The notes under the pieces are model-generated. The model saw only the letters and a list, made by a program, of their open reading frames with translations, was not told where the DNA came from and did no database searches. From Dermabacter indicis (lineage in GTDB: Bacteria > Actinomycetota > Actinomycetes > Actinomycetales > Dermabacteraceae): 64,000 bases of DNA. Below are positions 1 to 64,000 of this stretch, one piece after another (the first letter of the stretch is position 1; every line of letters starts with the position of its first letter). Location: positions 217,969 to 281,968 of the forward strand of contig CYUG01000017.1 of NCBI GenBank assembly GCA_001403775.1, read 5' to 3'. A program made the position numbers and the translations under genes.

Positions 1-982
1 TGCGGCGTGGTGGTTCATCGCGCAGCAGAACCGCGAGCCCGAACAGGTGAGCGTCCCCTCGGTCGTGGGCATGGCCGAAAATGATGCGAAGCAAACCCTC
101 AGCGAGGCGGGGCTCACCCCGAAGTTCTCGGAAAAAGCCAGCACGCAGGTCGACGACGGCCTCGTGATTTCTACCGACCCCGAGGCCGAAGCCCAGGTGG
201 TGAAGGGTTCCACCGTCAACGTCGTAGTGTCGAGCGGTCCCGATGCCGCAAACGTGCCGAAGCTCGAGGGGCTCACGAAAGACGAGGCGCAGAAAGCCCT
301 CGAGGAGGCCGGCTTCACGATGATCGTGGCCGGAGCTGAAGATTCTCCCGAGTTCGATAAGGACGTTGTGCTTCGCTCCGAGCCGGGTGAAGGCGCGAGC
401 GCCCCGGAAGGCAGCTCCGTGAAGGTGTGGGTTTCGAGCGGTCAGGTCACGGTCCCGAGCGTGGTCGGGTTCACTCAGGCCGACGCCGAAAAGGCCCTCA
501 AGGATGCCGGGTTCGAGGTCACCGTCGCGGGCCGCGAAGCGAAGGCCGGCGAAACCGTCGGCAACGTGCTCGAGCAAACCCCATCCGAGGGCATCGCCTC
601 GAAGGGCTCGACCGTGCGTCTGGTCGTCGCGGCCGAGGCTGGTCCGGTCACGATCCCTAACGTCGTGGGGCAAACCCTCGAGGAGGCGCGCACACGTCTG
701 AGCGATCCCGATCTCAACCTCGGCACCCAAGTCGAGGAAGAGTTCTCCGGTTCGGTCGAGAAGGGCCGTGTGATTCGCACGAACCCCGAGGTGAACACGG
801 AAGTGAAGTCGGGCTCGAGCGTCACGATTATCGTGTCGAAGGGTCCCGAGCCCACTCCCGAACCGACCCCGTTCCCGACGGCGGAGACCACCACACCGTC
901 GCCATCGGTTTCGCCCGTCAACGGCAACGGCAATGGCAACGGCAACGGGAACGGGCGAGGCCGCGGCAATGGCGGCAACTAA
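1..982 (+). CDS. pknB: PASTA-domain Ser/Thr protein kinase, C-terminal part (5' end outside window)
   Basis: Open from the first bases in the frame starting at position 2; the visible part begins with the end of a membrane segment (AAWWFIAQQN) and continues outside the cell. Four PASTA repeats follow, at roughly nt 47–235, 245–442, 446–640 and 645–843, each with the pattern (V)P(S/N)VVG…A…L…G…V…P…G…V…V(S)xG. A Pro/Thr-rich stretch and an Asn-Gly repeat tail finish the protein. PASTA repeats of PknB/StkP-type kinases bind muropeptides or lipid II at the septum, and the kinase domain, not visible here, is cytoplasmic. Its position directly before trpG matches the conserved actinobacterial pknB region. 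The pknB call rests on PASTA plus context, since no kinase motif is in the window. The stop overlaps trpG by 14 nt. Confidence 0.85.
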   Translation, partial: AAWWFIAQQNREPEQVSVPSVVGMAENDAKQTLSEAGLTPKFSEKASTQVDDGLVISTDPEAEAQVVKGSTVNVVVSSGPDAANVPKLEGLTKDEAQKALEEAGFTMIVAGAEDSPEFDKDVVLRSEPGEGASAPEGSSVKVWVSSGQVTVPSVVGFTQADAEKALKDAGFEVTVAGREAKAGETVGNVLEQTPSEGIASKGSTVRLVVAAEAGPVTIPNVVGQTLEEARTRLSDPDLNLGTQVEEEFSGSVEKGRVIRTNPEVNTEVKSGSSVTIIVSKGPEPTPEPTPFPTAETTTPSPSVSPVNGNGNGNGNGNGRGRGNGGN

Positions 983-1646
983 CCACTCAGGCGCTTCCTG
1001 CCGCATCCTCGTCGTCGATAACTACGACTCGTTCGTCTACACGATCATCGGGTATCTCGAACAGATGGGCGCCGAGTGCGTCGTGGTGCGCAACGATGCC
1101 GTTCCCGAAACATCAAGCGGCGCCCCGGACCTCTCCGGTTTCGATGGCGTGCTCCTCTCACCCGGACCGGGCAACCCCCTGACGGCTGGCCGTACGCTCG
1201 ACGTGATCGGCGAGTGCGCGCGAACCTCGACTCCGATGTTCGGGGTGTGCCTCGGCTTGCAGTCGCTCGCCCACTATTTCGGGGCGACGGTCACTCACGC
1301 CCCGCAACTCATGCACGGTAAGACGAGCCTCATCCGCCACGAGGGCCGCGGGCCGTTCTCTGCACTCCCTTCGCCGTTTGAAGCGACGCGCTATCACTCA
1401 CTCGCGGTCGTTCCCGAAACGGTCAATGAGGCGGTTCTCGAGATCACGGCCCGTGCCGATGACGGCAGTATCCAGGGCCTCTCCCACAAAATACTTCCGC
1501 TTCACAGCGTGCAATTCCACCCCGAGAGCGTTCTGACGAAGGGCGGGCATTCGATGCTCGCGTTCTTCCTTGAACTCGCTGAGGGCAAAGACGGCTCGGG
1601 AGCCGCGGAACGTGCACGCGGCCTTGCCCCGCTTCTCGGTCGCTGA
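969..1646 (+). CDS. trpG: Glutamine amidotransferase, anthranilate/aminodeoxychorismate synthase component II
   Basis: A class I glutamine amidotransferase of 225 aa. It releases ammonia from glutamine for anthranilate synthase or aminodeoxychorismate synthase. Visible marks are the N-terminal DNYDSFVYTI, the LSPGPGNP loop, the nucleophile elbow GVCLGLQS with its Cys, and the HPES of the catalytic His/Glu pair. The open frame extends back to 933, but that part encodes only Gly/Ala-rich residues read out of the pknB tail, so the ATG at 969 is preferred. It overlaps the end of the kinase gene and is probably co-transcribed. No trpE or pabB is in the window, so the sequence does not show whether it serves tryptophan, folate or both. 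Confidence 0.88.
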   Translation: MAATNHSGASCRILVVDNYDSFVYTIIGYLEQMGAECVVVRNDAVPETSSGAPDLSGFDGVLLSPGPGNPLTAGRTLDVIGECARTSTPMFGVCLGLQSLAHYFGATVTHAPQLMHGKTSLIRHEGRGPFSALPSPFEATRYHSLAVVPETVNEAVLEITARADDGSIQGLSHKILPLHSVQFHPESVLTKGGHSMLAFFLELAEGKDGSGAAERARGLAPLLGR

Positions 1647-1727
1647 GGAGGGCGCCGCGTTGCGGACGGCGCGTTGCGCCGTCGAGGACGGAGCGGTGCA
1701 ACGTCGCGGTGGAACAACCCCCGCCTC

Positions 1728-1931
1728 TCAGGTGTAGAAAAACGACGTTGCGGCAGAAGCAACGGGCGCAGCGAGAGCCGAAATCGTTCCCTGGTTAAAC
1801 GGCATGTACGGCGCGATCACGGGGAACACCCACCCGAACAGCACCACCACGAGAGCCGCAAACAGCACGAGAAGCACGAGCACCTTGACCCACCACGGGC
1901 CCGGAATAATCCTGTAAAGCCAGCCGTACAT
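1728..1931 (-). CDS. Small membrane protein next to class E sortase
   Basis: A 67-aa protein with one long hydrophobic segment (about residues 14–40) after a short, positively charged N-terminus, then a second mildly hydrophobic C-terminal stretch. Its ATG overlaps the TAA of the upstream sortase gene by one base (TAATG), so the two are almost certainly translated together. Small membrane proteins in this position are common in actinobacterial sortase loci, but I do not recognise a family with a known activity. It may be an accessory of the sortase; that is inference from context only. Confidence 0.65.
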   Translation of the reverse strand: MYGWLYRIIPGPWWVKVLVLLVLFAALVVVLFGWVFPVIAPYMPFNQGTISALAAPVASAATSFFYT

Positions 1932-2671
1932 TACTTCTTTACCTCCGCAAGCTCCTTGGGGATACCCTTGCTGCGATCAACCCAGTGGTCGTACTTCGCG
2001 TACGTGATGTAACGTTGCGCGGCTGAATACATGGGGTGGCACGCCGTCATGGTGAGCATCCGCTCCGTGGGCTCCTCCCCCGGCTTGTTCGGCACGGGAG
2101 CGATCACCTGAACGTCGTTGGGCTGCACAATCTCCGAGCCCGTCACGTAATACACGTAATACGCTTGAGGACCTTCAACAATCACCGGATCACCCGGCTG
2201 AAGCCGCGCGATATCGTGCAGCGGCCGGCCATACGTCGAGCGGTGCCCCGCAAACGCGAAGTTCCCCACCTCGCCGGGCAACGCCGTGTCGGGATAGTGA
2301 CCGTTACCGATCACGTTGAGTACCTTCTCCATGCTCACGCCCTCGGCCATGGGAGACGTGACTTTGTCGAACTTCGGGACGTGGAGCTCGCCCCACACCT
2401 CGTTTTCCTTCACGTTTTCGATCTTCGGCGCTTCCCCCTCTTCAGGCGGGGCGATCTTTTGCGGCGACGGTCCGCCCCACTTCGACTGAAGCCCCTGAAT
2501 GATGACGGCGTGTTCGCGGTCGGCAACGACATCCGTCCACCACAGCTGCCACACAACAAAAAGGAGGAGGAAAGCTCCGACGGTGATCAGCAGTTCGCCG
2601 AGCACTCCAATAATGCTCGAGGCTATGCCGCGTTTACGCTCAGGCACTTGCCTGTGGCGGGAAGAGGTCAC
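1931..2671 (-). CDS. srtE: Class E sortase
   Basis: A cysteine transpeptidase that anchors surface proteins to peptidoglycan. It has a positively charged cytoplasmic N-terminus, one membrane segment (about residues 21–45) and an extracellular catalytic domain. The catalytic triad is visible: His in FAGHRSTYG, Cys in LTMTACHP and Arg in AQRYITY. Class E sortases usually read LAXTG signals; no such substrate is encoded in the window. The start is GTG at 2671, with GGAG a few bases upstream. It is divergent from crgA and overlaps the following small membrane protein gene. Length (246 aa) is normal for the class. Confidence 0.88.
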   Translation of the reverse strand: MTSSRHRQVPERKRGIASSIIGVLGELLITVGAFLLLFVVWQLWWTDVVADREHAVIIQGLQSKWGGPSPQKIAPPEEGEAPKIENVKENEVWGELHVPKFDKVTSPMAEGVSMEKVLNVIGNGHYPDTALPGEVGNFAFAGHRSTYGRPLHDIARLQPGDPVIVEGPQAYYVYYVTGSEIVQPNDVQVIAPVPNKPGEEPTERMLTMTACHPMYSAAQRYITYAKYDHWVDRSKGIPKELAEVKK

Positions 2672-2827
2672 AATGTCTCCGATTCGGAAGGGGGGTTAAT
2701 CGGCAGGCGTCGGAATAAAACGAACCTACTCCTTCGCGCACTGTACCCTAATATATGCCGCTGCCGGCACCGCTCCCACCCCTCGGGGCAGGCCCGGCAC
2801 ATTCGTTACCGTTGTGAAAGGTTATCT

Positions 2828-3139
2828 ATGGCCAAGAAAGTTCGGCGTTCCTCGACCATCCCCACCCAGCAAAACCAGCCTGCACGAGATCGAGTGACAC
2901 GCGCCGAGGCCGAAACCCGCCGCTCACGCCGCGCCCAAGAAAGCGCCGCAGAGGCCTACAAGCCGAGCCCCTCGTGGCTCGTGCCCACGGCCGTCACGCT
3001 GCTCATCCTCGGCATCCTGTATATGGTCGTCTACTACATTTCGAGCGCGCAGTACCCACTCCCCATCGGCGACTGGAATCTTGCCGTAGGCATCGGCATC
3101 CTTCTCGCGGGCGGCGGGCTCCTGACCTTCTGGAGGTAG
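2828..3139 (+). CDS. crgA: Cell division protein CrgA
   Basis: A 103-aa protein with a basic, Arg-rich N-terminus and two C-terminal membrane helices (about residues 50–70 and 82–100) joined by a loop with the SAQYPLPIGDWN pattern typical of CrgA (FtsZ-antagonising or septum-recruiting factor in actinobacteria). An open frame continues far upstream, but that part is antisense to the sortase; the ATG at 2828 is the CrgA start. A TAATAT hexamer at 2749–2754 in the divergent intergenic region could be a -10 box, although no convincing -35 is seen. Position next to pknB/trpG supports the call. Confidence 0.9.
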   Translation: MAKKVRRSSTIPTQQNQPARDRVTRAEAETRRSRRAQESAAEAYKPSPSWLVPTAVTLLILGILYMVVYYISSAQYPLPIGDWNLAVGIGILLAGGGLLTFWR

Positions 3140-3140
3140 C

Positions 3141-3971
3141 GTGACCGACTTCCACCAGGAACCCCTTCACCCGTGGCACCGCTTCGTCGCCATCGGTGAC
3201 TCCTTCACCGAGGGCATCGGCGACCCCGACCCGAACGTCCCCGGTGGTATCCGCGGGTGGGCAGATCGCGTAGCCGAAGAACTTGGGCGCACGTGCCCCG
3301 ATTTCGCGTACGCGAACCTCGCAATCCGCGGTCGCCTTTACAAACAAATCATCGAGGAACAGCTCGAACCGGCGATCGACCTCAAGCCGGACCTCGTGAG
3401 CTTCTTTGCGGGCGGCAACGACGTGATCCGTCGCGGCGACCCCGACGCGATCGCCTCCGACATCGACGCCGCAATCGCCCGCCTCGCTGAGACGGGCGCC
3501 GACATCATCCTCTGGACCGGGCCCGACGTCGGCTCCACCCCCGTTCTCAACCTCATCCGTGGCCGCTCCGCGATCTACAACGAAAACATGCGCACGATCG
3601 CGAAGCGCTACAACACGTTCGTCGTAGACCTGTGGGCCGCTCGGCAACTCGTCCACGAAAGCATGTGGGCCGAGGACCGCCTGCACTTCTCGCCACTCGG
3701 CCACCACACAATTGCGCGCGAGGTTCTCGCCACGCTCGACGTACCAAACGACCTGCGCGAATTCACACCGCACGATCCACCGCAGCGCACGTGGCGCCAG
3801 GCCGCCGAGAAAGATCTCGCGTGGGCGCGCGACCATTTCGGCCCCTGGGTCATGCGGCGCATCCGTGGCGAAAGCTCCGGCGACGCGGTCCCCCCGAAGC
3901 GTCCCGAGGCCTCCCCCGTGTTCGGGCAGGGCATGCCCCCGGGTTCGGCTTCGCGGGAAAACGAAGATTAA
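3141..3971 (+). CDS. SGNH/GDSL-family hydrolase
   Basis: A 276-aa cytoplasmic esterase/lipase-like protein with all SGNH blocks. The catalytic Ser is in AIGDSFTEG (block I), the Gly in AIRGRLY (block II), the Asn in AGGNDV (block III), and the Asp/His pair in DRLHFSPLGH (block V). No signal peptide is seen. The GTG start lies two bases after the crgA stop and its GGAGG ribosome site lies inside the crgA end, so translation is probably coupled. The C-terminal 60 residues are charged and Pro-rich. The substrate is unknown; esterases of this type are often linked to lipid or cell-wall acyl groups. Confidence 0.82.
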   Translation: MTDFHQEPLHPWHRFVAIGDSFTEGIGDPDPNVPGGIRGWADRVAEELGRTCPDFAYANLAIRGRLYKQIIEEQLEPAIDLKPDLVSFFAGGNDVIRRGDPDAIASDIDAAIARLAETGADIILWTGPDVGSTPVLNLIRGRSAIYNENMRTIAKRYNTFVVDLWAARQLVHESMWAEDRLHFSPLGHHTIAREVLATLDVPNDLREFTPHDPPQRTWRQAAEKDLAWARDHFGPWVMRRIRGESSGDAVPPKRPEASPVFGQGMPPGSASRENED

Positions 3972-4030
3972 GGTCATAGTGGTGCGATAATGTGCACGCG
4001 CACACATCCCGTTCTCACGCAAGGTGCCCC

Positions 4031-4879
4031 ATGACGACGACTCAGTCGAGCCCCCTGAGGAAGTTCGCCGCACTCTTAGTGATTCCTTTTCTCCTCCTCA
4101 TCGCCGGCTGCGGGGACCTCAAAGCAACCATGACAGTAGAAAGCGCCGACAAAGTTGTCCTCGAAGGCGTTGCTCGGGGATACAGTTCGGTGCTTGAAAA
4201 ATACGGCATGAAACCCGCGGATGTTTGTACCTCGAAAGATACGGCGGGTGCTGGTGGACCAGCCTTCGAAGGCACACTCAAGACCAAGCTGACCGAAACA
4301 GGGGACATCTTCGAGTGCGAATTCACCACTACGATAGAGGATCCCGAACAGCTCAAGCAGATCCTCACTTACGACGAGGACTCGAACACCTACACACTGA
4401 AGGGGATCATGCCTGCCCCCGAAATCGCCGAGCGGCTCTCTCTCGGCGCCTTCATGACTAGCGTCACTATCGTCATGCCAGGCAAGGTTACTGAATCGAA
4501 CGTCGGCAGGATCAGCGGCAACAAGGTTCAAATCAGCAGTATCGAGAGTTTTCTCTCGGACTACGAGATCAAGTCCGAGGGCCCCGGGTTCCCGTGGCTC
4601 ATTGTCGTCATCATTATCGCGGTAGTACTTGCGCTCCTCTTCTTTGCGGCTCTCGCCATCACGGCTCTCATTGTCATCGCTCGCAAAAGGAAAAAGAGCC
4701 CTGCCGCAAACGTCCAAACGTTTCAAAACGGCTCATCTACGCAACAAAGCAGGCAAGGCCAGCAGCCCGAGATACGCGAGCCAAACTACCGAAGTCCCGA
4801 AGGCGCCGATTCTCGACATTACAACGGTCAGCCCAGTGTCGATAGCGACCCCCGAAGCCCCGGTTCCACAGGCCGCTGA
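4031..4879 (+). CDS. LppM-like lipoprotein, first of tandem pair
   Basis: A 282-aa protein with a lipoprotein signal: basic start, hydrophobic stretch and lipobox IAGC. The extracellular domain resembles the actinobacterial LppM domain (patterns such as VESADKVVLEG and FPGKVTESNVGRISGNKV-like strands). A second membrane helix lies near residue 190, followed by a short basic stop-transfer and a hydrophilic Gln/Ser/Pro-rich cytoplasmic tail. The frame opens at 3992, but the ATG at 4031 puts the signal peptide at the N-terminus. It is followed after about 55 nt by a clear paralogue with the same architecture. LppM proteins are linked to surface lipid and phagosome effects in mycobacteria; the role here is unknown. 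Confidence 0.75.
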   Translation: MTTTQSSPLRKFAALLVIPFLLLIAGCGDLKATMTVESADKVVLEGVARGYSSVLEKYGMKPADVCTSKDTAGAGGPAFEGTLKTKLTETGDIFECEFTTTIEDPEQLKQILTYDEDSNTYTLKGIMPAPEIAERLSLGAFMTSVTIVMPGKVTESNVGRISGNKVQISSIESFLSDYEIKSEGPGFPWLIVVIIIAVVLALLFFAALAITALIVIARKRKKSPAANVQTFQNGSSTQQSRQGQQPEIREPNYRSPEGADSRHYNGQPSVDSDPRSPGSTGR

Positions 4880-4934
4880 AGTACCCACAGATTTGTCCAC
4901 CACACTCCGGATTCCACGAAAGTAGAGGTTCCTT

Positions 4935-5990
4935 GTGACAGCACCAAAGGCCACCCCTTTGAAGAAGATCGCAGCGTTGATGCTCATCCCGTTCATGCTC
5001 GTCGTTGCGGGCTGCGGCAAGCTCGACGCGACGGTCACCGTCGAGAACCCCGAAAAGGTCACCCTCGAGGGCGTCGTCTCATTGAAGAAGACTTCGCTCG
5101 ATCAGGTTGGCATGACCCCCTCTCAGTTCTGCGGCGATGAAGCTCTTGAGGAATTTACTGGTGAGACCAAGCCGGATCTCAAGCTAGAGGAGAAAGACGA
5201 CGAGGTCGTGTGCACTTTCTCTGGCCAAAACGATGAAAAAAACCCCATGGGCGATGCCTTGAAGTACGACGAGGAATCGGACACCTACACCTACAAGGAA
5301 GCTTCCAAAGGATCGTTGGGTGACCAGGCAGCTGCCGCTGGCTTCAAGGTTGATTTTACCTTCGTTTTCCCCGGCAAGGTCACCGAATCGAGCGTCGGCA
5401 AGATCGATGGCAACAAGGTCCACATCACCGACACCAAGGAGTACTTCTCCGACATCAACATCAAGGCTGAGGGCAGCAGCTTCCCGTGGCTCATCGTCAT
5501 CATCGTGATCGTTGTTGTTCTTCTTATCCTTGCCGCGGCCATCATCGGCGCGCTCGTGTTCATGAAGCGCAAGAAGAACGGTGCCGGCCAGGCAAACTTC
5601 TCGCAGCAGGGCTTCAACCAGGGCCCGGCGCAAGGTTCCTCCCAGCAGCAGGGTCAGCAGGGCTACGCGCAAGGTCAGCAGAGCTTCGGCCAGCAGCCCT
5701 CGCAGGGTTCCGCGAACGACTTCCAGCAGCCGAGCTACGGCGCTCCCCAGCAGGGCAGCTACGAAGCTCCCCAGCAGAGCGACTTCCAGGCTCCTCAGCA
5801 GGGTGGCTTCCAGGCTCCTCAGCAGGGTGGCTTCCAGGCTCCTCAGCAGGGTGGCTTCCAGGCTCCTCAGCAGGGTGGCTTCCACTCCCCGCAACAGGGC
5901 CAGCAACAGGGTTTCCAGGGCCGGCCTTACGGTGAGCCCGGAAACCAGGACCCGCAGAACGGCCAAGGTCAATCCTTCGGCAAGCAGTAA
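4935..5990 (+). CDS. LppM-like lipoprotein with Gln-rich repeat tail
   Basis: A 351-aa paralogue of the preceding gene. It has a lipobox VAGC at about residues 24–27, the same LppM-type domain (VTVENPEKVTLEG, FPGKVTESSVGKIDGNKV) and a membrane helix near residues 190–215 followed by MKRKKN. The C-terminal 130 residues are an unusual Gln/Gly/Phe/Pro-rich low-complexity tail that includes four exact 8-residue repeats (FQAPQQGG) encoded by 24-bp DNA repeats. The start is GTG at 4935. The tail should lie in the cytoplasm. Such tails in actinobacterial membrane proteins often mediate self-association; that is inference. Confidence 0.75.
   Translation: MTAPKATPLKKIAALMLIPFMLVVAGCGKLDATVTVENPEKVTLEGVVSLKKTSLDQVGMTPSQFCGDEALEEFTGETKPDLKLEEKDDEVVCTFSGQNDEKNPMGDALKYDEESDTYTYKEASKGSLGDQAAAAGFKVDFTFVFPGKVTESSVGKIDGNKVHITDTKEYFSDINIKAEGSSFPWLIVIIVIVVVLLILAAAIIGALVFMKRKKNGAGQANFSQQGFNQGPAQGSSQQQGQQGYAQGQQSFGQQPSQGSANDFQQPSYGAPQQGSYEAPQQSDFQAPQQGGFQAPQQGGFQAPQQGGFQAPQQGGFHSPQQGQQQGFQGRPYGEPGNQDPQNGQGQSFGKQ
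5784..5879 (+). repeat. Four exact 24-bp tandem repeats in LppM-like gene
   Basis: Four identical head-to-tail copies of TTCCAGGCTCCTCAGCAGGG plus TGGC, in frame, each encoding FQAPQQGG. Copy number could change by slippage without breaking the reading frame. Confidence 0.95.
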
Positions 5991-6013
5991 CCTCCACCCA
6001 CGGAGCATCGTGA

Positions 6014-6047
6014 CCGAGGGCTCGTGACTAGACTCACGGGCCCTCGG
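6014..6047 (+). terminator. Intrinsic terminator-like hairpin after LppM pair
   Basis: Arms CCGAGGGCTCGTGA (6014–6027) and TCACGGGCCCTCGG (6034–6047) pair over 14 bp with one G·U pair around a 6-nt loop. It lies 24 nt after the lipoprotein stop. No strong U-run follows, so efficiency is uncertain. Confidence 0.65.
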
Positions 6048-6109
6048 CTCGCACTTCCGGCCACACCGGAGTAGAGTAATACAGGTCGGTTCGAGAGAAC
6101 AGGCAAAAA

Positions 6110-6185
6110 GCGCCCGTAGCTTAACGGATAGAGCATCTGACTACGGATCAGAAGGTTGGGGGTTCGAATCCCTCCGGGCGCGCCA
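6110..6185 (+). tRNA. tRNA-Arg(ACG)
   Basis: A complete cloverleaf: acceptor stem GCGCCCG pairs with CGGGCGC, the D-arm begins AGCTTAACGGATAGAGC, the anticodon loop is CTACGGA with anticodon ACG, the T-arm contains GGTTCGAATCC, and an encoded CCA ends the gene. The 3' end is directly followed by an IS481-type element, and its last 16 bases are duplicated at the far end of that element. Confidence 0.96.
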
Positions 6186-6186
6186 G
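6171..6186. repeat. Left 16-bp direct repeat flanking the IS element (in tRNA-Arg 3' end)
   Basis: CCTCCGGGCGCGCCAG occurs here as the 3' end of the tRNA and again at 7619–7634. It is most simply a target-site duplication made when the element inserted. Confidence 0.85.
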
Positions 6187-7618
6187 TGTCATGAGTCGCG
6201 TCATGCTTGACGCATGAGTCGCGACATGCTGGACGGGCCGGCATCCCAGTTGTTTTTGTTCTGGGGTGCCGGTTTTGTTCATTTGGGGTAGAGCGGTGGG
6301 TCGCCGTGTTTCCAGTAGGCCTTTTGGTAGTCGCGGGCGGTGTCGATGTAGTGCTCGGTGAGTACTTCTCCGGTTTCAACCAGTGATGTGATGATGTGGT
6401 TGTCGGTGATGACCATGAGAATTTTCTTGTGTTTGTAGGCGCGTCCGATGCCGAGGTGGAAAAGTTTGCCGGCGTAGCGCACGCTGACTTTGCCGTTTTT
6501 GTCGATTGTGTCGTTTCGGGTTCGCCATTCTTCTTTGGGGTTGTTGTTGGGTGTGGCTTTGACTCCGGTGGTGTATGCCTGCTGTGGGGTGCGTCTGCCC
6601 AGGGCGCGGTGGGGTCGGGTGCAGTTGTAGTATTGGCGAAACTCATTGAGGAGTTGTTGCAGCTCATCAATGTTTTGTGCTGGGGGTCGGGCTTTAATCC
6701 ATTTTTTGAGGGTTTGGTGGAACCGCTCAATTTTTCCTTGGGTTTGAGGGTGGCCTGGCCGGCCGTTTTTCTGTTGGATTTTGTGTGCGACGAGCACTTT
6801 TTCGAAAGCGTTTCTCCCACCTTTGCGTCCGGCTAGGCGTGCGGTGAATACCAGTGCGTTGTCCGTAAGCGTGGATGCTGGCGGGTCGTATGTGTGGATT
6901 AAGCGTGTGAGTTCGGCGGCGACGGCGGGGCCTGTGAATGCGGCGGCCGCGGTGATTGACAACAGGTATCGCGAGTGGTCATCGAGGAAGTCGAGGACTT
7001 CAATGCGTGTGTTGTCGGCAAGGAAGAGGTGGGTGATGTCGGCTTGCCAGCATTCGTTGGGCATTGCGGCCTCGAAGCGGATGTAGGAGCTTTTTGGCTT
7101 CTTTTGCGGCTGCGGGGTGATCAGGCCTTCGTTGGTGAGGATGCGACGGATCGTCGAAGTTGACGGGGTGCGTTTGCCGGCCTGTTCGAGGTGGTAGGCG
7201 ATGGTTTCGGGTCCTGCGTCAAGTCCGTGCCGGGTGAGCTGTTTGCGGATATCGATGATTTCGTTGCGCAACGCGTCCGGTACCGCGTGTGGGTGGGTGT
7301 GAGGGGCACGTGATTTCGGTGCGATTGCCTCGGCGCCGCCTGCGTCGTAGGCGTTGAGTATCTGGTGGACGCGTTGGCGTGAGATGCCAAAGCGTTTGGC
7401 GACGTTGGTGGGTGTGCCGCCTTGGTTTTGAACGGCTCTGACGATGGCGAGGTTGCGGTTGGGACTGTTCATGGTGTCAACCATGTCCCGACTCACCAGT
7501 CAAGCGTCACCGACACGAGTGAGGTAACCCTAAGTGTCAACAGTGACGCGACTGACCTGTCAAGGATCACAACGCCTTCCCCAGGCACACCCCGTCAAAT
7601 ATGTCATGACCTCGGACA
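6187..7618. mobile_element. IS481-family insertion sequence at the tRNA-Arg 3' end
   Basis: A 1432-bp element bounded by the 16-bp direct repeat. Both outer ends begin TGTC when read inward. Inside the left end are two copies of a motif like GAGTCGCGACATGCTTGAC (at about 6192 and 6213), and inside the right end are inverted relatives of it (about 7473–7510 and 7540–7560), probably transposase-binding repeats. It carries one transposase gene on the minus strand. The tRNA sequence is kept intact by the duplication, but the tRNA's own terminator is now 1.45 kb away. Confidence 0.8.
6279..7472 (-). CDS. IS481-family transposase
   Basis: A DDE transposase of about 397 aa. The N-terminus holds a helix-turn-helix (VAKRFGISRQRVHQIL), followed by a linker and an rve integrase core. 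The catalytic residues are visible: Asp in WQADITHLF, Asp in LTDNALVF and Glu in QGKIERFHQTLKKW. The typical C-terminal RPHRALGRRTPQQAY follows. Possible starts are ATG 7472 (MNSPNRN, chosen because it sits just before the HTH), ATG 7484 and GTG 7496; none has a strong ribosome site, as is common for transposases. The frame is intact, so the element may still be active. Confidence 0.88.
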   Translation of the reverse strand: MNSPNRNLAIVRAVQNQGGTPTNVAKRFGISRQRVHQILNAYDAGGAEAIAPKSRAPHTHPHAVPDALRNEIIDIRKQLTRHGLDAGPETIAYHLEQAGKRTPSTSTIRRILTNEGLITPQPQKKPKSSYIRFEAAMPNECWQADITHLFLADNTRIEVLDFLDDHSRYLLSITAAAAFTGPAVAAELTRLIHTYDPPASTLTDNALVFTARLAGRKGGRNAFEKVLVAHKIQQKNGRPGHPQTQGKIERFHQTLKKWIKARPPAQNIDELQQLLNEFRQYYNCTRPHRALGRRTPQQAYTTGVKATPNNNPKEEWRTRNDTIDKNGKVSVRYAGKLFHLGIGRAYKHKKILMVITDNHIITSLVETGEVLTEHYIDTARDYQKAYWKHGDPPLYPK

Positions 7619-7634
7619 CCTCCGGGCGCGCCAG
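7619..7634. repeat. Right 16-bp direct repeat flanking the IS element
   Basis: Second copy of CCTCCGGGCGCGCCAG, a duplicate of the tRNA-Arg 3' end including CCA. It is not attached to a tRNA body. Confidence 0.85.
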
Positions 7635-7641
7635 CGAGATA

Positions 7642-7669
7642 AGCCCTTCACGTCAGTGGAGGGCTTTTT
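7642..7669 (+). terminator. Displaced tRNA-Arg terminator
   Basis: AGCCCTTCAC (7642–7651) pairs with GTGGAGGGCT (7656–7665), with one G·U, and is followed by TTTT. It lies 7 nt after the duplicated tRNA end, exactly where the terminator of the tRNA would be if the IS were removed. Confidence 0.8.
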
Positions 7670-7761
7670 CGTGCCCTCTGGGGGCTCGCCCTTCAATTTC
7701 CCACTTCCGGGTCGCTCGCCCCTCGATTCTTCGCTCTCGGCCGGTCGCCCTTCAATCTGTG

Positions 7762-7809
7762 CCCAACGTTTGTGGCGGAATGCGGCCGGATACCGCCACA
7801 AACGTTGGG
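7762..7809. repeat. 17-bp perfect inverted repeat, 14-nt loop
   Basis: Arms CCCAACGTTTGTGGCGG and CCGCCACAAACGTTGGG at 7762–7778 and 7793–7809. It is followed on the plus strand by TTTAGTTT, so it could act as a plus-strand terminator, but no plus-strand gene other than the displaced tRNA tail lies upstream. Confidence 0.85.
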
Positions 7810-7964
7810 TTTAGTTTCCTAGACCAGGAAAAGGGCCGAGAAGCCGGGGCGGAAGAGGTGAGCCGGGCCGGAGATGTGGCCAGCGGACCGGGCGGTATGT
7901 GCATGGTGGCTCCGCGGAGCCGGGCCGGGATCCGACGCTTGCCCTCCCCCATCGCCCCACAAAG

Positions 7965-8007
7965 AAACGCCGCACCCCACCCGGAATGGGCCGAAGGCGC
8001 GGCGTTT
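7965..8007 (-). terminator. Terminator of the ether-lipid operon
   Basis: AAACGCCGC (7965–7973) pairs with GCGGCGTTT (7999–8007). Read on the minus strand, it lies about 30 nt after the stop of the flavoenzyme gene at 8039 and is followed by a T-containing stretch. Confidence 0.6.
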
Positions 8008-8038
8008 TCGTGCAGCCTCAATGGCCGCGAGGCAAGCG

Positions 8039-9742
8039 TCAGGAAACGATCTTGCCGGGGTTGAGGTTCTTGCCCGGATCCTGCGTGTTGTAGAGGTCGC
8101 GCATCATCTTGACGCCGAGCGGGCCAACCTCTTCTTCGATCCAAGGCTGGTGCTCGGTGCCCACGGCGTGGTGGTGCGAAAGCGTACCGGCGTGCTTTTG
8201 GAACTCGCCCTGCACGGCGTGCTTGATCGCCGTGTACTGCTCGAGCATGACCTCGTTGTTCGCGTAGGGAACGGCGAACGTGAAGTACAGGCACGCACCC
8301 TGGTGGTAGCTGTGGCTCATATGGCAGAAGAAGAAGCCGGGAATGCCGAGCTCGTCGAGCTTCGCGTAGAACGTGTCGTACACCTTGGAGTGCATCTCGT
8401 TGATGCGCGCCCACGTGGTGCCGGTGTCGGAAACGTCGCCGAACACATTGAGGCCGAGGAGGAAGTCGCGCAGGTAGGGAGTGTCGAACTTCTTCTGGTC
8501 GTAGATCGCGCCCGGGCCCGCACCGAGCGTGATGCCGCCGGCCTTCTTGACGATCTTCTTGACGGCGGCCTGCTCGCGGCTGATCTGTGCCTTCGAGCCT
8601 TCGAAGCACACGTAGCTCATGCACATCTCGTTCTCGGTGTCCCAGCCCTTCTTGCGGAGGTACGCGAAGAGGCCGTCCTGGATTTTGCGGGTGATCTCGC
8701 CCTTCTTGTCTTTCGGCTCCTTGAGCATCGAAAGGCTGAAGGCTGTTTCGGGACCGTCGCTCAGGCGCGTGAACACGGGGTGCACTTCGCTGCGGGCAAT
8801 CGCGTGCATGCCGCGGATGCCGGATTCCCAATCGGGGAACATGTAGGCGATGACCACGCGATTTTCGGCCATGCGGTGCACGCGCACGGTGCATTCGGTG
8901 ATGATGCCGAGGCGGCCTTCGGAGCCGAGGATCATTTCGTGGATGCTCGAGCCGGAGTCGCGGCCGGGGATCGGCTTCGTTTCGACGATGCCGTCGGGGC
9001 GCACGACCTTGAGGCCACGCACGATGTCCTCGATGTCGCCGTAGCGATCCGATTGCATGCCGGTCGAACGGGTCGCGGCCCAGCCGCCGAGGGTCGAATA
9101 GGTGAACGAGTCGGGGAAGTGGCCCATGGTCCAGCCGAGCTCGTTGAGCTGCTCTTCGAGGTCGGGGCCGTACACGCCGGCGTCGACACGGGCAAGGCCC
9201 GAGGTGTCGTCGATCGAGATGACCTCGCGCATGCGGCCGAGGTTGATCGTGATGATGGGGCGCTCTTCGTCAACGTTGGGGGTGACGGAGCCGGAGATCG
9301 AGGAGCCGCCGCCGTAGGGAATCGCGACGAGGTCGTGCTCGACGATGTAGGCGAGGATCTTCTGCACCTCATCGTCGTTCTTCGGGTAGATCACGGCGTC
9401 GACGAGGCGGGTGAAGTCACCGGTGCGTGCGCGAAAGAGGTCGATCACGGAGCGGCCAAAGGAGTGCACGACGCGGTACTCATCGTCGTCGAGGAGGTTG
9501 TCCTCGCCCACGATGGTGGCGAGCGCTGCGCGGTCGCTCGCGCCGAGGCGGCTCGGGGGCACCTCGTAATCGCTCAGCTGTGGCTCCGGTGCCGGCGTGA
9601 GCTTCTCGAGGTCCATACCGATCTTTGACTTGGCGAAGCCCGGGAAGGCGGGCTTGTTGTCCCAGCGGAAGGTGATGTCGTCGAGACCCCACCCCCACCA
9701 TTTGTGGCGCTTGACCTCGCGGGCCGAAATCGGGCTGTTCAT
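8039..9742 (-). CDS. Alkyldihydroxyacetonephosphate-synthase-like FAD oxidase
   Basis: A 567-aa flavoenzyme of the vanillyl-alcohol-oxidase fold. The FAD-binding part has IPYGGGSSISG, a flavin-site Gly/Ser loop, and TGMQSDRYGDIEDIV. The C-terminal part has LSHHHAVGTEHQPW, the His-rich motif that marks alkyl-DHAP synthases, and ends in DPGKNLNPGKIV. Alkyl-DHAP synthase exchanges the acyl chain of acyl-DHAP for a fatty alcohol, making the ether bond of ether lipids. The ATG at 9742 has GAGGAG upstream and lies 5 nt after the PlsC stop. Neighbours encode an acyltransferase, an SDR and a fatty-acyl reductase, which fits this role. A generic D-lactate/glycolate-type oxidase is the alternative. Confidence 0.8.
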   Translation of the reverse strand: MNSPISAREVKRHKWWGWGLDDITFRWDNKPAFPGFAKSKIGMDLEKLTPAPEPQLSDYEVPPSRLGASDRAALATIVGEDNLLDDDEYRVVHSFGRSVIDLFRARTGDFTRLVDAVIYPKNDDEVQKILAYIVEHDLVAIPYGGGSSISGSVTPNVDEERPIITINLGRMREVISIDDTSGLARVDAGVYGPDLEEQLNELGWTMGHFPDSFTYSTLGGWAATRSTGMQSDRYGDIEDIVRGLKVVRPDGIVETKPIPGRDSGSSIHEMILGSEGRLGIITECTVRVHRMAENRVVIAYMFPDWESGIRGMHAIARSEVHPVFTRLSDGPETAFSLSMLKEPKDKKGEITRKIQDGLFAYLRKKGWDTENEMCMSYVCFEGSKAQISREQAAVKKIVKKAGGITLGAGPGAIYDQKKFDTPYLRDFLLGLNVFGDVSDTGTTWARINEMHSKVYDTFYAKLDELGIPGFFFCHMSHSYHQGACLYFTFAVPYANNEVMLEQYTAIKHAVQGEFQKHAGTLSHHHAVGTEHQPWIEEEVGPLGVKMMRDLYNTQDPGKNLNPGKIVS

Positions 9743-9747
9743 GACGG

Positions 9748-10449
9748 TTACTCCTCGGGTGGTTGGGTTCCCATGATGGCTTGGTAATTCTCGGTCTTGA
9801 GGGTTCCGACGGCTGCCTGGATCCTCGCGTTGAAGCTCAGGGCGCTTTCGCCTTCCTCTGCGCGAAGGGGTGCGCCGAAAACAACTCCGACGGGTGGCTT
9901 GCCCGGTTTGGGCCAGCTTCGACCTTTCGGCATTGCCTCGTGAGCACCGATGAGGGCGGCGGGAATGACGGGCACGTTTTCGGTGATGGCGAGGGAAGCC
10001 GCACCGGGTTTAAATTCGGCCATTGTCCCGGTCTTTGAGCGCGTGCCTTCGGGGAATACGAGCACGGGAATTCCCGCGGTGAGAAGCGCGCGCGTGATGC
10101 CCGAGTGTTTGCGGGAGCCGTCGCGGTCGATCGGGAAGGCGTTAAAGAGGGAACGCACGAAGATTCGGCGGTACCAAATGTCGAAGAAGTATTCGCGGGC
10201 AACGCCCGTGGAGAGGTATTTTCCCTGCGCGAAGGGGAGGCCCTGCGCGAGCATGGGGGCATCGAGGTGGCTCGAGTGGTTGGCGACGAGCAGGAATGCG
10301 CCGCGCACCTTTTTCACCTTGGGGTGGACGATGATTTTTTGGGTGACGGCGCTTTTCACGACGCCCTTGAAGCCGACTCGCACGAGAAGCGCGCGGACGT
10401 ATGCGCGCCATGTCGACCGGTAGAGGGCCGGGTCGTGATACTTGCTCAC
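9748..10449 (-). CDS. PlsC-type glycerolipid acyltransferase
   Basis: A 233-aa lysophosphatidic-acid-acyltransferase-family protein. It has the NHSSHLDAP catalytic HX4D motif near residue 55, FNAFPIDRDGS (block II) and VFPEGTRSKTG (block III). The frame opens further upstream, but GTG at 10449 forms a GTGA overlap with the SDR stop and has AAGGGGAA upstream, so translation is coupled. In this cluster it could acylate DHAP, or the sn-2 position of an alkyl- or acyl-glycerol phosphate; the sequence alone does not say which. Confidence 0.85.
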   Translation of the reverse strand: MSKYHDPALYRSTWRAYVRALLVRVGFKGVVKSAVTQKIIVHPKVKKVRGAFLLVANHSSHLDAPMLAQGLPFAQGKYLSTGVAREYFFDIWYRRIFVRSLFNAFPIDRDGSRKHSGITRALLTAGIPVLVFPEGTRSKTGTMAEFKPGAASLAITENVPVIPAALIGAHEAMPKGRSWPKPGKPPVGVVFGAPLRAEEGESALSFNARIQAAVGTLKTENYQAIMGTQPPEE

Positions 10450-11264
10450 TTGTTCCCCTTCGAGGAGGACTTCGGCAAGGGTTTTTCGCTGTCGCGCCGC
10501 TTCGTGAACCACGCAGCGATCGAGTGCATCGCGCCTCGTGGAGCGATGCGCGCAAGAAACGCGAGCACCTTGAAGCGCTTCGAGGGCACGGAGATGAGTT
10601 TGCCGCGCGCGACATCGTCAAGGCATTCCTTGACGAGGCGCTCGGGTGAGAGCCACAGAAAGTCGGGGATCGAGGAGCCGGAAATGCCGGCACGTTCGTG
10701 GAATTCGGTGCGCACCCACCCGGGCTGGAGCGACGTGACGTGCACGCCACTCCCCGCGAGGCGCACCGCGAGTGCCTCGGTGTAGGTGTTGCCCCATGAC
10801 TTGATCGCCGAGTAGTTGTTTTGGGGGAGGTAGCCGGAGACGGAATTGACGTTGATGATCCAGCCTTGGCCCCGGCGGGCCATCGCGCGACCGGCCGCAT
10901 TCGAGAGGTGGAGCACGGCCTTGATCATGACCTCGATACCCGAATCGTGGAGCGAGAGGTCGTCGCCGAGGATGTCGCTTCGCACGCTGAAGCCCGCGTT
11001 GTTCACGAGAATGTCGATCGCGGGGCGCTCAGCGCTTTCTTCGGAAAGGCGGGCCTCGACCCGCTCGCGATCAGCCTGTTTTTCAAGGTCGCACACCATT
11101 TCTTCGACGTCGACGCCGTAGCGGGTGCGGATGTCGTGAGCGAAGCGGGAGAGGCGATCGGCGCTGCGGGCGACCAGCACGAGGTCGACACGCCGCTTGG
11201 CGAATTCGCGCGCGAAAGCGGCCCCAATACCAGAGGTGCCGCCGGTGATGAGGGCCCTATGCAT
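10446..11264 (-). CDS. Short-chain dehydrogenase/reductase, candidate acyl/alkyl-DHAP reductase
   Basis: A classical SDR of 272 aa with the NAD(P) site GGTSGIG, NNAG and the catalytic Ser–Tyr–Lys set in NSVSGYLPQNNYSAIKSW. The preference for short, NADP-type Rossmann loops (VARSADRL) suggests NADPH. A C-terminal extension of about 50 residues contains a hydrophobic, basic stretch that may hold it at the membrane. It is first in the SDR–PlsC–flavoenzyme operon and divergent from the reductase/HAD fusion 83 nt away. In an ether-lipid route its role would be reduction of alkyl-DHAP to alkyl-glycerol-3-phosphate; that is inference from context. Confidence 0.8.
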   Translation of the reverse strand: MHRALITGGTSGIGAAFAREFAKRRVDLVLVARSADRLSRFAHDIRTRYGVDVEEMVCDLEKQADRERVEARLSEESAERPAIDILVNNAGFSVRSDILGDDLSLHDSGIEVMIKAVLHLSNAAGRAMARRGQGWIINVNSVSGYLPQNNYSAIKSWGNTYTEALAVRLAGSGVHVTSLQPGWVRTEFHERAGISGSSIPDFLWLSPERLVKECLDDVARGKLISVPSKRFKVLAFLARIAPRGAMHSIAAWFTKRRDSEKPLPKSSSKGNK

Positions 11265-11347
11265 GGCCCCTACGATACACTAGGCCTGCGCGGCCATGAC
11301 CGCGCCCCACAAGTTCCATCATTGCTCGATCACGAGGATTTATCCGC

Positions 11348-13606
11348 ATGTCTGTGCCCTCTACCAGCGCAAATACCAAGTATCGCGAAGTTCTTCTCAC
11401 GGGGGCAACGGGCTTTCTCGGCCAGGCTGTTCTCCAGGCATTCCTCGAGCATTTCCCCGAGGTTCGCGTGACTGCGGTTGTGCGCCCCAAGGGCACGCTT
11501 TCGGGCAAGAAGCGCCTTGCAACTCTCCTCAAAAAACCCGCATTCTCCTCGTGGATTGAGCGTACGAGCGAGGAAGAGGTTCGCCGCGCCTTCGAGGAGC
11601 GCGCCGACGTCATCGAGGGTGACCTCACGAACCTTCCGCCGCTCGAGCGCACGTTCGATGTGGTCGTGCACTCGGCCAGCTCGGTGAGCTTTGACCCGCC
11701 CATCAACGAGGCTTTCGCGACGAACGTGGGTGGCGCCAAGAACCTGTATGAGGCGCTTCTCGAATCGAACCATACGCTCCCGGGCGGGCAGAACCCGCAC
11801 GTCATTCACGTATCGACGTCGTACGTGAGCGGCCTCGCGAAGGGCCTGTGCCGCGAAGGGCGCCTTAAGCACAACGTGAACTGGCGCGAGGAGTACGACG
11901 CCGCGTTCACCGCGGCACGCGAGGTCGACGCCCTCTCGCGCACGCCCGAACAAATCAGGAAGAACCTGCGCCTCGCGGAACTCAAGAGCGGCAAGATGGG
12001 CCCGAAGGCCATCGCTTCGGTCGCCGAGGATGCCCGTCGAGCGTGGGTGCGCTCGCGCCTCCAGGATTACGGCCTCCAGCGCGCGAATTCGCTCGGCTGG
12101 ACCGATATCTACACCTTCACGAAGGCGATGGCCGAGCGCGTCGGCGAGGAGATGTGGGCCGACTCGGGCCACCGCTTGAGCTTCGTGCGCCCCGCGATCA
12201 TCGAGTCCGCGGTCGCCCACCCGTTCCCCGGCTGGATTGACGGCTACAAGGTCGCCGATCCGCTCATCATGACCTACGGCAAGGGCCGCCTCTCGGAGTT
12301 CCCGGGCCTGCCCGATTCGATCCTCGACATCATCCCCGTCGATCACATCGTCGGCGTCATCCTCGCGCTCGCCACCCAGGATGTCGACCGCACCGGCGAC
12401 GACGCCTACTACCAGGTCGCCTCGGGCAACTCGAACCCGCTGCCGCTCCACGAAATGGTGAGCATCGTTCACGACTACTTCGTTGAGAATCCCCTCACGG
12501 ACGACAAGGGCAAGCCGATTGAGGTTCCCATGTGGACCTTCCCCTCCGTCGACTTGGTGGAGGCGAAGTTCTGGGCCACAAATAAAGCGGTCAAAGCGGC
12601 GGAGGTTGCCGTCGGACGCCTCCCCGGCACCCCCACCACGCGCACCTGGGCTGGGAAGCTCCACAAGAACTCCGCGGCGCTCGACACTCTCAAGAAGTTC
12701 ATGGGGCTGTATAAGGCGTACACGAAAACCGAGATGGTGTTCGACGATGCGAACACGCGCGCGCTTCGCGAGTCCCTCCCGAAGGAGTTCCTCGAGAAGT
12801 ACGACTTCGACATCACTGCGCTCGACTGGCGCTCCTACTTCCACGATCACCACCTGCCCGCCGTCACCGAGCTCACGAACGCCTACTCGCGCCAAAAGGC
12901 CGCACGTAAGGGGCGTGCCGCTCGAAAGCCGAGCGAGCTCAAGGACTCGAACGACACCCTCGCCGTTTTCGACCTCGACGGCACCGTGATCGCGCAGAAC
13001 ATCGTGCAGCAGTACCTCGCGATCGTGAAGGAAACCCGCTCCACCCCCGATGGGGCGAAGGAGATCGTGAAGCTTGCAGGTGCTCTCCCCCAGTACCTCC
13101 GCAACGAGCAGCATTCACGTTCGGAGTTCATCCGCTCGGTGATGCGCCGCTACCGCGGATTCAGCACGGCGGAGCTTAAGGAAGTTCTCGCGGGCGAGCT
13201 CGGCAAGAAGGTGCGCAAACAGATCAAGGCTCAAGCGCTCGAGCGCCTCGAGGAGCATCGCGCCGCCGGCCACCGCACGATTCTCATCACGGGCGCGCTC
13301 GACATTCTCGTGGAGCCGCTCGCGGACCTCTTCGACGAGGTCGTTGCGACCCACATGCATGAAAGCGACGGCGTGCTCACCGGTTACCTCGCCACTCCCC
13401 CGGTTGTCGGCGAGGCCCGCGCGAATTGGCTGCGCAAGTACGCGGAGAGTCACGACTTCGACCTTGCGCACTCGTACGGGTACGGCGACTCGCATGCCGA
13501 CGCCGCCTGGCTCGCGGTGCTCGGCAATCCCACGGCGATCTCTCCCGACCTCGGGCTCTACGCCGAAGCGAAGAAGAATCACTGGCCGATTGTCGAGTGG
13601 AAATAG
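11348..13606 (+). CDS. Fatty-acyl-CoA reductase-like domain fused to HAD-IB phosphatase
   Basis: A 752-aa fusion. Residues about 12–400 form an extended SDR / male-sterility (NAD_binding_4) domain with GATGFLGQ, HSASSVSF and the catalytic YTFTK. This family reduces long-chain acyl-CoA or acyl-ACP to fatty alcohol. From about residue 530 a HAD-IB hydrolase begins, with the nucleophile motif VFDLDGTV, followed by ITGALD and YGYGDSHADAAW. The fusion could link fatty-alcohol supply to dephosphorylation of a phospholipid intermediate. It is divergent from the SDR–PlsC–flavoenzyme operon. The start is ATG 11348 with GAGGA upstream. HAD-linked acyl reductases are known in actinobacteria; the substrate is not determined. 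Confidence 0.82.
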   Translation: MSVPSTSANTKYREVLLTGATGFLGQAVLQAFLEHFPEVRVTAVVRPKGTLSGKKRLATLLKKPAFSSWIERTSEEEVRRAFEERADVIEGDLTNLPPLERTFDVVVHSASSVSFDPPINEAFATNVGGAKNLYEALLESNHTLPGGQNPHVIHVSTSYVSGLAKGLCREGRLKHNVNWREEYDAAFTAAREVDALSRTPEQIRKNLRLAELKSGKMGPKAIASVAEDARRAWVRSRLQDYGLQRANSLGWTDIYTFTKAMAERVGEEMWADSGHRLSFVRPAIIESAVAHPFPGWIDGYKVADPLIMTYGKGRLSEFPGLPDSILDIIPVDHIVGVILALATQDVDRTGDDAYYQVASGNSNPLPLHEMVSIVHDYFVENPLTDDKGKPIEVPMWTFPSVDLVEAKFWATNKAVKAAEVAVGRLPGTPTTRTWAGKLHKNSAALDTLKKFMGLYKAYTKTEMVFDDANTRALRESLPKEFLEKYDFDITALDWRSYFHDHHLPAVTELTNAYSRQKAARKGRAARKPSELKDSNDTLAVFDLDGTVIAQNIVQQYLAIVKETRSTPDGAKEIVKLAGALPQYLRNEQHSRSEFIRSVMRRYRGFSTAELKEVLAGELGKKVRKQIKAQALERLEEHRAAGHRTILITGALDILVEPLADLFDEVVATHMHESDGVLTGYLATPPVVGEARANWLRKYAESHDFDLAHSYGYGDSHADAAWLAVLGNPTAISPDLGLYAEAKKNHWPIVEWK

Positions 13607-13707
13607 CCGCCCGTTTCCACTATTTCCCCTGCGAGGGCGTAGGCTAGGGACACGGCGCACACTGCGCCACAGGTCCCTTTATCCCTTACTCCTGAAGGAG
13701 ACGTCCC

Positions 13708-14616
13708 GTGGACGACCTCGCAAATAAGATTAATATTCCGCCTGCGCCGGCCATGGCTAAGGCCGTCGAAGATGGCATGTACGCGAAAGCCACGATGCCG
13801 GCCTGGAAGATTTTCTGGCTCGGCCTCACCGGCGGCGCCTACATCGCCTTCGGCTTCATCATGTTCGTGACCACCCAGCAGGGTGCGCCCGGTGAGTGGC
13901 CGCTCGGCATCACGAAGATGATCGGGGGCGCGTTCTTCGCGACCGGCCTCATCATGGTCATCAACTCGGGCTCGGACCTCTTCACGGGCACGACCCTCAA
14001 CATCATGCCGTTCCTTTCGAAGCGCATCACAGCCGGTCAGCTGTTCCGCCACTGGGGCCTTTCCTACGTCGCGAACTTCATTGGCTCGGTGACCATTGCG
14101 ATCCTCGTGTTCCTCGCAAACACCCCGGCCACCAACAAGAGCGCGTGGGGCCTCATCGTCCTCAACGTCACGAAGGGCAAGCTCAACCTCGACTGGGGCA
14201 ATGCTTTTGTGCTCGGTATTCTCTGTAACTTCCTCGTGTGTATGGCCGTGTGGCTGACCTTCGCTGGCCGTTCGTTCCTCGACAAGGGCCTCGCGATCGT
14301 CGTCCCGCTCGTGATCTTCGTGTCCACCGGCTTCGAGCACTCGGTCGCCAACATGTTCATGCTCCCCATGGGCTGGCTCATCAAGACCTTCGGCGCGGAT
14401 GCCTTCTGGGCTGGAGAAGCCATCGCGAAAGCCGGCGTGACTTCCGCTGACTTCGACATGATCAGCTGGGACAAGATCCTCCTCGGCAACCTCCTGCCCG
14501 TGACCCTCGGCAACATCATCGGTGGTGCGCTGTGCGTCGGCTGCTACTTCTGGGTGGCCTACCGCAAGGATGCCATCAAGGCTGAGCGCGAGGCTGCTGC
14601 CGTCGCCGCCAAGTAA
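13708..14616 (+). CDS. Formate/nitrite transporter family channel
   Basis: A 302-aa FNT-family protein with six predicted membrane segments. Typical marks are the early AYIAFGFIMFV helix, SDLFTGTT (the omega-loop region), GNFLVC-like CNFLVCMAVWL, and a conserved His in STGFEHSVANMF, which lies in the pore of FocA/NirC proteins. It moves formate, nitrite or related small anions. The start is GTG 13708 with GAAGGAGA seven bases upstream. It is a single gene followed by a strong bidirectional terminator, and no formate or nitrite enzyme is adjacent, so substrate choice is open. Confidence 0.9.
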   Translation: MDDLANKINIPPAPAMAKAVEDGMYAKATMPAWKIFWLGLTGGAYIAFGFIMFVTTQQGAPGEWPLGITKMIGGAFFATGLIMVINSGSDLFTGTTLNIMPFLSKRITAGQLFRHWGLSYVANFIGSVTIAILVFLANTPATNKSAWGLIVLNVTKGKLNLDWGNAFVLGILCNFLVCMAVWLTFAGRSFLDKGLAIVVPLVIFVSTGFEHSVANMFMLPMGWLIKTFGADAFWAGEAIAKAGVTSADFDMISWDKILLGNLLPVTLGNIIGGALCVGCYFWVAYRKDAIKAEREAAAVAAK

Positions 14617-14640
14617 CGGCAAGCGCTCTCGTTAAACGTC

Positions 14641-14678
14641 GAAGGCCCGGCTCCCTCACATCGAGGGGCCGGGCCTTC
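14641..14678. terminator. Bidirectional terminator between FNT channel and ppc
   Basis: GAAGGCCCGGCTCCCTC pairs with GAGGGGCCGGGCCTTC with one bulge. It lies between two converging genes and can serve both. Confidence 0.8.
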
Positions 14679-14696
14679 ACCTGTGTTTCAGGTAGA

Positions 14697-17531
14697 TCAG
14701 CCGGTGTTCTTCATTCCCGCTGCGACGCCGTTGATGGTCGTGAGCAAGGCCCGCTTTTCCGCATCCGTAATCGTGATGTCGCGTGCATGAGCGTCGCGCA
14801 CACGCTGCAGCATTGCGACCTGCATGTAGCTGATCGGGTCGAGGTAGCGGTCGCGAACCTCGAGGGTCCGCTTGAGCACGGGCGAATTGTCGAGCAGATT
14901 CAGCACTCCGGTGAGGCGCTCAATCTCGGCGACCGTGAGCTCGTACTCCTCGCGGATCGTCTCGAACAAGTGCCACAGTCGCGTCGGCACGAGCGAGTGC
15001 ACGTAGTGGGAGGCGATCCCCATGTCGGTCTTCGCGAGCGTCATTTCCACGTTCGAAATGACGGTGCGGAAGAAGTGCCAATTCTCGTACATCTCTTTGA
15101 GGTCGTCCTCGTAGCCAGCCTCGCGCGCGGCCTTGAGGCCCGAGCCCGCGCCGAACCATCCTGGAACGATCTGCCGGGACTGCGTCCAGCCGAACACCCA
15201 CGGAATCGCGCGCAGACCATCGAGGCCCTTCTCGCTCGTCGTCCTCTTCGAGGGACGCGAACCGATCTTGAGGTCGCCGAGCTGCTCTACGGGCGTGGAG
15301 GCGACGAAGTATTCGGGCAGATCGGGATCGTCAATGAGGGTGCGATACCGGGCGAAAGAAGCGTCGGAAAGGCTTTCCATGACGGTGCCGAAGCGCTCCA
15401 GATCCTCCGGGCTCGTACGGGGCTTTCGGTGAAGCGCCGAGCCCTGCATGACCGCCGCGAGTGAAAGATCGAGGTTTTCGCGCGCGAGCACGGGCAGCAT
15501 GTACTTATCGGAGATGACCTCGCCCTGCTCGGTGAATTTGATTTCGCCTTCGAGTACGCCGTAGGGCTGGGCCAGGATCGCGTCGTAGGTGGGGCCGCCG
15601 CCGCGTCCGACGCTTCCCCCGCGACCGTGGAACAGACGCAGGGTCACGTTGTGCTTGGCGGCAACGTCGCGAAGGCGTCGCTGTGCCTGGTGGATCTCCC
15701 ACTGGCTCGTGATGACGCCCGATTCCTTGTTCGAATCGGAGTAGCCGAGCATGATTTCGTGGCGGTCGCCGCGCAGGCGCACGATTTCGCGGTAGCTCGG
15801 ATCACTCAACAGCTCGTCGAGAATCTCTCCGGCGTGGCGGAGCTCTTCGACGGTTTCGAGGAGCGGGCTGAAGCCGATGTCGGCACGGCGCTCCTCACCC
15901 GAGAGGTCCACGAGTCCCGCCTCGCGCGCGAGGAGGGCGACGGCGAGAATGTCGTCGGCACCGCGGGTCATCGACACGATGTAAGTCTGGATGACGTCGG
16001 GGCCGTAGGTGCGCTGCGCGGTACGAATCTCGCGGAACACGTTGAAGGTGTTCTGGACCGAAGGATCGAGCGGGGATTCATCGCCGAGAAGCTGCGCGCT
16101 CGCAAGCGGTCGCTTCGACGCGAGCTCGGAGGAAAGCACCTTCGTGCGCTCTTCGCGCGTGAGCTCCCCGTACGGCTTATCGAGCTCACCCACGCGGTCG
16201 AACAGTTCCGCGAGAAGGTCGTGGTGCTTCTCGGCGTGCTCACGCACGTCCATGATGGCAAGATTGAGCCCGCTTCCCGCGAGTACGGACTGCGCGAGTG
16301 CAACCGAACCGTCGGCCATGAGATCGCCGCGGTGTTTGCGGAGCGAGTCACGCAGCTCTTCAAAATCGTCCTGGAGCTCACCACCCGTGAGGTAGTCGAC
16401 GCCGGGCTTGTGTGCCTCGCCGCTGTGGATGCGCTCGCGCGTCGCGGCAAGCTTCGCCCGCATCGAGAAAAGCTTAAGGCGGTAGGGCTCGTGGGCAAAG
16501 AGCTCGAATTGCTCTTCCGGCACGAACCCGAGCGCTTCCTGGTCCTTTTCGAGGCTCTCGCTGAGCTTCTCGTCCTCACCGATCAGGGTCGAACTCATCG
16601 AAAGCTCGAGCGTGAGCGAATCAAGGAACGCCTCGGCGATATCGATCGCGGCATCCGCCTGGAGCTTGAGCACTTCGCGCGTGACGTCCGCCGTCACGTA
16701 CGGGTTGCCGTCTCGGTCTCCGCCGATCCACGAACCGAAACGCAGCGGCACCTTCCGCACGGGAAGATCAGCGCCGTAGTCGCGAAGCTCGTGGCGCAAG
16801 GCATCGAGCACCTCGGGAAGAGTGTGGAGGTAGAGGGAGCGCAAATAGAAAATGGCGTTGCGTGCCTCGTCCTGCGGGGTCGGCTGCGTGCGGCGCAGCT
16901 CGTCGGTTTGCCAGAGAGCCTCGATCGTTTCCGCAAGATCGCGATCCTGCTTTTTGCGGGCGCGCGTTCCTTCCTCGGTGTCCGTTTCAAGGAGGGTCGA
17001 GACGCGGCGAAGCTTCGTAAGAACCGCGCGGCGAGATGCTTCCGTGGGGTGAGCCGTGAACACGAGGCGCACATCGAGCTCGTCAACCGTGCGCTGGAGC
17101 TCCTCCACTCCGGCTTCTTCCGCAATCGACTTCACCGTGCGGGGAATCCACGAATCGTTTTCTTCCTGCCCCTGAAGGGCGCGCACGCGGTAGGTTTGCT
17201 CCGCGGCGTTTGCAAGCAAGAAGTACTGGGTGAACGCTCGCGTGAGTTCCGTTGCCTGTTCAATGGGAAGTTCGGCGAGTCGGCGCTGCACACGCATCGT
17301 GTCTTCGGCTGACTTCGACTGCTTCGACTGCTTCGCGAGCTGGCGCACCTCCTCCACGAGATCAAGGAGCTCCCTGCCGTGCTGGTCGGCGAGTGTCTCG
17401 CCAAGGAGCGTGGAAAGCCTGCGCACGGTTGCGCGAAGCGGCGCGTCAATAAGCGGGTCGTCACCCACGACCGGGAATTCAGCGGTCAGGGTGGGCAGGT
17501 CGTGAAGGCTATCGTCGTGTTGTTCGCGCAC
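14697..17531 (-). CDS. ppc: Phosphoenolpyruvate carboxylase
   Basis: An enzyme of 944 aa that adds bicarbonate to PEP to give oxaloacetate (anaplerosis). Clear signatures are FTAHPTEASRR with the catalytic His, LGYSDSNKESG with the Lys, FHGRGGSVGRGGGPTYDA, and the C-terminal MKNTG, whose terminal Gly is characteristic. The frame is open to 17582, but the GTG at 17531 has AGAGG seven bases upstream and places the start at the usual distance from the first conserved region. It stands alone, converging with the FNT gene. Confidence 0.95.
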   Translation of the reverse strand: MREQHDDSLHDLPTLTAEFPVVGDDPLIDAPLRATVRRLSTLLGETLADQHGRELLDLVEEVRQLAKQSKQSKSAEDTMRVQRRLAELPIEQATELTRAFTQYFLLANAAEQTYRVRALQGQEENDSWIPRTVKSIAEEAGVEELQRTVDELDVRLVFTAHPTEASRRAVLTKLRRVSTLLETDTEEGTRARKKQDRDLAETIEALWQTDELRRTQPTPQDEARNAIFYLRSLYLHTLPEVLDALRHELRDYGADLPVRKVPLRFGSWIGGDRDGNPYVTADVTREVLKLQADAAIDIAEAFLDSLTLELSMSSTLIGEDEKLSESLEKDQEALGFVPEEQFELFAHEPYRLKLFSMRAKLAATRERIHSGEAHKPGVDYLTGGELQDDFEELRDSLRKHRGDLMADGSVALAQSVLAGSGLNLAIMDVREHAEKHHDLLAELFDRVGELDKPYGELTREERTKVLSSELASKRPLASAQLLGDESPLDPSVQNTFNVFREIRTAQRTYGPDVIQTYIVSMTRGADDILAVALLAREAGLVDLSGEERRADIGFSPLLETVEELRHAGEILDELLSDPSYREIVRLRGDRHEIMLGYSDSNKESGVITSQWEIHQAQRRLRDVAAKHNVTLRLFHGRGGSVGRGGGPTYDAILAQPYGVLEGEIKFTEQGEVISDKYMLPVLARENLDLSLAAVMQGSALHRKPRTSPEDLERFGTVMESLSDASFARYRTLIDDPDLPEYFVASTPVEQLGDLKIGSRPSKRTTSEKGLDGLRAIPWVFGWTQSRQIVPGWFGAGSGLKAAREAGYEDDLKEMYENWHFFRTVISNVEMTLAKTDMGIASHYVHSLVPTRLWHLFETIREEYELTVAEIERLTGVLNLLDNSPVLKRTLEVRDRYLDPISYMQVAMLQRVRDAHARDITITDAEKRALLTTINGVAAGMKNTG

Positions 17532-17782
17532 CTTTAACCTCTCGTCTGGAAGCGGGTGGCTACCGTGGCGAACCTCAAACACCGGCCAGGCGCTCGCGGT
17601 CCCCCATCAGCGCCGAATGAGCCGGGGCCAGTTTACTCTGCCACTCGCCGACTCCGCTGGAGAGCCTCCAACGGGTTGAAGGCTCCCTTCACAGGCACTC
17701 ATGTGGCTGTGATCTCCGTGCTATATTTCTCCGTGTTCTACATCACGCCGCCAACGCGGCGCTCGGGGGAAAGGATTTCACG

Positions 17783-20206
17783 ATGACTCGCCGACAGCGC
17801 ATCGAACCCGCCCCAAACATCCTCGAGCGCGTTTTAGATTTGAACGAGGGCGAACAGATGCGCCTTCTTGCGCGACCGGGCATCGGGCTCACAAGCCAAA
17901 CCATGGCCATAGCGCACAACTTCTCGGCGAATGAGCGTGTGGCCCTCCTTCGCGTGAAAGCTCGCGGCAAGCTCATCTCTCTCCGACTCCTCGGCCCGGG
18001 ATGTTCAGAGGAGCCTCGGCACACACCTCTCACCGAGGCATTCGAGGCAGTTAGCGCCCACGATCCTTCCCTTATCCTCGTGGACGATCTCCACCTCGCT
18101 ACGCGTGAGCACCTCGCCTCCCTGCACGAGGCCGCAGAGCTCTGGCTCAGCCGGGGAGCCCGCATCGTATGGGGGCTGCGCTGGACCGAATCAGAGCACG
18201 ATGCTGCCGAACGAATTCCCGGCCGCTTTCACGCAACCGCATCGGTGCCGCCATGTGGCGACGATGCCATTCACGAGATTCTGCTCGCCTCTGCGCACCT
18301 CTCGCAAACCCAACTAGCCTTAGCAACGGCAGCATGCTGCGGAAATCCGACGGTTGCCCAGCGCATCAGCGAAGAACTTTCCACACGAACTCTTCCGGGT
18401 ACTACGCCGCCGGCGGTGTTCGCCACGAAGGCTGTTCACGAGGGTCTGCACTCGGTGATCGGCCCCGAGCTTCGCGCCCCGAAGGCAGCCCTTTTCGCGC
18501 TGCTGGCATGCCTTTTCCCGATCGAGACCGCGGCGACGGATGTGGCCGATACCCTCGGGATCGCCCGGCGAGAGGCTTCCGACATGTGCGACCACCTCGC
18601 CTACCTGGCGCTTCTCACTCCTGATCCGGCCCGCACGGCCGTGGTTCGACACACCCTCCTGCAGCACCTCTCCAAAGGAGACGCCGCCGAATACGAGCGT
18701 GCACTTGGGGAGCTGGGCACACGGCTTACCCTGCGCGATCCAGAGGCTGTTCTCGATATCGCCGATGGCGTCGAGGCGCTCACTGCCAACCTGAACGATC
18801 TTTTAGTGTCGGCGCCGACGCCCCAGAAAGCAAAGGTCGCTGGCCTAACAGCCGAGCGCCTCACTGCTGCACGCACCCCTTCCCCGAATGAGCTTCGTTC
18901 ACTGCGCCTTCTTGGGCGCACCTACATTGCTGCCTCCCTCGCGGTGATCAAACACGCAGCGCGCAGAGCCGACTGCCAAGAATCACGGGAGTTAGCTCTC
19001 TCGGCCCTTGGCCTCGCCCACGTTTTTGAATTCCCCGATGCCCTCGGCCCGGCTCTCATGACACTCATCGCCAATGCCAAAACCTCGAAGGAAGGCACCG
19101 TTTTGGAGGCGTGGGCCCTCCTGTGCCCCGCCGAACACCTTGGTATCTCTCACGACGACTACAGGTCAATGGTTCATCGGGTATTCACGTGCAGCCTCAA
19201 ACCCGACGCACCGCTATTCGTGCGTGCCGCCGCGGCTGCTTTGAGTGCTGCCCATGGGGTTTGCCCCACCCACACCCTCGAACGACTCGAGAACGATCTC
19301 TCCGCGCAACCCGCAAGCGAGAGCCTCGTCCCGGCGTACCAACTCCTCGCTTTCGTCAACTGTGCGCGCGGCAACCATTCCGGGGCCGAACGCTGGCTCG
19401 TTCAAGCTCGCTCGGCAGTTCCCAATAGCACCGCGGCCGGCGCCTTTACCGCGCTTCTCCGCGGAGCGCGCCACCGACGACTCATTGGCGAGGCCCTTTC
19501 GGAAAAGACGACCGAGCGTCTCACGGGAATCCTTCACCGTGTTGGGGCGAAACGACTCGCCACGTGGAGCGCCATCCTCGGTGCCCGCGAAGCAAGCGAT
19601 GTTCCGACGTGGAGACTCAGCAAGACCCACCCCGCCCTCACCGCGTCATACGCCTCCGGGCGCGGCAAGCTTCTCCTCGCCACAGATGACCGCGCAGAAG
19701 CAATCGAAGAGTTGTACCGGGCAGGGCGGATCATGGCTTCGGCGCAGCTATGCCCCCTAGTTTTCGGCAACTGGCGAGAGCCGCTCCTCAAGTACTACCT
19801 CGAAAACAACGCCAAAAGCGCTTATCGTTGCATCGCCGACGATGACTTCCGTTGCCAGCTTCGCCTCCACCGCGTTGTGGGCCTTGCGCCGCACACAGGG
19901 CACGCCTTCGACTCTTCGCTCGTTCACTCCGACTCAGACGTCACGACAGAACAGGCCCCCGCTTTGACAGCAGCCGAAGAGCGGGTCGTCCGGGAAGTCA
20001 TCGCCGGAGCTTCAAACCAAAAAGCTGCGCGCGCCCTGTACCTTTCGAAGCGAACCGTCGATACTCATCTCCGTAACGTCTATCGCAAGCTCGGCATCCG
20101 CTCGCGCGCGGAACTGCAGGGGCTCGTGAAGACAGGAGTGCTCACACTTACGACCCTCGAACAGGAGGAAGTCGAGCAGCCCTCCGAAGCTCTGGCCACA
20201 CGTTAG
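17783..20206 (+). CDS. Large LuxR-family transcriptional regulator
   Basis: An 807-aa regulator. The N-terminal third resembles the ATPase part of MalT/LAL regulators: a Walker-B-like LILVDDLHLA near residue 95 is clear, but the expected Walker A is degenerate (RPGIGLTSQT, with no Lys). The middle is helical and repeat-like. The C-terminus (about residues 730–795) is a LuxR HTH: LTAAEERVVREVIAGASNQKAARALYLSKRTVDTH-type pattern. It lies beside the RiPP cluster and converges with its minus-strand operon (32 nt between stops), so it is the best candidate for the cluster's regulator. That link is inference. A TATATT box lies about 55 nt before the ATG. Confidence 0.8.
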   Translation: MTRRQRIEPAPNILERVLDLNEGEQMRLLARPGIGLTSQTMAIAHNFSANERVALLRVKARGKLISLRLLGPGCSEEPRHTPLTEAFEAVSAHDPSLILVDDLHLATREHLASLHEAAELWLSRGARIVWGLRWTESEHDAAERIPGRFHATASVPPCGDDAIHEILLASAHLSQTQLALATAACCGNPTVAQRISEELSTRTLPGTTPPAVFATKAVHEGLHSVIGPELRAPKAALFALLACLFPIETAATDVADTLGIARREASDMCDHLAYLALLTPDPARTAVVRHTLLQHLSKGDAAEYERALGELGTRLTLRDPEAVLDIADGVEALTANLNDLLVSAPTPQKAKVAGLTAERLTAARTPSPNELRSLRLLGRTYIAASLAVIKHAARRADCQESRELALSALGLAHVFEFPDALGPALMTLIANAKTSKEGTVLEAWALLCPAEHLGISHDDYRSMVHRVFTCSLKPDAPLFVRAAAAALSAAHGVCPTHTLERLENDLSAQPASESLVPAYQLLAFVNCARGNHSGAERWLVQARSAVPNSTAAGAFTALLRGARHRRLIGEALSEKTTERLTGILHRVGAKRLATWSAILGAREASDVPTWRLSKTHPALTASYASGRGKLLLATDDRAEAIEELYRAGRIMASAQLCPLVFGNWREPLLKYYLENNAKSAYRCIADDDFRCQLRLHRVVGLAPHTGHAFDSSLVHSDSDVTTEQAPALTAAEERVVREVIAGASNQKAARALYLSKRTVDTHLRNVYRKLGIRSRAELQGLVKTGVLTLTTLEQEEVEQPSEALATR

Positions 20207-20238
20207 GGTCGTTATACGAGATCCTCGAGGCGCCCTCG

Positions 20239-21237
20239 TCATCCTCGCTTAGAAAGTTCGAAGCTTTCGAAGCCTTCGAAGCCCGCAAAGAACCGCGAGA
20301 GAGCGATCGCAGGGGCGTCACGTTCATCTAACTGATCCTCGTGACCTGCAACAATGTGCTCCCATACCGCCGTATCCTCAGCGATCGCTTTTCGGGCACC
20401 ATCCTCCATGCGGCCACGTACATGTTCGGGAGTGTCCGCGGGCGCTCCAATCACGACACGAATGCGAGAAACAAGGTCTCCTCCACGCGCCTCAAGTGGC
20501 CGCAAACCCGAGGTGATGACGACCGACGGAGAGTCGTCATCAACGAGGTGAGTCGCGACGAGATGGGGTGAATGTGCGACCGCACGAAACGGCGAGGCGT
20601 AGCCCGCACGCCTCTTGACGTGTACGTCGGATCCGACCATGCGCTGGATCGCTTCGCGAATCTCCACGGAGGCAAAAGGATCGAGAACAGTTTTGAACGC
20701 GCTCGTCACCTGCAGCGCGCCGCCCTCAAGCGTTTCAAGCACGGGATCGTCGAGATCCGGCACATGGTGGACCTCACGAAAGTGTTCCGGGTCAAAAGCG
20801 TTTTCGACAACCCAGTGACCGGCAACTTTGACGAGCATATCGACAGCCTGGCGGAAGACCCAGTCCCGATAGGGTGCGACATCACTCGCAAAGCCTCGAT
20901 CATCAGCGTCGTCGCCCGCAAGCACATAGATGGCATCGCCGAGCCGCACAGACGTGCGCTTCGCCACCGCAATGTCGCTGCCTTCACCCTCGACGAGTCG
21001 AATACGGCGTCCATGGAACGGACAGGTCACACATCCCTTCGATAGCTTGCCACCGAAGGCGAGGTGGCTACCTCGGTGCGGGCATGCAGCATCGTACACA
21101 TTGATCTGATCCTGCTCTCGCACGAGCATGAGCGCAACACCCGCCGCATCGACAGGGGCGATCTCAACATCCTCAACCTCGCTTACCATTCCGGCAAAAA
21201 TCCATCCGCGGGGTGCGGGTTGCAGCATGGTCGACAT
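20239..21237 (-). CDS. Rieske [2Fe-2S] non-haem iron oxygenase-like tailoring enzyme
   Basis: A 332-aa protein. The Rieske cluster is bound by CPHRGSH (Cys52, His54) and CPFHGR (Cys72, His75). The C-terminal catalytic part has the D-x2-H-x4-H mononuclear-iron motif in FDPEHFREVHH (about Asp149, His152, His157), so it looks like a complete Rieske oxygenase alpha subunit and not just a ferredoxin. The ATG at 21237 has AGAGGA upstream; an upstream in-frame extension has no ribosome site. It is the last gene of the minus-strand operon of the RiPP cluster. It may hydroxylate or demethylate the peptide. No dedicated reductase is encoded nearby. Confidence 0.85.
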   Translation of the reverse strand: MSTMLQPAPRGWIFAGMVSEVEDVEIAPVDAAGVALMLVREQDQINVYDAACPHRGSHLAFGGKLSKGCVTCPFHGRRIRLVEGEGSDIAVAKRTSVRLGDAIYVLAGDDADDRGFASDVAPYRDWVFRQAVDMLVKVAGHWVVENAFDPEHFREVHHVPDLDDPVLETLEGGALQVTSAFKTVLDPFASVEIREAIQRMVGSDVHVKRRAGYASPFRAVAHSPHLVATHLVDDDSPSVVITSGLRPLEARGGDLVSRIRVVIGAPADTPEHVRGRMEDGARKAIAEDTAVWEHIVAGHEDQLDERDAPAIALSRFFAGFEGFESFELSKRG

Positions 21238-21259
21238 GAGTCCTCTTTTCCTTGATGTT

Positions 21260-22498
21260 TTATACGGCGGAATCAGAAAGCCTCGCACCGCACACCCTCG
21301 CTACATATGATGCGGCGCGCGCAGAGGCGTGAAACGTACGTTCAAGGAGGCTCGTGCCAGCCGGATCAATGTCCGTCGCCCACGCGATCGGACCATTGGG
21401 TTCAAGCCAAGCCCGGCAGGCGTCGGAACTCGCACTCGCAAGCGGAAGGCCACCAAACGTGTACCGGTCTCTCCCCCAATCCTTCACAGTGATGCGAGGT
21501 TCAGATCCGACTCTCACCTCTGGAAAACTGGCTGCGACCTCCCGCGAAACGGCACGCAACGCCTCTGCGTTGGCAAGGCGCGACGCACTCGGGCCCTTTG
21601 CCGTCACGGTGAAATGCGAGCTACCCGCGAACCCAAGTACAAGACACGGAGTGGACTCAGGATCGGCGACGTACGCGAAGATGGTACGCGGCAGGGGCGT
21701 GCTGGTTCCGACGGTAGCCACGCACACATTCGCGCTGCCTAGTTCTCGAGCGAGTTCGGCGCGCTCAGGACCAGCGTCGAGCACGCCATGGGCGACGACG
21801 GGGGGCGGGACGGTAATGATTGCCGCGCGCGCCTTGAGAATTTCTCCTCTCGCAAGGGTGACCTGCACGTGCCCTTGCGAATCTGACCGAACTGCGACCA
21901 CCGGGCAGTTGAGGCGTACGTCGAGGCCATTTCGGAGCGCTTCGGGAAGTGCAGACATGGCTGGCTTCAGCACCTCCTCGTCGCGACCGTGGTAGGCATA
22001 GATTTCCTTCGTGTAAGCGATCGATGCCGTGGTACGCGGGTCTCCCGTCACTTGCGTATACCACCCCTCAAGGATTCGCGCTTCACCCGGGGTCCTTGCG
22101 AGAGCTCCCGCGCTCGCACCATTCGGAAAGGCGCGACCCAAGAGTGGGTAGGCGGCCTTCGCCAAGCTTGCGAGCGCGATCGGAGAATCTGGGCCGTCAA
22201 ACGCTCTGGCTTCACCGTCCATGATCCACAGCGCGGTCTCATCGCCTCTCGTCTGATGAGAAGTTTCGATTCCCAAATCTTGCTGATTCAGGAAACTGGT
22301 GAGCGCCGGAGCCGGCCCAGAGAGAACCGTGCAGCCAAGTTCTCGCCCGCCTGAAGTAGTGCATATTCGACCGCCGATCCGGTCGCGCGCTTCCAGCAAT
22401 GCAACCGACAGGCCTACCCGAGACAGCGCACGGCCCGCATTCAGCCCCGCGAGCCCCGCGCCGACGATGACAATATCCGAGCATGAGCGGGTGGTCAC
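21260..22498 (-). CDS. FAD-dependent amine-oxidase-family oxidoreductase
   Basis: About 412 aa. It has the N-terminal dinucleotide fold IVIVGAGLAGLNAGRALSR followed by ALLEARDRIGGR, the second FAD contact, and a C-terminal WATDIDPAGTSLLERTFHAS motif that closes the FAD site in monoamine-oxidase/protoporphyrinogen-oxidase-like enzymes. The chosen GTG at 22498 lies just before the Rossmann motif, with AGGAG about 10 nt upstream and 13 nt after the permease stop. In the cluster it is a likely oxidative tailoring enzyme acting on the modified peptide; the substrate is unknown. Oxidation at a C–N bond is the family norm. Confidence 0.8.
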   Translation of the reverse strand: MTTRSCSDIVIVGAGLAGLNAGRALSRVGLSVALLEARDRIGGRICTTSGGRELGCTVLSGPAPALTSFLNQQDLGIETSHQTRGDETALWIMDGEARAFDGPDSPIALASLAKAAYPLLGRAFPNGASAGALARTPGEARILEGWYTQVTGDPRTTASIAYTKEIYAYHGRDEEVLKPAMSALPEALRNGLDVRLNCPVVAVRSDSQGHVQVTLARGEILKARAAIITVPPPVVAHGVLDAGPERAELARELGSANVCVATVGTSTPLPRTIFAYVADPESTPCLVLGFAGSSHFTVTAKGPSASRLANAEALRAVSREVAASFPEVRVGSEPRITVKDWGRDRYTFGGLPLASASSDACRAWLEPNGPIAWATDIDPAGTSLLERTFHASARAASYVARVCGARLSDSAV

Positions 22499-22511
22499 GA
22501 CAGTAAAGCTC

Positions 22512-23345
22512 CTAGCGCACGCGCGGTCCGCGCCAGCGGAACACGAGGCACGTGAGAACCATGCCAAGAATGGTCCACCCGCCAAGCATGACCGCAATCA
22601 TTGGTAGATCCCATATGCCACCCGTCTCGGTCACCTTGAACTCATCGGGAAGAAAGACGTACCGGTAGCCGCGGCATAGCCACGCGAGTGGGAAGGCGAG
22701 CGCGATCTTCTGCAGGAGCTCCGGGAGGAGATTGAACGGGTAAAACACACCCGAAATGAACTGCAGCACCATAAAAGGCGGCGTCACGATCGCGGAGGCA
22801 CTTCGAGCATTTGGGATGAGCGCCGTGTAGGCGATCCCCGCGAGCGAACACGACGAGACGCCGAGAGCCGTCACCCACGCAAGCACTCCCCATCGCATCA
22901 GATCACTAGGAAGTGGCAAGTGGAACACCACCACTGCGAGGATCATGAGGATCGCGACCTCCACGACTGTGGTCACGACGACGCGCACGACCTTGCCGAT
23001 AAAGTACGCCGAACGCGGCATAGGCGACGCGGCGATGCGGCGGAGCAGACCCATTTCCCGCTCAAGGGCGACATTGATCGCGAGTCCCGTAAACGACGTC
23101 GCCATCACACCCGAGGCGATAATGCCCGCGAGGAATACCTGCTTGAAGTCGACATTTGTGCCTTCAATTTTACCTTTGAAGATCATGCCGAACACGAGCA
23201 TGAGAAGCACAGGAAGCGCAAGTGTAAAGACGAGCGACTGCTTATTCCGGAAGAACGAAGCCATTTCAGCCTTCGTTCGAACTGCGCTTGCGGGCCCGAG
23301 CCCAGGGAGTTTGCGCGTAGAGGTTGTGGATTGTGCTGCACTCAT
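22512..23345 (-). CDS. ABC-2 type transporter permease
   Basis: A 277-aa membrane protein with six predicted helices and the ABC-2 layout: a first helix after FFRNKQSLVFTLALP, a large extracellular loop, then ERE-MGLLRRIAASP and the conserved FISGVFYPFNLLPELLQKIALAFPLAWLCRG-type segment near the C-terminus. Its ATG overlaps the stop of the ATPase gene (ATGA), so the two form one exporter. In RiPP clusters such pairs often pump the mature product out and give self-protection; here a separate peptidase exporter is also present. Confidence 0.88.
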   Translation of the reverse strand: MSAAQSTTSTRKLPGLGPASAVRTKAEMASFFRNKQSLVFTLALPVLLMLVFGMIFKGKIEGTNVDFKQVFLAGIIASGVMATSFTGLAINVALEREMGLLRRIAASPMPRSAYFIGKVVRVVVTTVVEVAILMILAVVVFHLPLPSDLMRWGVLAWVTALGVSSCSLAGIAYTALIPNARSASAIVTPPFMVLQFISGVFYPFNLLPELLQKIALAFPLAWLCRGYRYVFLPDEFKVTETGGIWDLPMIAVMLGGWTILGMVLTCLVFRWRGPRVR

Positions 23346-24328
23346 GCGGCCTTCTCCTCGGTGTTGTTCTCGGTCGCGGACTCGTCTTTGTGAAGAAGCG
23401 CGAGGTAGGTATCCTCAAGCGTCGGCCTCGCGACCGTAAGCCCGGGAATCTCGTCAAATCCCGCGCGGTCAGCCTGCTCGAGGAGGCCCCGCAAAACCGC
23501 GGTCGGGTGGTCCGTAGCCCACGAGACCCCTGAACCGTCGCGCACGAGCTCCTTCGCCAGATTCGGGTCGGTCGCATCCGGAAGTCGCAATTCAGGGCTC
23601 GTGGTGGAGATCCTGTGGCTGAAACCCGCGACCCGAGAGAGCTCTTGAACCGTGCCCTCTACGAGGATTCGGCCCCGAGCGATGACACCCACGCGATCCG
23701 AAAGCTCCTCCGCCTCATCAAGGTAGTGGGTCGTAAGGATAACGGTCGTGCCCATCTGCTGCACGGTGCGAATCAAGTCCCATGCTTCACGACGCGCTTC
23801 TGGGTCCAGGCCCGTTGTTGGCTCATCGAGGAACACGAGCTCCGGCTTGCCCACGAGACCTACCGCAACATCGAGGCGATGCTTCTGGCCACCGGAGAGG
23901 TTGGTGCACATGGCTTTCGCCTTCTCGCCGAGTCCCACGGCAGAAATGACCTCCGCGGGCTCCCACGAATTCGGGTAGAACGTGGCGAAGTGCTTCACGA
24001 CCTCTGTCACCGTAAGGTCAAGGTATTCGGCGGTCGTTTGAGGAACAACGCCCACGCGAGCGCGAAAGCCACGCTCAAACTTGCCTGGATCGTATCCGAG
24101 CACATTCACATCGCCCGAGGTTCGATTACGCGCGCCGCAGAGAATTTCGATTGTCGTTGACTTGCCCGCGCCGTTGGGGCCGAGAAGCGAGTACACCTCG
24201 CCGCGCTTAATATCCAGGTCGATTCCGTCAACAGCGGCAAAATCGCCGTACGTTCGCCTGAGATTCTTGACGAGGATCGCGCTCTCACGCTCATGCGCGG
24301 ATTGCTCCTCGAAATGGTCGCGCGTCAT
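23342..24328 (-). CDS. ABC transporter ATP-binding protein
   Basis: A 328-aa ATPase with Walker A GPNGAGKST, Q-loop VVPQTTAEYLDLT, signature LSGGQKHR, Walker B LVFLDEPTTGLD and switch His in TTHYLDEAEEL. It is of the CcmA/DRR type that pairs with ABC-2 permeases. The C-terminal 90 residues form the extra regulatory domain common in drug-export ATPases. The gene lies 171 nt after the RiPP precursor, behind a strong hairpin, and overlaps the permease gene. Confidence 0.92.
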   Translation of the reverse strand: MTRDHFEEQSAHERESAILVKNLRRTYGDFAAVDGIDLDIKRGEVYSLLGPNGAGKSTTIEILCGARNRTSGDVNVLGYDPGKFERGFRARVGVVPQTTAEYLDLTVTEVVKHFATFYPNSWEPAEVISAVGLGEKAKAMCTNLSGGQKHRLDVAVGLVGKPELVFLDEPTTGLDPEARREAWDLIRTVQQMGTTVILTTHYLDEAEELSDRVGVIARGRILVEGTVQELSRVAGFSHRISTTSPELRLPDATDPNLAKELVRDGSGVSWATDHPTAVLRGLLEQADRAGFDEIPGLTVARPTLEDTYLALLHKDESATENNTEEKAA

Positions 24329-24434
24329 CGGAGTCCTTCCGCTAGGTATGCAATTTGATCATTGCGGCCCCGTCGTTGAAGCGGCAAGGAGAACACATGC
24401 GCAGGCTAGGCCGATTAACGAACGAGATACGTAT

Positions 24435-24476
24435 GCGATGCGTACGGCACCCCACGTTGGGAACCGTACGCATCGC
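24435..24476 (-). terminator. Strong hairpin between precursor gene and exporter genes
   Basis: A 13-bp perfect stem (GCGATGCGTACGG / CCGTACGCATCGC) encloses 16 nt that can add a small CCC/GGG stem. On the minus-strand transcript it starts 23 nt after the precursor stop. No U-run follows, so it is more likely a partial terminator or an RNA-stabilising 3' structure that keeps precursor mRNA above exporter mRNA than a full stop. Confidence 0.6.
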
Positions 24477-24499
24477 GCTACTGCGCGAAGAGCAGAGGC

Positions 24500-24880
24500 T
24501 CAGGTGCAGCAGCAGCAGGGGCAGCAGCAGCAGTTGACGTCGCCGCCGGCAACAGACTCAAGGTCACTCATCTCGAGGTCCTTGACATCCACGCGCGGGG
24601 TGGCAGGCACGTACACGATGACCTCGCCGGTCTCCTCGGCGGCGGTCCAACGCTCGTACTGCTTGTCGAGGCGCTCCTGCGGAGCGAGCCCTGCCTCGGG
24701 GCCCTCCGCCTCACGGACGACCTTCACATTGACGCCTTCCGGAACCTCGAGACCAGCCTCGGCGAGAGCGGCGCGGGGGTCCTTATCGAGCTGCTCCGAG
24801 AATTCCTCGCTCGACCATGCATTGACGAGAACGCGCGTGTAGGCGTTCACGAACTCCTGCTTGTCTTGTTCGTTTGACAT
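24500..24880 (-). CDS. NHLP-family azole RiPP precursor peptide with eight-cysteine core
   Basis: A 126-aa precursor. Residues 1 to about 75 match the nitrile-hydratase-alpha-like leader of NHLP precursors (helical start, DPRAALAEAGLEVPEGVNVKVV). The leader ends DLESVAGG with hydrophobic residues at -4 (Val), -7 (Leu) and -12 (Leu), the usual double-Gly signal for C39 peptidases. The predicted core, residues 114–126, is DVNCCCCPCCCCT: eight Cys in two blocks around Pro121, ending in Thr126. Cys are the substrates of YcaO cyclodehydratase, so up to eight thiazoles plus a methyloxazole are possible. All Cys codons are TGC. The ATG has GGAGG at ideal spacing. First gene of the minus operon. Confidence 0.93.
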   Translation of the reverse strand: MSNEQDKQEFVNAYTRVLVNAWSSEEFSEQLDKDPRAALAEAGLEVPEGVNVKVVREAEGPEAGLAPQERLDKQYERWTAAEETGEVIVYVPATPRVDVKDLEMSDLESVAGGDVNCCCCPCCCCT

Positions 24881-25305
24881 GTCACACCTCCATTTAGGGA
24901 ATGCTTAGGTGGCTTTCAGCCATAGTTTTGGTCAGTGCCCCGGCACGAACTCCATGCCCGCTCCGAAAGGCCTAGGGCTTCACACGAGGCGATCGCCCAA
25001 ACATGCACATCGCGGCGAACTCGAGCTTGCGACTCTCGCTCACATCGCCTCCAGCTTGCCGATCTGCCCCATGCGGAGCGCAAGGCTCAACCGCACCGAG
25101 AGAGTGCGTAGGCAGGTACGCAGAACTGTGCTCAGCCCACTACTCACTGAGATGCGCACAGAGCCACGCACCCCTACCTAGGCACACTGCGTTTTCCCAC
25201 TACATCGAAGTACGCACACCTTCGGTCACGGTAAGCATTGATACTTCTACACCCGGCTTTTGAGGATGGAGGCACAAAGTCATCCCCCGTCAAGCGAGGA
25301 GAGCA
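24881..25305. promoter_or_regulatory. Divergent control region of the RiPP cluster
   Basis: A 425-bp interval between the precursor (minus) and the hydrolase operon (plus), with no convincing gene. It must hold both promoters. Inverted repeats seen are TGGCT-N3-AGCCA at about 24910–24922, GTGCC-CC-GGCAC at 24935–24946 and TGCGTA-N6-TACGCA at 25105–25122; the last looks most like an operator. Clear -35/-10 pairs could not be assigned by eye. Confidence 0.55.
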
Positions 25306-26136
25306 GTGTCGCGTTCGAAAAGTCGCCTCCACGCCGTCGTGCGCCCGGCAAAAGCTCCAGCAACTATCACGTCTCAAGCCCGCACCATCACGTGGCTTCA
25401 CGGCTACACAATGTCCTCCGAGATCTGGACTGACCTGTGGGATCTCTTTCCTGACTGCACACACGTGGGCGTCGATCTTTGGGGTCACGGCGCAAGTCCA
25501 GATTTCCCCAAGGGCGCTACCTTGCGCGACCTCGCGGAAGCGGTGCTTGAGGTGGTGGCTGAGAACGAGTCAGGAGATCTCGCCGCTCTGAGTTTCGGAA
25601 GTGAGGTAGCACTTGAAGCCGCGATCGTTGCGGGCGATACTCTCGACACCCTAATCGTGGGGGCGCCAACAATCGCGGGCCGCTCCGACTCACCTGAAGC
25701 CGCGACCCGCATGCGCGAGCTCATGCTTATGAACCGCATTGGAGCAGATCACTCGTTGCTCGCCGAACGCTGGATGCAAGAGCCACCGGAGATTTTTACT
25801 GGGGCGCGCAACCACCCTTATCTCTTCGAAAGTTTGCGACGCATTATTGAGAAGCACACCTGGTCTGAGATCGCTTCAGGTTCCATGGCGCGGATCCAGC
25901 ATGCGTCACACGATGACCGCGACCTTGCGACGATCAAAGCCCGCACTCTTGTCCTCGTAGGCGATGCCGACATGCCACAGTTCGTGCGCAATGGAGCCAC
26001 GCTCAAGCATCTGATCCCCGGGGCCATGCTCGAGACAATCACCAAGACAGGGCACCTTCCCTTCCTTGAAGACCCCGCACAGTGCGCGTCCTACATTCGA
26101 GATTTCCTCCGATCAGAGAGGGGGAGCCATGCGTGA
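25306..26136 (+). CDS. Alpha/beta hydrolase of the RiPP cluster
   Basis: A 276-aa alpha/beta-hydrolase-fold protein. The oxyanion region is LHGYTMS, the nucleophile elbow is ALSFGS (Ser96; the usual first Gly is Ala), the acid is probably Asp in LVGDADMP, and the His is in KTGHLPFLEDP. The catalytic triad therefore looks complete. The GTG start has GAGGAG upstream. It is first in the plus-strand operon and overlaps the P450 gene. It could cleave or close the peptide, act as a repair or release esterase, or take part in self-resistance; nothing in the sequence decides this. Confidence 0.8.
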   Translation: MSRSKSRLHAVVRPAKAPATITSQARTITWLHGYTMSSEIWTDLWDLFPDCTHVGVDLWGHGASPDFPKGATLRDLAEAVLEVVAENESGDLAALSFGSEVALEAAIVAGDTLDTLIVGAPTIAGRSDSPEAATRMRELMLMNRIGADHSLLAERWMQEPPEIFTGARNHPYLFESLRRIIEKHTWSEIASGSMARIQHASHDDRDLATIKARTLVLVGDADMPQFVRNGATLKHLIPGAMLETITKTGHLPFLEDPAQCASYIRDFLRSERGSHA

Positions 26137-27430
26137 ATCCAGCCTCGGCGATCTTTCACTCTCCACGGTGCGCGATTCCCCCTTGCAGTTCCTCATGAAA
26201 ACCACCCGCCTCTCTGATGGAATCGTCGACGTCTTGCGCTACAAAGTGGACGGCCACAGCGTGGTGCTTCTCAATCACCCCGATCTCGTCCAGGGTGCCC
26301 TTCGGTCAAACAGCCGGGTCATGTCAAAGCAACACACACCTGACGAAGCCATGCTCGCGCCGCTTCTCGGTGACGGACTTCTTACGGCAACCGGCGAATC
26401 CTGGCGTCGCCAACGGATCGCACTCGCGCCGCTGTTTCGGCGCGCCCGCGTCGCTGCTTTTGATCACGTCATCACCGATGCGGCTGATGAACTGATCAGT
26501 TCATGGCGCAGTTCCATCATGAAAAAGTCAGAGACCCGAGTCGAGCATGAGCTCTCGAGCTTCACCTTAAGCGTCCTCGTGCGTGCCATCTTCGGTATGG
26601 ACCTTCCGCAGCTTGGTACCGGATTCGGCTCGGCTGTTCAGGATGTCAACGCACGGCTCGGACACGGCGATCCACGTGCGGGGGACGCAACTTCGAATCT
26701 TGCCTATGAGCGAGCAGCGACCATCCTCCACGGTATTACCGATGCGCTCATTGCTGCGTTCGGTGCAGGTGCGAACTCGTCGGTTGCTTTCCTCAACGGA
26801 CTCAAGCAGGCCCAGAACGGACACGAGATTCACGATCAAGTGCTCACACTCATCATGGCCGGGCACGAAACCACGGCCAAAGTGTTGTGCTGGGCTCTCC
26901 TTGAACTCGGTTCCCGGCCCGACCTCCAAGAGGCGCTCGAGCACGAGGCACGCGCTGTCGCCCAGGGAGGGGTACTGAAAGCCGAGCATCTCCCTCACCT
27001 CAGTCTCGCCGGCAAGGTCTTTCGAGAAGCGCTTCGGCTCCACCCACCGATTTGGCTCATGTCGAGGACCGCCACGGAGAACCTCGATCTGAATGGGTGC
27101 AAGCTCAATACCGGAGAACTCGTGACCTTCAGCCAGTATCTACTTCATAGGGATCCACGCTTTTGGGCAGATCCGGACATTTTCGACCCAAAACGCGAGA
27201 ATGCATCTCACCAATTCGCTTACTTTCCATTCGGCGGCGGCGAGCGCCTGTGTATTGGTCAACACCTCGCGGAGCTCGAAGGAATCCTCACTCTCGCAAC
27301 TCTCTCAATGCACCTTCGGTTCGGGCGTTCCGGGCCGATGCCTGATCCCGAAGCCCTGGTCACGTTACGCCCGATCGACGGTGGGAAACTCACGATCGAT
27401 CACGCGAAGGCGGAGGTGGGTGCTGCATGA
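26129..27430 (+). CDS. Cytochrome P450 of the RiPP cluster
   Basis: A 433-aa P450 with all hallmarks: I-helix IMAGHETTAK, K-helix FREALRLHPP (ExxR), and haem loop FGGGERLCIGQ with the proximal Cys at about residue 374. No membrane anchor is seen, as usual for bacterial P450s. The ATG at 26129 overlaps the hydrolase stop by 8 nt with GAGAGGGGGAG upstream; the 4-nt overlap at the end couples it to the methyltransferase. The expected role is oxidation of the modified peptide. No ferredoxin is encoded in the cluster, although the Rieske protein is a second redox enzyme there. Confidence 0.93.
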   Translation: MRESSLGDLSLSTVRDSPLQFLMKTTRLSDGIVDVLRYKVDGHSVVLLNHPDLVQGALRSNSRVMSKQHTPDEAMLAPLLGDGLLTATGESWRRQRIALAPLFRRARVAAFDHVITDAADELISSWRSSIMKKSETRVEHELSSFTLSVLVRAIFGMDLPQLGTGFGSAVQDVNARLGHGDPRAGDATSNLAYERAATILHGITDALIAAFGAGANSSVAFLNGLKQAQNGHEIHDQVLTLIMAGHETTAKVLCWALLELGSRPDLQEALEHEARAVAQGGVLKAEHLPHLSLAGKVFREALRLHPPIWLMSRTATENLDLNGCKLNTGELVTFSQYLLHRDPRFWADPDIFDPKRENASHQFAYFPFGGGERLCIGQHLAELEGILTLATLSMHLRFGRSGPMPDPEALVTLRPIDGGKLTIDHAKAEVGAA

Positions 27431-28254
27431 GTACGAGCTATGTACCAACCGCAGGCGGCGCGACCGGGATTGCCGCGGAAACCGTACGCCTTCGCGAGCA
27501 AGCTCGCTCCACCGGCGCCGCCGAACTGCAACTCATCGAGCAATATCGCGTGGAGCAGGGGATCTCTACTCCACCATACGCCGTGCTCGATCTAGGCGGC
27601 GGCACAGGCGCATTCAGCGACATCATGGCCAGGTACTGGTCTTCTGCCGAAGTTGTATGTGCGGACCTTTCCCCGGAATTCCTCTCTCAAGCGAACGTCA
27701 GCAGACTGCACCTCGGTAGCGAAAGCCTTCCAAACGAGCATTTTGACCTCGTTGTTGTACGGCATGTTCTCCAGCACCTCGAGAGCGAGGCTGCCGCAAC
27801 ACTGCTCAAAAAGGCAGAGGACGCCCTTACGGAAGGTGGAGCCCTCATCATTGTCGACGTCGACGATGCCGACTGGGGCACTGTCCACCCGGCTTTTCCC
27901 TCGCTAGGGGCTATCCATGCGAGGATCGCTCGCGATCAGCTCAGTCGCGGGGGTAACCGATGCGGGCTCGATTTACTCCAGAAGCGGCTCACCGAAATTG
28001 GTTTCGACCATGTCTCACGTCTTCGCGAGACCGTCAGCTCAACCGACGTTGGCCTTGACGCGCTCGATGTCCATATTCGTCCCGACCGCTGGGCACGGCA
28101 AGTAGCAACCGGCGCCATCAATCTCGACGATCTCGCGCTCCTTACGGCTGCTTACCGCCGGTGGCGAGCCGCGCCAGACGCCAGCCTCTCCATCAACATC
28201 CACATTCTGGCTGCACGCAAGCCTTGCAACAGCCGTGAAATATCGACCAACTAG
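27427..28254 (+). CDS. SAM-dependent methyltransferase of the RiPP cluster
   Basis: A 275-aa class I methyltransferase. It has SAM motif I VLDLGGGTGAF, the acidic residue ending strand 2 in VVCADLSPEF, and the HFDLVVVRHVLQHLES region typical of small-molecule methyltransferases (Methyltransf_25/11 type). ATGA overlap with the P450 gene. It probably methylates the peptide or an intermediate: the N-terminus, the C-terminal carboxylate and side chains are all possible. In plantazolicin clusters a methyltransferase dimethylates the N-terminal residue; whether this enzyme does the same to the Asp after the GG site is inference. Confidence 0.85.
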   Translation: MSTSYVPTAGGATGIAAETVRLREQARSTGAAELQLIEQYRVEQGISTPPYAVLDLGGGTGAFSDIMARYWSSAEVVCADLSPEFLSQANVSRLHLGSESLPNEHFDLVVVRHVLQHLESEAAATLLKKAEDALTEGGALIIVDVDDADWGTVHPAFPSLGAIHARIARDQLSRGGNRCGLDLLQKRLTEIGFDHVSRLRETVSSTDVGLDALDVHIRPDRWARQVATGAINLDDLALLTAAYRRWRAAPDASLSINIHILAARKPCNSREISTN

Positions 28255-28294
28255 CAGTCCAAACCAACTAAAAAAACACCACAAAGGAGAAAAG

Positions 28295-28480
28295 ATGAAC
28301 AAGAACCTCAAGATGTTCATTTCGATATTCCTCTTTATTACCGCTGCTGTGGGCATCGTGCTCATGGTTGTCAATCTCCTCGCACAGCCCGCGGCGGTGA
28401 CAACGGGGATCATCTTCGGCTGTGTCGGTGTCGCCGCACTCGTCGCCGGCGTCCTGCTCAACCGCGGTCAACGTTGGTAA
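28295..28480 (+). CDS. Small two-helix membrane protein, possible immunity factor
   Basis: 61 aa: a short Lys-rich start, one hydrophobic helix (about residues 8–30), a small loop with Gln-Pro, a second helix (about 36–54) and a basic end NRGQRW. The ATG at 28295 has AAAGGAGA at good spacing; the longer frame from 28235 lies inside the methyltransferase end. It sits between the methyltransferase and the YcaO gene. I do not recognise a family. Small membrane proteins inside bacteriocin operons are often immunity proteins, so that is a reasonable but unproven idea. Confidence 0.7.
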   Translation: MNKNLKMFISIFLFITAAVGIVLMVVNLLAQPAAVTTGIIFGCVGVAALVAGVLLNRGQRW

Positions 28481-28512
28481 GAGCCTCTTTCCCGACATCT
28501 CCAAGGAGTGAC

Positions 28513-30792
28513 ATGCACCCCCTCCGGTTCCGCTCCGGCCGCCGTTTCGATGTGGTCGATAATTCCCACCTTTTCATCCTCAATGAGGGCTCACGCTTCC
28601 TCGTCGATGATCGTGCTGCGGCCGAGATCGCGCTTGCGATCGATGGCAAGCGCACTGCCCAGGAGGTCGTCATTGCAGCTGCGGCCACTGTGGGGCCGAC
28701 AGAAGCCTTCAGAGGGATGACTCGTCTCGCCCAGGCGGGACACCTTGTTTCAGCTCCTCCCATCGAGGGTGGCGAAGCCGAGTATTGGGAGTCCCGCGGA
28801 GAATCGGAGAGTTCTCGTACCGAAGAGCGGGACGTGGCTCTTTGTGCCCTGACGAGTACGCGCGACTCTGCGGAAGTACAAGAGCTCGTCTCGCGTCTCG
28901 CGAATGCGGCTAGGTTGCAGCACTGGTCTGTGACGATTGTTGAGCCTTCCGAAGCTTCGGCTGTGCCTAGCTCAACTCCTCTCGTTGTTCTATGCGAGGA
29001 CTATTGTGATCCGCGACTTGGAACGATCGACGATGGACGTTCACATGCCGAGGCACCATGGCTTGTTCTCAAGCCGTGGGGCGGCGAGGCGTGGATCGGT
29101 CCCGAATTCGGGACCGATGACTCCGTGTGCTGGCACTGCGTGAACGAGCGACTCGTAAGTAACAGGCAAACCGAGCGCTATCTTGCGAATCGTCGTAACA
29201 GCTATCCAGAAGTGCGACCCGCGGGTCTCGCACCGGCAGCAACGGCTCTCATCGAAGCCTCGATGCTTGTTGCTCTCGATCACTGGCGCACTAAGCAAAC
29301 CGAAAATACCGCGCTTCACAACGCATTTTTGACAATGTCTCATTCCACTCTCGAGCAGCGCTCTCACATTATTGCCCCCTCGGGAGGATGCGCACGTTGT
29401 GGAACACCGCGTGTTGAAACAGATGCGGTCACGCTCGAGCCTGTGTCCGCGGCTTCGACGGACGACGGCGGCTACCGCGTGTGCGAAGCTGACGTCACGG
29501 TCGACCGCTTGAGTCCGCATATCTCTCCGCTCGTCGGCGCGGTTTCGCGTCTTGAAAGCCTCGATATGGATTCGAGTACGACCGGCATCGCCCATTCGTA
29601 CGCGGCAGGGCACAACTTCGCGATGGTCAACGACAATCTTCGGCTTCTGCGCGACAACATGCGCGGTCAGTCCGGCGGCAAAGGGCGTTCTCGAACGCAA
29701 GCGAAGGCTTCAGCGATGTGCGAGGCTATCGAGCGCCACAATGGTGTCTACGACGGTAGGCCGGCCGCTATCCGTGCTCCGTACAGTGAGGTTGCCGACC
29801 GCGCCGTTCACCCGAACTCGCTGCTTCATTACTCGCCTTGGCAATATGAACACCGCAAGGAACTGAACGAGGACCCGCGGCACCGCCTCCAGCGGATCCC
29901 TGATCCGTTCGACGAATCCCGCCCGATCGACTTTACGGCAGCACGCTCCCTCACGGACGGCTCGAGTGTGCTCGTCCCATCCGGATATTGCTGGTTCGGG
30001 CACCCCGACCTCGAAGAGCACACCTACGCCTTCGCTGACTCTAACGGTGGCGCCTCGGGTAACACGCTCGAGGAGGCCGTGCTTCAGGGGCTATGCGAGC
30101 TCGTGGAGCGAGATGCCGTCGCGCTTTGGTGGTTCAACCGCGTGCAGCGCCCCGGCATCGACCTTGACTCGTTCAACGAGCCTTACATCGACCGCCTGCG
30201 GGACTTCTACGCCTCTCAGGAGCGAAACCTTTGGGTTCTTGACTTGCGCACAGATCTTCAGATGCCCGTGTTTGCTGCATTTTCGCGAAGGGATCACGAG
30301 GTTGAAGACATCATGGTGGGCTTTGGCGCGCACCCCGACCCCAAGATCGCCCTCATGCGTTCGCTCACCGAGCTCAATCAGTTCCTTCCGTTCGTGCAGC
30401 GTCGCGACGACAAGGGCAACACGCTCTACCGCACTGATGACGAAGCCACGCTCGATTGGTGCACCACGGCCACGTGCGAAAACGAACCTTGGGTGGCCCC
30501 TTCTGCGACGTCCATAAGCGCTTCCGATTTTCAGTGGCCCGCAACGAAACGTCTCGATCACCTGGTCTCAGGCATCGTCAATGACCTCAAGGCCCACGAC
30601 ATCGACACCTTGGTTGTCAACCAGTCTCGGCCGGGCATCGAGCTTGCCGTTGCGAAAGTGATTGCCCCCGGGCTTCGGCACTTCTGGCGCCGCACGGGGC
30701 CCGGGCGAATCTACGACGTTCCAGTAGCCCTCGGCTGGCTCGAAAAGCCAACGGCTGAAGACAACATCAACCCTCGCGGCGTGTTCTTCTAA
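28513..30792 (+). CDS. Fused TOMM cyclodehydratase (ThiF-like docking part plus YcaO)
   Basis: A 759-aa fusion of the two cyclodehydratase partners. Residues about 1–85 look like a winged-helix RiPP-recognition element, and about 100–300 form a ThiF/Ocin-like scaffold with a Cys4 zinc site (CWHC at 206–209, CARC at 293–296). Residues about 370–759 are the YcaO domain, with ATP-binding motifs AMCEAIERHNG (401–411) and QGLCELVERDAVA (525–537). It uses ATP to turn Cys, Ser and Thr into azolines on leader-bearing precursor. The C-terminus is NPRGVFF, so the usual PxPxP ending is not complete. ATG 28513 has AAGGAG upstream; the small membrane protein gene ends 33 nt before it. Confidence 0.93.
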   Translation: MHPLRFRSGRRFDVVDNSHLFILNEGSRFLVDDRAAAEIALAIDGKRTAQEVVIAAAATVGPTEAFRGMTRLAQAGHLVSAPPIEGGEAEYWESRGESESSRTEERDVALCALTSTRDSAEVQELVSRLANAARLQHWSVTIVEPSEASAVPSSTPLVVLCEDYCDPRLGTIDDGRSHAEAPWLVLKPWGGEAWIGPEFGTDDSVCWHCVNERLVSNRQTERYLANRRNSYPEVRPAGLAPAATALIEASMLVALDHWRTKQTENTALHNAFLTMSHSTLEQRSHIIAPSGGCARCGTPRVETDAVTLEPVSAASTDDGGYRVCEADVTVDRLSPHISPLVGAVSRLESLDMDSSTTGIAHSYAAGHNFAMVNDNLRLLRDNMRGQSGGKGRSRTQAKASAMCEAIERHNGVYDGRPAAIRAPYSEVADRAVHPNSLLHYSPWQYEHRKELNEDPRHRLQRIPDPFDESRPIDFTAARSLTDGSSVLVPSGYCWFGHPDLEEHTYAFADSNGGASGNTLEEAVLQGLCELVERDAVALWWFNRVQRPGIDLDSFNEPYIDRLRDFYASQERNLWVLDLRTDLQMPVFAAFSRRDHEVEDIMVGFGAHPDPKIALMRSLTELNQFLPFVQRRDDKGNTLYRTDDEATLDWCTTATCENEPWVAPSATSISASDFQWPATKRLDHLVSGIVNDLKAHDIDTLVVNQSRPGIELAVAKVIAPGLRHFWRRTGPGRIYDVPVALGWLEKPTAEDNINPRGVFF

Positions 30793-30823
30793 ACGCCGAC
30801 CGCTCTCCCGAAAAGAGAACTCT

Positions 30824-32266
30824 GTGACCTTCGCAGCCCCCACGACGCAAGAGGCCCCCACGCTCGCAAGGGCGTACTGCCTCCCCTCACGGCATCGCCT
30901 TGATCCAGATCGCGGACCGCGCGTGCGGCTCAGCCTCCCCGGTGCGGAGCGGATCATCCCTGCCGCGACCGACGCAATCGCGGTTGCGTTGCTCGCCCTC
31001 AACGCTGGCCCGGCGACCACCTCTGCTCTCACCCAGACAATCCTCGAGAACGCTCAGGGTGTCGAGGCTCTGAAATCGGCAAGCTCGCTTCCGACGGTTC
31101 TTTTACTCCTCACGAGGCGGGGCGTCTTGCACGAATGTCTCATTGACCATGAGGGGGCCCTGGTCGCGGAACTTCGACACAAGGGGCGAATTCAGGTCCC
31201 CGACGCGTCGAAGGAAGGCACGGCCGGTGACGAGGAGCCGTCGGAATTGGATCCGCGCACTGTCATGAGACGCGAGGTGCGGGGGCAGGGTGGTCACTCT
31301 GTCAAGGGATGGGTGGCTGACGTTGGCCTCGCCCGCGCGAGTCTGTGGGTCTCAGAAGCGCTTCCGGCCACCAATCCACAGGCATGGCCAAAGGAAGTCC
31401 TCGAATTTGCGGAACGCGCGGGGATTCTTTCAAGCACGGAAGTAACCGATAACTGGCCGTGGTGGGATGCAGTTGACCTGCTGTTTCACGAGCGTACGCG
31501 TGAGGCGAGCAGTCAAGGTGCGTATGGCGGCACCCGCCCCCATGAGGGCTCAGGTCCACGTGCGGCGTGGAAAGAAGCTCGCGTTCTAGAACGGGTTAAG
31601 CTTCCGGTCCCCCGCTCTCTTCCCGCAATCACACTCGAAACTGCTATGGCTCAGCGGCATTCAACACGCACGTTTGACGGAGCAATCACAATCGACGAGC
31701 TCAGCGACCTGCTCGGCCACACGGTTCGTGCTCGACGCGTGTTTCGTGATGACAAGGGCACCGAGGTACTCGATAAGTCAGTGCCCGCAGGAGGATCCAT
31801 TCATGAAGGAGAAACCTGGGTGGCAGTCCACTCGAGTGCGGTGAAAGAAGGAACATTGAGTGCCGGCCTCTGGCACTATGACTGCCTCACTCACACGTTA
31901 GAGCAAATCGCAGGAGCTCAAGGGGCCGACGCTCTCCTCGCCAATACCGCGGCCATGAGCGTGGGCGATGCCCCGCCCATGACAGTCCTCCAGACCGCGC
32001 GTTTCGCACGACTCATGTGGAAATACGAGTCGGTCGCCTACGGTCTCATCCTTAAACACACTGGGGTGATTCACGAAGCTATGCAGCTCGTTGCCACTTC
32101 CCTCGGTCTCGGGACATGCGTGCTCGGAGGCGGCGCCACCTCACTTTTCTCTGAAGTTACGGGAATCGATCCGCATGTCGAAGGTGTCGTAGGTGAGATG
32201 ACTCTTGGGCGAGTTTCGACTGCCAAAATTGCCAAGGATTCGGATGACGAAGGAGACGCCTCATGA
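30824..32266 (+). CDS. SagB-type azoline dehydrogenase
   Basis: 480 aa. The C-terminal 210 residues are the FMN nitroreductase fold with QRHSTRTFDG (FMN phosphate contact), PAGGSIHEGETWVAV and MWKYESVAYGLILKHTG. The Lys400–Tyr401 pair matches the Lys–Tyr pair known to be essential in the microcin B17 dehydrogenase McbC. The enzyme oxidises azolines to aromatic azoles. The N-terminal 250 residues are a partner domain seen in long SagB proteins. GTG start with AGAGAA upstream, 31 nt after the YcaO gene. Presence of this gene means that mature product should contain thiazoles and not only thiazolines. Confidence 0.9.
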   Translation: MTFAAPTTQEAPTLARAYCLPSRHRLDPDRGPRVRLSLPGAERIIPAATDAIAVALLALNAGPATTSALTQTILENAQGVEALKSASSLPTVLLLLTRRGVLHECLIDHEGALVAELRHKGRIQVPDASKEGTAGDEEPSELDPRTVMRREVRGQGGHSVKGWVADVGLARASLWVSEALPATNPQAWPKEVLEFAERAGILSSTEVTDNWPWWDAVDLLFHERTREASSQGAYGGTRPHEGSGPRAAWKEARVLERVKLPVPRSLPAITLETAMAQRHSTRTFDGAITIDELSDLLGHTVRARRVFRDDKGTEVLDKSVPAGGSIHEGETWVAVHSSAVKEGTLSAGLWHYDCLTHTLEQIAGAQGADALLANTAAMSVGDAPPMTVLQTARFARLMWKYESVAYGLILKHTGVIHEAMQLVATSLGLGTCVLGGGATSLFSEVTGIDPHVEGVVGEMTLGRVSTAKIAKDSDDEGDAS

Positions 32267-33036
32267 TGTATCGCTTCAGGGCGCTCGCCAAGCAACGTGA
32301 CCCCGACGAACTCGACTCCCCGGTCGTCCTCGCGTCGCCTCGTGGCTGGGTAGCAGTCTTCGTCTGTCTTTTCGCAGTCGTCGCGGTGATTAGCTGGGGA
32401 ATCGCGGGGCGACTTCCGATGTCAGTTGATTGCTCCGGGTCACTGGTCAATCCAGGTGGCACGATGGGCATCTCCAGCAACGTCTCGGGCACCGTGGCAG
32501 AAGTCCTCGCCAAACCTGGTGATGTCATCGATAAAGGTGACGCAATCGCCACCATCATCACGGGGAATGGACACGAGCAGAAAGTTGAGGCTCCGTCGAA
32601 AGGGCGAGTGACGTCGCTCTCCCTCTCCGAGGGAGGATTCTTGCAGCAGGGTGCTGAAGTAGCGGTCCTCGAAAAGGATTGGAAACCAAACCAACGCTTG
32701 GTGGCGGAAGTGCTCGTGCCCGCGAGCGACATTAGCCGTGTGGAACCCGGGCAGGAAGTGCTTCTCAGCGTCTCTGGCGTCAATCCCCGGCAATTTGGGA
32801 TGCTTGTAGGGCACGTGCGTAATGTCGCTCCATTCCCCATTGAACAGGCAGGAACCGGCGCCGAAGTTCCGCCGACACTCGTCACGATCGAACTCGATGA
32901 GCGTTCCTCCACGCAAAGTGGGTACGCCTGGACAAGCACAAGCGGTCCTCCCCAACCACTTCATACACAGACCGAGGTGCAGGCGGAAATCCGCTTGGGC
33001 ACCGTTGCCCCGATTAGCCTGCTCTTCCAGGGGTGA
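32263..33036 (+). CDS. NHLM export system HlyD-like adaptor
   Basis: A 257-aa membrane-fusion-type protein. It has a cytoplasmic N-terminus, one membrane helix (about residues 29–48), then a biotinyl/lipoyl-like hairpin domain (SNVSGTVAEVLAKPGDVIDKGDAIATI, and a second half VEAPSKGRVTSLSLSEGGFLQQGAEVAVLE). It resembles the NHLM bacteriocin secretion protein that always accompanies the NHLM peptidase transporter. ATGA overlap with the dehydrogenase gene and GTGA overlap with the next. In a Gram-positive cell it would extend from the membrane next to the transporter. Confidence 0.87.
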   Translation: MMYRFRALAKQRDPDELDSPVVLASPRGWVAVFVCLFAVVAVISWGIAGRLPMSVDCSGSLVNPGGTMGISSNVSGTVAEVLAKPGDVIDKGDAIATIITGNGHEQKVEAPSKGRVTSLSLSEGGFLQQGAEVAVLEKDWKPNQRLVAEVLVPASDISRVEPGQEVLLSVSGVNPRQFGMLVGHVRNVAPFPIEQAGTGAEVPPTLVTIELDERSSTQSGYAWTSTSGPPQPLHTQTEVQAEIRLGTVAPISLLFQG

Positions 33037-35189
33037 GCATCATGGCAAAGACTGCAACCCCCACGCTTCTTCAAATGGAGGCGTCCGAGTGCGGCGCTGC
33101 AAGCCTCGGTATCATCCTCGGCTACTACGGTCGGCACGAACCTCTCGAGGATCTCCGTATCGCTTGCTCGGTCACGCGTGACGGAGCCAATGCCGCGAGC
33201 ATCGTCCGCGCCGCTCAAAGCTACGACCTCGAAGGTGGCGGCAAGCTCGCCGATACTGACGATCTCGCCCAAATCGATCATCCGGTGATCATCCATTGGG
33301 CCTTTCAGCACTTCATGGTTCTCGAAGGGGTCAAGGGCAAGGGCAAGAACCGTGTCGCGCGAGTGAATGATCCGGCGATCGGTCGCCGACTCATCGCGTG
33401 GCATGAAATCGAAGAGTCCTTCACGGGGGTCGTCATCGACCTTGTTCCTGGCGAGGGTTTTGAGAAACGGGGCGCACCGGTGCGGCTTGGGCCCGATATT
33501 GTCGAGCGCGTCACCCAGTCCGGCCGCTCCCTTATCCTTGCGTGCCTCGCTACTCTCATCATGATCGTTCCGGGACTTGCGGCACCTTTCATTGCTCGTC
33601 TTTGGATCGATCGCGGTAGCGATCTGAGCAGCTGGGTAATTCTCGCTCTCGCCCTCGCGGTTGTGCTCAGTGCTCTCATGGCCCACGTGCAGCTTGTCCA
33701 GCTTCGCCGCTCAGAAGCTCGGCTCACACTTTCCGGAACCACGCGGTTTCTCCGCGGTCTTTTGCGAAAGCCCATGGCATTCTTCCTCCAGAGGAACCCT
33801 GGCGACCTCACCGAGCGCCTCATGAGCAATTCCCGCGTCGCTCAAGTCGTGATTCGCGAGGTGGTCGTGACTGTCTCCTCGCTCCTTCTCGTCATTTCCT
33901 ACGGGTTCACGCTTTTCATTCTTGACCCGCTCATGGCTCTCGTGTGTGTGGCATCGTCTGTCATCCAGATTTTTCTTCTGCGCCTCCTCCTCACGAAACA
34001 GCACGATGCTATGCAAGCGCTCCTCGCAAAAGAAGCTTCTCTCGCGTCGTCCACAATGCAGTCAATCGGCGCCATCACTTCAATCAAAGGTAATGGCCTC
34101 GAGGATTCTGCATTCTCTCGTTGGTCGGGTTTCCTCGCACACTGCACGCGCGAGAATCAGCGTTTGAGCGTCATGCTCGCCCAGATCACTCTCGCACCGA
34201 CTCTACTCACGAGCCTCACCACTGCGATCATTGTGATCGTGGGCGGCACGCGGCTCCTCGACGGCGCATTATCGATCGGTCTTCTGTTCGCGTTTCTCAC
34301 GATTTTTTCGTCGTTCAGCGCACCCGTTCAACAACTCATAGGACAAGCCTCGAGGCTCCAGAATCTGGATGCGGATATGCGGCGGCTTCGAGACGTTACT
34401 GACTACGCCGACGACGAGGTGTGGGAGACGAGTCCCAGTTCGGAATCGGTCATGCTGAGCGGCGCTCTCGAACTTCGTAACGTCACGTTCGCTTTCGATG
34501 GAAACGTGCCATTCCTCGAGGATGTCTCGCTCATCGTCCGACCTGGCTCACGCGTCGCACTCGTCGGTTCCTCCGGCTCTGGTAAATCCACGCTGGGGCG
34601 CATCATTGCGGGCCTCACTTCGACGACGAGTGGTGAGGTCCTTCTCGACGGGAAAGCACGCGAAGATCTCGACCCTCATAGCGTCACACGCGCGGTGGCC
34701 TACATCGACCAGTCGATCACCCTTTACGGGGGTACCGTTCGCGAAAACGTGAGCCTCTGGGACGATTCAATCGAGGAGAAGTCCCTCATCGCTGCGCTCG
34801 AAGACGCTGAGATCCTCGACGAAGTCAATCAACGTGCTGGTGGTCTCGACGCACACGTTGCAGACGGGGGGAAGAATTTCTCGGGAGGGCAGCGCCAACG
34901 CCTCGAGCTCGCTCGGGCACTCACTCAAAACCCTAGTCTGGTGATCCTCGATGAAGCGACGAGCGCGCTGGATCAACGCACCGAGGCCTCGATCATGGAC
35001 AACCTTAAACGCCGAGGTTGCACCCTCGTGATTATCGCTCACCGGCTTTCAACCGTGGTCGACGCCGACCGAATCGTCGTTCTCGATCACGGAAAAGTGG
35101 TGGAGAGCGGTCATCACCACGACCTCATCGCTCTCGATGGTGCCTACGCATCGCTTTATGCTCATGCCGACGAGGAGCAGCCTGCATGA
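33033..35189 (+). CDS. NHLM peptidase-containing ABC transporter (leader removal and export)
   Basis: A 718-aa bifunctional transporter. The N-terminal C39 peptidase has Cys20 in QMEASECGAAS, His93 in FQHFMVLEG and Asp113 in VNDPAIGRR. Six membrane helices follow (about residues 155–430), then an ATPase with VGSSGSGKST, FSGGQRQRLELARAL and VILDEATSALD. It should cut the precursor after its GG and export the core. Starts are GTG 33033 (overlapping the adaptor stop) or ATG 33042. It forms a set with the adaptor before it and the second ABC transporter after it, the usual NHLM trio. Confidence 0.93.
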   Translation: MSIMAKTATPTLLQMEASECGAASLGIILGYYGRHEPLEDLRIACSVTRDGANAASIVRAAQSYDLEGGGKLADTDDLAQIDHPVIIHWAFQHFMVLEGVKGKGKNRVARVNDPAIGRRLIAWHEIEESFTGVVIDLVPGEGFEKRGAPVRLGPDIVERVTQSGRSLILACLATLIMIVPGLAAPFIARLWIDRGSDLSSWVILALALAVVLSALMAHVQLVQLRRSEARLTLSGTTRFLRGLLRKPMAFFLQRNPGDLTERLMSNSRVAQVVIREVVVTVSSLLLVISYGFTLFILDPLMALVCVASSVIQIFLLRLLLTKQHDAMQALLAKEASLASSTMQSIGAITSIKGNGLEDSAFSRWSGFLAHCTRENQRLSVMLAQITLAPTLLTSLTTAIIVIVGGTRLLDGALSIGLLFAFLTIFSSFSAPVQQLIGQASRLQNLDADMRRLRDVTDYADDEVWETSPSSESVMLSGALELRNVTFAFDGNVPFLEDVSLIVRPGSRVALVGSSGSGKSTLGRIIAGLTSTTSGEVLLDGKAREDLDPHSVTRAVAYIDQSITLYGGTVRENVSLWDDSIEEKSLIAALEDAEILDEVNQRAGGLDAHVADGGKNFSGGQRQRLELARALTQNPSLVILDEATSALDQRTEASIMDNLKRRGCTLVIIAHRLSTVVDADRIVVLDHGKVVESGHHHDLIALDGAYASLYAHADEEQPA

Positions 35190-38053
35190 CTCTTGTGAAA
35201 TCCAACTCGACAACGACCACGAATCGGCAAGAGATCACCTGGGAGGGGGGCATTTTCGTACTCAGCGCTCCCCGCATGAACCTTCTGGTCGAGGCCGGAA
35301 CGATCGATGTCTTCGGTGTCCCGCTCGACGACGATGAGCCGCGAGGGGCGTGGGTATCTCTCGGTCGCCTCGAAGCGGGAGACATTCTTACCGGGCCCGC
35401 TTCGGGACCTTTCCATTCATTTGTGTGCCGCCCGCAGCATGACTCGAGTGCCGTTCTGATCAGCCCGGATGATGACTCGCTCTCTGCCGATGAGCTCCTG
35501 CGTGGGGTCCAAGGCGCGCTCTCACGACTCACGCCCCCACTAAGCGATGCTCTTCCTCCCCAGGACTTCGACCCTGTTGAAGCGGGCAACACCGTGGAGC
35601 TAAAGTCAGGTCGCCCCGCGCGACCCGTCGATGGCACGGTATGGATGAAGCGTCTCGAGGGCAGTCTCGAGGGGCACGGAGCCGCCGCATGGTCCTACAG
35701 CACTGACGACTGGTTCTGTGTTCGCCGAAACGATTGGGTTACGGCGACATCCGGTACGTCCCGGCTCACGGTTATCGACACGGAAAGACTGCTCACCGAA
35801 CCAAATGCCTCAGCGATCCTCGCTATCCATTGGACCCGCTTCCTTTACGGGGTCGACCGTGCTGCCGAACGAACGGCCTCTCGGCGACGCAGCGCAATCG
35901 ATGATTCGCGCCATCGCGATGCTATAGCGCTCGGCGAGATTCGCGACGCCGCAGATCTTATAGCACTTGAATCCGAGGGGCGCACAACCCACCCCTCCGA
36001 TCGGACTGGATATCTGACCGCAGTCTTGCGCGCCTTCCACCGCGACCCGTCAGTACGTGAGGTCCCGGCTCAGCTCATCCCAGCGCTTTCAAAATGTCAA
36101 TCCTTCGGTGAACTGAGTGGCGTGGGATGGATCCGTTTGAGGATGCTTCGCCTCGAAGGTAACTGGTGGAATGAATCTATGGGACCTCTCGTGGGAACGT
36201 GGGGGCGCGAACGCACGCCGGTCGCTCTCGAGCCTAACGACGGCGGCTACATCGCGTGGTTCCCTCAGGAAAGCGAGCCCGTGCGGGTCACGGGCGAAAA
36301 TCACACGAAACTGCGCCGCACGGCGTTCGCTCCATATCCGGGGATCAGTGCGGGCACCAGCCTTCGCGGCCTGTTTGGGTTCGGCATGAAAGGTGCCCGA
36401 GGCGACATGGTGCGCCTCATACTCACAACTGTACTCGTGGGCGCCGTCGGAACCCTTCCCCCGCTTCTCACCGGCACCGTTCTAGGCGCTCTCGCCGAAC
36501 GAGGCGAGCGCAACCTCATCATTCTCGCGGGACTGTGCTTGATCCTGACTGCGGTGGTTGGAGCCTCGCTTCAACTCACGCAGGTACTCACATTGCACAG
36601 GCTTCGAGGGCATCTTGGAGAACGTACGGGCACGGCGCTGTGGATGCACCTGTTACGCCTTCCCGTGGGATTTTTTGAAAGGGAGGCCCCGGGAGCTCTC
36701 GCCACCGTCGTGCTTGGCCTTCGCCGCGCACAAGAGCAGATCTCAATGGCATTTTCTTCGCTCCTCCCCCTTGCGGTGGTCGGAATAGCAAACACGATAC
36801 TGCTGTGGTGGATCTCGACCTCACTTGCATTTCCTGTCACTTGCGTTCTTCTAGTCTGCTTGGTTCTCACCGCTGTTCCGGCACGGCGTGAGCTCAAGCA
36901 TCGTGCGACCGCATTCGAGGTAGAGATGGAGCTGAAGGCACTCTCCTACTCGCTCCTGCAGACCATGCCAAAGCTACGCGCTGCCGGTGCTCAGATGCGC
37001 GCGCTCACCCGCTTCGCAGCCGTACAGCGCCGCCAGGTTGAGCACCTCATGAAGGCGCAAAGTGAGAACGATAAGATCGCCACTTTCGCTGCACTCTTGC
37101 CGACTCTCTCGATACTCACGGTTGTCGCCTCTGGTTCGCTCATGCACAGAACACCCCCGACACAGGATCTCCTATCTTTCCTCGTCGCACTCGGAATCGT
37201 CACGAACTCACTCGCCCAGGTCCTCAAATCCTTCGCACTCGTGTCTCCGGCAGTTCCCCAGCTATCGGCGACTTACGCGATTCTCGATGAACTTCCGGAA
37301 ACTGGGCCCGACCAGGTGCAACCAGGCGACCTTTCCGGCGCGGTCGCCTTCTCGAACGTATCGTTTAGATATCGAAGCGACGGCCCGCTCGTGCTCGATG
37401 GCATCAATCTCGATGTCGCTCCAGGTGAGTTCATCGGCATTGTTGGACCGTCTGGCTCCGGAAAATCGACACTTATGCGCCTCATTCTCGGATTCGACCG
37501 ACCGACCCAGGGAAGCGTACTTCTCGACGGTCAGGACCTTTCCGAGCTCGACGCGGCGGCAGTTCGTCGCCAGTTCGGCATTGTTATGCAAGACACCGAT
37601 GTCATGCCTGGCAGTATCCGCGAGAACATCATTTCTTCGGGCTCCTTCACTGATGACGATGTATGGGAGGCCGCAGAAATGGCCGGTATTGCCGATGACA
37701 TCCGAGATATGCCGATGAAGCTCGCAACCCGTGTCTCCCCCGGTGGCGAAGGGCTATCTGGTGGTCAGCGCCAACGCCTGCTTATTGCGCGCACGCTCAT
37801 CTCAAAACCACGCATGATTCTGTTCGACGAGGCGACGAGTGCGCTCGACAATCCCACGCAGGAGCGGATCACCCATGCGATGCGCCTCATCAACGCTACC
37901 CGCATCGTCATCGCGCACCGACTCACAACCGTACGTCACGCCGATCGCATCGTGGTTGTCGACAAGGGAAGAATTGTCGAGCAAGGCACCTATGACGAAC
38001 TTCTTGAGCTTAACGGGGTCTTTGCCGAACTCGCCCGTACCCACGAGCAGTAG
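35186..38053 (+). CDS. NHLM ABC transporter permease/ATP-binding protein (no peptidase)
   Basis: 955 aa. The long N-terminal part (about 1–430) has no C39 peptidase; it holds an N-terminal barrel-like segment (PRMNLLVEAGTIDVFGVPL) and unassigned sequence, as in the second ABC protein of NHLM systems. Membrane helices lie at about 455–710. The C-terminal ATPase has GPSGSGKST, LSGGQRQRLLIARTL and LFDEATSALD. ATGA overlap with the peptidase transporter suggests a heterodimeric exporter. It is the last gene of the cluster; a weak GGGAAG/CTTCCC hairpin follows at 38072–38091. Confidence 0.9.
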   Translation: MTLVKSNSTTTTNRQEITWEGGIFVLSAPRMNLLVEAGTIDVFGVPLDDDEPRGAWVSLGRLEAGDILTGPASGPFHSFVCRPQHDSSAVLISPDDDSLSADELLRGVQGALSRLTPPLSDALPPQDFDPVEAGNTVELKSGRPARPVDGTVWMKRLEGSLEGHGAAAWSYSTDDWFCVRRNDWVTATSGTSRLTVIDTERLLTEPNASAILAIHWTRFLYGVDRAAERTASRRRSAIDDSRHRDAIALGEIRDAADLIALESEGRTTHPSDRTGYLTAVLRAFHRDPSVREVPAQLIPALSKCQSFGELSGVGWIRLRMLRLEGNWWNESMGPLVGTWGRERTPVALEPNDGGYIAWFPQESEPVRVTGENHTKLRRTAFAPYPGISAGTSLRGLFGFGMKGARGDMVRLILTTVLVGAVGTLPPLLTGTVLGALAERGERNLIILAGLCLILTAVVGASLQLTQVLTLHRLRGHLGERTGTALWMHLLRLPVGFFEREAPGALATVVLGLRRAQEQISMAFSSLLPLAVVGIANTILLWWISTSLAFPVTCVLLVCLVLTAVPARRELKHRATAFEVEMELKALSYSLLQTMPKLRAAGAQMRALTRFAAVQRRQVEHLMKAQSENDKIATFAALLPTLSILTVVASGSLMHRTPPTQDLLSFLVALGIVTNSLAQVLKSFALVSPAVPQLSATYAILDELPETGPDQVQPGDLSGAVAFSNVSFRYRSDGPLVLDGINLDVAPGEFIGIVGPSGSGKSTLMRLILGFDRPTQGSVLLDGQDLSELDAAAVRRQFGIVMQDTDVMPGSIRENIISSGSFTDDDVWEAAEMAGIADDIRDMPMKLATRVSPGGEGLSGGQRQRLLIARTLISKPRMILFDEATSALDNPTQERITHAMRLINATRIVIAHRLTTVRHADRIVVVDKGRIVEQGTYDELLELNGVFAELARTHEQ

Positions 38054-38255
38054 CCTCGGACAACCAGCGAAGGGAAGCTTCGGCACTTCCCAGGCGATAC
38101 TCACCGTAAGCTTTGAGATTCGACGGAGTGAAGGTGCCGTCGGGCGTCCGGCTCATGTCTTGATTCGCGAACGCGCGCGATATCGCTCCCGCTGAGACAA
38201 ACTTCCCGACCCTTACGACATTCTTCCGGCCGCCGCTGACCAGTGCAATCAAAAA

Positions 38256-38295
38256 GCATCGCCCCCGTTCGCACACGGACGAACGGGGGCGATGC
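38256..38295 (-). terminator. Terminator of tRNA-Ser(GCT)
   Basis: GCATCGCCCCCGTTCG pairs perfectly with CGAACGGGGGCGATGC (16 bp, 8-nt loop). On the minus strand it is followed by TTTTT and lies 7 nt after the tRNA end. Confidence 0.92.
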
Positions 38296-38302
38296 CTGGA
38301 TG

Positions 38303-38392
38303 CGGAGACGAGAGGATTTGAACCTCCGAGGCGGCTCTACACCGCCTACTCCCTTAGCAGGGGAGCGCATTCGGCCACTCTGCCACGTCTCC
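38303..38392 (-). tRNA. tRNA-Ser(GCT)
   Basis: A 90-nt class II tRNA. Acceptor GGAGACG pairs with CGTCTCC, the anticodon loop holds GCT between CCCTGCTAAGGG-type stems, a long variable arm (GTAGGCGGTGTAGAGCCGCC) is present, and the T-arm is GGTTCAAATCC. CCA is not encoded. It borders the right end of the RiPP cluster. Confidence 0.95.
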
Positions 38393-38481
38393 TTGCGCGT
38401 TAGGCGCTGAGTCAGCCTACCGAACTTCCTCGAGCGGCTCAAATCTTTCGCGGCGCGTCCCACATTGCGCGGGCCTCATCC

Positions 38482-39201
38482 TCAAGGCTTGATGTAAATA
38501 CCCTTGCCTTCAAGCTTGACGACGTTGAAGCCCATGCCGAGTTCTTCGCTCTTGACGGCGGCTGTACCGTCGCCACGTTCCTCGACCGTGAAGGCGGCAC
38601 CGTTGAGCGCCTCGCGCGTGGCGTTCGCCTTATTGGGGTCCATAGGCGCAACTTGCTGGCTCGCCGCCCTCACGCACGCGTTTTTCTCAACCTGGTTTTC
38701 GAGCACAAAATAGCCGCCGTTGGACTCGGCGGCCGCGAGTTCACACGCGACGGCCCAGTTCGAATCCAGGCGCGCTTGCGTATACGTGATGGTGATCTTC
38801 ACTGCCTGCTGTTTCTCCTCTTCAGTGAAGGGAGTGAGGCTGGGCTTGAGTATTTGTGTCCCACTCGCGTTCGGATCCTGCGGTCCCGGGGCAGGTGCCG
38901 GGGCTGGCGCTGGTGCTGGGACGGGGCCTGCGATGGTGGGCGGTGCCGGTTGAGGTGCAGCGCCGCCACTCGAGCCAGGGTTCGGGGGCGCGGGTGTCGA
39001 GGTTGCTGGGCCGGGCGCCGGCGCGGTTGTGGGTGCGGGGCTCGGAGCGTCCGACGGCTGCGCGCCTGACGCGGTTGCGGAACTCGACGGGTTGCCCTCA
39101 TCTTTGGAGGAAGTGAGGGCCCCGCACCCGGCGAGACTGGCGGCCGTGAGGGCCGCCGCAAAAAGAGGGGCAAGGAGGCGTCGTGTGCGGATGAGATTCA
39201 T
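38482..39201 (-). CDS. Pro/Ala-rich lipoprotein, paralogue 1 of 3
   Basis: 239 aa. Lipoprotein signal with lipobox LAGC, then a long Pro/Ala/Ser linker including an (AP)n run, then a C-terminal domain of about 125 residues beginning TPFTEEEKQQAVKI. That domain is shared with the two following minus-strand genes: two Cys about 15–25 residues apart, then a closing strand pair DGTAAVKSEELGMGFNVVKLEG. The ATG at 39201 has GGAGG seven bases upstream. The likely role is a cell-surface protein; no known family recognised. Confidence 0.75.
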   Translation of the reverse strand: MNLIRTRRLLAPLFAAALTAASLAGCGALTSSKDEGNPSSSATASGAQPSDAPSPAPTTAPAPGPATSTPAPPNPGSSGGAAPQPAPPTIAGPVPAPAPAPAPAPGPQDPNASGTQILKPSLTPFTEEEKQQAVKITITYTQARLDSNWAVACELAAAESNGGYFVLENQVEKNACVRAASQQVAPMDPNKANATREALNGAAFTVEERGDGTAAVKSEELGMGFNVVKLEGKGIYIKP

Positions 39202-39293
39202 GAATGTGCCTCCGTGGCGATTCAAGCAATGCGCTTCGTTGTCCGCATGTGGGTCTTCTTCTGGGCGCTCCGGAAGATCTTCAATGCACGGGG

Positions 39294-39866
39294 CTATGAC
39301 GCATCGGCCATGAGGCGAACGCCGCCGTCCTTAATTTTTAGAACTGTGAAACCGAGGGGTTGGCCGGCCATCAACAAGGTGAAGGTGCCGTCTCCGTTGT
39401 CCTTCAGCTCGAAGGCGGCAGGATTGAACATCGACTTGGCCTGCTCCTCGGTCATGCCTGTGTCGACTCCGCCACCGTCTTGACCCTGGCCCGAAAATGA
39501 CCCGAAGGCTTGAACACACTGGTCGCGTAACTCGGGCGTCGAATCCATGCGGTACATCGTCCCGTCAGGATTTTTGAAAACGGTCATGTCACAGATCGCG
39601 CTGAGATCCTTACCCGTGGTCATTGCCACGAGAAGGTCGGCCATCATTTGCTTGCCCTGCTCCTTTTCCTGATCGGTGAGGGGCGTGGGGTCAACCTCGA
39701 CAGGCTCGCCCATACCTGCCGGGAGTCCGCCACTCCCTATCCCGCCGGTGTCTGAGCCCGGAGTGCCCCCGCCGCGGTTGCTGCGGAGATCGAGCGCTTC
39801 ATACGGAATGGGGTGACCATGAGGACCTTTCGCATAGGTGAGGCGTGCGTCGCGCCTGGGGATCAC
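39294..39866 (-). CDS. Paralogue 2 of 3, no visible signal peptide
   Basis: 190 aa from the longest possible start (GTG 39866). Residues about 60–190 match the shared domain (TPLTDQEKEQGKQMMADLL, two Cys, DGTFTLLMAGQPLGFTVLKI). Unlike its neighbours it has no signal peptide or lipobox, and none is found in other frames just upstream. Either the 5' end has been lost or the protein is cytoplasmic. The true start may be further in, for example near MGEPVEVDP. I cannot tell whether the gene is functional. Confidence 0.6.
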   Translation of the reverse strand: MIPRRDARLTYAKGPHGHPIPYEALDLRSNRGGGTPGSDTGGIGSGGLPAGMGEPVEVDPTPLTDQEKEQGKQMMADLLVAMTTGKDLSAICDMTVFKNPDGTMYRMDSTPELRDQCVQAFGSFSGQGQDGGGVDTGMTEEQAKSMFNPAAFELKDNGDGTFTLLMAGQPLGFTVLKIKDGGVRLMADAS

Positions 39867-39999
39867 ATGGGGCTAACGTAACGGTCGTTCCTGGCGCATC
39901 CCTCGAAGCGCCCACACAAGTGTTTTCAGCCTGCACCCCCGCTCCCGAGAAAACGACGGCCGCGTGCGCATAGAGAACTGGCGGCATTAAAAAGCGAAG

Positions 40000-40031
40000 G
40001 TGGCTCGGTAGAAAGAACTACCGAGCCACCC
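40000..40031 (-). terminator. Terminator after lipoprotein paralogue 3
   Basis: GGTGGCTCGGTAG pairs perfectly with CTACCGAGCCACC around a 6-nt loop; on the minus strand it is followed by CTTCGCTTTTT. Confidence 0.88.
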
Positions 40032-40087
40032 AGGCATCATTCTTCTCTCACATCAGCTCGGGTGAGTGCCCCGAACCGTGGAGCCAA

Positions 40088-40735
40088 TCAGGACAGGTTC
40101 CTCATGTCGATGAGCGGGCCCTCACCCTTCACCTTGAGAAGTGAGATACCAAGATCCTGGCCCTGGAGCATGACTTTGGCAGTGCCGTCGCCATTGGGCT
40201 GAATTTCAAGATTCTCTGGCGTAATGATCTGCTTCATCTGCTGAGCCTGTTCCTCAGAGATGCCCTGCGTGGAGAGAACTTTCTCGTTCTGATCAGCGCA
40301 CTGCTTGCGGATCTCATCCGTATCCATGCGCTCGTAGGCGTCACCGTTCCTCGCCACCATATTGGGGCACGCGTCTTCGAACTTCTTGTCCAGCGTGCTG
40401 GTGAAGAAGTCGGCCACAATCTGTGCGCCCTTCTGCTTGTCTTCCTCCGTGAAGGGGGTCTCGTCAAGCTCTACGGGCGTGCCGTGAACGCTCGAGCCAA
40501 CGTCGTCACCCTTGACGGCGCTACTCTCGGAGTCCGAAGCCTCATCAGTTGCCGCGTCAGAGGTCTCGCTCGACGCGGACTCCTCCGTGGTTTCTGGGGC
40601 GGTCGTGGTCTCCTTCGAAGCGGAATCATCCTTCTTTGCTTCGTTAGAGGCACCACAGCCTGCGAGGCCGAAAGCGAGAACGCCAGCGGCGGCGATGACG
40701 GACAACGAACGGGTCTTGCGCATGAAAGTGGACAT
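40088..40735 (-). CDS. Ser/Thr/Glu-rich lipoprotein, paralogue 3 of 3
   Basis: 215 aa. Signal peptide RKTRSLSVIAAAGVLAFGLAGC with lipobox LAGC, an acidic Ser/Thr/Glu linker of about 60 residues, then the domain shared with the two genes downstream (TPFTEEDKQKGAQIVADFF, two Cys, DGTAKVMLQGQDLGISLLKV). ATG 40735 has AAAGG upstream; ATG 40723 is a second choice. A strong terminator follows. The three genes look like a local duplication series. Confidence 0.78.
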   Translation of the reverse strand: MSTFMRKTRSLSVIAAAGVLAFGLAGCGASNEAKKDDSASKETTTAPETTEESASSETSDAATDEASDSESSAVKGDDVGSSVHGTPVELDETPFTEEDKQKGAQIVADFFTSTLDKKFEDACPNMVARNGDAYERMDTDEIRKQCADQNEKVLSTQGISEEQAQQMKQIITPENLEIQPNGDGTAKVMLQGQDLGISLLKVKGEGPLIDMRNLS

Positions 40736-40870
40736 CGTCAACCTTTCGTGTTGGTCAGGACCGGCGGGCCTGAAGTCTCGTCCCTCGTGGTGTCCTTTCG
40801 GTCCAAGAAGGAACGCGGATAAACCTAACATCCCTCTCTGACGACCACTCTCAGGTTTTTGAGCTCGCCG

Positions 40871-41350
40871 TCACACTTGCGTCTCGAGATTCAAAGCATT
40901 TCGCACGAATTCCACATGCTTGGGCGTGCCCACGCGGTACTTCACGGCGGTGAGCACGCCATGCGCATCGATCACGAAGCTCGAGCGGATCACGCCCATC
41001 TTTTTCACGCCGTACATGTTCTTTTCGCCCCATGCGCCGTACGCCTCCATGACGGCATGACCTTCATCGGCGGCCATAGCAAACGGGAGTCCCTCTTTCT
41101 CCACGAACTCCTCAACCTTGTCAATGGGATCGGGGGAAATGCCAAGAATGCGCGCCCCGCTCGCGGTGAGTTCTTCGGCGTGATCGCGAAGGTCGCGTGC
41201 CTGACGAGTGCACAGGGAGGTACCCGCCGCGGGGTAGAACCATATGAGGGCGCTTTCACCCGCGAGGTCCGCAAGGGTGATGCGACCGCCACCAGCGAGC
41301 GGAAGATCAAAGTCGGGGGCCTTATCGCCCGGCGCAAGTTTGACGTTCAC
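40871..41350 (-). CDS. bcp: Peroxiredoxin, Bcp/PrxQ family
   Basis: About 159 aa, cytoplasmic thiol peroxidase. The thioredoxin fold carries the peroxidatic site YPAAGTSLCTRQARDLRD. The second Cys that often follows five residues later in Bcp proteins is Arg here, so it would work as a 1-Cys enzyme or use a Cys elsewhere. Starts are GTG 41350 (GAGAG close upstream) or GTG 41365; the longer frame to 41485 is unlikely because it runs into the tRNA-Ser terminator region. Single gene. Confidence 0.85.
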   Translation of the reverse strand: MNVKLAPGDKAPDFDLPLAGGGRITLADLAGESALIWFYPAAGTSLCTRQARDLRDHAEELTASGARILGISPDPIDKVEEFVEKEGLPFAMAADEGHAVMEAYGAWGEKNMYGVKKMGVIRSSFVIDAHGVLTAVKYRVGTPKHVEFVRNALNLETQV

Positions 41351-41418
41351 GGGGCTCTCTTTCACGTAGGAACTGGGGTTCCTTGATCGTATCGACGGCT
41401 GGGGTGAGAAAAGCGAAA

Positions 41419-41459
41419 GCCCCGTTTTGGGTACGCTTCGTGCGCGCCCAAAACGGGGC
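41419..41459 (-). terminator. Terminator of tRNA-Ser(TGA)
   Basis: GCCCCGTTTTGGG pairs with CCCAAAACGGGGC. On the minus strand it lies 30 nt after the tRNA and is followed by TTTCGCTTTTCT. A separate 18-bp palindrome CGCACGCTCGAGCGTGCG lies between it and the tRNA (41464–41481). Confidence 0.85.
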
Positions 41460-41489
41460 GGGTCGCACGCTCGAGCGTGCGGCATCGGG

Positions 41490-41577
41490 CGGAGAGTAAG
41501 GGATTTGAACCCTTGGTGCAGGGTTGCTGCACAGCGGTTTTCAAGACCGCCACATTCGGCCGCTCTGTCAACTCTCC
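41490..41577 (-). tRNA. tRNA-Ser(TGA)
   Basis: An 88-nt class II tRNA. Acceptor GGAGAGT pairs with ACTCTCC (read from the minus strand), anticodon TGA lies in CTTGAAA, a long variable arm is present, and the T-arm contains GGTTCAAATCC. CCA not encoded. Confidence 0.95.
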
Positions 41578-41742
41578 TTGCGCCCCTGCAGCGAGGCGCC
41601 CGTACATCCTACCCTCTCGCGATCAGGGTGGAGAAAACAGGCTAGGCAATCCCGAATCAGCCCCATCGCGTCGTTTTTCTCCACCCTCAACGGTAGGTGG
41701 GCACGGGCGGGATGGTTGGGGACCGCCTGGGCGGGGCCGGGG

Positions 41743-42612
41743 TTAAGCGGAGACCAGGTGGCGCAGCACAAGCTCCGCCCCGTGCTCATCGATATCACGC
41801 GTTTCCGCATCGGCATACGACTTCACGCGCTCGCTCGCCTGCCCCATCGCCACGCCGACGGCCGCCCAGTCAAGCATCTCGACATCGTTCGAGCCATCGC
41901 CCACGGTCACGGTGTGCTCGGGGTCCACGCCAAGGCGCTTTCTCAGCGACTCAAGAGCACTCGCCTTCGTGGTTCCGGGTGCCGACATATCAAGCCAACT
42001 CGACCACCCGACGGCGTATTCGCAGCCGCTCACTCCCGCGCGCTCAACGATGCGCGCAAACTCGTCGAGCGGAATATCGGGCGCGGTCACGACAACGCGC
42101 ACCGCTTCCTTCGCCTCGAAAAGCTCATCGATGCTCGCGGGCTCCGCCTGGATGCCGAAGTCGAGATCATCAAAGCTCTCGGTCCCAATGAAGCCGCCGC
42201 TCACGCGCTCGATCGCAAAGCGCGCGGTAGGAACCGCCTGATACATCGCGCGCAGCGCAGGTTCGGGATCAAAAGTGACGGTCTCAACGATCTCGTAGGA
42301 AGCGTCGGACTCCCCCGTGATCCTCGTGGTCACCGCACCGTTTGCACTCACCGACCACCCGTCGGTCACTCCGGCGAGGCGGACGATCGGGAGGGTCGTG
42401 TTCAGCGAACGCCCGGTCGCGATCACCACGTGGTGGCCGGCCTCGCGCACCGCGTGAAGCGCGCTTCGCACGCGAGGATCCATGACACCCGCGTGATCCA
42501 CAAGTGTGCCATCAACGTCGAGCCCCACGAGTGCCCGGTGCTCCGCAAGCGGCTCGAGGAGGGCGCGAAGGTGCTCCTCGTCGAAACCTCTGGTAGCGCG
42601 CGCGGGGCTCAT
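41743..42612 (-). CDS. Cof-type HAD-superfamily phosphatase
   Basis: 289 aa with the HAD nucleophile motif [10 protein letters not shown], a C2-type cap in the middle, the Lys in GTTKASAL, and the metal motif [11 protein letters not shown]. Such enzymes dephosphorylate sugar phosphates, FMN precursors and other metabolites. Its ATG overlaps the serS stop (ATGA), so it is the second gene of a serS operon. The exact substrate cannot be read from the sequence. Confidence 0.85.
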
Positions 42613-43868
42613 TTGACCTCGAAGACTTCGCGACCGCCGAGGTAGGGGCGGAGCCCTTCGGGTACCACGACGCTACCGTCAGCCTGCTGGTGGTTTTCAA
42701 GGAGGGCAACGATGAAGCGGGTGGTACCGAGCGTGCCGTTGAGCGTCGCGACCGGGCGAAGGGCGCCGTCCACGCGCTCACGAATATTGAGGCGTCGCGC
42801 CTGGAACTGCGTGCAGTTCGAGGTCGAGGTGAGCTCGCGATAGGTGTTCTGGCTTGGAACCCACGCCTCACAGTCGAATTTGCGGGCCGCAGATGTGCCA
42901 AGGTCGCCGGCGGCGGTATCGATCACACGGTAGGGAACGTCGATGAGATCCATCATCTCGCGCTCCATACCGAGCAGGCGCTCGTGCTCCTCATAGGACT
43001 CCTCGAGCTTGCAGTACGAGAACATCTCGACCTTATGGAACTGGTGCACGCGAATGATGCCGCGCGTGTCCTTGCCGTAGCTGCCCGCTTCGCGGCGGTA
43101 GCACGCGCTCCAGCCGGCATAGCGAATCGGGCCGTCTTCGAGGTCGAGCACCTCGTCGCGGTGGTAGCCCGCGAGCGCGACTTCGCTCGTGCCCACGAGG
43201 TAAAGGTCGTCGTCCTTATCGAGGTGGTAGACCTCATCCGCATGCTCACCGAGGAAGCCCGTGCCATCCATCGTTTCGGGAAGAACGAGCGTGGGCGTGA
43301 TGACGGGCGTGAAACCCGCGCGAGTCGCCTTATCAATGGCAGCGTTGAGGATCGCGAGCTCGAGCTGAGCGCCCACTCCCGTCAGGAAGTAGAAGCGCGA
43401 GCCGGAAACCTTGGCACCGCGCTGCATGTCGATCGCTTTAAGTTTCTCGGCGATGTCGAGGTGGTCACGCACCTCAAAATCGAAGCTCGGTGCCTCACCG
43501 TGGGTCTCGCGCACCTCGAAATCTTCCTCGAGACCCTCGGGAGCGCCTTCGGCGATGTTAGGGATGGCGCGCAGCGCCTTATCGCGCGCTGCTTCGGCTT
43601 CGCTCGCGCGCTGCTCGAGGTCCTTGACCTTCTGGCTCAATTCCTTCGCTTCCACGACGAGCTGCTGCTTTTCTTCACCCTTCGCCTGGGCGACCTTCTT
43701 GCCAAAGGTTTTCTGTTCGGCGCGCAGCGACTCGAACGACTGCGTGGCCTCACGCCAGACCTGGTCGGCATCAAGCACGGCGTCAACAGTTTTGGGGTCG
43801 CGTCGGCGCGCCTTTTGGGCCTCGCGCACACGGTCGGGATTTTCACGGAGGAGTCGAAGATCGATCAT
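42609..43868 (-). CDS. serS: Seryl-tRNA synthetase
   Basis: 419 aa class II aminoacyl-tRNA synthetase. The N-terminal coiled-coil arm (about residues 30–100) contacts the long variable arm of tRNA-Ser. Motif 2 is [21 protein letters not shown] and motif 3 is [34 protein letters not shown] also fits. The frame opens at 43952, but [12 protein letters not shown] at 43868 is the family's usual N-terminus. It is followed by the overlapping HAD gene and is divergent from the lipid-kinase-like gene 44 nt away. Confidence 0.96.
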
Positions 43869-43912
43869 GTTTTCCAGGGTACAGTGCTGCGCCTTCCGCG
43901 TATGCTGGAGCG

Positions 43913-44854
43913 GTGGAAAAACAACACGTTGGGGTCGTCGTAAACCCGTCAAAGTTCAAGGACGTCGCCGTGTTTCGCGGGCAGGTCACCGCCGCGATTT
44001 TCCATGCGGATAAGGACGCAGAGGTCTCGTTCTACGAGACGAGCGTGGAGGATCCGGGCTTCGGTCAGGCTCAGCAAGCGGTTTCCGACGGTTGCTCGGT
44101 TGTCCTTGCGGCCGGTGGCGACGGAACGGTGCGCCTCGTGGCGGCGGGACTCGCGCACTCTGGCGTGGCGCTCGGCATTCTTCCAATGGGCACGGGCAAT
44201 CTTTTTGCCCGGAATCTTGACATCCCTCTCGATAACCTTCGCGGCGCGATCAGGGTCGCACTCACGGGAAGGGAACACGAGGCCGACCTCGGGTACTTGA
44301 AGCACGGCGAGGGCCTCGAGGAAGCGCGCGAGGCAAAGGAGGAACCCTTCCTCGTGATCGCGGGCTTCGGCTTCGATGCGGTCGTCATGGAAAATACCAA
44401 CTCGAAGCTCAAGAAGGCCGTGGGCTGGCTCGCCTACGTGGTCGCGGGCGCGAAGAAGATCGTGGGCCGTGGGCAAAGCGTCGACCTCGAACTCGATGGC
44501 CGCTCCGTGAAGTCACTCAAGGCCCGCACCGTCATGATCGGCAACGTGGGGCGCCTTCCGGGCGGGATTACGCTCATGCCTGGCGCGGATCGCTCCAATG
44601 GATCACTCGAGATCCTCGCCCTTGACTGGAAGGGTGCGGCGGGCTTCTCGCAGATTCTCGGCCAGCTCGTGCTTCCGGGAGCCCCCAAAACTCTCGCGAA
44701 AATCTCCAACCACCGCACGTTCCAGGCCCGCAAGGCTGTCGTGAGCACCTCGAAGGCGCTCCCCGTGCAGGTCGATGGCGACTACCTCGGCGACGCTACG
44801 CATCTCGTGACGCGCGTGGATGCGGGCGCACTCGTGATCCGCTCGGGTCGCTGA
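43913..44854 (+). CDS. Diacylglycerol kinase-family lipid kinase
   Basis: 313 aa DAGK-catalytic-domain protein. The nucleotide-binding loop is [12 protein letters not shown] and the second signature [15 protein letters not shown] is clear; the C-terminal beta domain has [19 protein letters not shown]. It phosphorylates diacylglycerol, sphingoid bases or related lipids at the membrane face. GTG start at 43913. Its stop is 6 nt from the converging pheA stop. The exact lipid is unknown. Confidence 0.88.
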
Positions 44855-44860
44855 GAATCG

Positions 44861-45829
44861 CTAGTCCCTCGCGATAAGCCCCTCGAGGCTCGAGACGAAC
44901 GAGCGCGCTTCCTCGTAGGCGGTGTCCGCGTTGTGATCCACGACGTAGGGCACAGAACCGTCGGCCCTGCCGTACGAACCGAGGAACACGAGGCGCGAGC
45001 AGATGCGGTGCAAGCCGCGCAGTGCGGAGGCCACGCGGCGATCCTCGAGGTGACCCTCGAGGTCGAGAGAGAAGGAGTACCGGCCTAGTGCGTCGCCAAT
45101 GGGGCGCGATTCGATGCGTGAGAGGTTCACGCCGTTCGAGCTGAGCACCTCAAGCATTTCGAGGAGCGAGCCGGAGCGGTCGTGCGCGAGGTGCGCCACA
45201 ATCGTCGTTTTGTCGGAGCCCGTACGCGCGGGAATGAGACCGTCGCGCTCGACAAGCACAAAGCGAGTCTCGGCGCCCTTGGTGTCTTCAATTCCGCTTT
45301 CGAGAATGTGCAGGCCAAAGTGCTCGGCGGTGAGAGGTGAGCAGATCGCGGCGGCGGTGCGGGCGCGGGGATCGCCCTCGTCGAGCTCGGCGATTTCGTG
45401 GGCCGCAGCTGCCGTGGAAAGCGCCGGCTGCGGGGAGGCGCTCGGAAGATTTTCGCGCACGAAGGCCTGGCACTGCGCCTGGGCGTGCGGATGGGAGTAC
45501 ACCGCTTCGAGAGCTTCGAGGCTCGAGGGCACACGCGTTGCGAGCACGAACGTGATGGGAACGATCTGTTCGGCGACGATCGTGATGCCACCGGTGGCGG
45601 CGAGCACATCGAGTGTGCCCGACACGCCGCCCTCAACCGAGTTTTCGATCGGGGCCATCATCGCGTCAACGTCGCCCGCGACGAGGTCGCCAATCGCTTC
45701 GGCGACGCTGCGGTAGGGCACGAGGACCTGTTCGCCATCATCAGGCCTCACGGGAAGCGGACCCACGAGCGCCTGCAGAAGCGCCTGGTGGGTGAAGGTC
45801 GTCTCGGGGCCGAGGAATCCATATCGCAT
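44861..45829 (-). CDS. pheA: Prephenate dehydratase
   Basis: 322 aa, makes phenylpyruvate from prephenate (phenylalanine synthesis). The dehydratase part begins MRYGFLGPETTFTHQA and contains IENSVEGGVSGTLD and the catalytic GAETRFVLV (TRF). The ACT domain follows from about residue 225, with LSRIESRPIGDALGRYSF, where ESRP marks the phenylalanine-binding site. The ATG at 45829 is the family start; the open frame runs further upstream but antisense to the neighbouring gene. There is no chorismate mutase domain. Confidence 0.95.
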   Translation of the reverse strand: MRYGFLGPETTFTHQALLQALVGPLPVRPDDGEQVLVPYRSVAEAIGDLVAGDVDAMMAPIENSVEGGVSGTLDVLAATGGITIVAEQIVPITFVLATRVPSSLEALEAVYSHPHAQAQCQAFVRENLPSASPQPALSTAAAAHEIAELDEGDPRARTAAAICSPLTAEHFGLHILESGIEDTKGAETRFVLVERDGLIPARTGSDKTTIVAHLAHDRSGSLLEMLEVLSSNGVNLSRIESRPIGDALGRYSFSLDLEGHLEDRRVASALRGLHRICSRLVFLGSYGRADGSVPYVVDHNADTAYEEARSFVSSLEGLIARD

Positions 45830-45847
45830 GTCCCTAAGAGTACGGGC

Positions 45848-47866
45848 ATGCGCAATCTCGCTACTCTTGAGTCCATGCACGAGAACTCTCATGCGCGCGA
45901 GCGCCTCGTGGGCGCGGGCCTCATCGCCGCGTGCCTCGCGCTCCTCGCTGCGCTCATCCTCGTCCCGTCCCTCTACTGGGGCGGGGTGCGCAAGGACGCG
46001 GCGCCGCCGGAAGGCCAAGTGCACACGGTCTATGTCACGAGCGGGCTCACGTGGGGAGACATCACCAAGGAGGACACCCCCGCCCTGTGGTGTTTCGCCA
46101 AAAACTCCGGCGCCGCCGGCCTCGCGCTTTCAAGCGAATCGGTCATGCCCACGAAACGCCAGGGCCTCGAAACCCTCGCAACGGGGTCGCGCACCCCTGC
46201 ACTCGGAAGCACAGGCTCAGCGGAAGAGGCCGGCAACCCGGGTGGGAAGGCATGGTCCGACGCCCGCTCGGCCCTCGCCGAGGCCGGCATTTCGCTCGTC
46301 GATCTCGGCGATGTCACAACCGGCGATGGCGTCAGCCGCATCGACCACGAGCGCAGCGTGCGCATGATCGATGCCGCCTTCGCGGAGCACGCCGGTGAGT
46401 GCGGGGAGCGCAACATTGCGCTCGCGAGCGTCGGCTCCCTGAACCCCTCCCCCGAGCGTGCGTACAAAGTCGAGCACACGCGCGGCTACGACTCCCTGCC
46501 CACGCCGCTCAACCTGCAGGTGTACATCGATTCGCGCTGGGGATCGGCGTTCCTCACGAGTCCCTCGACGCGCCAGGTCGGCGTCGTCATGAACCTCGAT
46601 CTTGCGGCAAGCCTCCTAGGAAAAGACCAGGTCGGCATGGGCCGGGCAGCCGTCGCAACCCCCGCTGAACACGGCACCCACCTCGCGCACGCGCACGAGC
46701 TCACGTTTGCCTCCCGCGAGACCGAGGACGCACTCGCACCCCTGCTCGGGGCCATCATCGCGGTGCTGCTCGTCGCGGGTCTTCTCGCCCGGCGCTTCCC
46801 CGCCGCGAGGCACGTCGCGAACGTTGCGATCCTCGCGATTCCCGTGGGTTATACCTCGAGCATCCTCCCCCTCGGTGCACTCGTGGACCTCGCTGTCCAC
46901 CCACTCTTCGCGATTGCGGGCTGGACGCTGCTCGGGACGGCGATCCTCGGCACCGCACTCACGTGGGGCGTGAAACTTCTCGGCTCCGCCCTTCCCGAGC
47001 AGAATCGCCGGCTCCTCACCCCCGCCTTCGCGGCACTCATGACCGCGGCCGCGATCTTGCTCGACGCTGCGCTCGGCTCTCACGCGAGCTTCACGTCGCT
47101 GCTTGGCAACCAACCGATTTACGGGGGGCGCTTCTACGGTCTCAGCAATCACATCACGGGCATCACGCTCGCCGCGTGGGCGCTCGGCGCCGGCATGCTC
47201 ATGCACGCACTTCCCGCCTTCACCACCGGCCGTCGGCCCGGCCTCGCACGCGTGCTGTTCGTGGGCGGCACGGGTGCGATCGTGGGGCTCTGCTCGATCG
47301 CACCAGGCATGGGTGCCGACGCTGGCAGTGCCCTCATCTACGCTCCCGTCACCCTCGTGGCCTGCCTCGCCCTCAGCGGCATTCGGCTTCGCCCATGGCA
47401 TGTTCTCGCGGCGCTTGCCGCGGGAGCCGGCGTCTTCACCCTCGCGGGGGTTCTCGACTACCTGCGTCCCGCGGCCTCGCGCACGCACCTCGGTGAGTTC
47501 GTGGCGACGCTCGTGGAGAAGGGCTCGCCCCTCGGCGCTGCCTCGAAGTTCTGGGCGGTGTTCGCGGATCGCACCTCGCGCATGCTCGAGCCGCTCATGC
47601 TCTATTCGCCGCTCCTCATGATTCCGCCCGTACTCGCGGCAATCGCGCTCACCTACGGCGCGGTGCGGCGGGGACGCCTCGCGCACGAACTCCCCTATCT
47701 CTATCGATTGCGTCTCGCTGCAATCGGGGGTGCGTGGATCGGGGCACTCACGAACGACACGGGCCTCGTGCTCGTGGGACTTGCCTACGTTGTGGGCCTC
47801 GCCCTGAGCCTCACGGCTCGCGCGGCGCTTACTGTTCGCGCTCCTCGGTTGGACGCTCGCCCGTGA
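45848..47866 (+). CDS. Large integral membrane protein of unknown function
   Basis: About 672 aa (ATG 45848; ATG 45875 is an alternative). One N-terminal helix, an extracellular domain of about 260 residues, then roughly 9–11 helices. A conserved-looking motif QPIYGGRFYGLSNHITG sits between helices, and GMGADAGSALIYAPV in a later loop. The pattern is found in actinobacterial envelope proteins, but I do not know a function. Its 3' end overlaps the convergent GT2 gene by 38 nt. No ribosome site is obvious. Confidence 0.7.
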   Translation: MRNLATLESMHENSHARERLVGAGLIAACLALLAALILVPSLYWGGVRKDAAPPEGQVHTVYVTSGLTWGDITKEDTPALWCFAKNSGAAGLALSSESVMPTKRQGLETLATGSRTPALGSTGSAEEAGNPGGKAWSDARSALAEAGISLVDLGDVTTGDGVSRIDHERSVRMIDAAFAEHAGECGERNIALASVGSLNPSPERAYKVEHTRGYDSLPTPLNLQVYIDSRWGSAFLTSPSTRQVGVVMNLDLAASLLGKDQVGMGRAAVATPAEHGTHLAHAHELTFASRETEDALAPLLGAIIAVLLVAGLLARRFPAARHVANVAILAIPVGYTSSILPLGALVDLAVHPLFAIAGWTLLGTAILGTALTWGVKLLGSALPEQNRRLLTPAFAALMTAAAILLDAALGSHASFTSLLGNQPIYGGRFYGLSNHITGITLAAWALGAGMLMHALPAFTTGRRPGLARVLFVGGTGAIVGLCSIAPGMGADAGSALIYAPVTLVACLALSGIRLRPWHVLAALAAGAGVFTLAGVLDYLRPAASRTHLGEFVATLVEKGSPLGAASKFWAVFADRTSRMLEPLMLYSPLLMIPPVLAAIALTYGAVRRGRLAHELPYLYRLRLAAIGGAWIGALTNDTGLVLVGLAYVVGLALSLTARAALTVRAPRLDARP

Positions 47867-48683
47867 GTACGCGCACTTGCCCCTCCTCGCCGAGCGGGTC
47901 GTTGGGAGAAAGTGAGCGGCGCTTCGAGAGCGCGCGCATGACGTCCTTGAGTTGACTCGCGCGGTGAAGCTGCGAGCGAAGGTCCTTGCCGGTCGCCCGG
48001 TGCGTGAGTGTCGCGGGAATCTCCTTGACCCAAAACCCCTTGTGGAGCGCATCGATCGTGAGGCCCGTTTCGACGCCCCACCCGGCGGCGAGCGGCTGCA
48101 CGGCATCCCACGTTTCGCGCGTAATGCAACGCGTGCCGCTGAGCGGCTGCACGGTCTCAAAGCCCGTGGCCTTGCGGATGCCGTTGCGGGCGGTCTTGAC
48201 GACGAGGCCCATGCCGGCGGCACCCTCTTGTGCGGGGAGAATCGCGATCGCCATGTCCACGCCGCCCTCCAGCACCGCGTCCACGAGCGGCTGCGCGCCG
48301 CTCGCAGAATCCTGCATGTCCGCATCGATGAAAAGCAGGGCGCGCGCCGGGTCTTCGATGGGCGGGTTCGCACTGCTCTCGTTCCTGTGCTCGGCGCGCT
48401 CGGTTTCCTCACGCATGTGCACGACGCGCGCGCCGGTCGCCATCGCCGCGGCCTTACCGCGATTGCTGCGGTGACGCACCACGACCGCTCCGGCACCCTT
48501 CGCCAGGGCCGCCGTGGCATCAGAGGAGCCGTCGTCGACAACGACGACGAGGTCGACGCCGCGAATGGTGAACGAGGCGGCAACGGTCTTTTCGATGCGC
48601 TCGGCCTCGTCCTTCGCGGGGATCACCACCGCGACCCGCGTGGGTCGCCCTCCCCCGAGCGTCGCGGCGTCGACGCTGCTCAT
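47829..48683 (-). CDS. Family 2 glycosyltransferase
   Basis: 284 aa GT-A fold enzyme. VVIPAKDEAERIEKTV, VVVDDGSSDAT, the donor-binding FIDADMQD (DxD type) and GTRCITRETWDAV are visible. It is soluble, without membrane helices, and close to DPM1/GpgS-like polyprenyl- or glycerate-linked GT2 enzymes. Its ATG overlaps the DUF5926-like gene's stop (ATGA) and it is the last gene of the permease operon. Donor and acceptor are not known. Confidence 0.85.
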   Translation of the reverse strand: MSSVDAATLGGGRPTRVAVVIPAKDEAERIEKTVAASFTIRGVDLVVVVDDGSSDATAALAKGAGAVVVRHRSNRGKAAAMATGARVVHMREETERAEHRNESSANPPIEDPARALLFIDADMQDSASGAQPLVDAVLEGGVDMAIAILPAQEGAAGMGLVVKTARNGIRKATGFETVQPLSGTRCITRETWDAVQPLAAGWGVETGLTIDALHKGFWVKEIPATLTHRATGKDLRSQLHRASQLKDVMRALSKRRSLSPNDPLGEEGQVRVLTGERPTEEREQ

Positions 48684-49504
48684 CGCAGGGTCACCTCGCG
48701 CGCGACGATTCCGCCGCGTGCACGTCGCTCAAGAGCCGTGAGCGGTTCCTCGCTCGAAAGTGCCTCCTCGAAGCGCTTGACGAACTCGGGAACCTCGTTC
48801 TCCACGCCCTCAACACCGAAGCCCTTCGGGAGGTCCCACACGGGGATCGTGAGGCCATCCGCGCGGAACGACCCGACGTAGCGGGTGCCCTCGCCGATGC
48901 CCGACTGGCGCTTCGCGTGGAGGCGAGCAACCGCATCGATCACGCGGTCTTCGCTTTCGTCGAGAACCCAGCGCAGATGCTCCTTGGGGCCCGCATCGAC
49001 CCAGTACGCATGCGGCAAGCCGCCCACGGCCGCCGTCGGCATGATCGCCTCGTTTGCCTGCTCGAGACCCTGCTCGATCTGCTCCGTGCGCTCCGCACCG
49101 GAACCGAGCCAGTACTCGAACGAATCGTGCACGTCGACCGTGTACCCCTCCTCGATGACGAGAATGTCCTGGAGTCGCGGCGAATCCTCCACAACCTTCA
49201 CGGTCGTCACGGCGGTGCCGGGCTCCGAATCGAGCGCTTGCTTGAGAGCCGCGCCAAGACCGCGCGACGTGTCGTTGCCGGGAACGCTCGCCTGCATGCC
49301 AAGCATGACGGTGCCGTTATCGCGCTTGATCGCGGCCCAGTTCATGGGGAGGATCGTGGCGATCACCGCATCGCCACCACCGAACTCGGGGGCGATCTTC
49401 GCATCGAGAGTCGCCGACGGAATGAGCTGACGCATCGCAACGAGATCGTGCTCGGCGATGAGGCCTTCAAACGGGCGACGTACGAGAGTAGTGCTAGAAG
49501 TCAT
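48680..49504 (-). CDS. DUF5926-like protein
   Basis: 274 aa soluble protein without signal or membrane segments. It begins with VRRPFEGLIAEHDLVAMRQLIPSAT, a pattern I associate with the actinobacterial DUF5926 family, whose activity is unknown. It lies 9 nt after the 83-aa gene and overlaps the GT2 gene, so it belongs to the same transcript. Function is not known. Confidence 0.7.
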   Translation of the reverse strand: MTSSTTLVRRPFEGLIAEHDLVAMRQLIPSATLDAKIAPEFGGGDAVIATILPMNWAAIKRDNGTVMLGMQASVPGNDTSRGLGAALKQALDSEPGTAVTTVKVVEDSPRLQDILVIEEGYTVDVHDSFEYWLGSGAERTEQIEQGLEQANEAIMPTAAVGGLPHAYWVDAGPKEHLRWVLDESEDRVIDAVARLHAKRQSGIGEGTRYVGSFRADGLTIPVWDLPKGFGVEGVENEVPEFVKRFEEALSSEEPLTALERRARGGIVAREVTLR

Positions 49505-49513
49505 GGCCCAAGT

Positions 49514-49765
49514 CTAGCGAGGCGGAGGGGGAACCTCCCGAACGGCGACGATCAACACGCGAGGGATCCGCGCATACCCACGTTTCGTGTGGATAGTGAC
49601 CGTTTCTTCGTCGGTCTCGACAACGTACCCGAGCGCATCCGCGACCTTCTCACGCCCCTCGTGCGTGCGCGGGTCGAGCGCGTAGCGGGCGGTCACGCGG
49701 GTCCCCGGGGTGAGGATCGGCGCCCAGCCCGTGCGCGGCCTCTCCGACGGTTGCTCGGCGCTCAT
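49514..49765 (-). CDS. Conserved small protein (SH3-like, DUF6725-type)
   Basis: 83 aa. The sequence TPGTRVTARYAL and VETDEETVTIHTKRGYARIPRVLIVAVREVPPPPR suggests a small beta-barrel; this ending is common in short actinobacterial proteins. It overlaps the permease stop (ATGA). The family name is from memory and may be wrong; no activity is known. Confidence 0.65.
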   Translation of the reverse strand: MSAEQPSERPRTGWAPILTPGTRVTARYALDPRTHEGREKVADALGYVVETDEETVTIHTKRGYARIPRVLIVAVREVPPPPR

Positions 49766-51081
49766 CGTTCAGGAGTTGGTTCCGTTGCGGCCGGGCGAGC
49801 GTCGGACTCGTCCCCGACCTCCGTGCCCGTGACCTTTCCGATCACCGTCATGAGGTGGTAGATCACGAGCGCCGCGAGGGTACCGAGCGCGATGCCGTTG
49901 AACGTCATGCCCGCGCTCGCGGGGCCCAGGGTCCACGTGACATTCGCGATGCCCACGACGAGGGCGACGCCCGCGGTCATCTGGTTGCGAGGCCGCGAGA
50001 AGTCCACCTTCGAATCGACCCACATGCGCACGCCGACGATGCCGATGAGGCCGTAGAGCACGAACGTCACGCCGCCGAGAACGCCCGGCGGGATCGAGAA
50101 GATCAGCTGGCCGATCTTGGGCGACATTGACAGGGCGATCGCGGCGATGCCCGCAACCCAATACGCGGCGGTCGAGTACACGCGAGTCGCGCTCATAACC
50201 CCGATGTTCTCGCCGTACGTGGTCGTGGGCGAGCCGCCGAAGGTCGCCGAGAGCGCGGTCGCGATGCCGTCGGAAAAGAGGGTGCGGCCCACCATGTGTT
50301 CGAGGTTCTTCCCCGTCATCGCGCTGAGTGAGGTCACGTGCCCCACGTTTTCGGCGATGAGCACGAGGATCACGGGGAGGAACATCGGCAGAACCGAAAG
50401 GTCGAAGTGGGGGTGGTGGAATTCGGGAAGACCGATCCACGGCGCTTCGTGGAATGGCGTGAGATCAACTTCGCCTCGCGCAAGGGCGAAAAAGTAGCCC
50501 ACGAGCACGCCGAGGAGGACCGAGATTCGCCCGAGGATGCCCTTGAAGAGCGCCGTGCTGAGGACGACCGCGAAGAGAGTCACGGTCGCGGTGAGCGCCG
50601 ATTGCTGGAAGTTTTCGTAGGCCGTGGGGGCGAGGTTGAAGCCGATGAGTGCCACGATCGCGCCCATGACTACGGGTGGCATGAGCGCAGCAATCCAGGA
50701 CGTGCCGACGAACTGCACGATAACGCCCACGAGGGCAAGGGCGAGACCGGTGAGGAGCACCGCCCCGAGCGCGGTGCCCATATCGTGCGCTTGGGTGGCG
50801 GCAACGATAGGGGCGATGAAAGCGAACGAACTGCCGAGGTAGCTCGGGACCTTATTGCCCGTGATCAGGAGGAAGAGGAGCGTGCCAAGGCCTGAGAAAA
50901 GAAGCGTTGTGGACGGCGGAAAACCCGTGAGGAGCGGGACGAGGAAGGTCGCACCGAACATCGCGATGACATGCTGCGCGCCAATCCCAATCGTGACCGG
51001 CCATGCGAGCCGCTCGGAAGGAAGAACCACTTTACCTGGCTCAACAGTGAGCCCGTTTCCATGAATTTTCCACAGTGGCAT
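49762..51081 (-). CDS. Uracil/xanthine permease, NCS2 family
   Basis: 439 aa with about 12–14 membrane segments. Typical NCS2 marks are AMFGATFLVPLLTGFPPSTTLLFSG-type start, SYLGSSFAF, VLIAENVGHVTSLS (the substrate-binding Glu) and GSPTTTYGENIGVM. Close to UraA/PyrP types, so uracil is the most likely substrate, brought in with protons. ATG 51081 has AAAGG upstream. It is first in a four-gene operon with overlapping starts, although the following genes are not pyrimidine genes. Confidence 0.9.
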   Translation of the reverse strand: MPLWKIHGNGLTVEPGKVVLPSERLAWPVTIGIGAQHVIAMFGATFLVPLLTGFPPSTTLLFSGLGTLLFLLITGNKVPSYLGSSFAFIAPIVAATQAHDMGTALGAVLLTGLALALVGVIVQFVGTSWIAALMPPVVMGAIVALIGFNLAPTAYENFQQSALTATVTLFAVVLSTALFKGILGRISVLLGVLVGYFFALARGEVDLTPFHEAPWIGLPEFHHPHFDLSVLPMFLPVILVLIAENVGHVTSLSAMTGKNLEHMVGRTLFSDGIATALSATFGGSPTTTYGENIGVMSATRVYSTAAYWVAGIAAIALSMSPKIGQLIFSIPPGVLGGVTFVLYGLIGIVGVRMWVDSKVDFSRPRNQMTAGVALVVGIANVTWTLGPASAGMTFNGIALGTLAALVIYHLMTVIGKVTGTEVGDESDARPAATEPTPER

Positions 51082-51114
51082 GGCGGCCTTTCGTAGGGAG
51101 AGGGATGGGTGGGG

Positions 51115-52860
51115 TTACGACTCCTTGGAGGGGTCGAGATCAGGGGCCGCGGGGGCGTTTTCCTCGAGTGCGAGGCTCGCGGGGAAGGCATGTGTCCGAC
51201 GCCGGGCTTCGGACACATCGGGGAGGAAGGCCGTTGCACCGGCCGCGCCGCTAATGCGGGCGCGGAACTCGGCGAAGGTGCGCTCAAGGTCGGGAGCGCC
51301 GTGTTCGTCACGCACTGGCGCGGGGACCGTGATCATGAGCGCCGCGGCAATGCCTGCCACGAGGCCGAGCCCACCGTTCGTGAGGCCCGCAGCGGCACCC
51401 GTGATCACCGAGAACACGATGACTCCAAGGAAGCCGAGCAGCGTGAGGGCCGCGCCGATCGACACGGCGTTTCCGCGCGCCTTGACGGCACTCTTTCGCA
51501 CAAGGGCTTTGCGACCGAAGTGCGATAGGAGCGCGAGGAGAGTCACGAGGACGAGCTGAAGGATCACAAGACTCGACCCGCCGCGCGCGTCGTAACCGAG
51601 GAGCACCGCGACGAAGTAGACCGCCACGGCAGCGAAGGCCACGATGTGCATCGTGCGCGAAAACTCGAACGTGCGCGCCGCGTACATGAGCCAGTCAACG
51701 CGCTTGAAGTTGAGCGTGCTCGAGCGCACGTAGGGGCGCGAGATGAGAAGCCCGAAAGCGGCGAAAGCAAAGGGAAGCCACACGTAAGAGGTGGAGAAAC
51801 TTCCCGGCGCAGCAAACTCGAGACGCAGGGAGTTGTCGGCAGCCGCCCCCGCAACCATCGCCGCTGCTGCTCCCACGAGGAAAACGTAATGCGAAGGGCG
51901 CTCGTTGAGCTTAGGGTTCGCAATGAAGAGACCCAGCGCAAGAGAGCCAAGCGCATAGGACAAGGTCACGAGCGCGAACGCCGGGTCTCCATTGATCGCC
52001 TTGCCCACCATCATCACGAGCGAAAGTGCAAAACTTGCAAGGAGCAGCACGCGCATCACAAGGATCCACCGTCCCGCACGCACCTGCGCCGCGGCACTAG
52101 GAACATATCCTTCGAACCCGCGACGCTCAGATCCCATCACCGCGCCCATGAGAAGGAGAGCCACTGCGACACCCACTCCCACGCGAGGTCCGTTCGGAAG
52201 GGGAATGAGGAGGTCGGGGATCGATGCAATGAGGTCGTAGCCGAGCGCGCCCACCGCCGCCGCAAACGCGGGCAGCATGCCAATCCGCCGCACGACCCCG
52301 AGATAAGCGAACTGCTCGGGCCTCTTGGGCTTCGCATCCTCCATGTAGGCGGGAACCCACCGCAAGAGGTAAACGGCGAAGATCGTCGCAATACCGATTC
52401 CCGCCGCGACAGCAGGAATCCACGAGGGAAGAGCATCGGGGGCGTGCGTGTAGGTTGTTGCGAAGCTCGAGCCGAAGGCAAGCACAACGATGATGTCACG
52501 CAGCGCATCCCATCCACTAAGGTCGCTGAACTGCGGAGGAAGGTGCACGGCGCGCTCTCGCGGCGCCGTCGCGGGTGTGGCGCCCGAACGCGCATAATCG
52601 TTCGCTACGGGTACTGGGGATGCCGCAATCTCGGCGGTCTCAGTTGCCGGCTCTCGCGGCGCAAGGCCCGGCGCGAAAAAGTTCTCGGCCTCACCCTCGA
52701 GGTTCGCGCGCTGCATTCTGAGGCGCGCGAAGTCGTCGCTATCGGGAAGTTTTTCCGTGGGAAGAGTGCCCGGTTCGGGAACAAAGATCCAGTCCTCGGC
52801 GGGATCGGCTCCCGCCTGGACGCGATCGTCGCGATTCTCCGGTACCTGATCCTTCGCCAT
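51115..52860 (-). CDS. Multi-helix membrane protein of unknown function
   Basis: 581 aa. A hydrophilic N-terminal region of about 130 residues contains an FVPEPGTLPTEKLPDSDDFARLRMQ segment, followed by about 12 hydrophobic helices and a short charged tail. The ATG at 52860 has GAGGGAG upstream; the frame to 52950 adds only Cys/Arg/Ala-rich residues. It stands 33 nt from the permease gene and may be co-transcribed with it. No family recognised. Confidence 0.7.
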   Translation of the reverse strand: MAKDQVPENRDDRVQAGADPAEDWIFVPEPGTLPTEKLPDSDDFARLRMQRANLEGEAENFFAPGLAPREPATETAEIAASPVPVANDYARSGATPATAPRERAVHLPPQFSDLSGWDALRDIIVVLAFGSSFATTYTHAPDALPSWIPAVAAGIGIATIFAVYLLRWVPAYMEDAKPKRPEQFAYLGVVRRIGMLPAFAAAVGALGYDLIASIPDLLIPLPNGPRVGVGVAVALLLMGAVMGSERRGFEGYVPSAAAQVRAGRWILVMRVLLLASFALSLVMMVGKAINGDPAFALVTLSYALGSLALGLFIANPKLNERPSHYVFLVGAAAAMVAGAAADNSLRLEFAAPGSFSTSYVWLPFAFAAFGLLISRPYVRSSTLNFKRVDWLMYAARTFEFSRTMHIVAFAAVAVYFVAVLLGYDARGGSSLVILQLVLVTLLALLSHFGRKALVRKSAVKARGNAVSIGAALTLLGFLGVIVFSVITGAAAGLTNGGLGLVAGIAAALMITVPAPVRDEHGAPDLERTFAEFRARISGAAGATAFLPDVSEARRRTHAFPASLALEENAPAAPDLDPSKES

Positions 52861-53019
52861 GGGCTCCCTCGTTAGTATCGCGCGGCATGCCGATGCGGGG
52901 GAAGCGCCTAAGAGGCAGGCTCGGCAAGCACGCGCGCGTATCGCGAACATTGTAGAGGCGGGAACACCATTAGGCGCGTCCGTTTCGCCGAGCGTGTCGC
53001 GAATCTCGCCACCGTTTAT

Positions 53020-53493
53020 TTAAAAGCTTGAGTATCGCTTTGAGAATCGCACGAGCGGCGAGCGCGCAGGCCCCTGGTGTGCCTCGCGCACACGGCACAC
53101 GAAAAGGGTGTGAGTCGCTGCTTCGTGTGAAGCTTCGACCTCGAGACTAAAGGTCGCAAGCGATCCCTCAATATGAGCGTTACCGTCCGCGTCGCGCGTG
53201 TGGGCGACCCCTTCGAGCATCCCCTGAAGTGGAAGCCCCGGCTCACCAAAACGCTCCGCAAGAACCTGCTGTTCGGCGCCGAGCACACTCAACGCGCACG
53301 TACCCGACTCCTCGAGTGCCTCCGCCACACGCGAAAGAGAATAGAGGCTGAGCACCATCGTGGGCGGGTCGTAGGACACGTCCAAGAACGAATCGATCGG
53401 TGTCACAAGATCCCAGCCACCCATACGCACGCTCACGAGCGCGATCGCCGACGCAATGTCCTCACTCAGTCGTCGATAGTTCTCAACATCCAC
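53020..53493 (-). CDS. Flavin-reductase-like FMN-binding split-barrel protein
   Basis: 157 aa. The fold is that of flavin reductases acting with monooxygenases: YRRLSEDIASAIALVSVRMGGWDLVTPIDSFLDVSYDPP, then FGEPGLPLQGM and a C-terminal VEASHEAATHTLFVCRV. GTG 53493 has AAAGGAG upstream; the longer frame upstream is antisense to the next region. The plasmid-derived region begins about 120 bp beyond its start. Partner unknown. Confidence 0.82.
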   Translation of the reverse strand: MDVENYRRLSEDIASAIALVSVRMGGWDLVTPIDSFLDVSYDPPTMVLSLYSLSRVAEALEESGTCALSVLGAEQQVLAERFGEPGLPLQGMLEGVAHTRDADGNAHIEGSLATFSLEVEASHEAATHTLFVCRVREAHQGPARSPLVRFSKRYSSF

Positions 53494-53622
53494 GGCTGCT
53501 CCTTTAGCACTCGGTCGCGATTCCAGGCAGGCAAGCGTCGGACCCGCCCCGAATGCGAGCGTAACGGTTTGACGCTTACCGCGCCCTCTCCATACTCCCG
53601 AGCGGCCACCTAGTGCATTCGT

Positions 53623-54815
53623 TTGACCGACCCACACTTCGCCGCGTTCGCCACCGCCGACATCGACACCCCCGGCGGAAGCATCAACAACCTGCACCCC
53701 GACGTCCTCGCGATCCTCACCAAAATGCGCCAGCTACACGCCGCACCAGGCTGGATCGGAATCAACCCCACAAACGGCAAAGCCCAACTGATCTGGGCCA
53801 TCGACCCCGCCTACAGCGACGGCGACCCCACCAAACCCAACCGCCCCATGAAACTGCTCAAACGCGTCCAACACGGCCTCAACGAGCTGCTCAACGGCGA
53901 CAAAGCCTTCGCACACGGATTCATGCGCAACCCCCTCTACAGCGGCCCCAACCCCAACGCCTACCGCTGGAACTGCTACCCGTTCAAGATCCACAAGCTG
54001 AAAGACCTCGAAGCGATGCTCGAACAACTCGGCGCACTCACCACAGCCCCCGACAAACCCCCACACCCGCAAAAACCGGTACAGACCTCATCCTTCAAGC
54101 CAAAGCCAACCGTGAACGCGCTCAGCGCATGCGCGCCCTCTCCGACGAGCTCGACGGCCTCAGCGTCGAAGAACTCGAACGCCACGACCCGTCCTACATC
54201 CAAGGCGCCCGCGTCCTCTACGACGCAGCAGGCACCCCACAACGCGACGAAACAGCGTTCCGCCACGCCCTCAAAACCGCACACCGCGCACACAAACGTG
54301 GCCAACGCCTCAAAGACAACCTTATCATCGACGCCTACGAACACGCCTACCGCATCGCCCACGCCCAAGACACCCTAGGCCGCCCCGACGAAATGCCCCC
54401 CATGCGCGACCGCCTCACCATGGCCCGCCGAGTCCGCGCCTACGCCACCACCAACAAGACCACCAAAGAGGCCGGAACAGGCCTCAGCTCCACCCACCAC
54501 GTCACCCCCGCCGAACGCAGCGCACTACGCACCTTCGGCTCACGCGGCGGCAAAAAATCCGCACAACGCTGGACCGACCCCACCCAAACCGAGTACCACA
54601 CCAACGCCCGCAAACCCCTCGAAGCCGCCAACAAACGTAGAAAAGTGCAGGGAAACGAGACGCGCGGTCGCATCCTCCTCGCCGTCTCCAGTAGCTATAG
54701 CGATACCGGACGTATACCAACCCGCCGCGAAATCGCGGAAGAAGTGGGCTGCACTCCCCGCATCGTTACGACGCATTTAGCGGCGCTCCGAGAAGCTGGC
54801 TTGCTGCCTGAGTAG
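53623..54815 (+). pseudogene. repA: Plasmid replication protein RepA, 5'-truncated and frameshifted
   Basis: The first reading frame (TTG 53623, no upstream room because a TAG lies at 53611) encodes a replicase-family segment: FATADIDTPGG, WIGINPTNGKAQLIWAI, GFMRNPLYSGPNPNAYRWNCYPF. At about 54050–54070, in a C-rich run, homology passes to the next frame, which continues QAKANRERAQRMRALSDELDGLS, then a helix-turn-helix near the end (PTRREIAEEVGCTPRIVTTHL). Restoring one base joins the halves. The usual N-terminus of such theta-plasmid RepA proteins is missing. It marks an integrated or decayed plasmid. Confidence 0.82.
54427..54488. repeat. 62-bp direct repeat, copy 1 (inside RepA)
   Basis: Identical to 54905–54966, 478 bp away. 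The sequence encodes the RVRAYATTNKTTKEAGTGLS part of RepA. Confidence 0.95.
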
Positions 54816-54904
54816 GGGTGGAAATGCCGTAAGCATAGAACGGTTCCCCCTCCCCCCGGGAGGGCACATGGCTTTCACTCTTTCTTCCCCGCCCACTACC
54901 GCCT

Positions 54905-54966
54905 GCCGAGTCCGCGCCTACGCCACCACCAACAAGACCACCAAAGAGGCCGGAACAGGCCTCAGC
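54905..54966. repeat. 62-bp direct repeat, copy 2
   Basis: Exact copy of 54427–54488, outside the RepA gene; both flanks differ, so it is a bounded duplication. Confidence 0.95.
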
Positions 54967-55088
54967 CCCCAGGGAGGGGCAGGACTTCTAGCCCCCAGCA
55001 TGCCAACCCCGGCTCGCTCTGCCCTGTGCTCCAGGCTGGCTTGGGAGCGCCCCGGGTGCCCCCTCCCTGCGTGTTCTGGGGTGGCTCC

Positions 55089-55166
55089 ATAAGCGCGGCC
55101 AGCGCCTCAAAGACACCCCCGTCATCGATGCACACGAGCACGCCTACCGCATCGCCAATGCGTAGC
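55089..55166 (+). pseudogene. Diverged second RepA fragment
   Basis: Encodes HKRGQRLKDTPVIDAHEHAY followed by RIANA and a TAG. It matches the RepA segment HKRGQRLKDNLIIDAYEHAY at about 54292–54360 with several changes, so it is an older or foreign copy, not part of the recent exact duplication. Confidence 0.75.
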
Positions 55167-55247
55167 GCACACGGTCGTCAGGCATAGAATGGAGTTTTCT
55201 GGTAGGAAAAGTTTGAGCTGGCGCTATCGCGTTTCAGAGGGGGGCCG

Positions 55248-55703
55248 GTGAAGAAAAAGCTGTGGTCAACGATTCTGGCTTGCGGATCCATCACTCTTCT
55301 CCTTCAAGGTTGCGGTCGCGACCTAAGCGCGGAGCTGGGGCTGGATGCCGATGATTCGCCGCAAGTACTGTCGGAAGCCTGGGGGATTGACGTCCCCGCC
55401 TCTATGACTACTGAAGAGTTTTACAGCAGCGATGTAGGGTTCACGGGCGACGGAGATTATCTACGCGTAATGAAGCTGCCCAAGGCAGACCAAGTTGGGA
55501 TGTGGGCTCCAGCTAACTTCCAAGAATCGCCAGATGAATGGGTTGGTACGACCGTCATCACCAACTCGAACGCCCCATTTAATCTAGAAGATTTAAATGA
55601 TATGAAGTGCCTTCCCGTCACCAAGAGGGAAGATGGATCTCATCTGATGCTCTGCTACAGCAGAGCATCAGATGATTACTATTCCTTCGAATCGATATTT
55701 TAA
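55248..55703 (+). CDS. Small lipoprotein in mobile region
   Basis: 151 aa. Signal KKKLWSTILACGSITLLLQGC with lipobox LQGC, then an acidic globular domain with two further Cys (MKCLPV and MLCYSR). GTG start. Base composition is clearly lower in GC than its surroundings, consistent with transfer. The 3' end contains a 17-bp inverted repeat (55640–55675) inside the reading frame. No family recognised. Confidence 0.68.
   Translation: MKKKLWSTILACGSITLLLQGCGRDLSAELGLDADDSPQVLSEAWGIDVPASMTTEEFYSSDVGFTGDGDYLRVMKLPKADQVGMWAPANFQESPDEWVGTTVITNSNAPFNLEDLNDMKCLPVTKREDGSHLMLCYSRASDDYYSFESIF
55640..55675. repeat. Near-perfect palindrome inside a gene end
   Basis: TCATCTGATGCTCTGCT, two bases, then AGCAGAGCATCAGATGA: 17-bp perfect arms with a 2-nt centre, 28 nt before the lipoprotein stop. 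Such a short centre makes it a cruciform-like inverted duplication rather than a typical terminator. Confidence 0.9.
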
Positions 55704-55715
55704 ATCGATCCATCT

Positions 55716-56392
55716 TTAAACGCTAATCACCACTGGGTATGGCCTGATCACCCCACGCTTCTGCGCGAGCGCCATCACTGCCACAACCTTATTAGTAACG
55801 CCTTTATATTTGGTTTTCGGGTCGAAGTCATAGACATCGTGGATTGTGAAGTTATAGTCCGTGGGGGACTTCTTTTTGTACTCAAACCTTTTGATGGAGT
55901 AGTAGAGGTCTACCCCGTACTTTCCGCCACTGTTAAGGGCGAAAATGCTAGAGCCGCTGACTGCCTTCGAATTCCTTAGGCGGGCGACTACTGGGCTGGA
56001 TTTTGCTCGCGAGCCGTGACGCGGACGGTATGCGGATGAATCCTTCTTTTTCGCCCTAAGCAGCAGTTCGGCTGACAGCTTGTATCCCCCTGCGGCGAAC
56101 GCTGCAATTACAGAATTCACAGCGGAGCCAAGAATGTCTTCCTGTGTGACTTTGTAGGGTTGCACATTCCTAGACGTCTGCTCCGGAGCGGGGGGCCTGA
56201 TCTTCTGTAGTTCCGCTTCAACCGAGGTTCCCTTTTCGGTGAGATCTTGGTCAATCTCCTCGATAGCCTGATGGATGAGCTTCAGCTCCTCATCTGTCAG
56301 CGAATCGTCGGCTAGGGCCGGCTGCAAAAACACCAAAGGCAAACTTGTCCCTAATAGACCAATGGCGGTGCGCCTAGTACTGTTTTAGACAC
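55716..56392 (-). pseudogene. Secreted protein with frameshift in its signal peptide
   Basis: The long frame (TTG 56342 at best) gives 208 aa: the end of a signal peptide (PLVFLQPALA), an acidic helical segment, a hydrophobic stretch near residue 80 and a beta-rich C-terminus. Reading upstream in this frame gives RRTAIGLLGTSLPLVFLQPA, a textbook signal peptide, but a TAA blocks the start. A GTG at 56392 with GGAGAG upstream starts in the neighbouring frame (MSKT). Adding one A to the AAAA run (56383–56386) would give one continuous protein MSKNSTRRTAIGLL… So either a recent frameshift or a sequencing error. No family recognised. Confidence 0.65.
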
Positions 56393-56848
56393 GATGTTTT
56401 CTCTCCTTTGAGTAGTTACCAACGCTCCCGAAGTGGCCTCCGGGATGACTCACAGCGAGTCGCACAAGTGCCCCCAAAAATCGCTTCCGCTGAAGAGTTA
56501 GGATGTGAGAGCACTGAAAAAGTCCCTTGCGAGACGTCAAATGTCCCCTCGGTCGGTAGTGGCAGCGTGAAAGTCGCGTGCACTCCTCGTTCTCGTCGGC
56601 TTCAGTGCTTCCGTGGCGGCATCTGATTGTGGTAACGCTGTCGTCATCCGACATATAGCACATTCGATAGATGTCTAAAAGTGCGATTGTCCCGGGATCC
56701 GGGAAATCTCCGGGCAGTTCGCGTGCGGTCTGGTTGGGTACACGCCAGCGGCACATGTCGGCCTCGCGCTCTTCTCGGTATCTCAGTGGGTACTCTCGAA
56801 CTCAACGAGACGAAGTCCAGCAGGGTTTAGAGATAGGGGGACGCGACG
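56393..56848. other. Gene-free interval before the recombinase, possible res site
   Basis: No supported gene; an open frame on the minus strand (56385–56756) has no ribosome site or recognisable domain. Just upstream of the serine recombinase there is GACAT-N16-ATGTC at 56650–56675 and other short repeats, which could be part of a resolution site, since resolvase genes usually follow their own res. Confidence 0.45.
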
Positions 56849-57460
56849 ATGGTGACCTACACCGGGCAGCGCGTGGGGTACATGCGCGTGAGCTCTGTAG
56901 ACCAGAACCTTGACCGGCAAAGCCTCGCGATAGGCGGCTGCGACAAGGTCTTCTCCGATAAAGCTTCCGGCAAGGGCGTAGACGGTCGTCAGGGGCTTCG
57001 GGAGGCCTTGAACTACCTCCGGGAGGGAGACCTGTTCGTTGTGGCCTCTATGGACCGTCTAGCGCGCTCCTTGCGTGATCTGGAGTCCATCGTCACGCGA
57101 CTAACTAATGATGGCGTCACCCTCCACTTCGTGAAAGAGGACCTCGTCTTTCGCCCGAACTCCGAGGACCCCTACGCGCGCTTCCAGCTTCACTTGATCG
57201 GTGCCGTGGCAGAGCTCGAGCGCTCACTGATTCGCGAACGTCAGCGCGAAGGGATCGAAGCGGCAAAAGCTCGAGGCGTTTACACCGGTCGAGCGCGCGT
57301 CCTCACCGACGAGCAAGCCCGCGAGGCCAAGGCCCTCGTTAAACAAGGCATGACCAAGAAGGCCCTCGCCCAGAAGTACGGGATCGGCCGCTCAACCCTC
57401 TATCGATACCTCGCGCAAACCGAAGAGACGGAACACCCCTCAGATACGCACCCCACGTAG
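56849..57460 (+). CDS. Serine recombinase, resolvase/invertase family
   Basis: 203 aa small serine recombinase. The N-terminal catalytic domain has VGYMRVSSVDQNLDRQ with the nucleophile Ser, FVVASMDRLARSLRDL with the conserved Arg pair, and AELERSLIRERQREGIEAAK in the long E-helix. The C-terminal HTH is MTKKALAQKYGIGRSTLYRYL. Typical of Tn3-type TnpR or plasmid resolvases that keep plasmids monomeric. ATG 56849 with GGGGGA upstream. The gene is intact. Confidence 0.9.
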   Translation: MVTYTGQRVGYMRVSSVDQNLDRQSLAIGGCDKVFSDKASGKGVDGRQGLREALNYLREGDLFVVASMDRLARSLRDLESIVTRLTNDGVTLHFVKEDLVFRPNSEDPYARFQLHLIGAVAELERSLIRERQREGIEAAKARGVYTGRARVLTDEQAREAKALVKQGMTKKALAQKYGIGRSTLYRYLAQTEETEHPSDTHPT

Positions 57461-57548
57461 TTACCGATAGGAGGCGAACGAGCACGCCACTAACCCCTAC
57501 CATCCCCCTGTTGGCTACCACTCACACGCCCCTTCACGAACCTTACCT

Positions 57549-58717
57549 TGAAGTGCCCCGGGGGGCGCTCCTAGGCGTTTGCCTTGATTTCTATCATTTC
57601 CTGTGGCGAGTGCTGCTTCCAAAATTCGGTTTCAACCTCGGACAGGGTTCGGTATCTCACGCTTTGGTGGGGTCGTGCTTCTTTACACCACAACACCCAC
57701 TCAAAGGTCTCTATTTCTACATCGACGATGTCGTTCCACCTGCGAATATGGATGAGCCCGTTTTATAAGAACCGTTGACGCTTTTAACTAGAGCATTGTC
57801 ATAGGAATCGCCGACAGTTCCGGAGGAAGCGCAATCCCATGCTGGGAAATCCGCTCGTTGTAGACAACGCTGACAGGCTGGGAGCCGTGATCAGAATGGG
57901 GCACCAAACCTGTTGTTTTTTCGGCGCACACATAGGTAGCATCCGCCACCCACAGCTTGTTCGGGCCTTGGGCTTTGAACTCACGCCTCACCAACTCCGG
58001 GCACAAAACCGGCACGTTAGGCCAGCGAGTGGTGATAGGCAAGCGTCCTTTACCTTTGTTAGATACGGCCGCCAAGCGCATCAGCCTGGCGGTTTGTCCA
58101 CGACCGAAATCGATTCCGTCACAGCGAGGAACAAGCCACATCTTCCGCACACCGCCAACACCGTAATTAACTCTATTTACTGTATCCATGCGTTCAGCCA
58201 GCACAGTGTCACGAAGACGGCGAGCACTGAGTCCTCGGCCTTTAGATTAGCGATCACCACGCGAGGTTATGAACCCACCATCCCGGCTTTTCGTCAACGT
58301 CTTGCAGACGAACTCGACAGAGAAATGATTCCGGTGCTCATCGATAAACCGAATCATTTCTGACAGGGGGTCGAGTTCCGACGTGAAAAAGCTGCAGCAG
58401 CTTTCAGTAGTTCATTGGTGTCACGTAGTCCGTGATTTTCACGGCGTGACCTCGCGTTTTCGGCGACCAGATCTTCAGGCATTGGTTCTGAGATCTCTCC
58501 TGCGCGTCGGGTCCGCTGAGTCCATTGACGAGCCATGCGCCAGGAAACCCCCACCTTTGGGGCTATTGCCTGACAGGCGGCCCACATCGACATGTTCTCC
58601 GTCAAGATACGGTCCTCTACAAGACGGACCACACGGGCCTTCGCACTCTAATCAACATTTCTTGGCCTACTCTAAATTCCCCATCTACTCAAACGGAACA
58701 AAAACTGGGACACTTCA
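57549..58717 (-). mobile_element. Degenerate IS3-family element
   Basis: 1169 bp bounded by short terminal inverted repeats: TGAAGTGCCCC at the left end and, read inward from the right, TGAAGTGTCCC. Inside are remnants of OrfA and OrfB of an IS3-type transposase on the minus strand, with stops, frame changes and a deletion. No clear target duplication is seen. Confidence 0.75.
57571..58632 (-). pseudogene. IS3-family transposase OrfA/OrfB remnants
   Basis: OrfA (58354–58632) keeps its HTH (GVSWRMARQWTQRTRRAGE) and coiled coil (ENARSRRENHGLRDTNELLKAA), but its N-terminus is broken by a stop in SAKARVV-upstream sequence. OrfB can be traced as MIRFIDEHRNHFSVEFVCKTL, a stop, DTVLAERMDTVNRVNYGVGGVRKMW, NKLWVADATYV, then a deletion to HSDHGSQ, YNERI, SYDNALVKSVNG and EFWKQHSPQEMIEIKANA. 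Several frames are needed. The catalytic Glu (normally ALVES) is Lys. It cannot encode active transposase. Confidence 0.85.
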
Positions 58718-58813
58718 CTTCGAAGCCCCGCACAGCGCCACACAACCGTTTAGGGGAATACACCACACCCCAACTCTCACCAAACGCCGCGCGCGCCCAT
58801 TAACCTGGAGGGC

Positions 58814-60469
58814 ATGACCGGACCCGCACATACTCCCAGCCGGCGCACCTTCCTCACGGCGGGCGCCTCCCTCGGCGCACTTGCCCTCGCGACCACTGCC
58901 ACGGGCTGCCAAAACTCACCGAACCCAGGCGACCCCGACTACCCCTCTATCGCCGAACAGTTCAATCTGCCGGTCCCCAAGGGGCACCTCGACGTCACAA
59001 TCGGCACCCCGCTCGAGAGCGACGGCCTTAGCCCGTTCACGACCCGCTCACTTCAGAACACCGCCGCCCTCTGGCACGTGTACGAGGGCCTCTCGATTAT
59101 GGACCCCACACGCTGGAGGACCGAGCCGGGGCTCTCGCAAAACCTCTTCGACCCCGCCCAGGTCACCTTTGATGTTTTTCTTCGCGACGGCGCGATCTTC
59201 CACGACGGAACCCCCGTGACCCCGGTCGACGTTGTCTACTCCTTCGAAACCGCGCTCGACGAAAACAACAACTACCCCCACCGCGAGCTCCTCGACTTCT
59301 TCGACCGCGCCATACCAATCGCCGACAACGTCGTGCAGCTCCGCCTCAACTACCCCACTCCCGAACTCAACGAGCGGCTCTCCCTCGTGAAAATCATCCC
59401 CGAGGGAACCGATCCAGCCACTCTTCTCGAGAAACCCAACGGGACGGGTCCGTGGAAGATCACGGAGCACGACGCCGAAGCCGGGACCATCACCTTCGAG
59501 GCTTTCGACCAGTACTCCGGTGTGTGCCCCGCGCTTTACGAAACCATGACCTGGCACGTCGCTCACGACGAATCCGCGATCGTCAAGGCCCTCACGGACG
59601 GCAGCACCCACGTAGCGCTCCCCGTTCCCGCAGGGAAATACCGCGAGCTCGAGAAAAGCCGGCGCGTCAAGGACGGCACCCTCCACCTCGCCGCCCAGAA
59701 GGGCAAAGCCGGCATCTACGCAATGTTTAACCACGCCGAGGGACACCCCTTCGCCGCGATCGAGGCGCGACGCGGCTTCATGAAGGCCTTCGACTACAAA
59801 GGCTGCGCGAAACGGGTCTTTGCAGGCCACGTCGACCCCGTCAAGAGCCCCGTCTATCCGGGCACCCCCGGCTTCAAATCCGCCTCTAACGTGTACACGC
59901 ATGCACCTGACGAGGCTCGCGACCTCTTTACTCGCGCAGAGGTCAGCAAGATTCGCCTGCTCGCCAGCAACGAGACCTGGACCCAGGGACTCGCCGAATC
60001 ACTCAAGGACGACCTCGCCGCACTCGGGCTCGAGCCTGAGCTCGAGGTCCTTCCCTGGTGGGATGTCGTGACGCGCATGGAAGAGGATTCCGACGGCTGG
60101 GACGCCGCCCTCGTGTTCCTCGACCCCGCATTTGTCGGCTTCAATCCCGACACGCTCCTACGCTCCCTCTACGCCTCACCCTTCTGGGTCGACTCCCGCC
60201 TGCGCCTCAGGGAAAGCGAACTCGTCGCGGAGATTCGCGACGTGCTCGACCGCAGCACGAGATCCGAATTCGTTGGCAATGAGCTTCAGCGTGCTTTAGA
60301 AAAGTTGATGAACCACATCTCCACGGAAATCCCCATGTACCCGCTCGCGTGGATGCACACGCTCAGCGCGATCAACACCTCCAAGGTCGCCGACCTCTCC
60401 GATACCCGAGCCCTGGGTTTCGTCGCCTCGACCGCGACGCCGCCCGAGGAAATGGACAAGAAGCGCTAA
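58814..60469 (+). CDS. Oligopeptide/dipeptide-type ABC substrate-binding protein
   Basis: 551 aa extracellular solute-binding protein family 5. It has an N-terminal twin-arginine-like signal (SRRTFLTAGASLGALALATTA) and a probable lipid-anchor Cys in TGCQ, although the lipobox (ATGC) is weak. The body carries YEGLSIMDP, SFETALDEN, GTGPWKITEHD and a C-terminal MYPLAWMHTL. It would catch peptides or nickel-like ligands for an ABC importer, but no permease genes are adjacent. The ATG has GGAGGG upstream. It flanks the right side of the mobile region. Confidence 0.85.
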   Translation: MTGPAHTPSRRTFLTAGASLGALALATTATGCQNSPNPGDPDYPSIAEQFNLPVPKGHLDVTIGTPLESDGLSPFTTRSLQNTAALWHVYEGLSIMDPTRWRTEPGLSQNLFDPAQVTFDVFLRDGAIFHDGTPVTPVDVVYSFETALDENNNYPHRELLDFFDRAIPIADNVVQLRLNYPTPELNERLSLVKIIPEGTDPATLLEKPNGTGPWKITEHDAEAGTITFEAFDQYSGVCPALYETMTWHVAHDESAIVKALTDGSTHVALPVPAGKYRELEKSRRVKDGTLHLAAQKGKAGIYAMFNHAEGHPFAAIEARRGFMKAFDYKGCAKRVFAGHVDPVKSPVYPGTPGFKSASNVYTHAPDEARDLFTRAEVSKIRLLASNETWTQGLAESLKDDLAALGLEPELEVLPWWDVVTRMEEDSDGWDAALVFLDPAFVGFNPDTLLRSLYASPFWVDSRLRLRESELVAEIRDVLDRSTRSEFVGNELQRALEKLMNHISTEIPMYPLAWMHTLSAINTSKVADLSDTRALGFVASTATPPEEMDKKR

Positions 60470-60586
60470 GGAGCGGCAAACGTCGGCCCCCTCCCGAGGG
60501 CCCACGCGCCACCGGCGTGACGAAACCGTCGCTTTCGAGGCCCCTCCAGCATGACCGAGCCCCGCATGACACCGTAGGCTTGGATT

Positions 60587-62344
60587 ATGACTGCACCGGA
60601 ACTTGCCCTTACGACCCGTTTTCAGGATGCCTTTGCCGAGGCTTTCGGCGAGGAGTACCGCACCGCCGATCCGATTATTAGGCCGGGGAAGTTCTCGGAC
60701 TTCCAGTGCAACGCGGCGATGGGCCTCGCGAAGAAGCTCGGTGCGAAGCCGCGCGACCTCGCCCAGCAGATCCTCGAGAAAGTGCAGCTCGACGACATCG
60801 CCGAGAAGCCCGAGATCGCTGGCCCCGGCTTCCTCAACATCACGCTCAAGACCGAATGGGTCGCCGCACAAGCCGGTGACCTGCACGGCGATGACCGCCT
60901 CGGTGTGGAGAGCCCCGAGAAGCCCGAGACGATCGTCATCGATTACTCAGCGCCGAACGTCGCGAAGGAAATGCACGTGGGGCACCTCCGCACGACTGTC
61001 GTGGGCGATGCTCTCGCACGCGTGCTCGAGTTCGAGGGCCACAAGGTTGTGCGCCAGAACCACATTGGCGATTGGGGCACGCCGTTTGGCATGCTTATCG
61101 AGCACCTGCTCGAGGTTGGCGAGGATTCGGAGGAGGCGAAGCTCCTCGAGACCGACCCGAACGCGTTCTACCAGGCAGCGCGTGCGAAATTCGATGCCGA
61201 TGTTGAGCAGACCGATTTCGCGAAGCGTGCGCGTGCGCGCGTCGCAACCCTGCAGTCGGGCGACGAAGCAACGCTTGCGATGTGGACGAAGCTCGTGGGC
61301 CTCTCGAAGCAGTACTTCCACCGCATCTACGACATGCTCGACGTGACCCTCACCGATGAGGATCTCGCGGGCGAGTCGACCTACAACGACGCGCTTGCGG
61401 GGGTCTGCGAGGATCTCGAGAAGGCGGGCATCGCGCGCGTTTCCGATGGCGCGCTGTGCGTGTTCCCGGCCGGATTCACGGGCCGCGACGATCAGCCCCT
61501 CCCGCTCATTATCCGTAAGTCCGACGGTGGCTACGGCTACGCGACGACCGATTTTGCGGCCATTCGCCACCGCGTGAACGACCTCGGTGCCGATCGCATC
61601 GCCTATGTCGTGGGCGCCTCGCAGGAGCTTCACTTCCAGATGGTGTTCACGACGGCGCGCGAGGCCGGCTGGCTTCCCGAGAGCGTTGATGCGGAGCACG
61701 TGAAGATCGGTTCCGTTCTTGGCGAGGACGGCAAGATTCTGCGCACGCGCTCTGGCTCGTCGCTGCGCCTCATGGCGCTTCTCGAGGAGGGCATTGTGAA
61801 GGCCCGCTCCGTGATCGACGAGCTGCGCCCTGATCTTCCCGAGGAGGAGCGCGCGACCATCGCCCGCCAGATCGGCATTGGCAGCATCAAGTACGCGGAT
61901 CTCTCCACCGCGCACGACTCGGATTACGTGTTCGATCTGGATCGCATGCTCGCGCTTCAGGGCAACACGGCGCCGTACCTCCAGTACGCGGTCGCGCGTA
62001 TCCGTTCGATTCAGCGCAAGGCTGCGGAGAAGGGCATTGCCGCGGAGCAGGTTACGGCGGCAGCGCCGCGCGTCGTGGACGATCCGGAGCGCGCGCTCGC
62101 GCTTCAGCTTCTCCAGTTCGCTCCCACGGTTGCCGAAGTGGGATCGCAGTACGTTCCGCACAAGCTCGCGGCGTACCTGTTCGACCTCGCGCAGGCGTTC
62201 ATGGGCTTCTACGAGAAGTCCCCGATCCTCAAGGACGCGAGCGAGGATGTGCGCCTTGGCCGCCTCGCTCTCGCGAAGCTCACGGAACGCACGCTCGTGG
62301 CGGGCCTCGATCTGCTCGGCGTCCAGGCTCCAGCGCAGATGTGA
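60587..62344 (+). CDS. argS: Arginyl-tRNA synthetase
   Basis: 585 aa class I aminoacyl-tRNA synthetase. The N-terminal tRNA-contact domain is followed by SAPNVAKEMHVGHLRTTVVGD, whose HVGH is the HIGH motif. The KMSKS position reads EDGKILRTRSG, a natural variant. The C-terminal anticodon-binding domain (from about residue 470) contains LQYAVARIRSI and ends LGVQAPAQM. A clear orthologue of bacterial ArgS. ATG 60587. Confidence 0.96.
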   Translation: MTAPELALTTRFQDAFAEAFGEEYRTADPIIRPGKFSDFQCNAAMGLAKKLGAKPRDLAQQILEKVQLDDIAEKPEIAGPGFLNITLKTEWVAAQAGDLHGDDRLGVESPEKPETIVIDYSAPNVAKEMHVGHLRTTVVGDALARVLEFEGHKVVRQNHIGDWGTPFGMLIEHLLEVGEDSEEAKLLETDPNAFYQAARAKFDADVEQTDFAKRARARVATLQSGDEATLAMWTKLVGLSKQYFHRIYDMLDVTLTDEDLAGESTYNDALAGVCEDLEKAGIARVSDGALCVFPAGFTGRDDQPLPLIIRKSDGGYGYATTDFAAIRHRVNDLGADRIAYVVGASQELHFQMVFTTAREAGWLPESVDAEHVKIGSVLGEDGKILRTRSGSSLRLMALLEEGIVKARSVIDELRPDLPEEERATIARQIGIGSIKYADLSTAHDSDYVFDLDRMLALQGNTAPYLQYAVARIRSIQRKAAEKGIAAEQVTAAAPRVVDDPERALALQLLQFAPTVAEVGSQYVPHKLAAYLFDLAQAFMGFYEKSPILKDASEDVRLGRLALAKLTERTLVAGLDLLGVQAPAQM

Positions 62345-62371
62345 GTCGGCGCGGCCCGCGCGGCCGCGGCG

Positions 62372-63286
62372 TTATTTCCCGAGGCTCTTGTCGAGGAACG
62401 TCTTTTGTTCCTCGAGGAGGCGGGCCATGTCGTCGCCGCGGCGGAGCCTCGGGTTGACGCTGATTTTCCCGGGGATCTCGCGATAGGTGAGGCCGATCCC
62501 CTCGCGGTCAAACTGGTGCGTGACGACCCGCGAATCGGTGAGGAACAGATCCTTCGTGCCGACGCTCAGGTGTACGGGCGGAAGGCCTTTGAGGTCGCCG
62601 TTGAGCGGCGAAAGCGCGGGGTCGTCGAGCGGAGTGCGGCCCGCGTATTTCTTCGCGGCGAGCTGCATGATGCGGCGCTCATGCACGGGGTCGTGCTGGT
62701 TGGTTTCGCTCAGTTCGAGGTTGGTGAATTCGAGGTCGAGAAGCGGGTTCATGAGCACAATGCCCGCTGGTTTCGCTTCGACGTTTGCGAGGCCACCGTC
62801 GTGCTCCACGTTCGCAAGCGCGGCGAGCGAAAGTGCGAGGCCCGCGCCGCTTTGGTGACCGGCAATCGTCCATGTGCCTTCCGAGATGAGGCCCTGTTCG
62901 GAAAGCCCCTTGATGACTTCGTAGGTGTCCTCGAGAGCGGTGGGGTGCATGTAGTCGGGGCCGTAGCGGTAGTCGATGAGCAGCCCCGCGCATTCGCGGG
63001 CGTCAACCTGCCGGCTGAGCCATTCCCAATCGCCTACGAACGGGCCCGACATGTAGCTTCCGCCGTGGAGGTACACAACAATGCCTCGATCGGCCTTGTG
63101 CTTGTCGAGCCACACGGTGCGCGTGCGGTTGAGGAATTCGACGTCGATCGCGTGGCGTTTTTGCACGGGGGCCGGCGGCTTCGCGATCCGCACCTTGCCG
63201 AATCCAATCTCGTACACGAAGTTGGGCAGCGGTGTGCGCGTGAGAGTGCGCCCGGCGATGGCGGCATAGTGCTTGATGCGACCCAT
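62372..63286 (-). CDS. Alpha/beta-hydrolase-fold protein lacking catalytic Ser and His
   Basis: 304 aa, hormone-sensitive-lipase-like (alpha/beta-hydrolase_3). YLHGGSYMSGP is the oxyanion HGG motif and LIDYRYGPDYMHPTALED is typical. At the nucleophile elbow, where the family has GDSAGG, this protein has AGHQSGAGLAL, so the Ser position is Gln. The acid is present in VGTKDLF. Where His is expected, the sequence reads REIPGKISVNP, with Ser. Two of three catalytic residues are thus missing and the protein may be a pseudoenzyme. ATG 63286 has GGAGGG upstream; the frame to 63361 is an unlikely extension. Confidence 0.8.
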   Translation of the reverse strand: MGRIKHYAAIAGRTLTRTPLPNFVYEIGFGKVRIAKPPAPVQKRHAIDVEFLNRTRTVWLDKHKADRGIVVYLHGGSYMSGPFVGDWEWLSRQVDARECAGLLIDYRYGPDYMHPTALEDTYEVIKGLSEQGLISEGTWTIAGHQSGAGLALSLAALANVEHDGGLANVEAKPAGIVLMNPLLDLEFTNLELSETNQHDPVHERRIMQLAAKKYAGRTPLDDPALSPLNGDLKGLPPVHLSVGTKDLFLTDSRVVTHQFDREGIGLTYREIPGKISVNPRLRRGDDMARLLEEQKTFLDKSLGK

Positions 63287-63359
63287 GGTGGGATCCCTCC
63301 TGGCTCGGTTCGCGAAACGCCTTAAGACTAGTGGGCCGACCTTACGAGATACTGGCCTC

Positions 63360-64000
63360 ATGACTTCTCACGTTGATGTTCTCGTTGTTGCCGCGATGGC
63401 CGAAGAGGCCGCCGCCGTTTCCGCTCTCGGCACCGATTTTAGCCCTGTCGCGCACCCGTTTGCCGGCGCCGGTCACGGTGAAGGCGCGGGCCCTTCGGGC
63501 GAGGTAAGCGCCTCGGTGGGCACGCTCCCGTATGCAGTGACCGGCGAGGAAACCTCGGGGTCCGACGCTTCCTCAGCCTCGATCGCGCTCGTGACGACCG
63601 GGGTTGGCGCGGCTGCCGCGAGCGCCGTTCTCGCGTGGGCCATCGGCGAATTTTCACCTCGTCTCATCGTGAACGCGGGCAGTTGTGGCGGCCTCGCCGA
63701 CGACATCACCGTGGGCACGGTCGCGATCGGCACCTCCTACTCGTATTCGATTGCCGAAGCGACGGCCTTCGGTTATGAAACGGGGCAGGTTCCGGGCGCT
63801 CCCGCGCGCTTCGGTGGTGAGGAATGCGAGCAGCGCGCCGCCCGCGCTCTCGAGGCGGTTGAGGCGGAGGGGCTTTCAGCGCGCTCGGGTCTCATGCTTT
63901 CCGGAGATGCCTTCGTGACGGCGGACATCGCCGAAGGCGTGCACGCAAAGTTCCCGGGTGCGATCACGGCAGACATGGAGTCGTGCGCCTTCGCCCACGT
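63360..64000 (+). CDS. mtnN: 5'-methylthioadenosine/S-adenosylhomocysteine nucleosidase (3' end outside window)
   Basis: Open from ATG 63360 to the window edge (213 codons seen). It splits adenine from MTA, SAH and 5'-deoxyadenosine. The start VDVLVVAAMAEEAAAV carries the first catalytic Glu, VNAGSCGGLADDITVGTVAIGTSY is the family's core, SGDAFVT contributes to the purine site, and ADMESCA gives the ribose-binding Met-Glu. A Ser/Gly-rich insertion of about 25 residues separates the first two strands. It is divergent from the hydrolase-like gene. Confidence 0.88.
   Translation, partial: MTSHVDVLVVAAMAEEAAAVSALGTDFSPVAHPFAGAGHGEGAGPSGEVSASVGTLPYAVTGEETSGSDASSASIALVTTGVGAAAASAVLAWAIGEFSPRLIVNAGSCGGLADDITVGTVAIGTSYSYSIAEATAFGYETGQVPGAPARFGGEECEQRAARALEAVEAEGLSARSGLMLSGDAFVTADIAEGVHAKFPGAITADMESCAFAH

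What the first reader, a model, noticed from the sequence alone, without database searches (positions are those of the whole stretch)
20239..38053. Azole RiPP cluster with an NHLP leader and an eight-cysteine core
Precursor 24500–24880 carries a nitrile-hydratase-like leader, ends in GG and has the core DVNCCCCPCCCCT. A fused YcaO cyclodehydratase and a SagB dehydrogenase are present, so the core should become two blocks of up to four contiguous thiazoles separated by proline, possibly with a terminal methyloxazole from Thr. By hand, the free core is about 1368.3 Da (monoisotopic) and each azole removes 20.03 Da, so eight azoles give about 1208.1 Da before tailoring. I do not recall a characterised product with this core, though that is memory and not a search.
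Basis: partly seen in the sequence, partly recalled or inferred. Interest (0 to 1): 0.93.

Follow-up and report, generated by a model that had tools for sequence, protein, structure and literature searches.

The report
Hinged eight-cysteine azole peptide cluster
A bacterium with a 2.2-million-base genome carries a 20.7-kb gene island, missing from two sister genomes, that encodes a small peptide whose tail is four cysteines, a proline, four more cysteines and a threonine; the neighbouring enzymes are predicted to turn those cysteines into rings and export a likely antibiotic, and peptides with nearly the same tail are scattered through many genera of actinobacteria.

Summary
Observation confirmed and extended. 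The precursor (24500-24880, minus) has a nitrile-hydratase-like leader, a GG site and the core DVNCCCCPCCCCT; YcaO, SagB and an NHLP-type exporter with C39 peptidase accompany it.

What the tools add. (1) The core is not a one-off: 141 of 143 related precursors retrieved end in a heterocyclisable block, Pro and a second block. At seven positions flanking Pro, 980 of 980 cells in 140 proteins are Cys (902) or Ser/Thr (78), just what azole formation needs. (2) The cluster is more tailored than stated: P450, Rieske oxygenase, flavin amine-oxidase-like enzyme, alpha/beta hydrolase, methyltransferase, DrrAB-like exporter and LuxR-type regulator. Counterparts of the 14 genes other than the regulator recur in 5 of 5 same-class clusters with the closest YcaO, 13 of them on one contig of a metagenome-derived actinobacterium. 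(3) It is a 20.65-kb island (17648-38301) abutting tRNA-Ser, absent from two sister genomes.

The family is sparse in any genome sample. No paper in the held library contains this core. Best reading: a scattered, conserved family of linear polyazole peptides, a new variant of the NHLP/TOMM kind. Product and activity are untested.

The parts
17648..38301 (.). 20.65-kb gene island holding the whole cluster
   Evidence: G001 and G003 align to the window up to 17647 and 17638 and resume at 38301 and 38302, with about 170 and 180 bases between, so the stretch is absent there. G+C 59-62% from 20 to 38 kb against 63% on the left, but 60-62% just to the right, so composition alone is weak. Longest direct match between the ends searched: 10 bases
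17783..20206 (+). large LuxR-family (LAL-like) regulator, 807 aa, C-terminal GerE helix-turn-helix
   Evidence: PF00196 47.5 bits; long regulators lie beside the cluster in 5 of 5 same-class relatives, alike (56-63%) over the HTH only
20239..21288 (-). Rieske oxygenase (KshA-like C-terminal domain)
   Evidence: PF00355 and PF19298 above cut-off; CxH...CxxH and DxxH....H stretches in 6 of 6 aligned copies
21260..22597 (-). flavin amine-oxidase-like oxidoreductase (true start probably downstream of 22597)
   Evidence: PF01593 123 bits; solved relatives are amine oxidases and demethylases, weak and mostly in the FAD-binding part
22512..23345 (-). ABC-2 exporter permease, DrrB-like
   Evidence: PF01061; TIGR01247 59.5 bits, below cut-off 223
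23342..24328 (-). ABC exporter ATPase, DrrA-like
   Evidence: PF00005; TIGR01188 drrA 243 bits, below cut-off 312
24420..24500 (-). strong stem-loop directly after the precursor stop codon, before the exporter genes
   Evidence: -43 kcal/mol, z -5.4, 0 of 200 shuffles as stable; no like hairpin was evident in the downstream stretches of the five same-class relatives
24500..24880 (-). precursor peptide: NHLP leader ending GG, core DVNCCCCPCCCCT
25306..26136 (+). alpha/beta hydrolase; Ser and His of the triad conserved, acid uncertain
   Evidence: PF12697; motif alignment of 6 copies: the Asp in line is Ser in three of them, with another acid two residues on
26066..27430 (+). cytochrome P450 (ATG at 26129 is the likelier start)
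   Evidence: PF00067 193 bits; heme-Cys, AGHETT and ExxR stretches in 7 of 7 aligned copies
27427..28254 (+). SAM-dependent methyltransferase
   Evidence: PF08241 and others
28235..28480 (+). small hydrophobic (by eye) protein, 81 aa
   Evidence: weak homologues (48-60 bits) next to the methyltransferase in six related clusters
28474..30792 (+). fused leader-binding + YcaO cyclodehydratase (ATG at 28513 gives the 759-aa form P0088)
   Evidence: TIGR03604 and TIGR03882 above cut-off; LynD 1e-138, MusD 1.8e-133, TruD 3.3e-132; active-site stretches aligned
30824..32266 (+). SagB-type azoline dehydrogenase
   Evidence: TIGR03605 117 bits, above cut-off 78; CyaGox 1e-30 and McbC 4e-4; WKY in 8 of 8 aligned copies
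32263..33036 (+). HlyD-like NHLP secretion adaptor
   Evidence: TIGR03794 128 bits, below cut-off 156
33033..35189 (+). NHLP-type ABC exporter with C39 peptidase
   Evidence: TIGR03796 796 bits, below cut-off 853; PF03412 above cut-off; Q, C, H and D residues in 7 of 7 aligned copies
35018..38053 (+). second NHLP-type ABC exporter, permease/ATPase (ATG at 35186 is the likelier start)
   Evidence: TIGR03797 625 bits, below cut-off 709
38302..38392 (-). tRNA-Ser(GCT) whose 3' end is the right edge of the island

Best explanation
This 20.7-kb island encodes a ribosomally made peptide ending CCCCPCCCCT together with enzymes that are predicted to turn its cysteines into two runs of up to four thiazoles hinged by proline, to oxidise and methylate the product further, and to cut it from its leader and export it as a likely antibiotic. 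Steps: (i) the folded NHLP leader would dock on the leader-binding domain of the fused YcaO enzyme through its L(X)4L motif; (ii) YcaO would cyclodehydrate the Cys residues with ATP and SagB would oxidise the thiazolines to thiazoles; (iii) the P450, Rieske oxygenase, flavoenzyme, hydrolase and methyltransferase would tailor the peptide, at unknown sites; (iv) the C39 domain of the NHLP exporter would cleave after GG during export; (v) the DrrAB-like exporter would protect the producer. Shown here: gene content, conserved active-site stretches, conservation of core and cassette, and island status. Inferred: every chemical step, their order, and the activity.
For: Leader: TIGR03793 in 36 of 36 alignment members at E<=0.001; AlphaFold model whose highest-probability match among the 50 shown is the solved proteusin precursor 8tb1 (0.98; 1.7 A over 44 columns), nitrile hydratases filling most of the top; L(X)4L in 140 of 143 precursors, a motif shown to matter for MprC/MprE7 (PMC12455567, passages). 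Azole chemistry: YcaO matches LynD, MusD and TruD at 3.3e-132 or better; SagB matches CyaGox and McbC. Core under selection for azole formation: 980 of 980 cells at seven positions in 140 precursors are Cys, Ser or Thr. Cassette: counterparts of 14 of 14 genes in 5 of 5 closest clusters (G927, G905, G1006, G754, G932), each with a LAL-type regulator beside it; 13 of 14 on one contig of the metagenome-derived genome behind L002. Export and protection: NHLP exporter with C39 residues, and a DrrA/B-like pair beside the precursor.
Against: No product, expression or activity data. The window precursor falls just below TIGR03793's cut-off, as do the three NHLP exporter components for their models. 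All Foldseek E-values for the leader exceed 0.001. 91 of 143 leaders end AAG-like, 44 GG-like, so C39 cleavage is less certain family-wide. The YcaO C-terminus is NPRGVFF, not the PxPxP I recall as usual for azoline-forming YcaOs. Tailoring enzymes are only 27-46% identical between clusters, so they need not make identical products; the six relatives have a second P450 that the island lacks, and the window-type P450 was not found on the L002 contig. More distant YcaO-bearing clusters (G347, G997, G749) show none of the tailoring genes in the stretches read. The antibiotic role rests only on exporter pairing.
Confidence: 0.8

Rival explanations
1. Same polyazole peptide, but it works as a metal chelator or a signal between kin rather than as an antibiotic: rows of thiazole nitrogens bind a metal, and the near-invariant core reflects a shared cellular role.
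For: The core varies less than I would expect of an antibiotic under an arms race; a conserved copper-binding RiPP is reported in Microbulbifer (PMC12538549, title and start of abstract in the listing).
Against: No metal-uptake or metal-sensing gene recognised among the 15 island genes; a DrrAB-like exporter pair fits self-protection better.
Confidence: 0.25
2. A streptolysin-S-like membrane-active cytolysin, since SLS-type cores also have runs of heterocyclisable residues.
For: Contiguous Cys-rich core; the permease also matches the SagH model weakly (52.7 bits, cut-off 450); Cox 2015 describes contiguous heterocyclisable cores for cytolysins (PMC4603692, passages).
Against: Cyclodehydratase is fused and LynD-like, not discrete; no CaaX-type protease recognised among the 15 genes; long NHLP leader.
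Confidence: 0.05
3. The Cys run is a triplet-repeat artefact in a non-functional ORF.
For: All eight core Cys codons in the window are TGC, and mostly so in relatives.
Against: The same core with Pro in register recurs in 140 proteins, with Ser and Thr swaps; TGT codons occur in some relatives; the precursor sits in the same cassette in six relatives.
Confidence: 0.01
4. The azoles are partial: only some of the eight cysteines cyclise, and the rest form other links or are consumed by the P450, Rieske or flavoenzyme steps.
For: Several oxidative and hydrolytic enzymes are conserved in the cassette.
Against: At seven positions Cys is replaced only by Ser or Thr, which keep azole but not disulfide or metal-thiolate chemistry.
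Confidence: 0.2

Closest known systems
NHLP-type TOMMs / proteusins (Haft, Basu and Mitchell 2010, PMC2887384, passages read)
   Same: Long nitrile-hydratase-like leader without the CxxCSC metal site, Gly-Gly end, cyclodehydratase and dehydrogenase, linked ABC export system.
   Different: That paper stresses hypervariable cores; here the core is nearly invariant across the precursors retrieved, and a P450, Rieske, flavoenzyme and hydrolase set travels with it.
MprC/MprD with MprE precursors (NHLP azole system, PMC12455567, passages read)
   Same: YcaO plus FMN dehydrogenase install thiazoles on an NHLP precursor carrying L(X)4L.
   Different: Ten precursors; the construct core described there is GGPACAAK; no CCCCPCCCC core in the passages read.
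Nostatin A (Nostoc azole proteusin, PMC11583998, passages read)
   Same: NHLP leader, YcaO (NstD) and azoline oxidase (NstE).
   Different: 30-residue Ser/Thr-rich core; its epimerase and LanM-like genes have no counterpart among the 15 island genes.
Cyanobactin enzymes LynD, TruD and CyaGox
   Same: Closest solved homologues of the YcaO and SagB proteins.
   Different: No PatA/PatG-like protease-macrocyclase recognised in the island, and an NHLP leader instead.

Membership tests
NHLP (proteusin-type) RiPP precursor | Leader related to nitrile hydratase alpha subunit | tested here: met
   TIGR03793 at 4e-13 (49.0 bits, cut-off 50.9, so just under) and 36 of 36 family members at E<=0.001; model resembles 8tb1 and nitrile hydratases, E-values weak
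NHLP (proteusin-type) RiPP precursor | NHase CxxCSC metal motif missing | tested here: met
   No Cys before the core in the precursor
NHLP (proteusin-type) RiPP precursor | Leader ends in Gly-Gly cleavage motif | tested here: met
   AGG in the window; family-wide 44 GG-type, 91 AAG-type and 8 other of 143
TOMM / linear azol(in)e peptide | Precursor-linked YcaO cyclodehydratase with leader-binding domain | tested here: met
   TIGR03604 and TIGR03882 above cut-off; LynD 1e-138
TOMM / linear azol(in)e peptide | Azoles actually present in the product | not testable with these tools
   No mass spectrometry; indirect support from Cys/Ser/Thr-only substitution
NHLM export system | C39-peptidase ABC, second ABC and HlyD adaptor together | tested here: met
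   All three adjacent, each best-matching its NHLM model though below the curated cut-offs; C39 residues present
Cyanobactin | PatA/PatG-type proteases | tested here: not met
   No subtilase-type protease among the 15 genes scanned
Cytolysin (SLS-like) TOMM | Discrete cyclodehydratase proteins and a CaaX-like protease | tested here: not met
   Fused cyclodehydratase; no CaaX protease among the 15 genes scanned
Thiopeptide | Ser/Thr dehydratase and [4+2] cyclase (recalled) | tested here: not met
   Neither found among the 15 genes scanned

The most novel reading that the evidence does not exclude
A natural product never isolated, made by scattered actinobacteria across the phylum: a rigid bis(tetrathiazole) rod bent at one proline, kept almost unchanged between distant genera, decorated by a conserved Rieske, flavoenzyme, P450, hydrolase and methyltransferase set, and passed between lineages as a self-contained 15-gene island.
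Probability: 0.5. Interest if true: 0.8.

Novelty: new variant of a known kind. Interest (0 to 1): 0.66.

Why it matters
NHLP azole peptides are described as having hypervariable cores and few characterised products (PMC2887384, PMC4603692, PMC11583998, passages). Here one core design, a Cys block, Pro and a Cys block, is kept across many actinobacterial genera with a conserved cassette, so a single structure elucidation would explain a whole family. Up to four contiguous thiazoles on each side of a hinge would be an unusual scaffold to my recall, and a search for papers combining four of Rieske, YcaO, thiazole, P450 and SagB found none. The family gives ready mass predictions and several likely hosts to test.

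Tried and rejected
Rejected: triplet-repeat artefact; cyanobactin, cytolysin and thiopeptide membership (see membership test). Integration at tRNA-Ser is unproven: the island's right edge is the tRNA 3' end, but the longest direct match between the ends searched is 10 bases and no integrase was recognised among the 15 genes. The third sister genome, G002, has ppc and serS on different contigs and could not serve for the empty site.

Corrected while checking: I had read the metagenome-derived relative L002 as lacking the tailoring enzymes. Its 22-kb stretch was cut; further along the same contig lie DrrA/B-like genes, a second-type P450, flavoenzyme, Rieske and hydrolase.

Led nowhere: PHROGs scan of the precursor; Pfam PF27793, precomputed for many precursors but not in the held library, so its name is unknown to me; literature strings for the core (0 papers). 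Limits: core statistics rest on 143 proteins (87 plus 56 new of the 120 listed, out of 408). The family is sparse in genome samples: strong precursor hits (E<=1e-16 taken loosely, the weakest at 2.5e-16) in 4 of 396 phylum genomes, own included, 4 of 150 in one family at E<=1e-8, 1 of 148 relatives, own only; the first look scores few candidates, so these are lower bounds. Of 26 genomes with a YcaO match at E<=1e-100, own included, I read 10 of the other 25: G754, G932, G927, G905 and G1006 hold the cassette; G780 holds a CCCCCSSPCCCCT precursor with YcaO, SagB, P450 and MT on a 26-kb contig; G347 holds a CCCPCCCT precursor with azole and export genes only; G749 gave weak precursor matches; G997 and G700 gave none.
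Full report
Observation. The precursor ORF 24500-24880 (minus) is real, has a GGAGG ribosome-binding stretch and ends GG-DVNCCCCPCCCCT. Its leader matches the NHLP model at 4e-13, 1.9 bits under the curated cut-off, while 36 of 36 members of the family alignment match at E<=0.001. An AlphaFold model (mean pLDDT 73; core below 50) resembles the solved proteusin precursor 8tb1 (probability 0.98, rank 2 by E-value) and nitrile hydratase chains, with no E-value at or below 0.001.

Family. A single-sequence search of 5.8 billion proteins gave 87 relatives; those with an organism name include Microbispora, Nonomuraea, Sphaerisporangium, Nakamurella, Nostocoides, Streptomyces, Kitasatospora, Embleya, Yinghuangia and Ornithinimicrobium, all actinobacteria by recall; most entries have no name. 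YcaO relatives at 48% identity include Arachnia propionica. A profile search gave 408, of which 120 were listed. Of the 143 distinct precursors retrieved, 141 end in a heterocyclisable block (Tyr allowed in it), Pro and a second block; the two exceptions are a 108-residue entry without core (P0003) and one with a C-terminal extension (P0258). In the 140 with Pro at position -6, the seven flanking positions (-9 to -7 and -5 to -2) hold Cys in 902 and Ser or Thr in 78 of 980 cells, nothing else. Position -10 is looser (Cys 100, Ser 22, Tyr 16, Thr 1, Ala 1), so some members have a three-residue first block. The last residue is Thr in 124, Ser 7, Gly 7, Ala 2. This is what selection for azole formation predicts and argues against disulfide or thiolate roles. 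The profile does not force it: NHLP precursors with Cys-free or Cys-poor tails were detected by the same model in distant clusters. Caveat: the list is the best-scoring part, clustered at 90% identity, and sequences are related, so cells are not independent. The family is sparse in genome samples (4 of 396 phylum genomes with strong hits, own included; 4 of 150; own only of 148 relatives).

Cluster. The five genomes with the most similar YcaO (44-46% identity), unnamed but of the window's class, all carry counterparts of precursor, DrrA/B-like exporter, flavoenzyme, Rieske, hydrolase, P450, methyltransferase, small hydrophobic protein, YcaO, SagB, HlyD and both NHLP ABC genes, though in a different order, with a long LuxR-type regulator alongside that is alike only in its helix-turn-helix. 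Identities run from 27% (flavoenzyme) to 60% (permease). All five also hold a second P450, 60-78% identical to that of G905, which the island lacks. The metagenome-derived actinobacterium behind L002 has MT, small protein, YcaO, SagB, HlyD, two ABC genes, four precursors in a row, then DrrA/B-like genes, the second-type P450, flavoenzyme, Rieske and hydrolase on one contig; only the window-type P450 was not found on that contig, and a regulator was not looked for there. Its precursors end CCCCPCCCCG (two), CCCCCPACSSCTV and CCCCCC. Active-site stretches: YcaO CEA(I/L)ER in 8 of 8 aligned copies and the TLEEA stretch with small changes (MDEA in L002, which also lacks the second Cys of one pair and both of the other); SagB WKY in 8 of 8; C39 Q/C/H/D in 7 of 7; P450 heme-Cys in 7 of 7; Rieske ligands in 6 of 6; hydrolase Ser and His in 6 of 6 with an uncertain acid.

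Island. In sister genomes G001 and G003, homology to the left flank stops at 17647 and 17638 and resumes at 38301 and 38302, the 3' end of tRNA-Ser(GCT), with about 170 and 180 bases between. G+C is lower than on the left but like the right flank, so composition adds little. No att-like repeat was found at the ends.

Mechanism. LynD, MusD and TruD are the nearest solved relatives of the YcaO protein; CyaGox and McbC are among those of SagB. Work on MprC (PMC12455567, passages read) shows that an NHLP leader is recognised through its L(X)4L motif and helix alpha-1; the motif is present in 140 of 143 precursors. I infer docking, cyclodehydration, oxidation, tailoring, then C39 cleavage and export. 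Tailoring sites and order cannot be read from sequence. The DrrAB-like pair next to the precursor makes an antibacterial role the likeliest, without direct evidence. A strong stem-loop (-43 kcal/mol, z -5.4) sits between the precursor and exporter genes; a 24-pair hairpin follows one precursor of L002, but none like it is evident in the five same-class relatives. It may raise precursor transcript over downstream genes (inference).

Known or new. Haft 2010 (PMC2887384, passages) defines NHLP TOMMs with hypervariable cores; Cox 2015 (PMC4603692, passages) repeats this and shows no such core in the passages read. Nostatin A (PMC11583998, passages) is an azole proteusin with a very different core. 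Spongiicolazolicins (a review, PMC8838263, passages) have 28-29 residues. No paper in the held library contains the core strings. Subscription journals, RODEO, MIBiG and BAGEL could not be searched. I file it as a new variant of the NHLP/TOMM kind.

Noticed in passing
L002 19785-21785: A metagenome-derived actinobacterium carries four NHLP precursors in a row after the same YcaO/SagB/NHLP-export genes, with tails CCCCPCCCCG (twice), CCCCCPACSSCTV and CCCCCC.
   Followed up: partly
L021-L022 (G347), L031-L032 (G561), L033-L034 (G647): Distant clusters pair a CCCPCCCT-tailed NHLP precursor with a second NHLP precursor whose tail has no Cys block; a possible two-peptide system.
   Followed up: partly
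L066-L075 and L084-L088 (G927, G905, G1006, G754, G932) and L109 1919-3010: A second cytochrome P450 goes with the cassette in all six relatives read (40-78% identical to that of G905) but is missing from the window's island.
   Followed up: partly
window 24420-24500: Very stable hairpin right after the precursor stop codon (z -5.4); a 24-pair hairpin follows one precursor in L002.
   Followed up: partly
window 6110-7496: tRNA-Arg beside an integrase-core (rve) transposase-like ORF, a likely insertion element outside the island.
   Followed up: partly
window 38482-40831: Three similar-looking small lipoprotein-like ORFs in tandem between tRNA-Ser and a peroxiredoxin-like gene; sister genomes diverge here.
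   Followed up: no
window 53600-58800: Lower-G+C stretch with few long ORFs and, by eye, a replication-initiator-like reading frame; possibly another mobile element.
   Followed up: no
L065 (Streptomyces cadmiisoli plasmid NZ_CP030074.1): An NHLP precursor with a different tail (KINCQIL) sits next to the NHLP export genes on a 970-kb plasmid.
   Followed up: partly
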